A stretch of DNA of 64,000 bases from Aporrectodea caliginosa (taxonomy: Eukaryota; Annelida; Clitellata; Crassiclitellata; Lumbricidae): positions 218,501 to 282,500 of the forward strand of contig JACEVL010000937.1 of assembly GCA_020284085.1 (NCBI GenBank), in the 5' to 3' direction. Below are positions 1-64,000 of the stretch, one piece after another; position 1 is the stretch's first letter; each line of letters begins with the position of its first letter. Under the pieces are notes generated by a model that ran no database searches, was not told where the DNA came from, and was given only the letters and a program-made list of their open reading frames with translations. The translations under genes were made by a program, and so were the position numbers.

Positions 1-2552
1 GTACTCTATCGGTTTGCCTTGTACTCTATCGGTTTGCCTTGTACTCTATCGGTTTGCCTTGTACTCTATCGGTTTGCCTTGTACTCTATCGGTTTGCCTT
101 GTACTCTATCGGTTTGTACTTGCCTTGCCTTGTACTCTATCGGTTTGCCTTGTACTCTATCGGTTTTGCCTTGTACTCTATCGGTTTGCCTTGTACTCTA
201 TCGGTTTGCCTTGTACTCTATCGGTTTGCCTTGTACTCTATCGGTTTGCCTTGTACTCTATCGGTTTGCCTTGTACTCTATCGGTTTGCCTTGTACTCTA
301 TCGGTTTGCCTTGTACTCTATCGGTTTGCCTTGTACTCTATCGGTTTGCCTTGTACTCTATCGGTTTGCCTTGTACTCTATCGGTTTGCCTTGTACTCTA
401 TCGGTTTGCCTTGTACTCTATCGGTTTGCCTTGTACTCTATCGGTTTGCCTTGTACTCTATCGGTTTGCCTTGTACTCTATCGGTTTGCCTTGTACTCTA
501 TCGGTTTGCCTTGTACTCTATCGGTTTGCCTTGTACTCTATCGGTTTGCCTTGTACTCTATCGGTTTGCCTTGTACTCTATCGGTTTGCCTTGTACTCTA
601 TCGGTTTGCCTTGTACTCTATCGGTTTGCCTTGTACTCTATCGGTTTGCCTTGTACTCTATCGGTTTGCCTTGTACTCTATCGGTTTAGTTTGCCTTGTA
701 CTCTAACGGTTTTGCCTTGTACTCTATCGGTTTGCCTTGTACTCTAACGGTTTGCCTTGTACTCTATCGGTTTGCCTTGTACTCTATCGGTTTGCCTTGT
801 ACTCTATCGGTTTGCCTTGTACTCTATCGGTTTGCCTTGTACTCTATCGGTTTGCCTTGTACTCTATCGGTTTGCCTTGTACTCTAACGGTTTGCCTTGT
901 ACTCTAACGGTTTGCCTTGTACTCTATCGGTTTTGCCTTGTACTCTATCGGTTTGCCTTCGGTTTACTCTAACGGTTTGCCTTGTACTCTATCGGTTTGC
1001 CTTGTACTCTATCGGTTTGCCTTGTACTCTATCGGTTTGCCTTGTACTCTATCGGTTTGCCTTGTACTCTATCGGTTTGCCTTGTACTCTATCGGTTTGC
1101 CTTGTACTCTATCGGTTTGCCTTGTACTCTAACGGTTTGTACTCTATCGGTTTGCCTTGTACTCTATCGGTTTGCCTTGTACTCTATCGGTTTGCCTTGT
1201 ACTCTATCGGTTTGCCTTGTACTCTATCGGTTTGCCTTGTACTCTATCGGTTTTGCTTGTACTCTATCGGTTTGCCTTGTACTCTATCGGTTGGCTTGTA
1301 CTCTATCGGTTTGCCTTGTACTCTATCGGTTTGGCTTGTACTCTATCGGTTTGCCTTGTACTCTATCGGTTTTGCTTGTACTCTATCGGTTTGGCTTGTA
1401 CTCTATCGGTTTGCCTTGTACTCTATCGGTTTGCCTTGTACTCTATCGGTTTGCCTTGTACTCTATCGGTTTGCCTTGTACTCTATCGGTTTGCCTTGTA
1501 CTCTATCGGTTTGCCTTGTACTCTATCGGTTTTGCCTTGTACTCTATCGGTTTGCCTTGTACTCTATCGGTTTGCCTTGTACTCTATCGGTTTGCCTTGT
1601 ACTCTATCGGTTTGCCTTGTACTCTATCGGTTTGCCTTGTACTCTATCGGTTTGCCTTGTACTCTATCGGTTTGCCTTGTACTCTATCGGGTTTTTGCTC
1701 TTGTACTCTATCGGTTTGCCTTGTACTCTATCGGTTTGCCTTGTACTCTATCGGTTTGCCTTGTACTCTATCGGTTTTTGTACTCTATCGGCTTGTACTC
1801 TATCGGTTTGCCTTGTACTCTATCGGTTTGCCTTGTACTCTATCGGTTTGCCTTGTACTCTATCGGTTTGCCTTGTACTCTATCGGTTTGCCTTGTACTC
1901 TATCGGGTTTGCCTTGTACTCTATCGGTTTGCCTTGTACTCTATCGGTTTTGCTTGTACTCTATCGGTTTGCCTTGTACTCTATCGGTTTGGCTTGTACT
2001 CTATCGGTTTTGCCTTGTACTCTATCGGTTTGCCTTGTACTCTATCGGTTTGCCTTGTACTCTATCGGTTTGCCTTGTACTCTATCGGTTTTGCCTTGTA
2101 CTCTATCGGTTTGCCTTGTACTCTATCGGTTTGCCTTGTACTCTATCGGTTTGCCTTGTACTCTATCGGTTTGCCTTGTACTCTATCGGTTTGCCTTGTA
2201 CTCTATCGGTTTGCCTTGTACTCTATCGGTTTGCCTTGTACTCTATCGGTTTGCCTTGTACTCTATTGGTTTGCCGGTTTGTACTCTATCGGTTTGCCTT
2301 GTACTCTCGGTTTGCCTTGTACTCTCGGTTTGCCTTGTACTCTATCGGTTTGCCTTGTACTCTATCGGTTTGCCTTGTACTCTAACGGTTTGCCTTGTAC
2401 TCTATCGGTTTGCCTTGTACTTATCGGTTTGGATTGTATTCTATCGGATTGGCTTGTACTCTATCGGTTTGGAATGTACTCTATCGGTTTGTCTTGTATT
2501 CTATCGGTTTGCCTCGTACTCTATCAGTTTGCCTCGTACTCTATCGGTTTGT
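1..2552. repeat. Satellite array, 20-bp monomer GTACTCTATCGGTTTGCCTT
   Basis: About 125 head-to-tail copies of a 20-bp unit. The part from about 170 to 690 is almost free of variation. From about 690 on, single-base changes (CTATCGG to CTAACGG), one-base insertions in the T run and partial units appear, and the last 200 bases are strongly diverged. Long open frames exist in all forward frames only because the unit has no stop codon and 20 is not a multiple of 3. They are not genes. The array continues past the left edge of the window. Confidence 0.97.
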
Positions 2553-2562
2553 CTTGTACTCT

Positions 2563-3370
2563 GGCACCCCGTCAAAATAGCTCCGTCAAAGTAGCCCCGT
2601 CAAAATAGCCCCGTCAAAATAGCCCCGTCAAAATCGCCCAGCGTCAAAATGGCCCCGTCAAAACAACCCCGTCAAAATAGCCCCATAAATACGCCAAAGG
2701 CAAGCAGTTCCACAACGGCTAATAGTTGAATGTTACAAGAAATGTTTTGATTTCAACAAAAGTAGAACCAATACTTCAAAGATGTGGTTCTGACACATAC
2801 TGACTAAATACAAATTAATTTTTTAATTGGAAATCGGTTCACCATTTGGTGAGATCAAACGAGTACATCGACTGGGTATCTGAATGAAGATAAGAGTAAG
2901 GTCAATAGGGAACACCTACTTCCAAGAAATAATTTGCAAACGCTAAGCCGAAAGAAAAAAGTGAGTAAATAACGACTCAAAGAACGGGAACCAAGCATTG
3001 AGATTGGCAACTTATGGCGCTACTGCAATTCTGGAATACCTTCGCGCTATAGCGCATAATCTTAGTATCTAGGCTCTTGCTTAAGACATCAACATTAACT
3101 TTCTTTTTAGATGGTCACAATTATTACCTAATACCTAGAATTTTTTGTTCGCGTTTCGTAGAAAAACATTTTACATTTCATGCTTGTAGTCTCTTTTTTA
3201 TAGTAGTATCTTTTATTAGTATCTTCTTATAAATGAACAAATCTTGTGGAAAACATTTTCACATTGTTTTCTGTCGTAGTTGTTTAAGACGGGGCTGTTT
3301 CTACGGGGCTATTTTGACGCTGGGCGATTTTAACGGGGCTGTTTTGACGGGGCTATTTTGACGGGTCACC
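2563..3370. mobile_element. Foldback-type DNA element 1, minisatellite inverted repeats
   Basis: The left end has tandem copies of CCCCGTCAAAATAG (about 2566-2690). The right end has the reverse complement CTATTTTGACGGGG (about 3288-3365). Ends read GGCACCCCGTCAAAATAG and, on the other strand, GGTGACCCGTCAAAATAG. It sits inside the satellite. CTTGTACTCT flanks both sides (2553-2562 and 3371-3380), and removing the element plus one copy restores a normal satellite unit. The roughly 600-base centre is AT-rich with no credible open frame, so the element is non-autonomous. The tandem-repeat inverted ends and 9-10 bp duplication resemble foldback (FB) elements; assignment to that superfamily is inferred. 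Confidence 0.85.
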
Positions 3371-3525
3371 CTTGTACTCTATCGGCTTGCTTCGTACTTA
3401 ATCGGTTCGCCTGGTACTCTATCGATTTGCCTGTACGGTATCGGCTTAACCTATACTCTATCGGTTTGACCTGTACTCTATCGACTTTGCCTCGTACTCT
3501 ATCGGTTTGCCTCGTGGGCTAAATT
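3371..3525. repeat. Satellite array, degenerate right edge
   Basis: About seven strongly diverged units of the same 20-bp satellite continue immediately after the inserted foldback element and fade out near 3525. They show that the element interrupted a pre-existing array edge. Confidence 0.9.
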
Positions 3526-3790
3526 AAGTCTTCGCTTAAATAGAAGCTTGACTGGTGAAGTTCGTATGCGTAAGTAGAAGCTTAGGTAGATTGGCGAAAA
3601 TAATTCATGCTGGATTGATGACAGTTATTGTGGACATTGGTAGACTGCTTAGGCATTGAGTACTTTAAAATAATTTAGCAGCGTTAACTACGGGATAACC
3701 TAATGATAGTTTACTTTATTGACAGTGATTTATCAATTGCCATTGTTTTTATTAGCGATTAAATATTAGTATTTTGTTTGCTTTCATAAA
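3526..3790. other. Unassigned AT-rich spacer
   Basis: I see no gene, RNA or clear repeat here apart from two short GTAGAAGCTT-like direct repeats near 3540-3590. Confidence 0.5.
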
Positions 3791-3794
3791 CATG

Positions 3795-3990
3795 TATTTA
3801 ATAATCAGCCCCATGGTTTGGAATGGGCTCCCATTAGTATTACGCCTTGTGCCTTGAGTTCACTCATATGCGTTTTACTGTAGTCTTAAGACCTTCTTTT
3901 ACAGCCGGGTTTGGGTCGGGAGCGCTCCTGAGTAGTAACGTTGCAGGGCGCTATGTAAGTCCTCGAAATGAATGAATGAATGAATGAAGG
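3795..3990 (+). mobile_element. CR1-like LINE, 3' end
   Basis: A frameshifted translation resembles the C-terminal end of the LINE at 26545-27245 (W-N-x-L-P, then Y-x-F-Y and L-K-T). It is followed by GGGAGCGC-CTGAGTAG, GGGCGCTATGTAAGTC and a (GAAT)n tail at about 3967-3988. The same ordered 3' signature occurs at 27180-27245, so both are 3' ends of one non-LTR family. Confidence 0.75.
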
Positions 3991-4489
3991 AATACTTAAT
4001 ATAATTTCTCCCTTCATCTATGGGATACACCTCGATTGCCTATGAAGGTAGGTAGTTTCTGATAAAGAACGCTGTTTTGTAACAAAGCTGAATATTTTTT
4101 TACTAAACTACTGAAAGCATCATTTTATTAAAGGATTATATTAAAGATTTATTAAAAGATTTATTTGCTATTTATCGAAGCTGGTCTAATAAAAGTGATA
4201 GCAACGGCATCCTCCTTTATAGAGGATTGAGACTGGCATCACCCGAAAACCCCAATAAACTTCTTTTACTCGAAAAGGTCATGATTAAATTTAAAATCTG
4301 TAAAATGTAAAGAGAGCTCGTAAACTCAAAATGTTCTAAAATGTATAAACTAATAAATCATCTGATGAATGCGACAGAGTGACGAAATAATAAAATCTAG
4401 CGAAAGAAACGTCTGCAGAAATCAATATCGAAAGGTCAACGGGTCTGGATTTATGCGCCATGTCGGCCCCATTGGGCTGGGAAGCGGCT
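3991..4489. other. AT-rich spacer with a shared short repeat
   Basis: Mostly featureless. The piece at about 4208-4245 (CCTCCTTTATAGAGGATTGAGACTGGCA) is also found near 16281 and, reversed, near 32100 and 46075, so it is a fragment of a dispersed repeat. A minus-strand open frame across 4336-4761 has no recognisable content and overlaps the LINE fragment on the other strand. Confidence 0.5.
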
Positions 4490-4760
4490 AACTTGAGGCA
4501 TGAAACTTCGTCACAAAATTGACAGAGGACGAGATCTTCGTGAAGCTTGACTTCACAAATGCCTTCAATACCTTGCGTAGAGACATCATGCTGTACTATG
4601 ACACCATAAAGGAGATAATACGCCTTCAAACACAAGGCGTACTTAGCGGAACCTCGGCTGCAGTTTGGCTCCTTCGTGGTTCGCTGGAGGAAGGGGCCGC
4701 AGCAGGGAAGATCCTCTGGGCCCTGTTGTTTGCACGCGTCTGCCGCCGGTCGTGAGTTCA
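4490..4760 (+). mobile_element. LINE reverse transcriptase fragment (endonuclease-type family)
   Basis: The translation contains VKLDFTNAFNTLRRD at about 4540-4584, the palm motif A of a non-LTR reverse transcriptase. Downstream, a frameshifted version of the G-x-Q-Q-G-D-P-L-G-P motif lies near 4690-4725. The motif matches the equivalent place of the larger minus-strand copy at 61284-63720, so it is the same family. The fragment is truncated on both sides and frameshifted, hence inactive. Confidence 0.7.
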
Positions 4761-4842
4761 ATGCTCTCGAGTTTCAGACTTGGTTAACTGGACGACCTCT
4801 CGCTGAGAGGAAAGAAGGATGATGCCCGGCATGGCCTTAATT

Positions 4843-4848
4843 ATGATT

Positions 4849-4902
<54 letters not shown>
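4843..4902. repeat. (ATG)n microsatellite
   Basis: About 17 tandem ATG/GAT units with two TTATG interruptions. It explains the poly-Ile, poly-His and poly-Met open frames around it. Confidence 0.95.
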
Positions 4903-4940
4903 ATGATGAATACGACAACAATTCCTACATTGCCGTAACA

Positions 4941-5218
4941 CGAAGGTGATTTGTGGACAGCATGAACAGAGCGCACTACCTGACAAATAGATGTCGCTTT
5001 TTCTACGACATAGAGCCCTCACAGGAGCAAACAGAAAGCGTGGGATAGGCCACTGACAGAGGCTGACCGGGCAGTGTTCAACTATCATGCCCTCAAGAAA
5101 CATTAAAAAGAATTACTGATTACTGAGAATCTGGCAGGTTAAAATCTATGTCATAGTCAAAACTACACCTATTTGTCAGGTAGTGCGCTCTGTTCCTGAT
5201 GTTCACAAATCACCTTCG
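4941..5218. repeat. Inverted repeat, 50-bp arms, 178-bp spacer
   Basis: The arm 4941-4990 (starting CGAAGGTGATTTGTG) is matched in reverse by 5169-5218 (ending CACAAATCACCTTCG) with only a few mismatches. It could be a degenerate MITE or an inverted duplication. No target-site duplication was recognised. Confidence 0.7.
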
Positions 5219-5219
5219 G

Positions 5220-5440
5220 TCAACTTGACTGCGTACGTTATCAATTTCGATATAATCTGAATTGCAATTGAAATGTAGGCCCTGAAACTAATTGCGAACA
5301 TCGCCAATTAGTCAAATTGATTACGATGAATATCAGAGTGGCCTCTTTGTCAGCGGATCTAAGAACGAAGTCTGAATGAGTCCAGTTTCCAAAGTGACAG
5401 AAGTATAAAATAATACTTAGTTTCAGTGATTGGACATCAT
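5220..5440 (+). promoter_or_regulatory. Promoter of CUB gene 1
   Basis: A TATA box (TATAAA, 5404-5409) lies about 32 bases before the conserved core TGATTGGACATCATT (5428-5442), whose CATCATT is a plausible initiator and whose ATTGG is a reverse CCAAT core. The block, with upstream pieces such as ATTGCAATTGAAATGTAGG (5262-5280), recurs before genes 2 and 3 at the same distance from a conserved donor site. The start site is inferred, not observed. Confidence 0.65.
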
Positions 5441-5508
5441 TAGTGAGTCGAGCCTAACGTAGTTGGGCTCTTTCATTTCAAAGCTACACAGAAAGGAGGA
5501 CTATCCAG
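5436..5508 (+). other. Non-coding first exon (5' UTR) of CUB gene 1
   Basis: The sequence up to the donor at 5509 (GTAGGT) is conserved with 36148-36217 and 50418-50499, including AAAGCTAC-CAGAA and CTAT-CAG just before the donor. It has no ATG. The next exon begins at 6406, two bases before the start codon. The 5' limit is estimated from the TATA spacing. Confidence 0.6.
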
Positions 5509-6405
5509 GTAGGTTATGTACCACGAGAATTCGACTGTCTTGTGTGGAACAGGCCCTTAAGGCTACCGGTACCAGTCGTTTCCGGCGTCATGCAAATACA
5601 TAGCGTATCAAATCTCGACGAGGTATTCATAATGCTATTCTTATCCATGCACTGATATTAGTATATTGATATTTACATAATTTTAAAGTCCATTTGTGAA
5701 ATACGGAATGCCAAAGCTAACCGGGATGGTCACAGAAGGCAACGAGTAGGGAGAGTTGTTTGCTCAATGAGTGGATAGTTTGAGTAGTACTGGACACGCT
5801 CCTAATTTTCAACAAATCAGCACTCAGCATGTTCTAGTTAAATCAAAATGCTAAAATTGGTCAACTGTTGCTACATCTCTGTCTATAGACTGAATTATCA
5901 AGCAGAGTTAAACGGATAACACGTATTGTCTTTCTTTGTTTTATTTACCCTTATTCTCCATTGCTTGCTATAAATTTCGACAGTCGAAGCAGAGCCTACT
6001 GGACGTCTACGAAAAATACTTGTTCAAGTACACTGATGCAATATAAACGTACACTCTAGCGAGTATCGATTGAAGAACAAAATGCTGATTTCTCACAAGT
6101 ATTATGGAAAGCTATTTTCAAAATACTCTTTTAAAAAAACTTGTGAAAAATATTGTGCAAAATTTTCAAAATAGTTTTGAAAAGTATTTTATTTTGTACT
6201 TTGAAAATACTTTTCAGAAGTATTCTTAACACATAGTTATATACATACATGTATAGATACATAAATACCTGCAAATAAGTACATTGTATGCTTCTTAGTA
6301 AACTGGTACAGTAAAGGTCAGTGTTTCGAAGGATCGCAGTCAGCCCATTAGCATTTGCTTAGGCTCTTAACTTTTCGAGTTACTAATAATCCGGAATTTT
6401 TTCAG
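5509..6405 (+). other. Intron 1 of gene 1
   Basis: GT at 5509, AG at 6404-6405 after a pyrimidine-rich tract. It contains an AT-rich block (6110-6235) with repeated AAAGTATTTT and its complement; a related block lies at 32515-32645. No coding content. Confidence 0.6.
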
Positions 6406-6407
6406 AG

Positions 6408-6480
6408 ATGAAATTTGCACTCGTCATTCTCGGGTGTCTGGTATCAACCACCGCTGCCGCCACAACAGAATCCTACACAG
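6408..6480 (+). CDS. Gene 1 exon 2: signal peptide
   Basis: The ATG lies two bases after the acceptor. The 24 residues start MKFALVILGCLV, a hydrophobic core, then STTAAA and a short Thr-rich mature start (TTESYT). The exon ends in phase 1 at GTGACG. Genes 2 and 3 have the same exon with exactly 73 coding bases, which fixes the start codon. Cleavage is probably after the Ala run. Confidence 0.85.
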
Positions 6481-9020
6481 GTGACGAATATCGATACTCA
6501 CATCTCACTCTCTTCACTCTTTTGTCACTCCCCTCCTAAAGAAGCTAACTCATTTTGTCTAAGCTAAACAAGTCAACAACTGTTAGTAAAGCATCTTTCG
6601 GTCGCCACATATTCTGTTGAAATTATATAGAGGTGTCCCTACTTAGCGGGATCTTTGATCCCTTCAGGGCCTTCCCTTGTGGCATTCAACAATCCATACT
6701 TAAAAGTGCAATCTGATTTGTAATATTATTGTTTATTGTTGTTTGGATACAAATAAACGATTGATTGAGCACGTCGTCTATACTCAGCTGAATGAATACC
6801 TTTCTTGTAACTCATACCTCAATTCCCATCAATCTAGTTTGACTGACACCACGCCGCAAAACTCTGCTTGTCTCTCTGCATAATGGACTGGTCTCTGCTA
6901 AAAGTCATCAACAAAGTCTTCTGTCTCTGTCTCCCCTCTGCCGCTTTCGACATCATAGATCACGACCTTCTTCTTCTTCAGCTGTCCTCCTAGTTTGGAG
7001 TCTCTGATACTGCTTTACTCTGGTTCTAGTCTTATCTGCCTTCCCGCTCCTTCTCTGTTAAAGCCTGCAACCATTCTTCGCAGCCCCTCCCACTCTCTTT
7101 TGGTGTTTCTCAAAGCTCCGACCCGTATATTCTTCTCTCCATCCTTCATACTACACCTCTGAACTTTCTAAAAAAATCCTCTTCTGTGAACCACCATCTT
7201 TAAGCAGACGATACACAACTCTGAACTTTCTCCTCCTCAATTGCTCAACTACTCGGTCTGGTCCACCCAATTTATAAATCAATGTTCTCCAACATTGTCT
7301 GCCTCAACTCTGCCAAACTAGAATTTATTATTGTGTAAGATCGATACATGGAAACCTCTCAAGATACTCAAACCCGCAGTGCTTAACCGTGTTTGAGTGA
7401 GCTCAGCGCGTTATAGTTAATAAAAATTTGTGCAGCGTGCTCTCAGCATAAAGTTGTAGATTAAAGCGATTTTGTTACAGCCTACTTATCAGTGTCCGTC
7501 GAGAGGTCGGGAGATCAAATCGTCGCCAAGGCAAAAATATTTTAAACGATTTTAGCTCTGCCCACGCCTCTAGCTATCTTAGCTTTAATTAGTACACTGA
7601 CCTTAGACCTACACTGTTGACGGTTGAAAGATCAGACGGCCAGGGAGACGACTTCCGCCCTCTCTGATATGCCGAGGCTGAGAAAATGAAGTCGCTAACA
7701 CTTTATACCCATGGATGCCTCCGGGCTAGCTTAAGGGACTGCCCTTCTTGTTCTTCTTAACTTCGGCATATAATATTGGCAGGTGGCCAGTCCTCTCAGA
7801 CGCCGCCTACTCTCCCCACCAATATCGTGTGGACAGTTTGCTCATTATAGTCCCGTTCGCTAGGAGGCGCATTTTAAATTGAAATCTCGAATGAAACAAC
7901 TTACTGCCCTCGCGAGGATTCAAACCTCCAAATCTCTCAGTTTACAGTCTAGCACGGTATCCGCTACGCTATTGCACAACTTGGGAAGTAGTGATAGCCA
8001 AACAAATAATTAGGACTGTTTCAAGTCTTATAGATTACATGCTATGCACGGCGCATTCACGGAAAGCTGGTAGGCCTATATGTTGGAACATGTGCATCTT
8101 TAGGTACCGAACCTCAGTCCGTTCCAAGTAGCCTATGGCGGACGAAATGATCACCGGATATTATAATAACAGTTCACCATGCAAATTTATAATTTAACTT
8201 GTACCTGGATGCGGTGTCACCGGTGTGACATCACGAATAATCAAAAAACGAAGATATATATATATAAATCATGCTGTTGTTTGCTTTTATCCAATCTTAC
8301 ATCTAATCAAATGACTCCTATTACGTTGTCATAATGACAAAGACATAATTATATTGATCGTCGTGGCGAATGAAAGCGCAACACAAGTTCATAACCCATT
8401 TGAAGCGTTAGGGGGAGAGACAGAGAGAGAAAACGTAAAGAAAAGAGAGGTAGAGAGAAAAAGAGACAGACAGACAGACAGAGACAGATACATAGACAGA
8501 GAGCGGATTTGTTTTTCAAATGCTGTAATATAACTTCTTAATTATTGTTTGCATTATAGACTCACTGAGTTCAGTCGATATGTTGCAATATTGAAGGATT
8601 TCTTATAATTATGCGATTAATAAAGTTCAGATTCATTGTAAATTATATTGACCGATAGTCTTGCGGTGTAAACATTGTATTTTGTTGACTGGTTTTGTCG
8701 CTACAGTCTGCGGTCAGAACTATTACTACGGTCCGTCCGGAGTCATCAGTTCTCCCAACTACCCTTACCTTTATTACGACAATCTTGACTGCTATTACTA
8801 CATTTACGCTTCAACTGGAAGTTCTTTGTCGTTCATCTTCAAAACGTTCCGCACCGAAAGCTGTTGTGATCATGTGACAGTTAGTATCTGACGAGTTTGT
8901 TGTAGGTTGGTTTTGTAATTGGTTTAAGTACGAAGTAAATTTTTTGTACTTAATGTTGGGTAGCTATCCTTGTTAGATTTATTGCCAAAAAACTAGAGCC
9001 AAAATATGATTATTATTATT

Positions 9021-9101
<81 letters not shown>

Positions 9102-10920
9102 TTTATCGTTATCGTTGTTTATTAATAGCTTTGAAAATTGGTAACTTTTATAGCGCTGTATCTAATGCAGAAGGCCCAACCGATGGCGCACCAAACCTAG
9201 GTCTTAATCAGCTCAATCTTCCAGACAATCCGTTCGCTGAGACGATGTTACAGCCCTTGAGCAATTTGGAAAAATTAAAGTTTTAAATTCAGAACCAAAT
9301 GGTGACTGAGCCCAACGAGGAGACACAGCGGAGAATAACCGACACAGATTCAGCAACCAAAAACCTCGTTCACTAACCTAGTTCCAGTTAAGAGCCAGAC
9401 CAATGCTGGTTGTCTCACACCAGAGCTATTGGGCAATGTGCAATATATGAGATGCTTACTGATTTTTGAAAGTAAAATATGTGACGAAATTCTTCTAGGT
9501 CCGCCTCTCCTACCATGTGTTAGTTGTGTCGGTTGAGAGAGTGTATACTAGTCATTCATAATAATTGCAAAATATCATGATATCGCAATGCTTTGTTTGA
9601 AGGTGATGCAACAAACTTCTATAATCTTTTCCTTCGATAAAAGCTTAGCCAAGATATTTTGTTTCAAGAGTAAAGCATAGTGACAAAATAAAAAAATCTT
9701 TACTGTGTGCGACAGATCAGTTGTCCAAGCAACTCGAGTTTTCCTCCACAACAATTTTCCGGATCTTCTGTACCTGCTCCTGTATCGATTCCGTGGTGCA
9801 GCCAAGGACTAGTCCAATTTCGCACCGATGGCTCCTCTACCGACACTGGATTCAGCCTCGATTACTATGTCAATGAAGAAGGTAGGGGCTCTCGATTGTG
9901 CTTCTAACAATATTCATAATCGACGGATAGCCTGTTTTCATTGCCTGCTAAGAAGGAAAGAGTTAATTGCAGAGATGTAAATTACAGATTAAATCTGAGA
10001 CAAAGCCACTGGACCAAAGTAAGAAGCAACAATGGCATAAAGAAGAATTTAATGGTCTGCAATTTTAATTTAAAACACTGAACAGTATTCTTCATACTAT
10101 AAGGTCAGGTTTGCAGACTGTTATGTTGGAGAGTGCATGATGGGTGACAACATTTTGCTATTTGATTAACACAGTGACAGATTGATTAAGTGCAAAATAT
10201 AGAAGGCTATTAAAGGCTATTTTCGCGGTTGACTCTTTAAGTTCAAAATTAAAAATTCATAAAAAGAAACGTTGCACTATTATAATTATCTATGAAAGTT
10301 TACAAATCGAGAGGTAATTAAACAAAAATAGACGCCGTATATACTCGTATATATGCCCTGAGATGGATATGAGTGATATCATGTAGTTCACTTAATTAGT
10401 AAGTAAGTAAGTAAGTAAGTAGTTTATTCACCACAAAATAAAGCAAAATAACAAATTCACAACTTTTACAAACCGAGTGGTGGGCTACCGGTGAAGTCAC
10501 ATAGGACATTAGGACTCATCTCGCCGGTCACCCTAATAATAATAATAATGCTGGCGTAATACACGTTTTAAAAGAGCAACAACAAAATACTGGTTCCAAT
10601 TAACAAACCAGTCTCATGACAATATATATCATTATTGTTAATAATCCATTTTTTCCCACTAGGAAATTAGTTCAGTTATTCTTAAGCGCCACCGCTATAA
10701 ATCCCTACACGTTAATCACTAATCCAATAATTGAATGCAGGCTGTGGAAATACTTTATACAATGATTCCTACGGATATGTGACCACTCCGAATTATCCGA
10801 GTAACTACGGATACAATCAGAACTGTTCCAATATCATCTGGGCTCCACAGCAAAGCACGTTCTACATTTACTTTTGGCAATTCTATCTAGAAAACGACTG
10901 CAATCGCGATTGGCTAGAGG

Positions 10921-10974
<54 letters not shown>

Positions 10975-13900
10975 AATTAGTTTTCGGGCTTCGTCTTGTT
11001 TCGTCATCTTTGTGTAATAACGCTGATCAATTCTGCAATGCGCTGGGCCTTTAATCCAACGATTTAGGGTTTCCACCTGCTTCGGCTTTATTTTGTCTGC
11101 TGTGTGTAATAATCCTAAGCTATTAGGTAGCATTGTGGAACATGTGGTCCAGCGATCTATGACTCCACCTACTGAATGGACTCTGTTTAATGACCCCGGA
11201 GAAGTTCTTCGCATAAAGTCGCTTCATTTGTCAGGTAGAGAACTGGTTTTCCAGCTGAATATATTGTACTCAGGTCGGACTCCCGTTCATATGTCGCGTA
11301 CAACTTAGGCATTTCTATAGTCATTAAATCATGGGCCACGACAATAAGTTGGACATAGATTTCAACACGATACGCAGTAGTAGGCTACGCACGCAAGCAT
11401 AATCAATCCAAAACATGTAAATTTAAATTTGAAAAGTAAAAATAATATCAACTGTAATTCGACACTTGCCCACTAAGTTACAGTTCGCGAATTCCTAAAA
11501 TAAATATATGTAGTATAGGCCTACTCTATACAGTTCTTAGATAAAGGTGCTCAACTGAATAAGGTTCTCGTGTAATGTTACGTAAAAAGCCATGGCACTC
11601 ATATGGTCGCTTTGAAGCACCTTCTAAAAGCGTTATTTAAGTAACAAGAAAAAACGTTGAACTAAATAATTTGAAACAGAACATTGTTCCGAGATGAATT
11701 TCTGGTTATGAGAAAGCCATGTTAACTGGTTACTATGCCTAATTGCGATGAACCTTCTTTACCTCACATCATCACATGTAACAGTTAATGAAAACGGATG
11801 ATGTATAGTAGAATCATTCTGCTCATTTCTGTTCTAGATATGCTGCCTAGATAGTTACACACAGTATGGTAGATTTTGTGGATACTATAATTCGTACAGC
11901 CTGTACATCTACGACTGCCGTCAAGTTCTTCTGTGGTTCCATAGCGATGGTTCTAACAACTCTCAAGGATTCAATATCGAGTACAACGTCTACACGAATG
12001 CAGGTAAGTGTAAACAGTATTCTGAATATGTGACGTCGGCCGAGAGTAGGGACCACTTGTCGCTTTCTAAATCAGCCGGAAAATGGGATGTTTCGTAAAA
12101 CCGTGATTATTAATTTTTGGGTCTAATTACCCGGTACTGCATCTGATGCTAATAATCGCTGTATATAGGTCGCTATACATAGGGAACTACTGTATAATAC
12201 TGCACAATGAGTGAATACCTGGTATTAACACATCGGGTAGAGACAGTTTAAATATTTATAGGTGATTTCCCGCCATATGATATTTTATATTTTCTTTACA
12301 AAGTAGATAAAGTTTGGGCCAAAGTTCTGAAATGTTTACCCTGATTTTCTGACGGCATAAGCTTACTGAAACTGTTAATAAGTCAAATCCCGACAACAGG
12401 TCCCTTCTCTCGGCCGAAATCACATATATTGAACTGCATTTGATGGGTATTCGACGATAGGTTGAGTTTCGATACATGCATAGTGCATACATTAATACAT
12501 ACTTACATACCTGCATGCGCAGGTTACGTGGTCACTATTAGTCTCAATTCATGCATATTCCTATATTCATTAATTCATACATACATGCGCTTACAAACAA
12601 GCCGCGCAAGACCACAACATATTTCTAAAATATAATTAAACTATATTAAATAATTTTAAACTGAGAACTTTTAATACGCCATTTAAAATCCTCCCACATG
12701 GGGGTGAATTTGCTCTAAAAAGGCGTGCACTAGGATTGAATTCCTAAAACGTGGCTATGTTTTAATCCGCTCTTGAAACTCCCACCTTCAATAGCGCCAC
12801 TCAAAATCCACGTGCACTAGGGTTCGAATCTGTTCCTGAAACTCCAAAACTTCTATAGCGCCACTCGAAAACCGTGCACAATAGGGTTCGAAACGCGTAG
12901 TAGCCCTAGAATACGCCGTTAAATATGTGCCTATGGTTAGAACTTTAAACTTCTAATAGCGCCACAAAAAACCCAAAACTTCTATAGCGCCTCACGCACT
13001 CACTAGGGCTGGAATACGCTGTTTTAAGAAAAGTTCTAGTGTTGAGAAAGTGGGCTGAAGCAGATAGTAGGTTCACAGTGGACAAAATAAACAGTTGGTT
13101 CAACTGCCCTGAAACAGACAGTAGGTCAAAAGTTCGCGCATATAATCAGTAGGTTAAATTTGCCCTTGTTTCATCATATACGTCACTACTCATACACTTA
13201 TGAATACATGCATATATATACTACTCCTACACTTATGAATACATGCATATATATATACACTACTCAATACTCATACACTTATGAATACATGCATATATAT
13301 ACACTACTCAATACTCATACACTTATGAATACATGCATATATATACACTACTCAATACTCATACACTTATGAATACATGCATATATATACACTACTCAAT
13401 ACTCATACACTTATGAATACATGCATATATATACACTACTCAATACTCATACACTTATGAATACATGCATATATATACTACTCAATGTACTCATACACTT
13501 ATGAATACATGCATTATATAAGTATGTACCTACAGGACCGGATTACGGGTGATGGGGGCCCATGGGGCCAAATAGACAGGGTCCTTTTGTGCAGCGGACT
13601 CTTTGCCTTTTTTGATGCGCAGTTTCAGACAGAAACAACCTCATACCTCCAATTAATGATTAGTTAGTACAATCAGAAGCTAATTTAGATCTAGTCACTA
13701 TCATGGTCACTCTTAGAATCTCTTCCTTAGTCAGATGACACACGCAGTGATGGGACACAACAAATAAAATTGCAACTGGTGGGGCCCCTAACTTGTGGTA
13801 GCCTCTGGGCTGACGACCATGTAGCCGATGCTTAAGTACTATGAGTCGGTCACTGCACAAGGAACTTGAACGAGCCATTACTCAGCACTAACGTCTTATT

Positions 13901-16900
13901 AGAGCAGGATCGAACACTTCGGCGAAATGTTTTCCCAGCCATTCGCTAGGAAAACGTGGAGTAGTTTGAGACTGGCCGGAGTTTGATATAACATGAAGAG
14001 GCCTTTATAGCGTGTAGCCTTATCGGATTTATTTGTCTGGGTGTCTTCTGCCGATTTAACTTCTCCTTAGGTCATCCACCAAGCTGTACGAGTCCATTAA
14101 AATTGTACGGTGGCCTGAACTCGACATGTCAGAGCTCGTCATTGGGTGCTCACTAGGGTGATTCAAAATAAATTTTTTGGGGAAGTTAAAGAGCATAGTT
14201 GCTCATTTTGTTCCTTTTGTGTACAGAATAAATTCTGAATAAAAAAATTCAAAATCAAATGCATTTTAGAGGTCGCTCAATGAGCACAAAAGTTTCCATA
14301 CAGTCGTATTCAAGTTACAAATTGAGGTGATGGCCATATGATATATCACACACAATAAAGGTGAATAGCATGAATCGCAGATTGATTAGTAACTCGAAGT
14401 AGTCACAAGAAAAATCTTTAAAAAAGTCTACAATAATTGTAGACTTTTATTGTAGAACTATTCACTAGCAATCCTTCACTGCCTGATCTGCTTGTTCAAC
14501 TGCAAGTCGTTAACTCAAAGTCAGATGCCACCGGACTAGCTCTTCATGTTCTCACGTTTATATTACTTGCAAATAAACAGAATGCAGTGACATTTCTTCT
14601 CTCAGAGGCAGTCGATGAGATTGATCTATAAAAATATTGGTCTCCAAGAAATTAATGACATTAGTCATCCATGTGGACAAATGCACCTGACTGTCTGAAA
14701 CGATACATCCCAGAATCGTCTCTCCTCGAATTCCACAATTCCATCGCCTCCTTGTAATTGTCTCTTTAAAGATAATCTAGTCTTGCCGACAGATGATTGC
14801 ATGTGATGAACAGTTGAAAGTTACAATGGTCCTTCATCCGCATATTAACAGTTTGCTTAAGTAATGGCAGCTACCAAGATAGCGAGGGCTGACAAGTTTA
14901 TGTGATCCAATGCAGATTCTGCTTTGAAAAATGTACGGTTTATTGCCTGCTGTATCTTCAAGTAAATCTTCAGGAGGGGTATTCAACTGTTTTTTGTTGT
15001 ACAATGGGATCTTCACTTCATAGCCAAATTCATGTTTCCATCGTCGTCGTCATCATCATTATCGTCTTCGTCATCATTCACGTTGCTGCTCTTGCAATCC
15101 TATAGTTGCCCGATTACTTGAACTAGACCCTTCAGCTGATTTACTTAGCATTTCATGCTTCTACCTGGGTTAAAGTATGATCTTGTGTTTTGCAACTCTT
15201 GCCTCTTTCTTGCTAAGATCCTTGTCATCAACCATGCTCATCTTTTGTGGTTCTCGCTGATCTGCCAAAACCACTTATTCTCATCAATTTTTAGAACATG
15301 CTCAGTTTGCTAATCAAAAATATCAAAAATGAGGTGCACTTTTCAACATATGCATCTGGCTTTTCTGTGACGCAGAGTTCCTGTTTTTACTTTTCTTGAT
15401 CAAATTATACTCCTCCACTAGACTCTTTGCTTTTACACTATCTTCGACTAAAATGCTGTAAGAATTCTAGCCTTGTTCCAAATTCAGATTACCTTGATAA
15501 TCATTGCATTCAAACTCTCTGACAGTCTTCTTCAAAATCTTGTGATGATAAAAAAACTAGAAATGCGTATAGTATGTGGCCTCCTGTAGGCAATACATTA
15601 ATAGGAAGGGTTGCTTCTGGTTTCCCAATTAACGTGACTTCAGTCTTCAACCTTGTCGCAAAAGTGCAAAAGTTGTCTTCCATTTACACTGCTAGCTGTA
15701 ATGCAGTAAATAAGGCCATTATCTATATTCTGTTGCAGCTAGGTCCCTAAGAATGAAGCATAAACGAATAAACTGCTGAAAGCCAGTTTTCATTATCTTT
15801 TAAATCATACTTCGAAAAATGGGATTCTCACAAAAATGACATTTATGAAATGAATATTTTAAAAACTTCAATTTCATCATAAAGTGTATTGTATTATAAC
15901 AATGCTTTTACTTTTATTTCTCACACTGTGACTATGTACATAATTCTTGCTTATAGGATTGTTTCCCAATATAATTAAGATTGTTGCATTCCGGTGTCTC
16001 GTCAATAGCAATTTCGTTTTTTCTTCAAATAGACCCCTCACAGATTTCAGGGCATTGAACGACCAGTAAACATTCATAGATTACAATAAAATTTTGCTGA
16101 ATTGTTCAGAAAGACCAAAGGAACAAAATTATCTACTATGTCGATCAATCAGGAAATATAATTTCCCCCCATTGTGACGTGAATCACCCTAGTGCTCACA
16201 GTATTTAAAAAGGGTGGTGCTGCCTCTTTACAGCAGTAGTTTCAGTTTAACGACACTGTGCGATAGCAAAGGTCATTAGCGTCACCCTCCTCCTTTATCC
16301 AGGCTTGAGACTGGCACTCTTACAGTACAAAAGTGGCGGAGTTACGATGCCTCTTTCCATCGTATACAGTCACCGATGTAGATCCATTTGGTGATCCAAG
16401 ACTGCTCACTTGTCGCAGAAACATCGCTAACCTCGCAGCTAACCTCCATTCTGGAGGCCTTTCAACCAATATTTATTTGGTTTTGTTAAATGGAAATCTG
16501 TTAAAGGCTTCATTTGTGGCCTTGGTAGACTAGACTTACATCACATTATCCAGAAACGTCGCATGATGTTCCAAAGGCGACTAGTTCATTCCACATCTAA
16601 TTTACTCCAGGATATTTTCTGGTGTTACATTGATGAGCACTTTCCTTGCGACTCTGTACTCGCACGCATTTTGAGCGGTAAATTTAGTTGCATAAAATGA
16701 TCTTTACGAACATTTTCGCAGTCTGTGCGTTTGACTTATGTTTGTTCAGATTTGTGAAATGTATGTTGTGGCGTTTGATTTGTTTCTGCCTTCGGAGTAA
16801 CAAAGTCCTGAATAGCACGTTGTAGACACGCTCGGCTGCAACACGGCACAGACTCCGATAACTATAGTAGGCTATGCATGTTGCTACGAAAAAATGAGGT

Positions 16901-18108
16901 GTCTTTACCATCACCGTTAGCATCCTAATCATCATCATTGACATTGTCTGAGACAATCTAGAGTTAATGCAATCTCTAAAGCAGGTCACAAAGTGCAATT
17001 TTGTGCAGCCTATGACTCTTTGTCACGATATAATATCATTTTACATAAATGTAATTAATCGTTTATAATGATGATGCGTAAATTTATAACAGTTAGCATT
17101 GAAGATTGCATTATTTTTAATACGAAATACTATATTTGCAGAGGCTACAACTGCGCAGAACACGCAAGCAGGCACTACTAGTGATCCACGTAAGTGATTA
17201 AGTTATATCTATATTGATATGCAACTTTCTGTGGCAGAAAATTGCTGTAAAAGTTAGAGTTACAGCAGCAGATTTGTTTACCGATGTTGAAACACGTTTT
17301 TTGCTCCTTTTCAATTAAATGTTTTTAAGCAACCCATGCTTTTAGTTTATTGTATTATCCATGAAGTGCTCATCTCCAAGGTGCTGCTGTTTCATCGGCT
17401 TACTTTACAAATCGTCTCGGACTTCAGTTAGCCTCCAAGTCATGTGTTGCTAAATTTTAGTGAATGTAAATCTACCTACACCGTACAATCGTACATGTCC
17501 CTGTATTACTTGAAGAGAATATGGTGTACCACCCTATAATAATCTATTCTCATACTGACATTAATTTAGTTAGTTAAGTCTTAAGAAAACTGTAACAAAA
17601 TACAGGAAAGCAAGTCTTAGTGGCATTGACACAACAATGTTCCATCTTGTTCGATAAATTTGGAGATGGCGTATCTTTTATGCCTTCTGATCATATTCAC
17701 AGTTTCTATAAATTATGCGTATAAAAGCTCTCTAGTATAAAACCTTCCTTATTCTTGAATGGGGCAATTTACTTAGCTTGCATAACTCTATGGGATCTAC
17801 GCAGAAACACTATATGGCCCGAGGAAGAAAGATCATTCGGCTGAGGCACAAACGCAACACAAGCTGTACACTGTTCAGTCTGTGACGTAACTGGCTGAAC
17901 GCTACTAGACTAACGAGCGTTAGACACGCCCACTTGACCAAAGGACCGACGGTCAGTTAGAGACCCGACTCATCACTTCCTCCTGCACTGCAGCTAACGA
18001 TAGACCTGAATAATTTAGAATACGGTTGTAACAATTACTTTATTTAAAGTGCTTCTGAATCGTTGCTTCGAGTCATCGACTGCTTACGAACTACGGCACT
18101 CAAATCTC

Positions 18109-18190
<82 letters not shown>

Positions 18191-18244
18191 TTTTATTTTT
18201 ATTTTTTTGCTGATGTAATTTGTCTGGAGATGACCCTACTCGTC

Positions 18245-18304
<60 letters not shown>

Positions 18305-18306
18305 GA

Positions 18307-18337
<31 letters not shown>

Positions 18338-18464
18338 TTTTTTTTATTTGTCTGGAGATGACCCTACTCGTCGGTGTCCTGGTTGGCGAAAGTGCCTCGG
18401 AATGCGATTGCGTTATAGCGTTGTATTGTTAAGGAGACACGCTGGTAAAGAAATGACGTTTCCG

Positions 18465-18532
<68 letters not shown>

Positions 18533-21500
18533 GAAGAAGTGAAATTCTCGTTCTAAGAGGAAAGGTTTTTAGAGTACCTGTTGCTACTCTATAATATTCT
18601 GAAGTCTTTTATTTAAATATATTTGACTAAAACGTCTTGTTGTTTGTAGTCTGCGGTGATTCTTCTTACTATGATTCCTATGGAGTCATCAGTTCTCCCA
18701 ACTACCCTGGCTATTATTACAACAACCTCTTCTGTGATTACTACGTTTCCAATTCAGCTGGAAATTCTTTGTCATTTATCTTCAAATCGTTCCATGTTGA
18801 ATATCCGGATTTCGTGACAGTTAGTATTTGAAGACGTTGCTATAGGTTAACTTTTGTTATTGGATTAAGTCCGAAGCTATTCTGCATGAGTACTTTGTGG
18901 TCACTACCCTGGTCAACTTCATTGCCAAGCCATTTGGCGATATAATGAGTGATTAATGCACTAACTTTTATAGGCTGCTGCAAAATGACTTAATGTCTTA
19001 CATAATTTTCGCTGGCAACCCTATGTTGCATTCATTCAAGAGCATAATATTTGGTGGGTATCCGGTAATGTTCTTGTAAGTTCGTGAAAAAGAAAACCAC
19101 TGAGCTGCACCAAACTGTACAGGGCTATGTTGTGAGGAGAGGGCCGTTCACTAAACATCGGTGACGAACGGTCATGAAAGCACTTTTGGATACGGCGCTG
19201 CCTGTATGTATACAGGCTACTTTTGCCTATAGAACTATGTATAAGCTTATGTGGATGGTACTTCATAGTCAATAATTTGTAATAATTGTTCCTCAAAATT
19301 ATCACTGTTTGGCGTTTGCAGTTGTGCTTTGAATTTGCCAAATCTGTTCTAAGTTAAAGGTTTGAAATTAATATGTCCTGCGAAACATAAAACCACCATA
19401 GGTCTATTTGGTTTCGCAGTCTATATAGCCTACTTTCAGCATAGCATAGTAGGTAGGTAAAATATAAGAATATCTTCACTTTGTACGACAGATCAGCTGT
19501 CCTTCAGACTACAATTTTCCACCACAAGAATATTCCGGGCATACTTTACCTGACCCCATATCAATTCCGAATTGCTATCAAGGAAGGATCAACTTTCGCA
19601 CGGACTACACTAACGTCTCCAGTGGATACAGCATCGATTATTATGTCAGTTCTACAGGTAGGAACTTTCGATAGTGCTTTGATTAAATTCGAATGACAAA
19701 CAAGTGTATAACTCCATAGAGAGAAGGAAAGAGATAATTGCATCCATGGTAACTGTGACAAAGAGATGCGGCGAGTGGAGTAAGGTCATATATGAGCTAA
19801 GGATGGCGTGCATCAAGAAGAAATTAAAGAACTGAAGATGGTCGTGATCGTCACCTTTTAATTTATTCAACTCCCAGATAAAAGATACACCTAGGCAACC
19901 ACTATATTCAGGGACCATTAATAATATAAAAATGTGCGAAGCAGGATAGGTCACGTTTGCTTCCGAGCCCAAAGGCATTGCCGACACACGCTTCATTCGC
20001 TGGAAGAGGGTTTCTAGTGATTGGATGAAGAGTAGACAGACTGTTTAGGAGCAAATTAGATCACTGACTATAGTTAACAGCATTTTGGAGTTGACTCCCA
20101 GAGTTTGAAGATTATCTATTTATCTAAATTTAATCACTATTTAGATACAAAAGTGATATGAATAATAATAATGGTGATATAATTATAACTCACTAAAGCG
20201 AGTTCAGTTCTTCTTTGTCGCCAGTTTTGCCTAAATTGTATGAAAATGTTATACATAGGTTTAAAATAGCTTTCCCCGTTTTACTGTATTTCTGCAAGAA
20301 ACCTGATTTCGATATTTGAATTCAGTTTGTGTATAAAATGTTGTCAACAGGTTTAAAAATCTCCTTCTTTTTACTGTACTAATTTGATAATTAAATAGAT
20401 TGTGGAAATACAGTATACATTGGGCCAAACGGGCTAGTGAACTCTCCGAATTGGCCGGACTTCTACGGATACAATCAGAACTGCTCTAACATCATCTGGG
20501 CCACACAGGAAAGCACGATCCAGCTCAACTTTCACTTTTTCAACCTACAAGACAACTGCAGTTGTGACTGGTTGGAGGTATAAATATAAATACCGTACCC
20601 TGACAGCATGTGCAGGGGCATCAGATGGGCCCCAGATGGGCTTCATACGGGCCCACAAATATGTATACCCTACTATATGTGGGCTTCATATGGGCACATT
20701 GGAAGGGTAATTAGATACATGACCTATCATTGACCTATAGATAGGTGGGAATTTTAGGGAACTAATCTATCAAACAGTAATGCGGCTTCGTCTTTCTTTT
20801 GCGTTCTCTGTATAACAGTAGTGGTCTATTCGGTAGCGCATTGGGTCTGTCATCCATCAATTTCGGGTTCGCATCTGTTTTGGGGACTCTGTGTTTTGAC
20901 CCTGTACACTGTGGCTTGCACAGAATTTCCCTACAAGGTGGTTTGCGCACAAGTGTTTCCGTCTCGGATTCAGAATTACAGGGAAGTAGAGAACGACTGT
21001 GCATCAGCGCATACGTTCTGAGGTCAGATGTCACACATTTTAGACATTAAATGTCTAAAATGTGTGACTATTTTAGTTTCTTCTATTCACAACGCTCGCA
21101 AGTGTAGTGTCTTTAACTCATTGCTGAACTCAGTATCTGTGGATATAGTGACATTGGAAATTTTCCAATGTCACTATATCCACAGATACTGAGTTCAGCA
21201 ATGAGTTAAAGACACTACACTTGCGAGCGTTGTGAATAGAAGAAACTAAAATAAATTTAAATAAACTAAAAATAGCATCCATGGTAATTCAACAATATAC
21301 CCAGTGATTTCCTGGCGATGAGGCTATGATGACTGCCTTAAATTGTTCGCTTGGGTAAAGTATGCTCTAAAGGCATCGAATAAGGTTCTCATGTAATGCA
21401 ATCTAAATAAACATTTACGTAGCACCTTTGGTGCACACTCTAAAGGTTCTAATAGTATGGTTATCCACCTGAAATAAAACAAATGCGACATGAAGGTAAT

Positions 21501-24500
21501 ATAGAAAATGTCGGTTGAGCTGAATTAATTGTTTCTGGTTGAAGGTGCGTTGCATGAAAATGCCCGATTATAGCCTTTAGTTATGTGTGACAGCAAGACA
21601 TCTTCCACAATCTCACAATATCTCCTTCAGGCTTCAATGAATCCCTGCCAGAGGAGGGGTCAGCCGCACTCCAGTTGTTTCTGTCGCCAGTATCTTCTTT
21701 CTTTCATCTGTAAACTCCAGGTTTTGTTGTATCATGTCTCCGCATCTCTTCTCCTGTCGTCCACGATTGCGGCGTCCAGTGACCTCAGCTGTCATAATTC
21801 TTTTCATACAGTATTCATCCTCTCTTCTCACCACATGACCGTGCCATCTCAACCTGGCCTCTCGTATTTTGTCAGTAATACATGCCACTCCCAGCGTCTT
21901 TCTGATGACCTCGTTTCTTTTCTTATCCTTCAGCGAGACTCCAGGTATCCACCGCAGCAAACACATTTCTTTTCTCTCCAGTACTCTTCCTCTCCCCGTG
22001 TCACTATCCAGGCTTCTGCGTCATACATCATAACCGGTCTTGTCACTGTCTTTTATACATTACAAATGAGATGAATGTATGTATGTATGTATGCATGTAT
22101 AATCTGGAACGATAAAACAGTTGAAAACAATGGACTAGGATAGTAACGGTAACAGGACAATCACCCCCCCGGACAATCACCCCCCGGACAATCACCCCCC
22201 GGACAATCACCCCCGGGACAATAACCCCCAGGACAATAACCCCCCGGACAATTACCCCCCATATTGACTTACCAAACATCAAAAACTAATTATTAGACAA
22301 TTAGTAGACAATTAGTAGACATCATAAACCACTGGTAGTAGACATCAAAAACTAATTATTAGACAATTAGTAGACAATTAGTAGACATCATAAACCATTG
22401 GTAGTAGACAATTAGTAGACATGAAAGATTTACCAAACATCAAAAACTAATTATTAGACAATTAGTGGTCAATCGGGCAAAGAGTAGACATAAAGAATTA
22501 CCAAATTACCAAACATCAAAAACTAATTAGTAGACAATTAGTAGACAAATAGGGTAAGAGTAGACATGAAAGGGGTAAACTACTATATAAGAGAAATGGT
22601 TTATGAAAAATGCATAGTTTAACATTTTGATCTACATGTATTTCTATCCACGATGGAATTTTTTAAATCTGATCAAGGAAAAGATAAACTTAGTTATACA
22701 TATGTCTAATAAATGCAATTATAAACTGTATGATTAATACAAATTACTTGTATATTTAGATAATCAATATTATATCAATATGGGGGGTAATTGTCCGGGG
22801 GGTTATTGTCCTGGGGGTGATTGTCCCGGGGGTGATTGTCCGTGGGGTGATTGTCCGGGGGGTGATTGTCCGGGGGGTGATTGTCCTAGAACCGATAGTA
22901 ACATCTGTCGGTTCATTTTTGTTCTAGATAAGTTGTCTAGATAACTCGGAAGTTAGTACGTATAGATATTGCGGAAACTATAACAAGCACGAGCTGTACA
23001 TCCACCGATGCAGTCAAGTTCTTCTGTGGTTCCACAGCGATGATACAAGCAACTATCAAGGATTCTTTATCGAGTACACCATCTACTCAAGTCCAGGTCG
23101 GTGTTAAACGGTATTTTAAATGTACAGCAGGACTTTTGAGGGGTATTTGGCGTTTTGTTAAATCTAGTTACATACACACATTAGGGTGGCTCAAAAAACA
23201 AAATGTATAATTTTTTTTAACTCTCACCCTCTCAGAATGTTCCAAATAAATAAATAAAATTTCCTGTAAAGTTTTTTATTTTTAGGATGATGTTCAGGGG
23301 TGCCTCATGGCAAGTATAGTTTTACATAGGAATAGCCTGTTCGTACAATGCGGCAAATTAGTGTTAGTGGTTAAGTCCAAAAAGTAAACGCATTATATTC
23401 ATTGTCTAATAATATCTACTGTCTAGCAGTGCATACATTATTAACCAAAAGCAGTAGACTAACACTGTGTATTCAACGGCTAATTAAAGGATTAATAAAG
23501 AAAGTTCTGAAAATGGTTCTAGTTGGACATCATCTTCAACACAAAAACAGATAATACAAAGACTTTCTACCGTTAAACGCTAATGTCTAGCATTTCAGTC
23601 CAGCCACAACTGTGGATTTTCTAGAGTCTTGGAACAATTTTATATGCTCAGCATGCAATCATTTGAAGGACAAACTGTTTCTGTTCTTCGTTTCTGGTCA
23701 GATCGGCATTAAACTCCTGAATAAGAATTTCTACCGTGTTGTTTACGACTTTCAGTGCCTTGACATACTTCAGCAGTGTTTTGAATTCAGAATTATAGCA
23801 CCACTGGCCAGGACCGAGATGAAGATAGTCTACGGGTAAGCTCAATTCTGTGAAGAATTGAAGAGTCTGCTGAAAGCCTGCTTAGATTAATTTTCTGTTT
23901 TGCTGAAGGACTATAGGCCTACCCGTCATGACGAATCATTTTGATGGACAGTTGTTTCCAGGAAGGCCGACTCTTCACATGTATTCATCATTCCTCGTTT
24001 CTCTTCAAGAGTGACAGACGGATCAAACATTGTAAGATATTTCATTTTCTCTTTCAGATTCCATAGGTGCCCAATTATTTCTGCAATACACCTACAGATA
24101 AGACCTTATTTATGGCAGAGTGCTCCTGCAACCTTTCCAGGAACAATAGGTCATTATTCGGAGCCATATTTGGCATCGACGCTGCAAACCATGCTTGGAT
24201 GTAGGCCTATCCACCTGCATTAGGCAAGGTAGAGAAGCTCACATAGACCATGTTCTTGTTTGGCTCCCAACACATGTCTGGATGCACCAAACATGAAGAT
24301 TTTGAATCCGTATAATAAGTGTCTCATCTCTCTTGCTCAGTGAAGTCCTGCTGGAGCACGGAAATGAATTCCATTAGGAGGGATCTCTCCCAGAATTATG
24401 ATGATCTGAATGAGCAGTTCCTGGTAATCTTCTTGTGGCTGAGTTTTCTGATGTCATTGTTCGAACGAAGTTCAAAACTTCAGGTCTTTTGCCTAATGCA

Positions 24501-25317
24501 ATCTTTCTCGTGACTTCAATATCCTCTAAACCTATATGGAAAGCAGCATGATCCATATCAGCCCAGGAAGATTGGAAAAATGTGAACATACATATATCTG
24601 GCCCCAGAAGAAGGAGCTAATGCCAATGAACAGACAATCAAGAATATGATGCCGACAGGCAAAAGATAGCAGACGTTTGTCCAACTTCTCCACCAGAATA
24701 GTGCATGCACTGCGTTCGACGATGTGGTGTCGAAAGCCATGCTACAGATGCGTGACTTTATACCCCAATCTTCGATAGCTCCGACTACTTCAGCGGCTGT
24801 AATTTCTCCTGTCCTATCTGGTCGGCATGGAACTTCAAGCAGCTGATCAATGCCTGCTTAGATATCAATGCAGGCAGATGACTGACTTCAGCTGTACCAG
24901 TCATGTATGGAAGAAGTTTACATCTCTCTTCTCTAACTACAGCCATGATGAGGCACCTCTAAACATATTCAGAATCAACTGAAACTTGGTCATAATTTTT
25001 TATAAATTATATGGAACAGAATGAGGGGAGGGGGTGAGAGCTGCAACTTTTAAGAATTTTTGTTCGCACCATTGCCGATGAACCACCCTAACACACATTA
25101 CATACATGCATGTGCACAGTCATACATAAATAAATACATACAAGCACACATACATACATGCATTTATACATACATACATATGTGCATAATTACATAGGTA
25201 CAGACAGTATACATTCATACATCCATAGGCCGACTTCTAATGTGACCTACTGTGCGGTCGTGGAGATAATTTCACCGTTGTCTCTGAATCTTTTTGTACT
25301 TTATTCAGCCCTACATT

Positions 25318-25348
<31 letters not shown>

Positions 25349-26065
25349 TTATATTTATTCTCTCCATCAATCAACATAAATACTGAAGGCTACAATAGAC
25401 AAGGATGCAGTAGCTGTCTAAAATGAGCGTCATAAGTGCCGTTAGTGTCACATCTCCCTAAGGTCTGGCTCCGCTAAAGTGCCGCGGAAAGCCACCGAGT
25501 TGAACCGCTGGATAGTTATAGAGAGACGCTGCAGCAAGAAGCAGGTCTCTCTCTTGTCTCCTGTGGACAGCGTCAGACTACGACCTAGATCTGATATAAA
25601 GTTTTGGCCAGTGGTGTTAATTGGACCTAAGGTCTCGAGAGCTAGAGGCACGAAAAAGTGCGTGTTTAAGAGTGCATTGTACTTGGTCATTTTCCTGTCC
25701 GTGGCGATCTCGGCTGCCGCGCCCGCCGTCGCTGCCGTGGCCTGGATGTATGATGGAGCAAGGGTATCTACCACCGTCGCGTCCCACACCAGATGACGAC
25801 CCGCGCGCCATGGAATCATTGTCAGGCCGTCTGGTCTTCTGCCGTCCGTGCGTAGTAGACCTGGTGGTTCCTTTATTGACGGAATCCCTGATAATTATTA
25901 ATTAATTATAATTATTATTATTATTATTATTATTATTATTTATTATTATTATTATAATTATTATTATTATTATTATTATAAGACAATTTATTTCTTCATA
26001 AAACCAACAAACTTATTACAGACTGATTAAAAATGACTGTTTCATTATTATTATCATTATTATCA

Positions 26066-26156
<91 letters not shown>

Positions 26157-29100
26157 TAAATTTTGTTCCATTTATGGTCGGAATGTTGCATTATAAGTTA
26201 TTTTTAACGAATATTTTAACATAGGCTATATCATAAATATATCATTTTGTCGAATTGTTTTATCGCAACAGCCTGTGGTGAGACCTCCTTCTTCGGTCCG
26301 TCTGGAGTCATCACTTCTCCTAACTACCCTGGCAATTACTCCAATTTTCTCTACTGTGATTACAACATTTACGCTTCAGCCGGAAGTTCTATATTGTTGA
26401 GCTTCGAATCGTTACACGTGCAAGAGGATGTCGATTTTGTGACAGTTAGTATTTGCGAATTTTGATACAGTTTATTTGTTATTATTTGCGTAAGTATAGG
26501 CCTACAGATATTTTGTTAGCTTCATTGCCAAACTACTGGAACGATATTATGTCCGCAATCTAGGGGTTGTCCTTGATCAGGAGCTTACGTTCTCTGAACA
26601 CCTAAATCTTTTATGCCGTGCTTGCTTTTTTCAGTTGCGGCAATTGAGGGTCATTTCCCGTTCACTTTCACCAAATGCTGCACTTACTGCTGTTCATGCT
26701 TTTGTTTGTAGTAGGATTGACTACTGCAGTACCATCTATGCTGGCCTCCCTTTGGTGCGCATTGCTCAGGTTGAGCGCGTGCTTCGTGCAGCTGCTAGGC
26801 TTGTTGGTGGTTTTTCTAAATTTGACCATATCTCGCATTATATGCGTGACGTACTCCACTGGCTTCCTGTTTCTCAGCGCATTCAGTTTAGGATTTCGGT
26901 CTGGGTCTGGCGGTGCCAATTAGGGAGCGCCCCAGCCTACTTGCGTGAGTTCTGTCGCCCTACCTCAGGTTTAGCTACCCGCAGAAATCTTCGCTCTGCA
27001 TCTCCTGGCGAACTTGCTGTTCCCTTTGCGCGCACTTCAAAGATGCAACTTCGTGCCTTCTCAGTGGTTGGGCCGACCATCTGGAATAATCTTCCTTCAG
27101 ATCTGCGTGTTCTTCTAGCTGGAGACTCTGCATACACCTTTTACAAGAATTTGAAAACTGTTCTCTATCGCCGTAGTTGGGCTGGGAGCGCCTCTGAGTA
27201 GGTTATCTTGGAGGGGCGCTATATAAGTCCTCTGAATGAATGAATGAATTAATGTGGTACAGTCTCGTGCTATGGACTTTAGAAGTACAGCAGTTCTAGC
27301 TTTAGGTTTCACATAAAAGTTCACATGCAAGCCTGAGTTTTGGAAAAGACAAACCATTGAATTGCTAAACAAAACTGGATGGGGTATAATGCAAAGCGAG
27401 ATGCTCCTTACCACGGTTGGAAGGAAAAACTATATAATCTATGGGCCTAGTGGATGGTGCTTCATAGTCGTCCGTAATAATTGTTCCTCAAAGTTAGCAT
27501 AATTTATTCAGATCTTTTCTGTTGGTTAACTTTTCCTACAACAAATCAAAAAAATATTTTGTTTCACAGCTTACTTATTTTGAGCATATCATAACAATTT
27601 ACGCAATGACTAAATAGAAAAATTTCCATGTTGTACGACAGATCAGTTGCCCAGCCAACTCGAGTTATCCTAAATATGAATATACCGGAGATTACCCACC
27701 CGGACCCTTTCCGATTCCGGAGTGCAGCCAAGGATTAGTAAACTTTCACACCGATCACACTGTTGTCTCCAGCGGTTTCAACCTCAAGTACTATGTCAAT
27801 GTTGAAGGTAGGGGTTTTCGATAGTGCTTCGAGCAATAAAATGTAATCAATATAATCAATAGTCTGTCTATAATGTCACAGAAACAGTAAGGAGATTCTC
27901 GCAAAGATGCTGAGATAGAGAGAAATAACGTGTGGAGTAAGATAGGAGCTTAGGATGGCATGAAGGAAAATTGGTCTCGTGGGGACATAAGTGTTAACTT
28001 TAACAGCACCGCACAAGATCGTGATCTTCAAATCTGCATTTCAACAACGCCAGGAAGAAAGCTAAGTTTGGCAACCAGTTTAGGTACAAACTCGTCATCA
28101 AAGCAACGTCGGCGATGGAGGATTGGACCGATCGGTTTCGAGCCTAAATTCAAAGGCTGCGACTGATACGATAGTATTTGATTGTGGGCGGTATGTGGCT
28201 AGATGAAGAAGGAAACACTGACAACTTACTGGATTTTAAAAGTTGGCTGTTTTAATTCAGGATTAGGCCTAAGCTTATGTAGAATAGGATTTAGCTGAGT
28301 TAAACCAATCATCGCATACCAAGTTGGCAATTAACACAAGTAATTTATAATTCACTTGAGAGAGTTAAAAAATTTTTTGGCACCATAAGTTTTCTAAATG
28401 GGTTTTAAAGTGTTGCACAGTCTTTTTATATAGTTCCTCGTTTACGTTGTACTATACTCTATGCAGAATGAATTTGATAACTGAGTACAGGTTGTGGAAA
28501 TACGGTATACTATGAATCCAACGGATTTGTGACCTCACCGAATTGGCCGAGTAACTACGGATACAACCAGAACTGCTACAACATCATCGCTACTTGGCAG
28601 AAAACCACTTTCTACCTCAACTTTCACTCCTTCACTCTGCACAGCTGCTGCAGTTGTGACTGGCTTGAGGTATAAATTCCCGAACCGTATGTAGCAGTTT
28701 GTCCACAGGCACGGAGGTGGGACCTATGTGGGCTGCATACGGGCCTATATAGGAATATGGGTCACTATAATGGGCTCAATGTGGTCATGCTGCTAGTTTA
28801 TTTTAGTCGCATCACCCATTGGTGGATGGGAATTTTATCGAACTGTTGTGTCAATCATTGATCCAGCTTCGTCTTTTTTGCCTTTTTGTATATTTTAATG
28901 AGGATCTATTCGGTAGTCCTCTAATTGGTCTGTGAGCCATTTTAAACGAAAACATAATCAACTTTGTAATGAACTGTGCGTCAGTCCATGTTCTCAGGTC
29001 AAAAATGGTTTTCACAAGATACTAGTCCACACTTTTCACACTTCACTTGCAAGCGTGAAAAATAAAAAAGTTAAACATACTTTAAAAATAAAAAAATAAG

Positions 29101-31617
29101 AAGAAAGGTCGTTCAACATCAAACTGGGTTCCTATTTCTGACTCTATGTCGGATGCCTTTTCACAATCTTCCAACGCGTAAAGGTATAGGCTACTTTTAA
29201 AGCAGCAGAGGGGTGTAATACCGGTATAACAGTAGTGTAATATAACAAAGTGGTTTAATCTAAAGAAAATCATATATAGCGCGAGTGTTCTTTTTTGTAT
29301 TACATCTTAGGTTTATGCCATGTTTAGCTGTTAATGCATGTGCTTAAGCAATAGATTGACAGCAGCAATTTATATATTTTATGATTGGATAACATGCTGA
29401 CGATGTATGTTACATGGTGTGTACTACTAAAGGTTCAGATGTAGAGCTCACGAGCCTTGAGTGAAAACGATGATTTCGTGTGTTGAGTTGGTGTCCATAG
29501 AAAGTTGATGTTGTATATGATTAATTATTTGAACTGAATAAAAGACACTAACGCTATTCGTCAATAGTTGTATCAATTGAACTCGGAACAACGTCTTATT
29601 ATAATTAGATATTTGAAGCTAGAATAAGGCTAATACAATTCTATTACAGGTGATAGATTAGGCCAAGATGGGTAAAACCTTGGACGTACAAGAGATATTA
29701 TTGGAGTGTAGAGCAGAGAAGAGAAACGCGTACGAGAGCGCCACCCAAACGCCAGTGTAACTGATCCAAACAAGTGTCTCTTAGGTAACGAGAAAGTGTT
29801 TTTGTGCGGAATCATTTGAAACAGGTCATATATCTAAAACAAGAATATTCCAAAGCTAAGGTCCAATACACGAATAAAGTAATTAGCTAGTCATGAAAGT
29901 AGATGAAGCAGATTAAGGTATTCATTGATTAGCGAGAAACCTTACAGCACACATAAAATAGTTACAGACAATGTATTACGCTACTAACACCTGTCTTCTG
30001 GTTTTTGTTCTAGATAAGCTGTCAAGATAACTCGGACTATGGTCCGACTAAATACTGTGGATCCTATCCTTCCTTCGACATGAACATCTATAACTGCAGC
30101 GAAGTTCTTCTGTGGTTCCACAGCGATGGTTCTAGCAACGATCAAGGATTCAACATCGAGTACACCTTCGTCACGAATGCAGGTCAGTGTAAACGGTATT
30201 CGTAATTCATTGCGGTGCTTTAAAGAATATTTGTCCCTATACGAAGTATCGATATATGGATTCGTTCACACGCTCACGTAACGTGGCCAAAAAGGCTTTG
30301 CATTTTTCCTCAGCGTGTTAGTAGGAATCAATTAGTTTTCAAATGTGGATTTTGTTGGATAATTTTCGTTTGATCTCATTTATACTGTGACCCAGTTACT
30401 GTATTTGTCTGTGGAGTTAAATTCGACATTACGCCGTTGCTTCTGAGTGTTTTTAACGGTAATCTGACACTTTGTTCAAGGCCATGTGCAATGACAGTCG
30501 ACGCTGATGCTGTTAGGGGTTTCAAAAATTTAGCTTACAATCATTATTGAAAGGTCTAATAGGTTTTTTGGTGGTGCAGCCTGTTCTACAACCGATTGCA
30601 GAGAAACAGGAAGGTCCATACTCCATAACAGGGGCCCGAAAATAGTCTTAAACCATCTTAAAAAATTCCTCTCAAAAACCCTGCTGACTAACTGTACTAC
30701 AGTGTATAATGTATAGGCCACCAGGACCCGCCATGAGAGCTCACGACGCTCCTCTAAACCCTTACACGGTTGACTCGATTGCTTGTCGGCTTGCTCAAGG
30801 ACGAGTAAACACCCCCGAAACAAAATCCTGGCTACGGCCTTGCATGCTACCTACGTTTATGACATTAGTAATTCTATTCTTACATCATGCGGTGCAGCTT
30901 ATATCTTTCTCAACAGGCGACATCAATTTTAACCACGCAGTGACTGTGTTGACAGCGACTGGCAGACGCGGCCAAAATCCACCAACATAGACCAGAATGT
31001 GTTGTCCGTGATCGAATGCACACCAGCAAACTAACTCTGGCGGCGGAGTCTGATGTTACCGGCGACATCGTGTGTCTTTGGCACAAAGTTCTTGGCCAGT
31101 CCATGTCTGATCTATGCATGTAGGCGTATGTAATATATGTACGTATACATATTATCTATATCTGATCAGTTATGTAGCACCTGTATGGTACAATAACCCT
31201 CGAATATAGGTAGATGTGGCTGCATGTTTGGCTGTAGGCTATATCTCTCTCTTTGTGTATATTACAGATGACAGCAAAATGTCCAGCAATGGAACGCTTA
31301 AGGCAGAAGAAAACCCGCCCAAGAATGGAAGGCGTATGGCAGCAGAAAACGTTCCCAGCAATGGAAAGCCGAATGCATTGGAAAAAGCTCCCAACAATGA
31401 AAAGCCGAATGCAGCACAAAACGTTCCCAGCAAAGGAATTCAGTATGCGGCAGACAACATTCCGAGCAATGGAAAGCCGAAAGCGGCAGAGAACATTCCG
31501 AGCAATGGAAAGCCGGATGCAGGGGAAAACATTCCCAGTAATGGAAAGCAGGATGCAGCAGAAAACGTTCCCAGCAATGGGAAGACGAACGCAGAGGAAG
31601 GAATAAAGGAGAAATAG
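6408..31617 (+). CDS. CUB gene 1: secreted protein with six CUB domains and a repeat tail
   Basis: Predicted spliced gene. Coding exons: 6408-6480, 8707-8879, 9716-9881, 10741-10919, 11838-12003, 17142-17189, 18650-18819, 19492-19657, 20399-20577, 22928-23096, 26272-26444, 27642-27807, 28491-28669, 30014-30182, 31268-31617 (2526 nt, 841 aa). All junctions are GT-AG and the phases join. Order: signal peptide, CUB A1, B1, Thr-rich linker, A2, B2, A3, B3, disordered tail ending at TAG. With a signal peptide and no membrane segment, the product should be extracellular. CUB domains usually bind proteins or sugars, often with calcium; the partner is unknown. Many N-x-S/T sites suggest glycosylation. 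There is no protease, EGF or other catalytic domain, so this is not a tolloid or complement protease. Introns are full of transposons but no exon is broken. The gene is named from domains only. Confidence 0.88.
6820..7420 (+). mobile_element. CR1-like LINE reverse transcriptase remnant
   Basis: In one frame a decayed reverse transcriptase can be followed: SAAFDIIDHDLLLLQL (near 6942-6990), a Y-L-P-S-R-S-F-S-V run, G-V-S-Q-S-S in place of GVPQGS, and ADDTQL (near 7206-7225). Several stops interrupt it. It lies in gene 1 intron 2 and is non-functional. Confidence 0.75.
7790..8000 (-). mobile_element. tRNA-derived SINE, minus strand
   Basis: On the minus strand an A-box-like GTAGCGGATACCGTG (7951-7970) and B box GGTTTGAATCC (7915-7928) have tRNA spacing, followed by a body to about 7790. 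The body (GGTGGCCAGTCCT, CGCTAGGAGGCGCATT) is also present in gene 2's equivalent intron at 39425-39600, so the insertion predates the gene duplication. Confidence 0.7.
8409..8505. repeat. GAGA/CAGA-rich simple repeat
   Basis: Purine-rich GAGA and CAGACAGA runs shortly upstream of the first CUB exon. The same kind of tract sits at the matching place in gene 2 (39860-39900) and, much expanded, in gene 3 (59981-60230). Confidence 0.85.
8707..9881 (+). CDS. Gene 1 CUB domain A1 (two exons)
   Basis: Exons 8707-8879 and 9716-9881 around a phase-0 intron. The first half opens VCGQNYYYGPSGVISSPNYP, the classic CUB start with a Cys-Gly and S-P-N-Y-P, then N-L-D-C-Y-Y. The second half has ISCPSNSS, PWCSQG, and F-x-T-D-G-S...G-F-S-L-D-Y at the CUB C-terminal strand. 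E (FRTE), D (CDHV) and D (TDGS) could form the CUB calcium site. The usual Y-C-G cysteine is replaced by F-S-G. About 113 residues, a normal CUB length. Confidence 0.88.
9009..9105. repeat. (ATC)n microsatellite
   Basis: Some 28 ATC units preceded by a few ATT units, about 130 bases after the donor in the A1 internal intron. Genes 2 and 3 carry trinucleotide arrays at the matching place. Confidence 0.95.
9882..10392 (+). other. Intron between A1 and B1, left part
   Basis: The donor GTAGGG and following bases (CTCGATTGTGCTTC) are conserved after every A module. No other feature seen. Confidence 0.6.
10393..10550 (-). mobile_element. Non-LTR 3' end with (CTTA)n tail, minus strand
   Basis: Read on the minus strand, a short GC-richer body ends in GTGAATAAACTA followed by (CTTA)n (10393-10422). 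Similar (CTTA)n ends are at 52240-52275 and 61127-61155. The body is too short to classify. Confidence 0.5.
10741..12003 (+). CDS. Gene 1 CUB domain B1 (two exons)
   Basis: Exons 10741-10919 and 11838-12003, phase-0 intron inside. It starts CGNTLYNDSYGYVTTPNYP and has N-Q-N-C-S-N, then L-E-N-D-C-N-R-D-W-L-E, keeping the canonical third Cys and calcium-site E and D. The second half has ICCLDS, RFCGYY (canonical fourth Cys), YDCRQVLLWFHSDGS and GFNIEY. The extra pair ICC...DCRQ matches the ISC...WCSQ pair of type A. The donor GTATGT is embedded in a (TA)n run. Confidence 0.87.
10921..10972. repeat. (TA)n microsatellite at a splice donor
   Basis: About 23 TA units begin right at the B1 donor (GTATGTATATA). 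In the other B modules the intron starts GTATAAATA, the likely seed for the expansion. Confidence 0.95.
12004..12649 (+). other. Intron after B1, left part
   Basis: Good donor GTAAGT. Short ACAT runs near 12500-12590. No gene or transposon recognised. A 5 kb intron runs to the linker exon at 17142. Confidence 0.6.
12650..13020. repeat. Degenerate repeat built on TATAGCGCCAC and CACTAGGGTTCGAA
   Basis: Four to five imperfect copies of a unit with CTTCTATAGCGCCACTC and GTGCACTAGGGTTCGAAT, spaced about 60-100 bases apart. The TATAGCGCC part is the complement of the LINE 3' signature GGCGCTATA seen elsewhere, so this may be a tandemly amplified retroposon end. Confidence 0.55.
13180..13516. repeat. 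44-bp minisatellite
   Basis: About 7-8 near-identical tandem units of 44 bases containing ACTCATACACTTATGAATAC and ATGCATATATAT. The short forward open frame over it is an artefact. Confidence 0.93.
13540..14145. other. Intron sequence with a possible transposon end
   Basis: CAGGACCGGATTACGGG with GGGGGCCCATGGGGCC near 13534-13570 resembles the ends of hAT-type miniature elements, but I found no inverted partner or target duplication. The rest is unassigned. Confidence 0.3.
14154..16191. mobile_element. hAT-like DNA transposon A, 8-bp target duplication
   Basis: Ends are TAGGGTGATTCA and its complement TGAATCACCCTA, flanked by the 8-bp direct repeat GTGCTCAC (14146-14153 and 16192-16199). 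The duplication length and TAGGGTG end fit the hAT superfamily. At 2038 bp it has no intact transposase. Short minus-strand frames at 14834-15016 and 15877-16077 may be remnants but carry no motif I can name. Confidence 0.82.
16200..17141 (+). other. Intron remainder before the linker exon
   Basis: Contains a copy of the dispersed CCTCCTTTATCCAGGCTTGAGACTGGCA piece (about 16283-16317), which may be part of a retroposon, and otherwise AT-rich sequence. It ends with the acceptor TATTTGCAG. Confidence 0.5.
17142..17189 (+). CDS. Gene 1 linker exon, Thr-rich
   Basis: A 48-base phase 1-1 exon coding EATTAQNTQAGTTSDP plus one shared codon, between TTTGCAG and GTAAGT. It links B1 to A2 and is rich in Thr/Ser, a likely O-glycosylated spacer. 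The sequence resembles the 3' half of the gene 3 signal exon (GCTGCC-CAGACAACTCAAAGC), so it may be a leftover signal-peptide exon from fusion of two module sets. Gene 2 has no counterpart. Confidence 0.7.
17190..18108 (+). other. Intron between linker and A2, left part
   Basis: No gene. A stretch at 17780-17990 with higher GC (GGCCCGAGGAAGAAAG, ACGAGCGTTAGACACGCCC) is probably a transposon fragment of unknown type. Confidence 0.45.
18109..18535. repeat. (ATT)n arrays around a duplicated segment
   Basis: Three (ATT)n blocks (about 18109-18199, 18248-18345, 18472-18532). TTTGTCTGGAGATGACCC occurs after the first two, at about 18220 and 18348, so microsatellite plus unique segment was tandemly duplicated. 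It lies about 115 bases before the A2 exon. Confidence 0.9.
18650..19657 (+). CDS. Gene 1 CUB domain A2 (two exons)
   Basis: Exons 18650-18819 (one codon shorter than other A first halves) and 19492-19657. It begins CGDSSYYDSYGVISSPNYP. The acidic loop is shortened to H-V-E-Y-P-D-F-V-T. The second half keeps ISCPSDYN and PNCYQG but reads F-R-T-D-Y-T instead of T-D-G-S, the most diverged A module. Donor GTTAGT and acceptor GACAG are as in other A modules. Confidence 0.87.
19658..20398 (+). other. Intron between A2 and B2
   Basis: No feature recognised beyond conserved bases after the donor. It ends in a weak acceptor ATTAAATAG, where the other B modules have TGCAG or TACAG. Confidence 0.55.
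20399..23096 (+). CDS. Gene 1 CUB domain B2 (two exons)
   Basis: Exons 20399-20577 and 22928-23096. DCGNTVYIGPNGLVNSPNWP opens the domain. N-Q-N-C-S-N and L-Q-D-N-C-S-C-D-W-L-E follow. The second half has ISCLDNSE, YRYCGNY, HRCSQVLLWFHSDDTS and GFFIEY. The acidic residue before the third Cys is Q-D rather than L-E, so the calcium site may be altered. The 2.35 kb internal intron holds a SINE-like piece, two palindromes, a LINE fragment and a foldback element whose right flank is only 25 bases from the second exon. Confidence 0.87.
20785..21025 (+). mobile_element. tRNA-derived SINE-like segment
   Basis: A-box-like GGTAGCGCATTGG (20832-20844) and B-box-like GGGTTCGCATC (20864-20874) have tRNA spacing. 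Diverged relatives lie at the same place in the B1 (10980-11100), B3 (28860-29005) and gene 2 B (44465-44560) introns, so it was present in the ancestral B module. Confidence 0.6.
21030..21253. repeat. Two adjoining perfect palindromes (39 bp and 185 bp)
   Basis: 21030-21068 is a perfect inverted repeat (19-base arms, 1-base centre at 21049). Directly beside it, 21069-21253 is a perfect inverted repeat with 92-base arms and a 1-base centre at 21161 (GGAAATTTTCC). I compared both arms base by base and found no mismatch. The right arm of the large one (CACTTGCGAGCG) matches ancestral sequence in the B3 intron near 29045, so the left arm is the newer, inverted copy. Confidence 0.93.
21600..22065 (-). 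mobile_element. LINE C-terminal fragment, minus strand
   Basis: The minus-strand frame 21634-21966 includes LLRWIPGVSLKDKKRNEVIR and REARLRWHGHVVRRED, the well-known C-terminal region of RTE/L1-like retrotransposon polyproteins, followed by R-R-N-R-G-R-Q. It is truncated and lies in the B2 intron. Confidence 0.8.
22148..22893. mobile_element. Foldback-type DNA element 2, minisatellite inverted repeats
   Basis: The left arm has about seven tandem units of GGACAATCACCCCCC (22154-22260); the right arm has the complement GGGGGGTGATTGTCC (22780-22887). Ends are GGTAACAGGACAATCACC and, reversed, GGTTCTAGGACAATCACC. The 9-bp direct repeat GATAGTAAC flanks it (22139-22147, 22894-22902). The interior (22260-22570) has many TTAGTAGACA-type subrepeats and no coding frame. 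It is 746 bp, non-autonomous, and ends close to the acceptor of the B2 second exon. Confidence 0.88.
23182..25090. mobile_element. hAT-like DNA transposon B, 8-bp target duplication
   Basis: Ends TAGGGTGGCTCA and, reversed, TAGGGTGGTTCA; flanked by ACACACAT (23174-23181, 25091-25098). The ends match element A at 14154, so both belong to related families. On the minus strand, frames at 23648-23845 (FKTLLKYVKALKVVNNT, then N-E-E-Q-K-Q-F) and 24374-24589 look like transposase remnants, broken by stops. It lies in the B2-A3 intron of gene 1. Confidence 0.84.
25099..25380. repeat. (ACAT)n and (ATT)n tracts
   Basis: Imperfect ACAT/CATA repeats (25099-25225) and a short (ATT)n array (25315-25355). 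Confidence 0.85.
25448..25890 (-). mobile_element. LINE endonuclease-domain fragment, minus strand
   Basis: The minus-strand translation runs R-R-P-D-G then, 15 residues on, W-D-A-T-V-V-D-T (25775-25843), then FFVPLALETLGP and FLLQRLSITIQRFNS, ending at TGA (25448-25450). The R/K-P-D-x(about 15)-D spacing is like the restriction-like endonuclease of R2-type LINEs. It is the same family as 4490, 48545 and 61284, and the best preserved C-terminus of the four. Truncated at its upstream end. Confidence 0.8.
25900..26157. repeat. (ATT)n microsatellites
   Basis: Two blocks, 25900-25980 (interrupted) and about 26042-26157 (about 35 uninterrupted units), roughly 115 bases before the A3 exon. Confidence 0.95.
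26272..27807 (+). CDS. Gene 1 CUB domain A3 (two exons)
   Basis: Exons 26272-26444 and 27642-27807. It starts ACGETSFFGPSGVITSPNYP. Acidic loop H-V-Q-E-D-V-D-F-V-T. Second half ISCPANSSYP, PECSQG, F-H-T-D-H-T and GFNLKYY. There are no extra cysteines, so only two disulfides are possible. The internal intron was invaded by a LINE (26545-27245). Confidence 0.87.
26545..27245 (+). mobile_element. CR1-like LINE, 3' part of ORF2 and 3' end
   Basis: Upstream residues read N-L-G-V-V-L-D-Q-E-L-T-F-S-E-H (26561-26600). The open frame 26635-27201 continues with SRIDYCSTIYAGLP, RAAARLVGG, HWLPVSQRIQFRI and VVGPTIWNNLPSDLR, the usual end of a CR1/Jockey-group reverse transcriptase polyprotein. The stop is followed by GGGGCGCTATATAAGTCCTCTGAATGAATGAATGAAT. 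5' truncated and in the same orientation as the host gene. Confidence 0.88.
27246..28490 (+). other. Intronic sequence around A3 second exon
   Basis: Apart from the exon 27642-27807, this has only intron sequence related to the other A modules (for example TTGTACGACAG before the exon) and no element I can name. Confidence 0.5.
28491..30182 (+). CDS. Gene 1 CUB domain B3 (two exons)
   Basis: Exons 28491-28669 and 30014-30182. It starts GCGNTVYYESNGFVTSPNWP, then N-Q-N-C-Y-N, and H-S-C-C-S-C-D-W-L-E with three cysteines. Second half ISCQDNSDYGPTKYCGSYP, YNCSEVLLWFHSDGS, GFNIEYT. It is closest to the single B module of gene 2, which suggests that gene 2's B derives from this last position. Confidence 0.88.
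30183..31267 (+). other. Last intron of gene 1
   Basis: Donor GTCAGT, acceptor ATATTACAG. A GC-richer insert (about 30540-31100) includes CCCGAAACAAAATCCTGGCTACGGCC, the complement of a sequence typical of miniature hAT ends, but no partner end was found. Confidence 0.45.
31268..31617 (+). CDS. Gene 1 last exon: hydrophilic 12-residue repeat tail
   Basis: After D-D-S-K the exon codes about nine tandem 12-residue units of the type VPSNGKPNAAEN, then IKEK and TAG (31615-31617). The DNA is thus a 36-bp minisatellite kept in frame. Rich in Asn, Pro, Lys, Gly, Ala and Glu, with no hydrophobic or Cys residues: an intrinsically disordered extracellular tail, not a membrane anchor. Gene 2 has the same tail with five units. 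Function unknown. The overlapping minus-strand frame is a shadow. Confidence 0.87.
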
Positions 31618-32440
31618 AAAGACAAGTTCTTCCTCAGCTGCATTCACTAAACACCAAGTTGCGGTTTAGTTTGCCGATAACTTTCGTCTTTCGTCTTTAT
31701 GATGAACATTTTAGATTGATTATTGCTGACGTTTAATTTTATAGATTTCATGACTTTCAAACTTACCAGCTTTTTTTATTAGTTTCTGCATTTTAATCAT
31801 GGAACCCGGTGTTGTAGCGGTATGTTCTGTGCCTTGTAACCAGAGGGTCGCAGGTTCGAATCAACCTTAAACCACTACGTAGCGACCATGCTCACCCACA
31901 ATTGTCTGTGAGGAAGGCAACGGGACACCACATCACTCATCTCATCGCCGGGTGGCATAAAAAACAATGGAGCTGCCTTCGGATAGATAACGCATCATCA
32001 TCACGTTCTAATTACCATTAAGTTTCCCAAGTATTTTTACCTTTTATAGGTTTCCAACTTTATCATTACCTTTTCGACTAAACGAAGGTTTGTGGTGTTT
32101 CAGGTGTTGCCAGTCTCAAGCCTAGATAAAGCAGGGTCGCGTTTCTATAAAGTTTTGTTATGAAACAGAATCGATAAACTTTCATAGTTCAGTCAACAAC
32201 TCTCATTCAAGTCAGTTTAAGAGCGAGGAAAACTGCCCTAAAATGTCTTGCGCAACCTGTCATGTAAGTCAAACTTATGGACTATGGAACTTCTAAATAT
32301 TCAGAACGCAGGGCACATTCAATAAGGATGATAAAATAAGCGTCATCAAGAAACTTAAGTTTGTGGAAAAGGTTCAGAAGATGTGATCAATAACACGAGA
32401 TAAATCATACAAATTTATTTCTTCGTGAAGTATATATTCT
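31618..32440 (+). other. 3' flank of gene 1, shared with gene 2
   Basis: The sequence up to about 32440 aligns in pieces with 45796-46400 after gene 2 (for example AACCTGTCATGTAAGTCAAACTTAT at 32255-32280), marking the right end of the duplicated block. No canonical AATAAA follows gene 1. GATAAA near 32121 and 32324 are candidates. A SINE interrupts the block. Confidence 0.6.
31802..31995 (+). mobile_element. tRNA-derived SINE
   Basis: A tRNA-like head with A-box-like TTGTAGCGGTATG (31812-31824) and B box GGTTCGAATC (31853-31862), then a body with GGAAGGCAACGGGACACC and a (CAT)n-like end. Absent after gene 2, so it inserted after the duplication. Confidence 0.75.
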
Positions 32441-34253
32441 ACGAGGACACGGTTTCCTGCTGAGTTGTTTTTGCGATTGTTTGTCCCATTCAGTGATCGT
32501 CACAATAGTATATTGAAAATAGATTTCTATTTTTAAAATAGAAAATACTATTTATTTTGTCACTTTCAAAACACTTTTGCAAAGTATTTTGGGGAATTCA
32601 AAAGATTTTTCCAAAAAGACTCTTCCAAAATACTTTTCTAAAGTACTTCTGAGAAATAAATTTTACAGTTTTTCTGTACAAATTATTATTATGATGTTAT
32701 CCGGTTTAAGATGTCGATCAGAACTTTACGTTTCGAAATATTAATAATCTTTTGGCCACACCAAATACTCATGAGTTCGTTGTATAATGATAGGGCCTAC
32801 ATATTTAGCCTATCAATGCCTCAGTTATGTATCATGATTGCAAATGGGCAAATCTGTTGTAGGCGTGGTTGTACCTAGTCAATATTGGCAAACTAATGTT
32901 TATGAGGCCTTTCTATAGTTAAAACAGATTGTTGCCAAAACTGGTCAGAACAGTAGCTGTTGTTGCTAGCCTGTCTAGATCAGTGTGATTCTCGTTAGCG
33001 AAAACGGTAACGAAAATGACGATAACCACAACTGTACTGTAACGAAAAAATATCATTTACTATAACTATGACTATAACGAAAATAATACCGAAAATTCAT
33101 AGTTATTTTCGTTACTAAAAAAATAAACATAAAATTTCAAAATCTACAAAAATGAGAACGTGAGAATGCGCTACAACTAATAGCCAATGTTCGCCCCGGA
33201 TTATGGATTTCTGAATTAACCCAGTAGTTGTGGCACATTTATTAAAATTAGTTATTGTCTCTGTCCTATTCAGGCCTGCCTGTCTGTCTGCATGGCTCGA
33301 TTTTTTTATTCTGGTATTAGTTATTTTTGTAAACTTTCTATAGCGATTGCGACACAAATTGACTAGCGCAAATTCTCAAAACTAGTAGGGCCTAGTCATG
33401 GTAGTCTTGTTATTAAATATGTCTCTAAAGATCTTGAATGACCGCAAGCGAAAGAATGCTGTCTGCAGTCACGTGTCATTTCAATTACCATCAGTCACAA
33501 ATAAAAGTTCGTGTATCATCGTTTAGCGGTGTTTGTGTTAATGAGGAGAAGTTATGTAGCTGGCTCATAACCAATAAAACACGATTAATTTACTCAATCA
33601 TCTAATGTATCACTAGATTCACTACCCATCTACACGCAACGAAGTATGCGTTGCCGAAAGTGATGGAAAGAGGTGTTATAACTTTTAAGGGAACTCGGCG
33701 AAGACAATCAAAACTATGTTTCTCAATGTGTTTGGTGATTTTTCGGGTTGTACAACGTCGCTCTCTCTCTCTCTCTCTCTCTTTCTCTGTTTCAAGATGT
33801 CATTATATAGAAATATTTCTATGTGTCATGTAATTAATAAAGGTGCTTCAAATAGCTGATACAATATTTCATATTACGAGACTGAGAAATAATACATTTA
33901 AGATATCGAGTGTTGTTACTAAATTACAGCGTATATAATTATCGTAAGGATAATTAATTCTTTGTTTTCAAAGTAAAAAAAACAGGGTTGCAAATCACTC
34001 TGGAATGGCTACCCGTCATCATCATCATCATCAGAATTGATGAATTTAAGCATAAAGAGTGAAGCTGGACCTCTCAATCACTTCCTTCAAAGAGCAGCCC
34101 AAAACACACAACTTCTACTTGGCTATCAAGCGCTTGGATATCAAACTGCGTCTTCTCCTGGCGATTGACTATCCGCGCCTCAGATTCACATTTCGGTGAG
34201 ACCTTGAGCGCGTTACATATTTAATTAATTAATTAATTAATTAAAATAATTAA
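32441..34253. other. Intergenic region between genes 1 and 2
   Basis: No gene. It contains an AT-rich block with AAAATACTTTT motifs (32515-32645), a stretch rich in AACGAAAA (33000-33120), a short (CT)n (33760-33785) and (CAT)n at 34018-34033, then (TTAA)n at 34220-34245. Confidence 0.55.
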
Positions 34254-34482
34254 TCACATAAGGGCAATACGTTCATCAAATATGTCACAAAACATAGCCT
34301 GCTTCCTTGTTTCCTCTAGCCTTGATTATGTTAATTCAATTTTTGTGGGTCTCTCAACGGGCTGCAACACCTCCAAAGCTTCTCAACGCGTAGTTCTACG
34401 TGTCCCACAACGGACAAGCTCTTCAGTCCTACTCCATCAGCTGCACTGGCTTCCTGTTGAATTCAGAATAAAGTTAAATTGG

Positions 34483-34486
<4 letters not shown>
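34254..34486 (+). mobile_element. CR1-like LINE fragment, left arm of inverted pair
   Basis: The translation has FLVSSSLDYVNSIFVGLS, QRVVLRVPQRTSS and LHQLHWLPVEFRIKL, the C-terminal LINE segment. The same piece lies reversed at 35377-35609 with only a few differences. Confidence 0.85.
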
Positions 34487-34553
<67 letters not shown>

Positions 34554-34670
34554 GCCGGCTCTTTTGTTGACCCTGTGCCCCAGATGGAAGAGGGATAGCC
34601 CTTCCCGTTTAACACTAGATTTTATAATAATAATAATAATATTAATAATAATAATATTAATAATAATAAT

Positions 34671-34753
<83 letters not shown>

Positions 34754-34999
34754 TAATAATAATAATAATAATAATATTAAAATAATAATAGTAATAATAA
34801 TAATAGTAGTGACGATTATTAACCATACGAGGAGTTTTAAGGCTTCTAAAGTAGGACGGCACAGATCAAGAGCACGCCAAAGACGAGCGCCGGTCCGGCC
34901 AAGACAGATGAAAAAGCTGCCTCAGACTTCTTGATGAGGGTATCCATGGCCTGCGGGAGACTCACCCTTAAACTAGTAAGGTAAACGGTGAACATTGAT

Positions 35000-35036
<37 letters not shown>
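34487..35036. repeat. (CT)n, (AAT)n and (GA)n tracts with unique DNA between
   Basis: (CT)n at 34487-34550; a piece resembling a LINE 3' end (CCAGATGGAAGAGGGATAGC) at 34555-34615; (AAT)n at 34622-34808; unassigned GC-richer sequence 34810-34998; (GA)n at about 34999-35036. All homopolymeric open frames here are artefacts. Confidence 0.9.
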
Positions 35037-35037
<1 letters not shown>

Positions 35038-35038
<1 letters not shown>

Positions 35039-35346
35039 AGTGGCGTAACTAGGGGTCCGGCGCCCGGGGCAAGAATTTCCAATTTAAGTCTAAAAATTTT
35101 CGGATGACCTTTTTAAATTTTCGGTTGACCTTTTTTTTTTTTTTGCTTTTTGTCTCGAACCCTCATTTGCGCCCCTGTCCTACGTTTGATTTGCGCCCCC
35201 CCCTGTTCTACTTTTCTACTTTACCTTCAAAAAACCTCAAATTTACCTAAAATTTGTCTATTTTTTTACAAAAAATTGTCTTCGACCCTCATTTTGCGCC
35301 CCCCCTGCTGCGCCCGGGAGCGGCCGCCCCCTGCCCCCTCGTTACG
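35038..35346. mobile_element. Miniature inverted-repeat element in a GA tract
   Basis: The left end is CAGTGGCGTAACTAGGGG; the right end read in reverse is CTGGCGTAACGAGGGGG. GA repeats lie on both sides, so the target duplication cannot be read. The interior has repeated CCTCATTTGCGCCCC segments. Such CAGTGGCGTA ends are common in hAT-related miniature elements. Confidence 0.65.
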
Positions 35347-35349
35347 CCA

Positions 35350-35376
35350 GAGAGAGAGAGAGAGAGAGAAGAGGCC
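35350..35376. repeat. (GA)n tract
   Basis: The counterpart of the (CT)n at 34487-34550 in the inverted LINE pair. Confidence 0.9.
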
Positions 35377-35700
35377 AATTTAACTTTATTCTGAATTCAA
35401 CAGGAAGCCAGTGCAGCTGATGGAGTAGGACTGAAGAGCTTGTCCGTTGTGGGACACGTAGAACTACGCGTTGAGAAGCTTTGGAGGTGTTGCAGCCCGT
35501 TGAAAGACCCACAAAAATCGAATTAACATAATCAAGGCTAGAGGAAACAAGGAAACAGGCTATGTTTTTTTTACATATTTGATGAACGTATTGCCCTGAT
35601 GTGATAGAAGCAAGATTTACAAAGGTCTGTTATGTGCAGTCGCAATGAGAGCTTACTGTCCAGGGTTACCCAAAGTGTTTCACAGTATCCGATCGTGGCA
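35377..35700 (-). mobile_element. CR1-like LINE fragment, right arm of inverted pair
   Basis: The minus-strand copy of 34254-34486 extends further upstream in the element: a minus-strand frame reads T-L-D-S-K-L-S-L-R-L-H-I and C-F-Y-H-I-R-A-I at about 35590-35690. The left arm breaks off at 34254, so this is the older or fuller copy. Confidence 0.8.
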
Positions 35701-35954
35701 CAGCAGTGCCTGCGAGGTCGATGCTAGCAATCGGAGAGAACGCAAGCGTTGTATGTGTATATGTAGGCCATCATTCATGCATTTAAGTACGCACGTACGA
35801 GTTCACGTACAAAGGGTTTAGTAATATGTCGAGCAAAACCATTTATCACGAACCACGTCATATCTGTCTTTGTCCTAGCTGCATCTATTTGTCTGTAAGT
35901 GTGCTTTGTCTTCGATGGTAACGAATCACCGTTGGACAGTTCTATAAATACAAT

Positions 35955-36150
35955 TATCAAACGAATACAAACTGAATTGCAATTGAGATGTAGGCCTAAA
36001 ACTGATTGCGACGATTGTCTAAACTTAAAATCGAAGGCGATGATGGTCTGTTTGTTCCAGTTGTCAGCCGATCAAAGAGCAAGGACGATTAGATGCAGTT
36101 CACAAATCAACCGAAAAATAACTAATCCTCAGTTTGAGTGATTGGACATC
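35955..36150 (+). promoter_or_regulatory. Promoter of CUB gene 2
   Basis: Aligns with the gene 1 and gene 3 promoters: ATTGCAATTGAGATGTAGGC (35975-35994), CAGCCGATCAAAGAGCAAGG (36064-36083) and the core TGATTGGACATCATT (36139-36153). The TATA position reads GAAAAATAAC (about 36113-36122), so the TATA box appears to have decayed. Confidence 0.6.
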
Positions 36151-36217
36151 ATTCGTCAGTTGAGTCTGACGCGGTTAGGTTCGTTTGTTTAAAAGCTACG
36201 CAGAAGATACTACAACG
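36148..36217 (+). other. Non-coding first exon (5' UTR) of CUB gene 2
   Basis: Ends at donor GTGAGT (36218). AAAAGCTACGCAGAAGATAC is conserved with the other two genes. The 5' limit is inferred from the promoter alignment. Confidence 0.55.
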
Positions 36218-36804
36218 GTGAGTTATGTACCTGTATGAATAAGGTTCATTTGAATACAGTAAATTAATAAACACATTTCATTGATTGATTGAATGATTGA
36301 TTGATTGATTGATTGATTAACATTACATTTAAATACGCATGTATTTATGTGATAGGTATTGATATTTTACACACTAAATTGCTACCGCTCTACTACCTTG
36401 ATTACTGTCACTCACTTTTAAGCTATCACTCGTTAAATTGATGCTCCGTAGGCGATTTGCAATCATACTCGATGATCCTTACAAGCATAAAATTTAATAC
36501 GCAGACACAAGTACAAACTGTGACTTTAATTTGACATCTAAACTTACAAAGCGCCACTTCAAGAAAACTCATCATGACGCTCTCAACCCGAACCAGTGAA
36601 AACACTATAATTGTAACAGTATATATTATATATATAGGCTATATATTATTTATATATATATTTACATGTATGTATGTATATTCGTACACTGTATCATGAA
36701 TGTGGGTAACAGTAAGGAGTGTGCTCAGTAGGCTACATGAGTATTCTACTTTGTCTCTTCATTTTGCAAGAGAGTTATATGTATTTTGCAATATTTTTTC
36801 ACAG
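36218..36804 (+). other. Intron 1 of gene 2
   Basis: Contains (ATTG)n at 36282-36320 and a TATATA-rich block at 36615-36665. No coding content. The acceptor TTTTTTCACAG directly precedes the start codon. Confidence 0.6.
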
Positions 36805-36877
36805 ATGCTGTTTTCACTCGTTTTCTTCATGTGTTTGGTAAGGTCCACCGCTGCCGGAACATCTGAAACCAAAACAG
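36805..36877 (+). CDS. Gene 2 signal-peptide exon
   Basis: Codes MLFSLVFFMCLVRSTAAGTS then E-T-K-T; 73 coding bases, phase 1, as in genes 1 and 3. The ATG follows the AG directly. Hydrophobic core L-V-F-F-M-C-L-V. Cleavage is probable near S-T-A-A-G. Confidence 0.83.
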
Positions 36878-37957
36878 GTGATGAACGTAAATACCTACAT
36901 TTTGAAACATTTAAGAAAAGTAGGAAATAACCAGACGTCATAACCCAGTTTACAGCAAAAATTATGTTTCCTCAAAAGAGTTCATACTCTTAGGCTCTGA
37001 CCCGACAGTGGACGAATTCAAAAGTCCTGACCGTGGGGTCAGCGCATCGCATGTCTTACTGTTTAATTTCCAGTGAAAGCCAAAGTATATGAAGGGTCAT
37101 TACAAATAGTCCTCTCAAAAGGGTCAAAACCTCAGTCGGTAACTTAGGCCTACAGATCACGAGTGTTAGCGTTTACAAGACCGTGTTAAACGTTATCAAC
37201 ATAGAATTGCAGGTTAAGTTGATTTCTTACCATTGTCACATTCAAGCACGAATATTTAGTTGCAACAACGTTTGTTTAAGCAATAAATTATATGCTGCAC
37301 TTTGAAATTAACGGAATCACACTGTACACCAGCCTCGCCCATTTTGTCTGAAAGAGAGCTAATCAATGACGCTAATCAATGACGTGGCATTTTCTACGCT
37401 GAAAACTGAAAAGTTTAAGGGCTACATTTATGATTATACAAATCTTGCAAAAGCATCAGATTTCTTAATAGGCTGAAAAATCGAATATATCTAAATAATT
37501 TAATAATTTATACAACTTTAAATTTCTAAAGCTAATTTAAGGCAAAGGGCATTATCTTCTTCAGGAGAGCCGCGTAATGTTATAGGGTTTGTACAAACAT
37601 GTCCAGTGGAGCAGATTCCAAGCACCAGGAAACATCCTTTCTGCACATTCTAACCCCAAAATAAAGCAATTCTCGTTAGTTTGAACTTCTAAGATTAAAT
37701 CTCGATGCATACGCACATTCGTACGTACATTCATACGTACATAGATGCATAAAGACGTACATGCGCACGTGACGTGGCCACTATATAAAGTCTGAATTCA
37801 TGCATACATTAACTCATACATACATACGTACATGCATTACTTATGTATATAGGCCTACATAAAAGCATGCACAAATGCATATAGCCTATACATATACAAT
37901 GTACAATTGTACATACATACTTATAGACTATACATACATACATACATACATACATAA

Positions 37958-37988
<31 letters not shown>

Positions 37989-40489
37989 CATACATACATA
38001 CATACATACATACATACATACATACATACATACATACATACATACATACATACATACATACATACATACATACATACATACATACATACATACATACATA
38101 CATACTTGCATGTAGAAATATACATATACATATATATATGTGCATACATACTTACATATGTTACAGTACATAGGCCTACATACATACATGTGCATTTATA
38201 CCAGATGAAGTATTGATGAAGCGTGTAGGGTTTTTACACGTGGCGTAGTCGGCTCTTGTTTAAGGTAGTCAGACGCATTTCGTTATCGGCTTTGTCCACT
38301 CATAAGGCCCGCATGGTGATCGCTCGTGCCACGGCCATCGCCCCGCCAAGGGTCCAGAGGCCGTTGACGACTGAAAACGCTTAGCACAGGTTAAGTCGTT
38401 TATTGCAGAGTCACAAAACAGAATAACACATAAATGTTGACAACGAACTCTGACCACTCGACAGTTCTAACGTACTGCTTATCTCCGGAGTCCTAATCGA
38501 TTATATTTATACAGAAAGAAGTCAACAGGTTCGGTCTAGCTGGGTTATAGGTTATCGATTCAGTCAACTAGGTCGTGTTTGGTAAGGTAATCAGCAATAT
38601 TGGCTTACTTATATCGCTGCCTTCTCAAATCCCTCTCCCTGTGTCTCTCTCTATAGGCCTAACTTTGTCTGCCAGCTTCACTTTCTGTGATCACGCGGAA
38701 AGCTGGTCAGTAGGTCATTGGTCAATGGGCCTAAGACTTCATTTCAATGCTCGCTTTCCAACATAATTATCCCAAGGTCCTGAACATGGGTCCAATGCAT
38801 CGTAGAACTTTGCAGTTACCTGGAAAATTACACGTTCCCAAAAGCCCCAACATCTTGCTCGGGAATGTTATACATAATCCACCAGCAGGTGTGAAGCCTT
38901 AATCGTTGGACACAGACCTAGCATGTGCACGAAGAATGAAAAGATCACCATGTCACACAATCAAACCCCAGCAAGGGCCCAGCATACAGTGTAAGTCTTA
39001 ATAGTTTATAAATATTCGCAAATTACCGAATTTAGCCTAAATTAATTACGAATTAAATTAACAATTACTCACCGAATAAAATTAATATAATTATTATGCC
39101 GCTCTCGCGGTCGTAACTGCAGTCATGTAACTAGTATTCCTTAATACTTGTAACAGCCTAATTGCCTGGCGTTTTGAAATTTTGTAAGAGATCCGCAATC
39201 AAGACCTAGAAAAAGTTTTTTGACGCTGAAGAACAAGAAAAAGAAGAAGAAAAGAAGAAGAAGATGACGATGATGATGACGATGATGATGATGATGATGC
39301 TGCTGCTGATGATGATGATGATGATGATGAAATAGAAGAAGAAACAGAAGATTTAGGATAGTCCCGAGAAGACAACCATGGACATGAATTGCAAGCTAAT
39401 TTATTTTCTAAGCTTCGGCAAATAATGTCCGGTGGCCAGTCCTATCACGCGCCGCCTAACACCGAAAGTGTGCGGACAGTGTACTCAGTATAGCTTCATT
39501 CGCTAGGAGGCGCATTCTGAGTTGAAATCTCTAAAAAAGAAACTGCTGCCTCTCGGCTGACAGTCCAGCCGCTAGACCATTTTTACATACCTCGAGAGGT
39601 AGGCCTACTGATAAATGAACAGATGTAACTGTCTCAAGCTTCCTAGTTACATGCTATGCGTAAGGCATTTACATCAATCTGGTACATAGGTACTTGTACA
39701 TCTTTAGGTATAGAACCTCATTCAATTCCAAGTATGGCGGCTGAAATGACCGCCGGATTTACAGTTCACCACGCTAGTCATACTGGTGTATGATTTTATC
39801 TAATTATATCTACTGTAATCAAATGAATCCTATTGCGTTGTCATAATGACAAAGACATCCATCGAGAGAAAACAAAAGAGGGAGAGTGTAGAGAGACCGG
39901 TTGTTTCTTCAAATGTAATAATAGATAGCTACTGCAAAACTTAAAATCCTTGTTTGCATTATTACAGGCTCACATAAGCTAAGTGACATTTTGAAGGATT
40001 TATTAAATACGCTTAATAAGGTCCAGATACATTGGAAATTAATTTTACCGAAAGTATGGCTGTGTAAAGATAGTATTTTGTCGAATGGATTTGTTGCTAC
40101 AGTCTGCGGTGAAACCTCCAACTACGGTCCGTCTGGGGTCATCCATTCTCCCAACTACCCTAAAACTTACGACGACAACCTTAATTGCTATTACTACATT
40201 CACGCTTCAACGGGAAGTACTTTGTCGCTCATCTTCAAATCGTTCAACACTCAAGAAGGTGTCGATTTAGTGACAGTTAGTATTTGGCAATTTTGTTCTA
40301 GTTTGTTTTCGCATTTGGTTTAAGTACAAATTCATTTTCGGTGCTTTGTCCGGTCACTACATTTATTATTATTATTTTTACCCGAGGTATCAAGGATCCC
40401 TCAGGTGGCCTAAAAAGTCCGTAGACTGCTGGAAAAGACTATTATTCTTGAATGGTGTTGAATGGTGTTGTTGTCAGTCGTTTTGTCCG

Positions 40490-40554
<65 letters not shown>

Positions 40555-40556
40555 GT

Positions 40557-40640
<84 letters not shown>

Positions 40641-40654
40641 GTCATCGTCTTCAT

Positions 40655-40691
<37 letters not shown>

Positions 40692-43600
40692 TTGTTTTCG
40701 TCAAGAATATTAATAGTTATTCACCATTAAAGCCGTATTGAATACGCAAGGCCCAACTCAGGCATTAATTAGGCAAATTTCTGGAAGATCAGCCCCCTGA
40801 GACAGAGATATGCCTTGAATTGATGCGACAAACTAGGATTTATTTTTGCTTTGACAAGATATTTCAGCTAAAATATTTCGTTTGAAGAGTTACATGTACT
40901 TTTCGTGAGAAAAGCGTGGTGGCAAAAATAAAAGTATTCTCATTTTGTATGACAGATCAGTTGCCCACACAACTCGAGTTTTCCTCCACAAACATATTCC
41001 GGAAGTACCGTACCTGGCCCGGTGTCGATTCCATGGTGCAGCCAGGCAATAATCCGCTTTACCTCCGACGGTTCCACTGTCGCCCGGGGATTCAGCCTCG
41101 ATTACTATGTCAGTGACGGAGGTAAGGGGTTCACATAGTGCTTTCGACGATAATTATAATGGACGGATAGCCTGTTTCTTATTGCATGTTAACAAGGCAT
41201 GAAGTACATTAATTGTAGAGATGTAATCTGAGATAAAGAGACGATGGGAGTGGACTAAGGTCGACTTAACGACGTCAACAAGAAGAATTTAATGCGCTGT
41301 GATAGATTACTTTTAAGCACTGAACTCCGCATTTCTTCATCGTCCACGAAGAACTAATAAGGTCTAAGAACCAGTTCATTCACATATGGTTGATCAAAGC
41401 AATATTCTTCGTGAAAGTAAACTTGGGTTCGCAGACTAATACAATGGATAGTGGTTTGATGCTAGATATTGAAAGACGGAAGAATAAATCAGGACAGGAT
41501 TTCTTGAAGCAGTGCGACTTTGGTTCGAAAAGGAAAGGCCTATTATCTGTTGCATCTTATTATACTCTGATGTCTTGTCTGATATATAAATGTCTTGCTC
41601 TTTGTAGCCTGCGGTGATTCTTCTTACCATGGTTCCAATGGAGTCGTCAGTTCTCCCAACTACCCTGGAAATTACTACGTTTACCTCAACTGTGATTACT
41701 ACATTTACGCTTCAAGGGGAGGCTCATTGTCGTTCATCTTTAAATCGTTCAACATTGAATACCGTTACGATTTTGTGACAGTTAGTATTTGACGATTTTG
41801 CTGTGAGTTGATTTTTATAATAAGTTGTCCTACTCATCTATTTTTGGTACTTCATCTTGGGTCACTATCCGTGTCAGATTTATTGACAAACAACTGGAGT
41901 CTTATTAATATATTTTTTATTAGTTTTTTAAATTATTATTAGGTTTGGAATGAAATGACGACAATGCGAAAAATGCAATTTTTTATTGAGAATAAAATGG
42001 CATGAGCGACAGAGCAGATCGAACAGACACGGGAGAATTACAGATTCAAGAAACGTTTGTTCATCCAGAAAAGTCCAGTTAAGAGTTAGCCATTGAGTTG
42101 TTGCCCCCAAACAGGGCTAGTGTGCAAGGCAAGGGATGCTTAGACCTATTTATCTTTGAAAGTATTATGACGAAAGTTTTTTGGAACTGCCGCTGACTTT
42201 ATGTGCTAGGTGAGTCGGTTACTAAACTATTTAATATTCCAATTAGATGGTGTTTTATTGTTATTCAGAAATAATTGAACAATGCCATGATATCGTAATG
42301 TTGTGTTTTGAATTTATTTGACAAATTCCCCTAGTTACTTTTAGTTGAAAAAATTTAGCTAAGATATTTCGTTTCAAGAGCTAATTTTTGTGAGCAAAAA
42401 TGGCAACAACTTTATTTTGTACGACAGATCAGTTGCCCGAACAACTCGAGTTTTCCTCCGCAACAATTTTCCGGAAGTACCTTACCTGATCCGGTATCGG
42501 TTCCGTGGTGTAGCCGAGGATTAGTCCGCTTTAGCACAGACGGTTCCATTGTAGCCAGTGGATTCAGCCTCGATTACTATGTCAGTGACGGAGGTACTCA
42601 ATTATAGTGCTTCCGACGATAATCGACTTATAGCCTGTTTCTTATTGCATGTTAACAAGGCATGAGATACTTCCAGAGATTTAATCTGAGACAAGGAGAC
42701 AAAACAATTGAACTGAGGTAGGAGACAACGCTAGCATGAAGAAGAATTTAATGATCTGTGATAGATTACTTTTAAAGCACTGAACAAGATCATTGTCTTG
42801 AACTCCACAGTTCTTCAGCGTCCAAGAAGAACTAAGGTCTGAGAACAAATTCATTCACAGATGTCTGATCAAAGCAATAATTATTCTCGATGGAGATAAA
42901 TTATATGTATAGGGCCAGGTGTTACACAGGCAGACTGGATAATGATGGATAGTGTTTGATGGTGGAGAACATTTGCAGCTTTATTAACAGGTAGACAGAC
43001 TGACTAAATACAAAAGATAGAGTTGACTATTTAACGGCTATTTTTTCGGTTTACTACTTAAATATAAATTTAACAAGTTATCACATAGAAAATTGACGAT
43101 AATTGTGTTATGACTGTAATGATGTAACTGTCACTACATGTTTATGTAATATGTATGTGTGTATGAGTGGATGTGAGTATATATCCTTTTATATAGCGCC
43201 ATGTAGAAATCTCACTGAGTCTTTAAAGTATCTTATTCTGTTGTATAGGGAACTAGCTAAGCTACAAGAGTATTACCGTTACTTAGCTACACAAATAACA
43301 AGAGTTGCAGTATCCATGATTATTATTAAATGAACACCCTTCAATGTAGCATTTTACAAATTAGACAAAGCTTATATAATAACTTTTATAGTTACTGACC
43401 AAATCCTTTAGACCAATTAGAGATGTAGTTACGAGTAGATGTGCTGGATCACGGATGACTTAAGTAAAGACTCGGCTGTGTACTCGTCCTCGGCTGTGCT
43501 GAATCTAATCATCAGATGCGCAGATTTCTATGATGATCTACCAAGTTCGACTTCTGTCCTTCTGCTTGGTCAGCGTCCCTCTTCCTGGATTCTCTCCTGC

Positions 43601-45795
43601 GTCTGCCTTGTCTCTCGACTCGTCACTTCGTCAACCTGTCAACTCATACGAAGGCGGTCCCTACTTTCGCATCCACAATTCCTGTATTCGTATCTTTCAA
43701 AGCATGCCTCTTTCCTCTTGTTCCATACTTAGTGCTTGAACCAATGTTATGCTTTGTAACAGCCTCCTTGCTATACTCTGACATGTGATTGATTCTTTAG
43801 CTGTGTCAATCTTCTCCCTTAGGCTGACTTATTTAAATAATTATAATGATATCTGTAGTCTATATTATGTTAATGACGATGACGTCATATATCGGCATTA
43901 CATGACTATTTATAAAGCGCGAGTTGACACAGCTAAATAGCCTACACACCGTATAAAAGGGACATGAGTGATATGTAATTCACTTAATAGAGTTCACATC
44001 TTCTTTATCGCACCTTATAATATCCTTACACTAACTTGTTGCTATTACACTATTGTACTAATTTTTATATATGAATGCAGGTTGTGGAAATACGGTATAC
44101 AATGATTCCCACGGATACGTGACCTCTCCGAATTGGCCGAAGAACTACGCAAACAATCAGAACTGCTCCAACATCATTCATGCTTGGCAGAGAAGCACTT
44201 TCTACCTCAACGTTCAATCTTTCATTCTAAAAAAGTGCTGCAGTTGCGACTGGTTGGAGGTATAAATACCCTACCCTGCCAGCATGTACACTGGTAGGCC
44301 TATTAGACGAGACCTACAGTCCTACATGTATATGAGCTCCACACGGATCCATATAGGAATATGGGTCCTATACGGGCCCCAAGTGATCGTGCTGCCTAGG
44401 TAATTAGTCGCATCACCCACAGGTGTGTGGGAATTTTAGCGAACTATTGTGTCAAACAGTGAACCAGATTCCCTTTGTTTCGCCTTCTTTGTAGAATTAT
44501 ATTGCTCTATTCTGTAGAGTGTAGAGCGTTGGGTGTGCAATCTTACGAGTGTAGGTTAGCAGAGCATATATTTAAAGGATTAATTGGGTAGTATACTATA
44601 ACAAAAACCTTTATATAGCGCCTCTGCTGTCGTTTTATATTGCATTTGAGGTTTATGCTAAGCGAAGCTTTTGTGCTGAGAAAATTAATTGGTGTGCATG
44701 CTTATGGTATCGACTAACAGCAGCAATTTATATATTTTATGCATATTTGTCTTCCATGTGCTTGTAATAATAATTATTATAAATACGTTGACGATGCATG
44801 TCAAGTGTAAAGGTTTGGAGGGAAAACGATAATATTGCAAGTCGTGTATTGATTTATTATATTATTATATTATAATTCATGAAATGTTATTTAAACTGAC
44901 CTAAGAACCAAATATAACCACAATTAGGCAGCATTTGAAACAGAGCTCATAATTATTTAAAAGATTTTTATTTCAAAAAGAAAGTGCGATGCACGAAAAA
45001 ATCGATTAAGCTTAGCTCTTCATGAAAGCAGGTCAAGCAGATTAAGGTATTCATTGATTAACGAGGAACCTTCCTTAGAAAACACACAATTTCTGATGGC
45101 ATACAATAGTTAAAGACAAAGTACTACCACCTAGTACCTGTCTGCTCATTTTTGTTCCAGATAAGTTGTCTGGATAACTCAAACGATGGTCCAACTAGAT
45201 ATTGTGGATCCCTTGCTCCCTTTGGCACGTACATCTATAACTGTAGTCAAGTTCTGCTGTGGTTCCACAGCGATGGTTCCAGCAACGATCAAGGATTCAA
45301 CATCGAGTACACCGTCTCCACTAATGAAAGTCAGTGTAAACTTTATTTTTATTATATTGTGGTGCTTTTGAGATGATTTGGCGCCACACTAAGTAATGAT
45401 ACATGCAGGTCATGCATGCATTCATTCATTCATACATACACACGTACATGCGCAGTTGCGCACATGATATGGCTAGGAGAATTCCTGTATCGAACTGCAC
45501 TTCCTTTTGAACACCACATTTCATCACCGATGTTACTTCAGTTTCTTTGTTAACTTAATTTTTTGTCTCTTTCTGCATTTTTGATTCAGATAACAGTAAA
45601 ATGTCCAGCAATGGAGAGCCGAATGCAGCAGAAAGGATTCCCAGCAAGGGAACGCTGAATGCAGCAGAAAACGTGCCCAACAATGAAAAGCCGAATGCAG
45701 CAGAAAAAGTGCCCATCAATGGAAAGCTTGATGAAGTTGAAAACTTTCCCAGCTATGGAAAACCGAATGTTGAAGAAAGAAGAAAGAGAAAATAG
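36805..45795 (+). CDS. CUB gene 2: secreted protein with three CUB domains and a repeat tail
   Basis: Coding exons 36805-36877, 40103-40275, 40956-41121, 41608-41780, 42428-42593, 44081-44259, 45161-45329, 45590-45795 (1305 nt, 434 aa). All junctions are GT-AG with matching phases. Order: signal peptide, CUB A, CUB A, CUB B, 12-residue-repeat tail, TAG at 45793-45795. Compared with gene 1 it lacks the B1-linker block and one A-B pair. The role should be as for gene 1: an extracellular binding or structural protein without an enzymatic domain. Promoter, first exon, signal exon and 3' flank all match gene 1, so it is a tandem duplicate. No exon is disrupted, so it is probably functional, although the TATA position is eroded. 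Confidence 0.88.
36878..37925 (+). other. Intron 2 of gene 2, left part
   Basis: No gene or element recognised. CATA-type repeats begin near 37700. Confidence 0.5.
37927..38104. repeat. (CATA)n microsatellite
   Basis: About 44 units with one interruption (ATAATTA at about 37955). The open frames of alternating Tyr-Val-Cys-Met or Thr-Tyr-Ile-His come from this array. Confidence 0.97.
38224..38988 (-). mobile_element. Possible solo LTR, minus strand
   Basis: Read on the minus strand the segment starts TGTATGCTGGGCCC, has an AATAAA (complement at about 38399-38404) and ends AAAACCCTACA, that is TG...CA ends. It is GC-richer than its surroundings. I could not find a convincing target duplication or a second LTR, so this is tentative. 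Confidence 0.3.
39238..39330. repeat. GAA/GAT-rich tract
   Basis: AAGAAGAAAAG changing into (GATGAT)n with CTGCTGCTG in the middle. Confidence 0.9.
39425..39600 (-). mobile_element. Remnant of the SINE shared with gene 1 intron
   Basis: GGTGGCCAGTCCT, GCCGCCTAACAC and CGCTAGGAGGCGCATTCTGA match 7783-7895 in gene 1 in order. The tRNA-like head is decayed here. Following sequence (TTACATGCTATGCG, ACATCTTTAGGTA) also aligns with gene 1, so the whole intron segment is ancestral. Confidence 0.65.
40103..41121 (+). CDS. Gene 2 CUB domain A1 (two exons)
   Basis: Exons 40103-40275 and 40956-41121. Starts VCGETSNYGPSGVIHSPNYP; N-L-N-C-Y-Y; acidic loop N-T-Q-E-G-V-D-L-V-T. Second half ISCPHNSSFPP, S-I-P-W-C-S-Q-A, F-T-S-D-G-S, GFSLDYY. 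It matches gene 1 A1 closely, including intron sequence after the second exon. Confidence 0.88.
40492..40692. repeat. (ATT)n-(ATC)n compound microsatellite
   Basis: About 20 ATT units then about 40 ATC units with small interruptions, in the A1 internal intron at the position where gene 1 has (ATC)n and gene 3 has (ATT)n-(AGT)n. Confidence 0.97.
41608..42593 (+). CDS. Gene 2 CUB domain A2, a mosaic (two exons)
   Basis: Exons 41608-41780 and 42428-42593. The first half (ACGDSSYHGSNGVVSSPNYP; F-N-I-E-Y) is most like gene 1 A2. The second half (ISCPNNSSFPPQQFSGSTLP, S-V-P-W-C-S-R-G, GFSLDYYVSDG) and the following intron are most like gene 2 A1. Recombination or conversion in the phase-0 intron would explain this. 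Otherwise an ordinary A-type CUB. Confidence 0.87.
42594..44080 (+). other. Intron between A2 and B of gene 2
   Basis: The first 200 bases repeat the intron after gene 2 A1 (GCATGTTAACAAGGCATGA at 41185 and 42646). A C/T-rich segment at 43440-43740 is unassigned and may be a retroposon piece. A small inverted-repeat element lies at 43796-43937. Confidence 0.55.
43796..43937. mobile_element. 142-bp miniature inverted-repeat element
   Basis: Perfect 14-bp ends TTTAGCTGTGTCAA and TTGACACAGCTAAA enclose an AT-rich 114-base centre. The superfamily is unclear because no target duplication is readable. Confidence 0.6.
44081..45329 (+). CDS. Gene 2 CUB domain B (two exons)
   Basis: Exons 44081-44259 and 45161-45329. 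Starts GCGNTVYNDSHGYVTSPNWP; N-Q-N-C-S-N; K-K-C-C-S-C-D-W-L-E. Second half ISCLDNSNDGPTRYCGSL, YNCSQVLLWFHSDGS, GFNIEYTV. Closest to gene 1 B3. The last coding base is A (GAA-A then GTCAGT), so the junction codon with the tail is Asn instead of the Asp in gene 1. Confidence 0.88.
45590..45795 (+). CDS. Gene 2 last exon: 12-residue repeat tail
   Basis: Codes N-N-S-K then five 12-residue units of the kind VPNNEKPNAAEK and a basic end R-R-K-R-K, TAG. Four units fewer than gene 1. Hydrophilic and without Cys. Confidence 0.87.
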
Positions 45796-45849
45796 AAAGA
45801 CATGGTCTTAAGTTGCGTTCAACCATCACCCTGCTGGGTTGAGTTGGCA

Positions 45850-45855
45850 AATAAA
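45850..45855 (+). terminator. Candidate polyadenylation signal of gene 2
   Basis: AATAAA 55 bases after the stop codon. The matching place in gene 1 reads GATAACT, so the signal is not conserved there. Further AATAAA copies are at about 46093 and 46288. Confidence 0.5.
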
Positions 45856-46809
45856 CGTAAACCTATCGACGACCTTTTTGTTATCGATTATTGCAGACGT
45901 TTCTTTCGGTAGATTTTATGACTTTGTTTCTCTTTCAAACTTCCAAGTGCTTTTATTAGTTTATACATTTTAATGACTCTATTCGGTTTCCACGTTCCTT
46001 TTTTTATCTGTTATAGTTTTACAATATTTTCATGACCTCTTCGACTTAATGTAGTTTAGTGGTTTATGAAGGCTGTGCCAGTCCCAAGCCTGAATAAAGG
46101 AAGCTTGTTATAAACAGCATCAGTTATCTTACATAGTTCAGGCAGCAACTCTAATTCAAACCAGTTTTATAAGAGAGCAAATGCTTTAAGATTTCTTGCT
46201 CAACCTGTCACGTAAGTCAAACTTATCCACCATGGAACTTCTAATAATTCAGGTCGTAGGGTAGCCTAGATTAATAAGTGTAATAAAATAAAGGCCTGCC
46301 AGACACTTAAAATCCTGTGGCAAAACATAAATAAGTTTAGAAGATGTGATCGATATTACGCAATAAATCCTGCGAATTTTAATTATTCGTGGATTACCTA
46401 ATAATTAGCTCTCATCCTTGGTCTCTCTAAGGTAAAGAAATAAAATGCTATCCAGTTTGTTTATTCTCCTACCTCACCTCTTAATTTAACCTCCCCTCCG
46501 CTCTGATCTGCTACTTTCTCATCAAGCTGTCCTATCCCGATTCTACTCCACACGACCACCATCATCACCGACTGCCGCCGTAGCAACATGCTGTCTCATC
46601 GGCTTGAGCTCGCCGGATTTTGACCTGGCACCGGAACGAACAGAGAAGTTTGGGTATTGCGGACTTGATTTCATATAGCGCCGGTGATATGCTGGTCTTC
46701 CTGACGTGGATTTTGTGGGCGCTGAGAAATTTTCGAAGATTTACATTAAGTGAATAAGTAGTATAGTAGATTCAGGGACCTACTAACTTACAGAGCATAG
46801 TAGTGCAAG
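45856..46809. other. 3' flank of gene 2 and intergenic DNA
   Basis: Aligns with the gene 1 3' flank up to about 46400. The rest, including a C/T-rich and GC-richer part (46480-46640), is unassigned. Confidence 0.5.
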
Positions 46810-46817
46810 CACGTCAG

Positions 46818-48266
46818 CAGGGGCGCAACCACGGTCCAGAAGTTGGGGGACCTACTATAATGTCTGAGTGAGGAGGGTGGAATTGCGAGAGCCGAAGGCG
46901 CGAAGGTGCGATTGCCGAAGGCAAGAAGCCCCTAACGACCAGGGGGTATAGGGGAGCGTCTTAAGCCCCCCATCGGGGTCTGGGGCGGATCCCCAGAAGC
47001 CGACGCAATTTTGAGCATATGGTGGCAAATGGAGTACATTTTGGGCTTTAATTTAGCTCAAATTTTTCACCCATGATTTCGATTTAAAAGCACCTAAGCT
47101 TCTAGATCTGTGAAAAGTGTGACTTTATTATATGCTATATGAATAAACTCCGACCCCTCTCCTCTCACCAATTAAGACCTAGAGCACACAACCATACTCT
47201 CCCACCCAAAGATAACTCTCAATTTATTCCCAGATCATTATATAAAAATATTTACTAGTTTATTCTAAGACTTTCTAATGAACTTTAATTATTCATAATT
47301 ATCACTCATGTTAGCATTTCTGCGTTTTTGTCAGATTGTTTTTCTCAATAAACGAATATATATGGACGTGACAAGGGTTTCAGAGAATTGAACGGAAAAG
47401 AGTAGAATATAAGATAGAACAGTGTTTGTCAAAACTAGGAAAATCGGCAGGGAGGAAGCCTGAACGGGTCCATTTTCTCAAAATACCGTTAAGGCGTTTA
47501 TGTTCCCCTACAGTGGCAAATCCCACCAAACAGAGGAGGCATAAAGTAGCCGTGCGGGGGTAGAACCCTATAGCAACGTCAAAGAGACGTTGACCATGGT
47601 GACCGTGGGCGACCAAAACACGTAGCCGAACATGGATTTTTGGGCTTTGTAGCATATTTTGTCCATGTGTGCCCCAAAGCCAATCCCATCAGAGATGGTG
47701 ACACCCAAAATAACCATCTCCTGGACCCGCTTGATGCCAGGGATGAGAGGAGGGAGGGCAATAGGTTTGGACCTCGGTCGTTTGACAACCATTTCTCTGG
47801 GCTTAGCATGGTTTAATTTAAGATTCCTAATGGATGCCCAATTAGAGACGACTTGACCATAATTATATTATCTGATATGGTCAAGTTCAGAAAGATTGCT
47901 GTCAATGCTGGAAGCAGGGACCAGCAAGTAGCTATCGTCGGCATATTTTGTGAGACGGTTTTCAGTGTATTTTTAGGTTTAAGGCTAGAAATGGCTATGA
48001 AGAAATCAGTAGGTCCAAGGCCAGAGCCTTGTTCTATACTGGCATTAATGGTACAGAGCGGAGAGAACGTGGAAGGCAAGAAGCTCCTAACGACTATAAG
48101 GGGGTATGGGGAGTGTCGTAAGTTCCCCATCGGGGTCTGATACCAAATGGAGTGCATTTTGGGCTCTTGTTTGTCTCGCAATTTTCAAAAGTTGGGGGGA
48201 CGGTCCCAAGCTGTTCGAAAGTTGGGGGACGCGTCCCACGGGTCCCATAGGGTGGTTGCGCTTGTG
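46818..48266. mobile_element. hAT-like DNA element C, 8-bp target duplication, carrying LINE sequence
   Basis: The left end CAGGGGCGCAACCACGG and reversed right end CACAAGCGCAACCACCC align over their length. The 8-bp repeat CACGTCAG flanks it (46810-46817, 48267-48274). CAGGGGCG ends with 8-bp duplications are typical of hAT elements. Internal halves share GAAGGCAAGAAGC-CCTAACGAC and CCCCATCGGGGTCTG near both ends (46915-46985, 48072-48140), extended subterminal repeats. No transposase. The centre is a LINE piece. Confidence 0.75.
47370..48065 (-). mobile_element. LINE reverse transcriptase fragment, minus strand
   Basis: Minus-strand frames, shifted in places, read I-E-Q-G-S-G-L-G-P-T (48020-48045), a Y-A-D-D-type core in another frame near 47930, LKLNHAKPREMVV (47800-47830) and RVQEMVILGVTISDG (47690-47735). 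This order is that of a CR1/L2-like reverse transcriptase. It lies wholly within hAT-like element C. Confidence 0.75.
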
Positions 48267-48274
48267 CACGTCAG

Positions 48275-48544
48275 TAAAGTCATTATTTACAACAGTTCGT
48301 TTTGAATAATTTTTCAAGTTGGCCTATGAATTATGATCTATTTTGTTGGACCTTGTTGGTTAGAAATGTATATTATAAGAAAATAATTTCAAGCAGCGGG
48401 TCACCTCTAAAATGATTTCGACAGACCCTACTAAATTTCCAAATGCTGCTGCTCGTAGTGGTATACCATTATCAGAGAAAGCCTCCAGTTTTACGGTGCA
48501 TCACAGTATATTACCTCAGATGACTTCTTAAAATGCTACCATTA
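48275..48544. other. Unassigned intergenic DNA
   Basis: AT-rich; nothing recognised. Confidence 0.5.
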
Positions 48545-48910
48545 CAGTGTGAAATTTCCAAAATGTTTTAAGTGGGGAGGGGCACATCCCTCTCCCCAGA
48601 CCTCTCCCCTGCTCGGCGCTGCGCGCCAAGGCGATCCTCTTTCGGACGCTCGTTCTTCGTACCCCTTCACCCCGAGCTCCGGTCTACACGACCGTGGTCT
48701 CCTGATTATTGTGCGTACACAATTAAAATCCTAGCGGCGCCGCTGCCGCTAGAGGCACACTCTTGCTCTCTGGGATTTGGTAGCGTGGCCCGACACGCGG
48801 CCATCAACGATTTATCCATCGCAGTCTGATCATATCCCAGCGATTAAGGAACCACGGGGCATGCTGCGCTCGGAGGGTAAGAGACCGGACGGCACCACCA
48901 CTTCGTCTAC
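48545..48910 (+). mobile_element. LINE endonuclease-domain fragment, plus strand
   Basis: 48755-48820 reads SCSLGFGSVARHAAINDL, then after a frameshift I-P-A-I-K-E-P-R-G and EGKRPDGT (48838-48893). These match the cysteine region and the K-R-P-D motif of the copy at 61284-63720. Frameshifted and truncated. Confidence 0.72.
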
Positions 48911-49235
48911 ATATTACGCTTTAGTCAACAGATGTAAAATTAATTACTTATCAAGTCGGTTAGTTTTGTGAACAATCGCGATCAAAGTCGATTAAATTTA
49001 ATAGAAACAAACACCTTAGGAAGATTACGTGGAACGACTCGATAACGAACCGGTCCCACGCGTCTCGTAAACATCACTGGTACGTCCACTTAATTCTGGT
49101 AAACCCATATTTCATCTAAGTAGGTCTAATAGTGTTCAAAGTGAGTTCTTATTGGAGAATGGCTATCTGCATACGACTGAAGGTCATCGCTGTCTAATCG
49201 TCGGGACAAAATCCGTTTAGGGCAATATAATAATA
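48911..49235. other. Unassigned intergenic DNA
   Basis: No gene or repeat recognised. Confidence 0.5.
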
Positions 49236-49237
49236 AT

Positions 49238-49495
49238 ATTTATTCTTTAATGAAGCGCCTGTAGATGTAGGCCTACTTGTTATGACGATTAAACAATTCA
49301 CAAGAAAACATTATTACAGAAGACATAAATCAACAAAGTTGCAGCCATGCAATGCTCAAGATCATAGTTATTTTGCTGCCATCTAGGGAATGAAGGCATG
49401 AGCTAAACCCAGGGAGCCTTACAGGAATCGAACAGGATCCGTGAAAACTTCAGGCAAGAGTGTTATCCATTATACTATCCCCTCCACAAGACCAC
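49238..49495 (-). mobile_element. tRNA-derived SINE, minus strand
   Basis: On the minus strand: A-box-like ATAGTATAATGGATAAC (49467-49485), B box GTTCGATTCC (49424-49435), a body, and an end AGGCGCTTCATTAAAGAATAAATATTATTA. The 3' end resembles the GGCGCTATATAA end of the local LINEs, suggesting it borrows their machinery. Confidence 0.7.
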
Positions 49496-49734
49496 AATCA
49501 ATTTCCGTCATGCAAATCCCCCTCAATCAAAACCCCACATAATAGGCTAGTCAAACCCAAACGCCTCTTGTCTGTCGGTCTGCTTGGACGCTTACATACC
49601 TCTGGTTAAGTAATTCTTTGTCTTTCTCGTTAGCTTTTTGTAGGTCTATGTGAGGGTTAAACTACCAGCCACCACCTGATATTTTCACAGCGAGTTAGTT
49701 ATAAGGGAACATTGCGAGTTATATAGCCGAACTC

Positions 49735-49805
49735 AATCAATCAATGAAACTTGATATAGCGCCCCTTCAAGATATCTACTCAGAGGCGCTCAACTGCTGT
49801 AACAG
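49735..49805 (-). mobile_element. CR1-like LINE 3' end, minus strand
   Basis: Reverse complement reads GAGCGCCTCTGAGTAG, AAGGGGCGCTATATCAAG and TTCATTGATTGATTGA, the 3' signature also seen at 27180-27245. Confidence 0.7.
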
Positions 49806-50189
49806 TAGTATTCTCCTGAGGATATAATTATCCTGTATGAAATTGAACAGATTTGCAATTGGCCTAATTAAGCATGTAAGCATAATATAGGCCTATGTAT
49901 GTACGAATGTACGCATCTATGTATATTTTTTATGTATGTGTTTGTATGCATTGCATGCCTATATGTAGGTCTATGTATATCTGCACGTAAACAGGTACGC
50001 ATGTATTTGCATAAACATGTGAGACCTACGCCCAGAGCGAATCCAAGGCGTTTAGTACGAATAGGAAGCAAGTTGTTGGCTACGTAACTATAACGAAAGA
50101 GCGAGCGATTATTCAGAATCTAATTTATCTCTGTACTTGTCCTACATCTGCGAATATTTATTAGTCAGAATTTTTCGATGAATTTTTCG

Positions 50190-50425
50190 AGGGTTACGAC
50201 TTACTTTTGAACAGCTCGACTGTTTACGTTCTCAATGTCGATGCAATTGAGAAGTAAACGGAATTGCACTCGAGGCACGAACGAATGTCACTTAATCAAA
50301 TCTATTGCGATGAACATCTGATTGGCCTCAATATCTACGGATCAAAGGACGAGGCCCAAAAGGTACAATTGACATAGCCAGCGACATATAAATAATCCTC
50401 AATTTATGTGATTGAAAATCATTTT
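50190..50425 (+). promoter_or_regulatory. Promoter of CUB gene 3
   Basis: TATAAA at 50387-50392 lies about 31 bases before the core TGATTGAAAATCATT (50408-50422). Upstream blocks (GATGCAATTGAGAAGTAA at 50238-50255, TGCGATGAACATCTGATTGG at 50309-50328) align with gene 1. Best-formed TATA box of the three. Confidence 0.63.
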
Positions 50426-50499
50426 GTGATCCGCGGTCGAACGCGGTAAAGCTGTTTATTTCCAAAATTTCCAAAGTTACGCAGAAGAAGACTATTCAG
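50418..50499 (+). other. Non-coding first exon (5' UTR) of CUB gene 3
   Basis: Ends AAGACTATTCAG then GTAAGC (donor 50500). Conserved with 5508 and 36217. No ATG. Confidence 0.58.
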
Positions 50500-50639
50500 G
50501 TAAGCTGTCTACTTGTATGAAGAAATTTCTTTAGATTACAACAAATTAATAAACACATTGCATACATACGCAAACATGACTTAAATGCATGTTCATATAT
50601 ATACATAATAATATATGGTCCTGCTACATCTTTTCGCTA

Positions 50640-50745
50640 CCTCAAAACTTGTTTTTATTCTCGAGGACTTTCGCACTGGGAGCGCCTCTGATTGGTGTTC
50701 ACTGTGAGAGGCGCTTTATAAATGTTTAATTACAATACAATATAT
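50640..50745 (+). mobile_element. CR1-like LINE 3' end
   Basis: GGGAGCGCCTCTGATTGG followed by GAGGCGCTTTATAAATG; a diverged member of the local LINE 3' ends. Confidence 0.6.
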
Positions 50746-50770
50746 TTGCATACCTGTGGACACATACGCT

Positions 50771-51055
50771 ACTGCACTGTATTGTATTCGGAAATTTCGA
50801 AAGCGTGTCTCACTATGCAAACCAATGAGAGGCGCTTCAAGCGCGATGAACCCCGATGAAAAAGACAAGGTTTAAAACAGGGGATGGAATCAGCGGGAGT
50901 TTCATTTAGCATCGTAGAGCGAGCTGAGGCAAGGAAGTCATTCCACAGTGATTGCCCAATGGAAGCAAACGCGCGGCGTTGAGCCATAACAGTCCTTACC
51001 CGAGGGAGGAAAAGGTCAAGACGATCCAGGTAACGAGGACGACATAATTATACAC
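50771..51055 (-). mobile_element. CR1-like LINE C-terminus and 3' end, minus strand
   Basis: The minus-strand frame 50769-50987 reads RAFASIGQSLWNDFLASARS and F-K-P-C-L-F, the usual last residues of a CR1-like protein, followed by AGCGCCTCTCATTGGTTT. It faces the plus-strand 3' end at 50640-50745, so two copies meet tail to tail. Confidence 0.72.
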
Positions 51056-51518
51056 GCTCCAAGTCATCAAGTATTTTTCCGCTTTATTGGCGTCGTTTTA
51101 TGATTTTCCTCTGAAATTGACCTTTTTGACCTTAAAATAACCTTGGATTGTCTTACATTTAGTAGCCTTGTTTCTTACCACAGGTAGCCCTAATCAAGTC
51201 GAGGAAAAGCAAGAAAGAATTAACTGAACTCAACAATTATTGGCTGAGATCTGGCCATTTTTCTCTGATTTTTGCTAGATTTAATTTTTTATGACTTTGA
51301 AATGACCTTCAGACCAAAAATCGAGCTTGGCAACAGCGATTTTTGTAATCAGCAGGGTCGAATTAGTGTAAAAAAGTATGTTGCCAGAAATGAACATGAG
51401 TTGCTTCTTGCACGGGATTTTCCATTCTTTGCGCCTAGACTATGGACACAGAAAATACGTATATACCCTGAAATGTTAGGGTAAGTGTATAAACCGGGTA
51501 TGTGTATAATTGTATATG
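51056..51518 (+). other. Intron 1 of gene 3, right part
   Basis: AT-rich, no feature recognised; a short plus-strand open frame (51272-51484) has no recognisable content. Confidence 0.5.
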
Positions 51519-51524
51519 CCCTGA

Positions 51525-51620
51525 AAATGTAGGGTTATCGTTTAGGGTTAGGGTTAGGTTATTGTTAGAGGGCTCTGGCTAGGAGTTAGGGTTAAGGTTA
51601 GGGAGTTATGGGGTTAGGGT
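51525..51620. repeat. Interstitial TTAGGG-like repeats
   Basis: About a dozen imperfect TTAGGG units (TAGGGTTAGGGTTAGG near 51543-51570), 70 bases before the gene 3 signal exon. Degenerate and internal, so not a chromosome end. Confidence 0.75.
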
Positions 51621-51693
51621 GAAATATGCACCTACCCTGATTATGCACATTTCCTAGGGTACAATTATTAAAATTACAATGCTTTTTTCAGAT

Positions 51694-51766
51694 ATGGAGT
51701 TTCCTCTGGTTTTCGTCGTGTGTCTGGTAGCAACCGCTGCTGCCCAGACAACTCAAAGCAACGCAG
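51694..51766 (+). CDS. Gene 3 signal-peptide exon
   Basis: Codes MEFPLVFVVCLVATAAAQTT then Q-S-N-A; 73 bases, phase 1, donor GTGACA. The ATG lies two bases after TTTTTTCAG-AT. Cleavage is probable after A-A-A. Most of it (from 51719) is copied in reverse at 63007-63418. Confidence 0.85.
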
Positions 51767-54700
51767 GTGACAAATATTCTCAGTAAACGCATAAGGTTAA
51801 CATTACCAACTTTATGTTGCGGCAGGCCCAGAAAAGAAATTAAGCTTCTATGTCCATGGTATAAGTTAGGGAATGCACTTACTGCACACTCCTCAAGGTC
51901 GTATAAATTATTCAACACTATTATTTATTGTTATGTTAAGGGTAACGATTACGCATATGAAAAACAATTCTAGCTTATGCGATCTCTATACTAATTTTTT
52001 TAATTAATTAGTCTAATAAGGTATTTGACAAGCTTTAAACCGCTACACACCGGAGAGGTATGTAGAGGCCCATCGCCCGTAAGGTCACTCCATACAATAC
52101 GCGACCCAGACCACATGATCGCACCCTACCTAGAATTGATGCCTTTGCAAAAAGAAGTTTTATTATGAGAATGTTATATGACTTTGCATACATGTTTGCA
52201 TTATTTGTTGCTTCTGTAAGCTACTGTGCGTTTGCTGGTAGTCAAATAAAGAATATTCTTACTTACTTACTTATACCTATTCACCCCAGCACGATGGTCA
52301 CACTGTTGTATGAATGTGAACAAATGTTTTGCATATATAATGAGCACAGGTGTTCTTTAGGTTGATATATGTGATGCGACATATGAAAAGGGACCACAAC
52401 GCGGGATTTAGTTACTGAGATACAGGCGTTTGAACATGGTCACCCATCAAACTATCGAAATCGGGTTTTCACTGGCATTCGCTAGAGGGCACCTCAATCT
52501 ATCAATGAAGTAACATAGTATTATATAATGTGTATCGATTGTTAAGCGGTTTTAGTCTTAGGCCTTAGTTGCGCGATCGGCTGACGGGCGCTTGGCCTAA
52601 AGTAGCCTAAACATTGGCTGCTCGTTGCAGGTGCAGTTAGCGCGCCAAACTTAGAAACTGCTGATGACAGTGAATTTGGAATATACAGTATAGTAGTTGT
52701 TTTAATGAAGTAGAGAGCTGTATGTTAGAAGTTACAGTCGAGTTGTGTTTTGAAGAATAACCGTGTTTGAAGACGAATTATTAAAGAACTGTGTCAATTT
52801 AATTCTTAAACAGTTAGAAGAAGTTGAGCAGATTTTACGTAGAGATAAGGAAAAGTGTTTGAGTTAGGTCACAACTAAGAAAGGACAGAAGAGTTGGTGA
52901 CATATTTGTTGGCAGCAGCGGTGGAATTCGAAACAACGTCGGAGATTCGAAACAACGTCTGGTATTCGAAACAACGTCGACTGGTGAATACGTATTTGAA
53001 TCATTGGTAAATCTAAGACAACGAAAGCATCAACGACAAAGGTATACAAGTTTGTTGTTTGCAAACAAAGAACAATCCCCAATACTTCAAACACAAAAGA
53101 AAACTCGTGTTTTCCAGAAAGGAAATTACACAAGTAAAGGAGTAAGATGGAGAAATTAAGTGTCAAGAAACAAGCAGAACTGAAGAAGATGTCTTCTGAA
53201 AGATTGAAACAGCGCTTGTTAAAGGCTGATTTTGAAGAAGAAAAGCTGAAAGATATGTCACGTGAGGACATGTTAGAAGCGCTAGCTGAAGTCTGGCTTA
53301 AAGAAGAAGCAGAAATGGAAAAAGAAGGTGATGTCGGCGGTGCTGTGGAAAAGGTCATTGAGAAACCGCCTGGGCCTATGACTATGGAGATGATGATGCG
53401 ATGGATGATGATGACGAGACAAGAAGAGAAAGAAAAAGAGGAGAAACGAAGACAAGAAGAGAAAGAAAAAGAGGAGAAACGAAGACAAGAAGAGAAAGAA
53501 ATACGACAGGAAGAATTACGTATTCAAAGAGAGAAAGAAGAGAAGGCAGAACGTCTTCAAAGAGAGAAAGACGAGTAGGCAGAGCGTCTTCAGAGAGAGA
53601 AGGAAGAAAAAGCAGAAAATGCAAGACAGGAAGAATTACGTATTCAAAGAGAAAAAGAAGAGAAGGCAGAGCGTCTTCAGAGAGAGAAGGAAGAAAAAGC
53701 AGAAAATGCAAGACAGGAAGAATTACGTCTTCAGAGGGAAAAAGAAGAGAAAGCAGAGCAAGTTCGTGTGGCAGAACTTGAATTGCAAAAGCAGCAATTT
53801 GAAATTCAATTAGAGCAATTGAGAAGAGATAGAGACGATGCTGAAAGGAGAAGATTAGAGCAGATGATTGAATTTGAAAGGGCGCGGAAAAGTGACGAAG
53901 AGATACGTCAGCAACAGATTGAAGAGAAGAGACTACGTGAAGAAGAAAAACATCGCCTACACCAGAATTCGCTGTAGGGCAGGATTCGAACCCTGATTGC
54001 AGCGTAGGAGCTGCGGTTGCTGCCCATCCGGTAGCCGCGACCTTCCATTCTCGCCATGGCCTGGTAAATGTAGATGAAGATCCTGGTATGTTGAGATGCA
54101 GTGCCCTTCTCTTGCACAAGCCTCGTGTATGTTACCGTGAGAGCGATAATCGATGGAATTGGCCACACGATGTGGGCCGGGAGTTGAACTCTGGCAGGGA
54201 TGCAGGTTTACCACCTCGGGACTCGCCTACAGCCCTACAGCGAAGCGAACCGCCCTTGGCGATAGTGAAGACCGTGGCGACGTCTGTCGACGCGGGGGCG
54301 GGCGCCACAGACATATCGACATAGTCTCTCCTGGTTGTAATGCAGTTAATGTTAATTTTAATTTTTCACAGTTGTTCCTTATGGTACAGAATTTAAGACA
54401 GATTTTAAGCAAAAAATTCGGCTACTTTAAAGACATAGCGAAGAGTAACATCGTATGCACTTCCTGTCAACATGCCAATAAACGAGACCCGTATGGGCCC
54501 ACCTACGAACATGGTGCTAGGATAGTTGCAATTGCAGTTCCAACTCACTGGAGGGGGTCGTGGAAAAGATCTTTGGAGTTCCAAGCGATTGTACGTATGT
54601 ATCCGAGCATTTATGTAGCGTCTTTGTTCTTTTAAATGCGCTACATAAACGTCATAATGTCAAACAATCTTACTAGCATTGCAGTATCGAAGCCCTCTGT

Positions 54701-57700
54701 GTGACCATAGAAGAAATGTACCAGTATACATACTAATGTCTGTATATACCACTATATATAGGCATATTTCATATGTATGCAATAAAACCAGTTCAAACCC
54801 GCCAGCCTATGTATGTTCTACACACTAAACCCGAGCCCAGTCAGGAACCGTCATCCGGCCATTGACCGATATTGCCCGCGGGGAAAACGCATTTCGACCT
54901 CTGTTTGTACAATCGCCGCTTCGATCGAGCATAAATGGACCCATAGAATAAACTGGTATGAATTGCTGAACGCAGAATGTGAACGTAGACAATAGAGAAT
55001 CGAATATTTGTATGAGAACATATTATGCTTTAGTTGGTAGAGTGCGGTTTATCATTTCTGAGGCATATTTAAAGGTTCCAATTGGAGATAACTGCTTACC
55101 TATTCGACCGTAGCAATATTGGCAACTGAGAAGGCAATATTGGCAACTGAGAAGGCAATATTGGCAACTGAGAAGGCAATATTGGCAACTGAGAAGGCAA
55201 TAAAATTATTGGCAACTGAGAAGGCAATATTGGCAACTGAGAAGGCAATATTGGCTAACGGAGAAGATTCTGTGCTGAGACGTAATGTCTGCTATTTTAG
55301 CAGGCGCGTCATATTGTTGCCTCACTTTCTCGGTTGTTTATTCTCTGTCAAGTCTAAGGTTAAGAGTGAACTCTTTTCACCTTCTTACCCACCGTAGCTT
55401 GATTCCTTGGTTTTCTTACTGACTGGATTTCAACCCTTGACCATCGAATGATGTCATTCATGTGCAATATTTTTACGACGCCACAGAAGTATTTAGATTA
55501 GATCAGATAATATGATTAGATTAGGCACATCAAATACAGGAACAGGTCTATGATAGGCTTTGACGTGTCATTGGAACAATCCAACCATTTGCTATGCACA
55601 TTAATAGAGTAGGCCTATTTAGCGGAAATAAATGTCGTCCATAGCAACGAGTAGTTGTTTATTATACGTCAAAGTCATACATTATGCACAAAATATTTAA
55701 CGCTAACATGCATACAGTCATGTAGGCCTATTTTACGTTAATACTGTCGCTGGTGTGTTACTCTTTTGCAGGATTTTAGTGAGTCCGCCTCCACGTTATT
55801 ATTTCATTCTGTTCTTCTCGTATTTCTTCCGCTTCTTGAATCTTTGTAACATAGCTTTATCTCCTCCTTGAAGAAGTTTCGCAATAATTACGTCCATGCC
55901 TGGGGCTTTATCCGTAACCCGTTTTCATTTTCCTGTCAGCATTTCTGACCTCTTCTTGCAGAAATTTGGCGTCTGTTCCTCTGCATTGTTTGCGGTAACT
56001 GCGGTAACTGTACAGTGTATAGGCTTATACGACGTAGTTGTTGTTGTTCAAAGAATTTCTTTAATCATACATGTATGCTTATCTACCAATCATATATACA
56101 TGCTTATCTACCATTTCAACACTTGTATCTTTGACGGCGCCCTGTCGTTTGCGCGCAGGACGTTTGCGCGCCGTCGTTTGCGCGCCGTCATTTGCGCGCA
56201 GTCGGTTGAGCGCAGCAAGAAATGCCCGTCATTTGCGCGCGGGACGTTTGCGCGCGCGCAGTGTGGATTGACTTGTACTATTATGTCTGCAATCTTCGTA
56301 TGATCAAACAGCGAACTCCTGTATGATGGGTCGGCCTATTTTTATTCGCACTTTGATGTGTACTCCTGTTCCTCTTCGCTTATAAACCTATAGTAGGCTT
56401 ATATATCAATCTATTGTTTTTCAACCTATTGTTCTGGTTTTGATTTCGCATATTGTACCTGTCGTCTTCGTATAATGAAACAGCGAACTCCTGTGTTATG
56501 TGTACGGTATAGGCGCGTTGATGTGTATTCATTATAAGTTCTTAAACTATAAATATTAATAGTAATCTTATTCGTATCCTAAGCTAGAAATATTTCAAGA
56601 CCAGGGTTAATATAGGGCGACATCAAAGTTCGTATTGGTACAGTATATGATATGAGAAAGGTTTAAATACCAGAGGTTCTATGTGAAAATTCCAAAGCTG
56701 TTTATATCTTGTTAAACGATGGAGACTGCTAAATTGAAGTAGTCATTTCGTAGAAAGAAAAACATTGATAGGTTGCTGAACTTACAGCTAAATAAAAAGT
56801 AGTTATTTTGTAGAAAACCAATACAGATTTTTTGATATGATTAAAGTGGTTATTTCGTAGATTCTTTTGTTTGCATATTGTGACGGCGCGCGCGCAAATG
56901 ACGGCGCGCAAACGTCCAACGCGCAAATGACGGTGCGCGCAAATGACTGCGCGCAAACGACGGCGCGCAAACGTTTTGCGCGCAAATGGCTGGACACCAT
57001 CTTTGACTGATGTACACATTGTACCTTTGAGTTCGAATTGTCCACTATAGGTAGTTTTATCTCATTACAAACTTCCTGCTTTCTACTGATCTCTAAACCT
57101 TCCACATCTTCTCCGCATTGACTTTGCTTCCAATAATGTCTTAATGTCTTTGTCTCTTTGCCGTTTCCTTCTGATTTCTCTATAGTGAGCCCCGTTAAAC
57201 AGTTTCCGTTTTGCGATGTGAGTTTCTTGTTTGGCTAGAGTTTTCCTTTTCTCCACAAGTTCTATCACTTCGTCTGACATCCATTGGTCAGGTTTCTTGT
57301 GAGTTCGTCTGACTAGGTTGTTGGGTGCTGTGTCCTTTTATATGTTTGACCACGTAATTATCGTCTATGCTGTCTCGATCACTGATGGAACAAATTCCTC
57401 CTCTTCGTATTTCTGCCGGACGTTTCAATATTTTAGCTTCCTGAATCCTGATATCATACTTCAAGTTCTTTATTGGTCGGATTCTTCATAGCCTTATTTT
57501 TAAGTTGACGATCACTGGCTTGGCACTTGAACCAATTTAACCTACACGTCGAGTGGTCAGTGCAGTTTGTCACATTCCGCATATTCTCAGTTCCCCCAGA
57601 CCTGTATGCGAGACTTAAAACTTCGAGACCGAGACAGTGGGGACTAAGACCGAGACCGAGACAGTGCATGGTACCGAGACCTAGACACAAAGTCCAAGAC

Positions 57701-59982
57701 AGTTCAACACTGAGGCTTTTCAGCAGTTAATCCACAGGGTATACCACAGATTGCAGAATAAACAATAAAAAAAACTTGGACTCAAATCCCGAAACAATTT
57801 TTCTCAACTGTCAGCCGATTACCTAAAAAAAAAACAAAGCCTGACTTGCAAGATGAAAAGAACTCACTGAATCTTGATCCTGATCAGATTAGCCATTTAA
57901 CATTGACTCAACAAAAACAATTGCTGGAAGTACTGAACAAATATTCCGATCGATTTTCTGAAAAGCCTGGATTATGTACATTGGTTGAGCATGAAATTGA
58001 ACTGAAACCGGAATTTCGTGAAAAAGAATTTATGGCTTAGCCTACCATATTCCACTCATCTATCGAGCAGAAGTTGAACGACAAATTAAAGAAATGCTTC
58101 AAGCCAACATTATAAAACCATCTTCGAGCAGAATGGCAAGTCCGCTGGTAATTGTTAAAAAGAAAGACGGTTCTCTGAGACTTGCCTGCGACTACAGATA
58201 CATTAACTCGTTCACTGTGGATTGTAAATATCCAATGCCGATTGTAAAAGAGGTGTTGCACAAAGTTGGAAAATCAAATGTGATCTCGATTTTTGATTGT
58301 CGAAGTGCTTACTGGACTTGTCCTGTTAAGCAAACTGATCAATGGAAAACTGCTTTTGTTACGGTACTCACAATGGACTGTACGAGTTTACTCGTGTTCC
58401 TTTCGGGATGATTAATTCAGGAAGAACATTTGTTAAAGCAATTAACATGGTTTTACAGCCTATAAATGAATTTGCTGAGCCCTATGTAGATGACATTGCT
58501 GTGCATTCAGATAATTGGAAGATTCATTTACAGCATTTAGATGCATATTTGATGCAAATGAGACTGCATAACATTACTCTGAACTTAAAGAAATGTATCT
58601 TTGGTAAGAGTGAGGTAAAGTTCATCGGTCATGTGGTTGGTTCTGGAACGATTCAAATGAATCCAGATCGAATTGAAAGTTTAATTAATTTGAAAAACCC
58701 AGAAACGAAGAAACAAGTTAAGCAATTGCTGGGATTTTTTGGTTACTATAGACAGTTTATCAAAGATTTTGCACAGATTGCGAAGCCTATATCTGATTTA
58801 ACAAGCAAACATGTTTCAGATAAGATTGGTTGGACTGATAGACATCAACAGGCATTTAATTTACTTAAAGATGCTGTACGCTCTAAAGTTGTTTTATATG
58901 TTTTTGATGTTGGAAAACCTTTTAATTTGTACTGTGATAGCAGTGATTTTGCAGTAGGAGCAGTTTTAACGCAGATGGATGATAAGGGAGTAGAGCGCCC
59001 TGTGTCATTTATAAGTCAGAAGTTGACTGACACCCAGAGGAGATGGGCAACTGTGGAGAAAGAAGCCTATGCTATTGTTTGGGCTCTAAATAAGTTAAAA
59101 GAGATAATAATTGGATCTAAAGTTCACATCTTTACCGATCACAATCCTTTAACTTATCTGACTGAATCTATGTCTAAGTCTGCTAAACTGGTGCGTTGGC
59201 CTTTGGCACTGCAAACTTTTGATGTAGAAGTTCATTATAAAAAAGGACGATTAAATGTTGTAGCAGATTGTTTATCTAGATTATAAGATTGTTTATTTTA
59301 CTGTTTTATATAGTATTAAGTTTATTGCATAATTTAACACAAGATGATTTCGCAAATTTTTAAGTTTAATTTGCTCAATCCAAAGAAAGAGAAGGAGGTA
59401 ATGTGAACAAATGTTTTGCATATATAATGAGCACAGGTGTTCTTTAGGTTGATATATATATAATGTGTATCGATTGTTAAGCGGTTTTAGTCTTAGGCCT
59501 TAGTTGCGCGATCGGCTGACGGGCGCTTGGCCTAAAGTAGCCTAAACATTGGCTGCTCGTTGCAGGTGCAGTTAGCGCGCCAAACTTAGAAACTGCTGAT
59601 GACAGTGAATTTGGAATATACAGTGTAGTAGTTGTTTTAATGAAGTAGAGAGCTGTATGTTAGAAGTTACAGTCGAGTTGTGTTTTGAAGAATAACCGTG
59701 TTTGAAGACGAATTATTAAAGAACTGTGTCAATTTAATTCTTAAACAGTTAGAAGAAGTTGAGCAGATTTTACGTAGAGATAAGGAAAAGTGTTTGAGTT
59801 AGGTCACAACTAAGAAAGGACAGAAGAGTTGGTGACAATGAATATTATTAACTAATTTCACAGATCTTATCTAAATTAATTACTTCGACTGCGCCACTAT
59901 AGTGCCCAGTACAGTACACCAATCGATGGGCGATTGAACTGAAATCGGTATAATAATAAGTAATAACCGACTGGAGAAGCTT

Positions 59983-60014
<32 letters not shown>

Positions 60015-60530
60015 CAGATAGACAGACAGATACAGAGAGAGACACAGAGAGAGACAGAGAGAGACCGACAGACAGACAGAGGCACAGAGAGACAGAAAGA
60101 CAGAGAGACAGAAAGACAGAGAGTCAGAAAGACAGAGAGACAGAGAGACGGAGACGGAGACGGTGACAGACAAAGAGACAGGCAGAGATACAGGCAGAGA
60201 GACAGGCAGAGACAGACACACAGAAATAAAAGTAGAGGGAAAGGGATTGATTCCTCAATTGCCGTAATGGTAGACTTACAGATGCATTGTAATTTATTTT
60301 TGCCGTAAGTCTGACAGTGTAAATATATTATTTTGTTGATTGGTTTTGGCGCCACAGTTTGCGGTAACACCACGAACTTCGGTCCGTCCGGAGTCATCAG
60401 TTCTCCCAACCACCCTGGCAAATACTACAACAACTTTAACTGCTCTTACTACATTTATGTCGCAACAGGAAATTCCTTGTCGCTCTACTTCAGACTGTTC
60501 GAAACTGAATCTTTTTATGATAGTGTTACA
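51694..60530 (+). CDS. CUB gene 3, partial: signal peptide and first half of CUB A1
   Basis: Visible coding exons are 51694-51766 and 60358-60530; the rest lies beyond the window. The 8.6 kb intron between them holds a 7.5 kb LTR retrotransposon. The next intron (from 60531) is over 3.4 kb; its final bases (GGCCCAACTTTG, TCATTCATAATAATTG at 63918-63950) align with gene 1 near 9173 and 9553, so the second A1 exon should start roughly 150-200 bases beyond 64000. No inactivating change is seen in the two exons. Same secreted CUB family as genes 1 and 2. Confidence 0.8.
51767..52131 (+). other. Intron 2 of gene 3, source of an inverted duplication
   Basis: 51719-52131 is the source-like copy of the segment found reversed at 63007-63418. 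The minus-strand open frame of 76 codons (51688-51918) also appears there for this reason and is not a gene. Confidence 0.75.
52132..52275 (+). mobile_element. Non-LTR 3' end with (CTTA)n tail
   Basis: Ends GTCAAATAAAGAATATT followed by (CTTA)n at 52258-52273, the tail type also seen at 10393 and 61127. The coding remnant is too short to classify. Confidence 0.5.
52315..52902 (+). repeat. 5' LTR
   Basis: 588 bp, TG...CA. It carries about 152 bases (about 52371-52522) absent from the 3' LTR, between GTTGATATAT and TATATAATGTGTATCG. Confidence 0.9.
53147..53977 (+). pseudogene. gag-like coiled-coil frame with one in-frame stop
   Basis: Starts MEKLSVKKQAELKKMSSERL. Residues 1-95 are acidic/helical. 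From about residue 96 there are tandem E/K/R-rich heptad-like repeats (RQEEKEKEEKR, LQREKEEKAE), a long charged coiled coil as in many Gypsy Gag N-termini. The frame is interrupted by TAG at 53576-53578 and resumes in the same frame to TAG at 53975-53977, about 276 residues. No zinc-knuckle Cys motif was found. Confidence 0.75.
53978..54340 (-). mobile_element. tRNA-like SINE pieces, minus strand, inside the LTR element
   Basis: On the minus strand GGGTTCGAATCCTGCCC (53977-53993) is a B box, preceded by GGCTACCGGATGGGCAGC (about 54022-54040) at D-arm spacing. A second B-box-like CCAGAGTTCAACTCCC lies at about 54180-54196. The GC-rich segment replaces expected gag-pol sequence. Confidence 0.5.
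54341..55110. other. Unassigned sequence inside the LTR element
   Basis: No pol or protease motif. A small inverted pair ATTTATGTAGCG / CGCTACATAAAC at about 54610-54650 is the only structure seen. Confidence 0.5.
55112..55265. repeat. 21-bp tandem repeat
   Basis: Seven units of GGCAATATTGGCAACTGAGAA, one with an AAAATTATT insertion. It yields the frame A-T-E-K-A-I-L repeated, which is not a gene because it has no other support. Confidence 0.93.
55266..56125. other. Unassigned sequence inside the LTR element
   Basis: AT-rich, no recognised coding content or repeat. Confidence 0.5.
56136..56998. mobile_element. Foldback-type DNA element 3, minisatellite inverted repeats
   Basis: The left arm has tandem CGTTTGCGCGC-type units (56147-56260); the right arm has the complement (GCGCGCAAACG, 56885-56985). 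Ends GGCGCCCTGTCGTTTGCGCGC and, reversed, GGTGTCCAGCCATTTGCGCGC agree at 16 of 21 positions. The 9-bp repeat ATCTTTGAC flanks it (56127-56135, 56999-57007). 863 bp. The interior has repeats of GTAGTTATTTTGTAGA type and no transposase. Nested in the LTR retrotransposon. Confidence 0.87.
57080..57500 (-). mobile_element. LINE fragment (between endonuclease and RT), minus strand
   Basis: The minus-strand frame 57083-57280 reads MSDEVIELVEKRKTLAKQ and YREIRRKRQRDKDIKTLLEA, the basic linker typical of RTE/L1-like polyproteins. A further frame-shifted part lies to about 57500. Possibly the same family as 21600-22065. Confidence 0.65.
57501..57845. other. Unassigned sequence inside the LTR element
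   Basis: Includes repeats of GAGACCGAGACAGTG (57630-57665). No protease motif (D-S/T-G) seen. Confidence 0.45.
57846..59286 (+). pseudogene. Reverse transcriptase and RNase H of the LTR element, frameshifted
   Basis: Three frames in order: 57846-58040, 58040-about 58365, and about 58365-59286. Breaks are a stop/frameshift at about 58035 and a second shift at about 58360-58375. Recognisable: K-K-D-G-S-L-R, the Y-V-D-D catalytic core (near 58484-58500), G-F-F-G-Y-Y-R-Q-F, the RNase H D-S-S-D-F-A-V-G-A-V, T-D-H-N-P-L and the A-D-C-L-S-R-L end. The stop TAA directly follows RNase H and no integrase follows before the 3' LTR. Typical Gypsy/Ty3 order. The product is not functional as it stands. 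Confidence 0.88.
59402..59837 (+). repeat. 3' LTR
   Basis: 436 bp, otherwise almost identical to the 5' LTR but lacking its 152-base segment. Confidence 0.9.
59975..60230. repeat. (GA)n/(CAGA)n tract
   Basis: About 240 bases of GAGA, CAGA and GACA repeats shortly upstream of the first CUB exon of gene 3; an expanded counterpart of 8409-8505 in gene 1. Confidence 0.95.
60358..60530 (+). CDS. Gene 3 CUB domain A1, first half
   Basis: Codes VCGNTTNFGPSGVISSPNHP, N-F-N-C-S-Y-Y and a loop F-E-T-E-S-F-Y-D-S-V-T; donor GTTAGT at 60531. The second half is outside the window. Confidence 0.86.
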
Positions 60531-60661
60531 GTTAGTATTTGACGATTTTGTTGTGTAAGTCCTGTAATAATTAGTTTAATTAGTCTAAGCATGAGTATAT
60601 TTTTGGTGTTTCATCTTCCGTCATTATCTTTGTCAGATTGTTGCCAAATTAAATGGAGCGA

Positions 60662-61155
<494 letters not shown>

Positions 61156-61202
61156 AAGTATTTATCTGCATTAAAAATTAACATTATATACAACGTTTAT
61201 TA

Positions 61203-61283
61203 GCGTCAAAACGTCCGGCGCCTAATCGTTCGGCGCCAAAAACGGCGGCGCCAAAACGTCCGGCGCCAAAACGGCGGCGCCCG
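61203..61283. mobile_element. Orphan foldback-type arm (CGGCGCCAAAACG repeats)
   Basis: About five units of CGGCGCCAAAACGTC type. The outer end reversed reads GGGCGCCGCCGTTTTGGCGCC, similar in style to foldback element 3. It abuts and truncates the LINE at 61284. No second arm was found. Confidence 0.6.
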
Positions 61284-63720
61284 AAACGTATCTCCTCTCC
61301 AGCTCCGAGTATCTGACGTGCTTCCTTGTGGCGGCCATCTCTGCCGCCCCACCAACCGCGGTCGCGGTCGCCGAAATGTATGAGGCGGCAACCGTGTCCA
61401 CCACCGTCGCGGCGCATAATAAGGACCGTCCACCACTCCACGGTATTAGGGTCTGCCTGTCCGGTCTCTTGCCATCCGACCTGGTCAGACCAGACAACTC
61501 CTTGACCGCCGGGATGCCGGCTCTTTTGAGGCTACGATGGATGAGATCATTGACGTTGCTGTGCCTAGCTTGTCCGCCGAACCCTAATGAGCACGACAAA
61601 TCATTCGTGCCTATTGACGAAAACGAAGTACCAAAGGCGCACACGTGCGGCTCGCAAATGGCCACACCTAATCGCAGGCCAACCGCCACCCTTACGGCCT
61701 CGTCCTCCAGTCCGAGGTCGTGTGCAACGAACGGGAGGGCAAATAACCAATCCGAGGCGTGCGGTGACTGTGAGGCCCTTAGTCTCGCTTGGTAGTAGGG
61801 GTCCTGTAGTTTATCTTTGACAGCCGAAAAAGCAGCTTTCAACAGCGATCTATCTCAATAATGACTGTTTGTGACCTCGGGAGATTATCGGTACCGGGAC
61901 ATCAGCGATCTGAAGACAGGTAGTTCACGCCGAGTCGTAAGCCGTGTCCGAGTCCACCATTGTGGCTCCCAAGATGAGGGACTGGGTGGGGAGAGTGCCC
62001 GCGGCCGAAGTCAATTAAGAAGGCCGGTAATGCCAACGAGGACACCTTCTGAACTCCCGGCCCCCCATCTTGATCGGTAGGGAGGCTTGCATCCATTGGA
62101 CATCGTTCAACGAAATGTTTAGAATCCGTTCGATCCCTCTCCGTAGCAGCTCGTCGTAAGCTATAGTAGCGGGGGGTCGTGGCAAGGGGTGCATCTCAAT
62201 AAATGCATCAGCCTAGGCGAGCTGAGCGAGCTTCTGTGGATCAAGAGGGGCGTCCTGTCTGGCGAGGAGTTGTAATCTGTCGATAACGGACCTGAGGTGG
62301 GCAACGGTGGCGTCGAGGGCCGAGAGGAGAGCCTCCGACGATGAGAGCAGTGCCCCCATAAGCGTGGCTGACGAGAGACTGACCCGGGCGAACTGTCTCA
62401 GAGAGCTCAGGTTGGTGTCGTTGAAGTCGAAGTCGGAGGCAATGAGCTCACATTTGGTGCGGTTGAACGTGAGGCTAGGCTGTAGCATTCCCCTTCGATC
62501 GTATCAACATCCGCCTCCACCACTACAGGGTTCCCACACAGGGTGAGATCGTCTAGGTGTGCGAAGGCAAAGGGCGACAGTAGACGGTTTAGGATCGGCT
62601 GGAGTGGCAGGCAGAAGAGTAGGGGACCCAAGGGGTCGCCCTGTTGAGAACCTTCCTGTGATAGTAAGGTAAATCTTCCGAATTGAACAGATGACGACTC
62701 GGCTTATGCAAGGTGGCAACAGGCGGCCAATTCAGGGATGATTTCATCAACCGATGCCAGCATGGAGTATCGGTGTGAGCTGTTGAACACGTTCGAGATA
62801 TCCAGCATAACAATTATTGAGCCTGATTCCATGTTGTTCAAGAACCGCCGCACTTATATTGCCGTCCTGAAGTTCCACCACTGCCGTCTGGCAGTGTGGG
62901 TTGCGGCCTCGCAGCCCTAGGGACGCCCACCCGCCAGTTGTTTTGGTACGGTGTGACACGCGGGATGGCGTATGCGTTGGCGCATTTTGACGCGAGTCTA
63001 CGCCAGAGGTAGGGTGCGATCATGTGGTCTGGGTCGCGTATTGTATGGAGTGACCTTACGGGCGATGGGCCTCTACATACCTCTCCGGTGTGTAGCGGTT
63101 TAAAGCTTGTCAAATACCTTATTAGACTAATTAATTAAAAAAATTAGTATAGAGATCGCATAAGCTAGAAATGTTTTTCATATGCGTAATCGTTGCCCTT
63201 AACATAACAATAAATTAGTGTTGAATAATTTATACGACCTTGAGGAGTGTGCAGTAAGTGCATTCCCTAACTTATACCATGGACATAGAAGCTTAATTTC
63301 TTTTCTCGGCCTGCCGCAACATAAAGTTTGTAATGTTAACCTTATGCGTTTACTGAGAATATTTGTCACCTGCGTTGCTTTGAGTTGTCTGGGCAGCAGC
63401 GGTTGCTACCAGACACATGAACACGTTCGAGATATCCAGCATAACAATTATTGAGCCTGATTCCATGTTGTTCAAGAACCGCCGCACTTATATTGCCGTC
63501 CTCAAGTTCCACCACTGCCGTCTGGCAGCGTGGGTTGCGGCCACGCAGCCCTAGGGACGCCCACCCGCCAGTTGTTTTGGTACGGTGTGACACGCGGGAT
63601 GGCGTATGCGTTGGCGCATTTTGACGCGAGTCTACGCCAGACATACCCAATGGCTATCGGTCTTAGGCCGTCGCAGCTTTTGCGAAGGGTGAAAATAGTT
63701 CCGCCGCACTTATATTGCCG
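61284..63720 (-). mobile_element. Endonuclease-type LINE, minus strand, decayed and rearranged
   Basis: Read from the right: W-R-R-L-A-S-K-C-A-N-A-Y (near 63600-63640), palm motif A as MLDISNVFN (62782-62808), S-Q-Q-G-D-P-L-G-P-L-L-F-C (62610-62650), F-A-H-L-D-D-L-T (62542-62565), then LNDVQWMQASLPIKMGG (about 62065-62120), a degenerate zinc motif C-E-P-H-V-C...L-S-C lacking its usual His (61590-61660), and G-K-R-P-D (61456-61473). The expected W-D after R-P-D reads C-A (L-L-C-A-A-T-V-V-D-T, about 61390-61415), so the endonuclease is probably dead. Stops and frameshifts occur. A 412-base foreign insert splits it at 63007-63418. Confidence 0.82.
63007..63418 (-). repeat. Inverted copy of the gene 3 signal-exon region
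   Basis: The reverse complement of 51719-52131 with a handful of differences. It contains the last 48 coding bases of the gene 3 signal exon, its donor site and following intron. It is flanked by 222-base direct repeats of LINE sequence (62785-63006 and 63419-63640) that differ at about three positions. Confidence 0.9.
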
Positions 63721-63740
63721 TCCTCAAGTTCCACCACCGC
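63698..63740. repeat. Third short copy of a LINE segment
   Basis: CGCCGCACTTATATTGCCGT and the next 20 bases repeat 62850-62890 and 63480-63520, a second small templated duplication beside the rearrangement. Confidence 0.8.
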
Positions 63741-63774
63741 CGCCAGCGACAGCCTCCTATTCGATTATTACAGT

Positions 63775-63820
63775 ACTATTATTATTATTATTATTATTAT
63801 TAGACTATTATTATTATTAA

Positions 63821-63869
<49 letters not shown>

Positions 63870-63885
63870 TTTTTTTTATTATAAT
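63775..63885. repeat. (ATT)n microsatellite
   Basis: About 35 ATT units with two interruptions and a T run at the end. Confidence 0.95.
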
Positions 63886-64000
63886 TATAATTCTTATGAG
63901 CGCGGTGTTTAATACTCAAGGCCCAACTTTGTCATTCATAATAATTGTAAAATATCTCATCACTAAACCTTTCCAATTTTCAGTCAATACTTTAACGCCG
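63886..64000 (+). other. Gene 3 A1 internal intron, right part
   Basis: Aligns with gene 1 intron sequence near 9160-9180 and 9550-9590, locating the missing second A1 exon just past the window edge. Confidence 0.6.

What the first reader, a model, noticed from the sequence alone, without database searches (positions are those of the whole stretch)
2563..56998. A set of foldback transposons whose inverted ends are different minisatellites
Three short elements (2563-3370, 22148-22893, 56136-56998) share one design: ends start with GG, each arm is a tandem array of an 11-15 bp unit, the arms are inverted, and a 9-10 bp target duplication flanks the element (CTTGTACTCT, GATAGTAAC, ATCTTTGAC). 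Yet the arm units differ completely (CCCCGTCAAAATAG, GGACAATCACCCCCC, CGTTTGCGCGC). Ends and target duplications were read directly. That one transposase accepts ends with different repeat content, or that arms are swapped or rewritten, is inference. Drosophila FB elements have tandem-repeat arms and 9-bp duplications; several unrelated arm motifs in one window is unusual.
Basis: partly seen in the sequence, partly recalled or inferred. Interest (0 to 1): 0.82.

Follow-up and report, generated by a model that had tools for sequence, protein, structure and literature searches.

The report
Three transposon families with repeat-array ends
The three elements are short, transposase-less members of three separate families of one known kind of animal "jumping gene" (Mutator/Phantom type), each with its own repeat pattern in its ends and its own gene-carrying relatives in the same genome, so the look is ordinary for this group, although the way the end tips persist while the repeats are rewritten is worth following up.

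Summary
In detail: three elements (2563-3370, 22148-22893, 56136-56998) have inverted 14-15 bp arrays and flanking duplications, and the arm units really differ. The window's own 1.1 Gb genome explains why. Dimers of the E1, E2 and E3 units have 65, 61 and 105 exact matches, reversed controls none. Most fetched copies with both ends keep their family's pair of different 8-nt caps and an 8-10 bp duplication. Each family has kin with a MULE transposase and the same arms: L075, L014, L090/L043. E1 and E3 kin share one transposase clade; E2 kin lie outside it. So several Phantom-type MULE lineages each have their own array, rather than one transposase accepting unrelated arms. The design is published (Tm1 of nematodes, Muta of Aedes). 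Less expected: over 17 families transposase similarity tracks caps (r 0.55) better than arms (r 0.36), and E1 kin share both caps exactly with a lineage whose transposase is 58% identical and whose arms are unrelated. I read this as arms rewritten under persisting caps. Members of a known kind.

The parts
2553..2562 (+). E1 left target duplication CTTGTACTCT (inside a 20-bp satellite)
2563..2570 (+). E1 left cap GGCACCCC
   Evidence: same cap type in the paired E1-type copies
2571..2684 (+). E1 left arm, unit GTCAAAATAGCCCC
2685..3287 (.). E1 core, no transposase found; element positions 21-171 and 448-803 match L075, which carries a MULE domain
3288..3362 (-). E1 right arm
3363..3370 (-). E1 right cap GGTGACCC
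3371..3380 (+). E1 right target duplication CTTGTACTCT
22139..22147 (+). E2 left target duplication GATAGTAAC
22148..22155 (+). E2 left cap GGTAACAG
22156..22267 (+). E2 left arm, unit GACAATCACCCCCCG
22268..22774 (.). E2 core; element positions 24-548 and 547-746 match L014 at 98.5% and 97%, so an internal deletion derivative
22775..22885 (-). E2 right arm
22886..22893 (-). E2 right cap GGTTCTAG
22894..22902 (+). E2 right target duplication GATAGTAAC
56127..56135 (+). E3 left target duplication ATCTTTGAC
56136..56143 (+). E3 left cap GGCGCCCT
56144..56262 (+). E3 left arm, unit GTCRTTTGCGCGCN
56263..56882 (.). E3 core; element positions 1-599 and 590-863 match C113 (L043, L072), and parts match L090, on the two sides of a transposase
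56883..56990 (-). E3 right arm
56991..56998 (-). E3 right cap GGTGTCCA
56999..57007 (+). E3 right target duplication ATCTTTGAC
61203..61281 (-). probable solo right arm of a fourth, related family (unit GCCGTTTTGGCGCCG); no partner arm found in the window

Best explanation
E1, E2 and E3 are non-autonomous derivatives of three separate families of Phantom-type Mutator-like elements (MULEs) in one animal genome. Shown: each has a pair of different 8-nt caps, then inverted 14-15 bp arrays, and inserts with an 8-10 bp duplication; each family has copies carrying a MULE transposase between the same arms, and E2 and E3 look like internal deletions of such copies. Inferred: the cap is the site of strand cleavage and joining; the array is a set of repeated binding sites for the transposase (its N-terminal FLYWCH zinc finger where present); arrays are homogenised and replaced by repeat turnover as the DNA-binding part changes, while the caps, read by the catalytic part, change more slowly. 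Hence related transposases can have the same caps and unrelated arms.
For: Own-genome pattern searches: E2 dimer 61, E1 dimer 65, E3 dimer 105 exact matches, 0 in reversed controls. Caps and duplications: E2 13 paired copies (window plus 12 of 20 fetched loci), all with one GGTAACAG and one GGTTCTAG, exact 8-9 bp duplication in 10, 7 bp in 1, none in 2. E1 14 paired copies (window plus 13 of 16 fetched), each with one GGCACCCC-type and one GGTGACCC-type cap (three caps with one substitution), exact duplication in 13 (ten 9 bp, two 10, one 8). E3 exact duplication in 15 of 20 loci, window included (fourteen 9 bp, one 8). Transposase kin: L014 with E2's caps and arms, L075 with E1's, C113 (L043, L072) with E3's caps and arms and L090 with E3's arms. 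Pfam MULE in pieces of L014, L075 and L090; FLYWCH in L090, L016 and 8 of the 10 ORFs. Tree: E1 and E3 kin in one clade (100/100), L014 outside it. Mantel tests on 17 families: transposase-cap r 0.545 p 0.0001; transposase-arm r 0.364 p 0.0013; cap-arm r 0.116 p 0.12. E1's two caps equal those of L027 in 16 of 16 letters; 3 of 5,000 random cap pairs reach that with any of 15 families.
Against: No MULE domain in the window ORFs tested (20 ORFs given to Pfam). No binding or movement assay. Arm units of E1-E4 are not more alike than shuffled units, so common descent of the arms rests on design, caps and kin. Caps are not clocklike: E3 kin and L060 have 74% identical transposases but caps only 11 of 16 alike, while E1 kin and L027 (58%) have identical caps. 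E3's caps alone do not place it (12 of 16, a level that 3,224 of 5,000 random pairs reach). L014's position is unsure (long branch). L075, L014, L027 and L033 show MULE without FLYWCH in the frames given, which may be incomplete; L021 and L067 also lack it. L027 and the C113 copy show no target duplication (by eye), and the ends of L090 were not resolved.
Confidence: 0.92

Rival explanations
1. One transposase mobilises all three elements by reading only the short terminal caps, and the arms are free to differ.
For: All six ends begin GGY with the array at nt 9. E1 caps are identical to those of L027, whose arms differ.
Against: Each family has kin carrying a MULE transposase between its own arms. 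E2 caps differ from E1 and E3 caps, and E2 kin fall outside the E1/E3 transposase clade.
Confidence: 0.07
2. The arms are swapped between elements by recombination or template switching, as modules.
For: Cap and arm similarity are nearly uncorrelated (r 0.116, p 0.12). Chimeric TIRs are reported for Galileo (PMC3573991, passages read). The end finders could not see mixed copies; 3 of 16 E1 and 8 of 20 E2 fetched loci stayed unpaired.
Against: No mixed cap pair among the 14 E1-type and 13 E2-type pairs. Arms still track transposases (p 0.0013).
Confidence: 0.13
3. The arrays are chance minisatellites or satellite arrays in inverted orientation, not transposon ends.
For: The window is rich in tandem repeats (105 TRF rows).
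Against: Conserved caps and target duplications in tens of dispersed copies; MULE domains inside.
Confidence: 0.01
4. The elements belong to another superfamily with 8-9 bp duplications, such as Merlin or hAT.
For: Duplication length and GG ends alone would also fit Merlin (recalled).
Against: Transposase-bearing kin match Pfam MULE (PF10551), several with FLYWCH.
Confidence: 0.01

Closest known systems
Tm1, Mutator/Foldback (Phantom) family of root-knot nematodes (PMC3169594; passages and first part of the Discussion read)
   Same: Asymmetric 7-bp end motifs (CGGTTAA and CCTACCC), then GGA and an array of mostly 14-bp units, mostly 9-bp duplications (8-10 bp in 45 of 53), Phantom transposase, mostly MITE-like copies. 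CGGTTAA-GGA-C places GAC at nt 9-11; 19 of 34 ends here have G-N-C there.
   Different: Two closely similar arm consensuses in two species, against many unrelated arm motifs in one genome here. Sequence similarity of Tm1's printed ends to ours is mostly not beyond shuffles (1,259, 2,912 and 820 of 5,000); the M. hapla A1 form does better (111 of 5,000).
Muta families of Aedes aegypti (PMC5225508; passages and whole Discussion read), placed with Phantom by PMC6446971 (passages read)
   Same: 14 MULE families with 8-9 bp duplications; 10 of 12 long-TIR families have 9-15 bp subterminal tandem repeats; Muta5 has an 8-bp terminal motif plus nine 15-bp units; nonautonomous copies share TIRs; FLYWCH in 13 of 14 families.
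   Different: In the text read, terminal motifs and arms were not compared with transposase distance. Its TIR sequences are in supplements that I could not open, so they were not compared with ours.
Tetris of Drosophila virilis (PMC4079207; passages read)
   Same: Foldback design, tandem repeats in the arms, 8-10 bp duplications, probable Mutator superfamily.
   Different: 220-bp units; no transposase-bearing copy found there.
Galileo (P superfamily) of Drosophila (PMC3573991 passages; PMC3688188 seen in a search listing only)
   Same: Long arms with internal tandem repeats, described as secondary transposase binding sites.
   Different: P-element transposase, 7-bp duplications.
VANDAL/VANC of Arabidopsis (PMC5735166; passages read)
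   Same: Target motifs of an element-encoded protein often form tandem repeats that vary strongly between related elements, and are proposed to co-evolve with the protein.
   Different: An anti-silencing protein rather than a transposase; motifs in non-coding regions, not inverted arms.
Drosophila FB/NOF and sea-urchin TU elements (recalled, no text seen)
   Same: Foldback arms of short tandem repeats, 8-9 bp duplications.
   Different: Not compared here.

Membership tests
Mutator superfamily (MULE) | MULE-type DDE transposase domain | tested here: met
   Not in the window elements themselves, but between the same arms in kin: pieces of L014, L075 and L090 match PF10551 over the cut-off; 150 matches in the genome over the cut-off.
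Mutator superfamily (MULE) | 8-11 bp target duplications | tested here: met
   E1 13 of 14 pairs, E2 10 of 13 pairs (8-9 bp), E3 15 of 20 loci.
Phantom subclass of MULEs | N-terminal FLYWCH zinc finger plus MULE domain | tested here: met
   Met for E3 kin L090 (in two frames), for L016 and for 8 of 10 ORFs. Not found in L021 and L067 or in the frames given of L014, L027, L033 and L075.
Phantom subclass of MULEs | FLYWCH in E1 and E2 kin specifically | tested here: inconclusive
   L075 and L014 pieces show only part of the MULE domain; both frames are incomplete. L080, an E1-arm locus, has a stretch 51% identical to the N-terminal end of L060, but Pfam found nothing in it.
Phantom subclass of MULEs | Placement within published Phantom transposases | not tested
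   No published Phantom protein was aligned; the trees hold only this genome's copies.
Foldback elements (descriptive class) | Long inverted arms made of short tandem repeats that can fold back | tested here: met
   E2 single strand folds at z -27.8 against 20 shuffles. E1 and E3 were not folded.
Tm1/Muta5-type end design | Short terminal motif (7-8 bp) followed by a 14-15 bp array | tested here: met
   Array starts at nt 9 in 6 of 6 window ends; two different caps in 17 of 17 families.
Merlin | Merlin transposase | not tested
   No Merlin search was run; MULE domains were found instead.

The most novel reading that the evidence does not exclude
The ends of these MULEs are a two-part address: a pair of different 8-nt caps read by the conserved catalytic part, and a 14-15 bp array read by the fast-changing DNA-binding part. 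Lineages speciate inside one genome by replacing the whole array in concert on both arms while keeping the caps, so new arm minisatellites act as incompatibility barriers between sibling transposases.
Probability: 0.35. Interest if true: 0.65.

Novelty: new member of a known kind. Interest (0 to 1): 0.42.

Why it matters
It gives a clean case for how transposon end recognition diversifies: one genome holds many MULE lineages with the same layout, and caps, arms and transposases can be compared side by side. If arms are rewritten under persisting caps, how a transposase and its binding array stay matched while both change becomes testable with natural variants. It also warns annotators that short families with unrelated minisatellite arms can belong to one superfamily, and that caps can show it where arms do not.

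Tried and rejected
Chance or satellite origin: rejected by consistent termini in the copies read. Similarity among the arm units of E1-E4 themselves: not beyond shuffles. Similarity of Tm1's printed end motifs to our ends: not convincing (1,259, 111, 2,912 and 820 of 5,000 shuffles reach the best score for the four forms tried; the 111 is the M. hapla A1 form). Viral and GTDB contig scans for arm dimers: 0 hits in three viral scans (all three families) and one genome scan (E2 only). Protein search with an ORF through an E3 arm: 6 candidates, none at E <= 0.001. The gypsy fragment search gave mostly unnamed proteins and no host. A FLYWCH-versus-arm comparison was dropped because several families gave no whole FLYWCH. 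A clean empty-site test for an E2-type copy in L043 against L090 failed: 15-bp duplication, left cap missing. Cap errors: and in notebook entry 4 I gave L060's right cap as GGCACCCC; the sequence reads AGCACCCC (with a 9-bp duplication GGATTATGG; one search lists it as 10 bp because it was given a 7-nt cap there). One search also lacked L015 and L065. Searches use the corrected and extended table and replace for the tests.

Selection to bear in mind: the E2 end finder required GG at the tip; the E1 finder filtered internal units and required the cap to start with G or A; the E3 finder allowed 2 substitutions from the E3 end pattern and kept the pair with the best duplication. All three finders see only pairs with the family's own arms. 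Twelve of the fifteen families were first picked by a duplication-plus-inverted-repeat search; L015 was also picked there but with wrong ends and was re-read by hand, and L027 and L065 were read by hand from their arrays. In some searches the caps of L064 and L067 are the 8 nt next to the array, which at one end of L064 and both ends of L067 leaves out one nt of the duplication-defined end; with strictly duplication-defined caps the 15-family result is r 0.676 for caps and 0.315 for arms. MULE loci in the first tree: 43 of the 150 listed matches (L090, found later, is a 44th); 7 distant or poorly placed rows (L009-L012, L062, L063, L070) were left out of the second tree.
Full report
What is there. 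Read from the outside in, every end is an 8-nt cap and then an array whose first unit starts at nt 9: E1 GGCACCCC and GGTGACCC with unit GTCAAAATAGCCCC; E2 GGTAACAG and GGTTCTAG with GACAATCACCCCCCG; E3 GGCGCCCT and GGTGTCCA with GTCRTTTGCGCGCN. The two arms of an element carry their variant units in largely corresponding order, with a few units gained or lost, so each pair is a true inverted copy. Flanking duplications are 10, 9 and 9 bp. A scan of the window finds no other pair of this layout; a solo arm at 61203-61281 is related to E3 (79.5% over 44 nt, E 3e-4).

How strong it is. Exact 9-bp repeats at random boundaries of these spacings occur in at most 76 of 200,000 trials. E1 sits in a satellite that itself contains the duplicated word, so its duplication alone is weak (746 of 20,000). 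The shared register of the six ends is suggestive (37 of 2,940 same-strand arm rotations, 51 of 11,760 with both strands, do as well). The units themselves are no more alike than shuffled ones.

The genome. The window lies in a 1.098 Gb assembly of 4,544 contigs. Arm-unit dimers have 61 exact matches (E2), 65 (E1) and 105 (E3), several matches often lying in one array, and none in the reversed control. From these I fetched 20 E2 loci, 16 E1 loci and 19 E3 loci. E2: 12 of 20 fetched loci plus the window gave both ends; all 13 have one GGTAACAG and one GGTTCTAG; nine have exact 8-bp duplications, the window copy 9, one 7, two none. E1: 13 of 16 plus the window; all 14 have one cap of each type (three caps with one substitution), 13 have exact duplications (ten of 9, two of 10, one of 8) and the other (L089) has none of 8-10 bp. 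E3: of 20 loci (window included) 15 have exact duplications (fourteen of 9, one of 8; in one of these, L091, the right cap is two letters off), one has 2 mismatches, one none, and in three the ends were not resolved.

The transposases. PF10551 gives 150 scored matches, all over the cut-off, from 395 candidates. I looked at 43 of them (L009-L038, L059-L071), later also at L090. By my reading of the listings 38 of the 43 hold at least one array with a 12-16 bp unit resembling those above, not always on both sides of the stretch read; L009-L012 and L063 do not. The unit goes with the lineage: for example GGACATTTCCCCCCC in L020, GACAATTGCGCGCC in L026-L029, TCATTTGGTCGAAA in L016-L018, GACGATTCATCCCCG in L059 and L069. 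L014 carries E2's caps and arms; E2 is 98.5% identical to it over 525 nt and 97% over the other 200 nt, i.e. an internal deletion. C113 (L043, L072) and L090 carry E3's arms and core pieces on the two sides of a transposase 71-75% identical to L060 over its longer matches; C113 has both E3 caps, and L090 has FLYWCH and MULE in two frames. L075 carries E1's caps and arms around a MULE domain 62-65% identical to L027 and L064, with a 10-bp duplication, and shares two stretches with E1, 93% over 152 and 85% over 377 alignment columns. Thus every window element has a family of its own with transposase-bearing kin.

Same transposase or not. In the tree, E1 kin and E3 kin are in one clade with L060, L064, L031 and L026-L029 (100/100); L014 lies outside it, its exact place unsure. 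So arms differ between lineages; I found no sign that one transposase handles all three.

Caps against arms. For 17 families with both ends, transposase identity correlates with cap identity (r 0.545, p 0.0001; 0.582 without the first two letters) more than with arm similarity (r 0.364, p 0.0013); caps and arms are nearly independent of each other (r 0.116, p 0.12). L016 and L033 have 57% identical transposases, caps 15 of 16 alike and unrelated arms (a row not affected by the later correction). E1 kin and L027 have 58% identity, identical caps and unrelated arms; 3 of 5,000 random cap pairs would match any of 15 families this well. Against this, E3 kin and L060 are 74% identical and yet differ in 5 of 16 cap letters. 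So caps persist longer on average, not always. All 17 families have two different caps; 30 of 34 ends start with GG and 28 of 34 have C at nt 11.

How it most likely works. Cut-and-paste by a MULE transposase with an 8-10 bp stagger (shown by the duplications; the enzyme's action is established for Muta1, PMC5225508). The caps as cleavage sites and the arrays as repeated binding sites for the FLYWCH finger are inference, supported by analogy with Galileo (PMC3573991, passages) and VANC (PMC5735166, passages). Turnover of the array by slippage, unequal exchange and conversion between arms would explain units that are uniform within an element and alien between lineages.

What is known. Tm1 (PMC3169594) has 7-bp asymmetric end motifs, 14-bp arrays and 9-bp duplications with a Phantom transposase; Aedes Muta families (PMC5225508) include ten with 9-15 bp subterminal repeats, and Muta5 has an 8-bp terminal motif and nine 15-bp units. 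PMC6446971 (passages) places Muta with Phantom. The present elements are therefore new families of a known kind. In the passages read I met no statement that caps track the transposase better than arms, but none of my eight paper searches was aimed at that claim alone, the library holds only CC-licensed papers, and the original Phantom paper was not held.

Limits. No published Phantom protein was aligned. Only part of each family was fetched. Function was not assayed.

Noticed in passing
window 21029-21253: Two adjacent near-perfect palindromes, one of about 40 nt and one with 92-nt arms around a single central base.
   Followed up: no
window 34289-35568: A 220-bp, 99% inverted repeat around 840 bp rich in CT and ATA microsatellites; the arms have open frames and may be an inverted duplication of a retroelement piece.
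   Followed up: no
window 61195-61300: Solo right arm of an E3-like family, adjoining the open frame of a LINE-like protein stretch at 61225-61854 (-); a possible remnant after loss of the left arm.
   Followed up: partly
window 1-2562 and 3373-3512: 20-bp satellite (GTACTCTATCGGTTTGCCTT) that hosts E1; no unit found elsewhere in the window with up to 4 mismatches.
   Followed up: partly
L043: An E2-type element nested in the transposase gene of an E3-kin element; relative to uninterrupted L090 there is a 15-bp duplication and the left cap is missing.
   Followed up: partly
L009-L012: A very distant MULE clade; L009-L011 lie beside an array of about 31-33 copies of an 18-bp unit.
   Followed up: no
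L067:636-2057: MULE domain and RING finger in one open frame, the only such case among the 10 ORFs.
   Followed up: no
G000, e.g. C1:591829, C125:317639: A family of many MULE copies scoring about 51 bits, many with a 474-aa open frame, suggesting recent amplification; the two related copies read (L059, L069) have 8-bp duplications.
   Followed up: partly
window 10731-11051 and 39925-40320: CUB-domain exons; 60350-60530 reads like another (by eye), suggesting a local CUB gene family.
   Followed up: no
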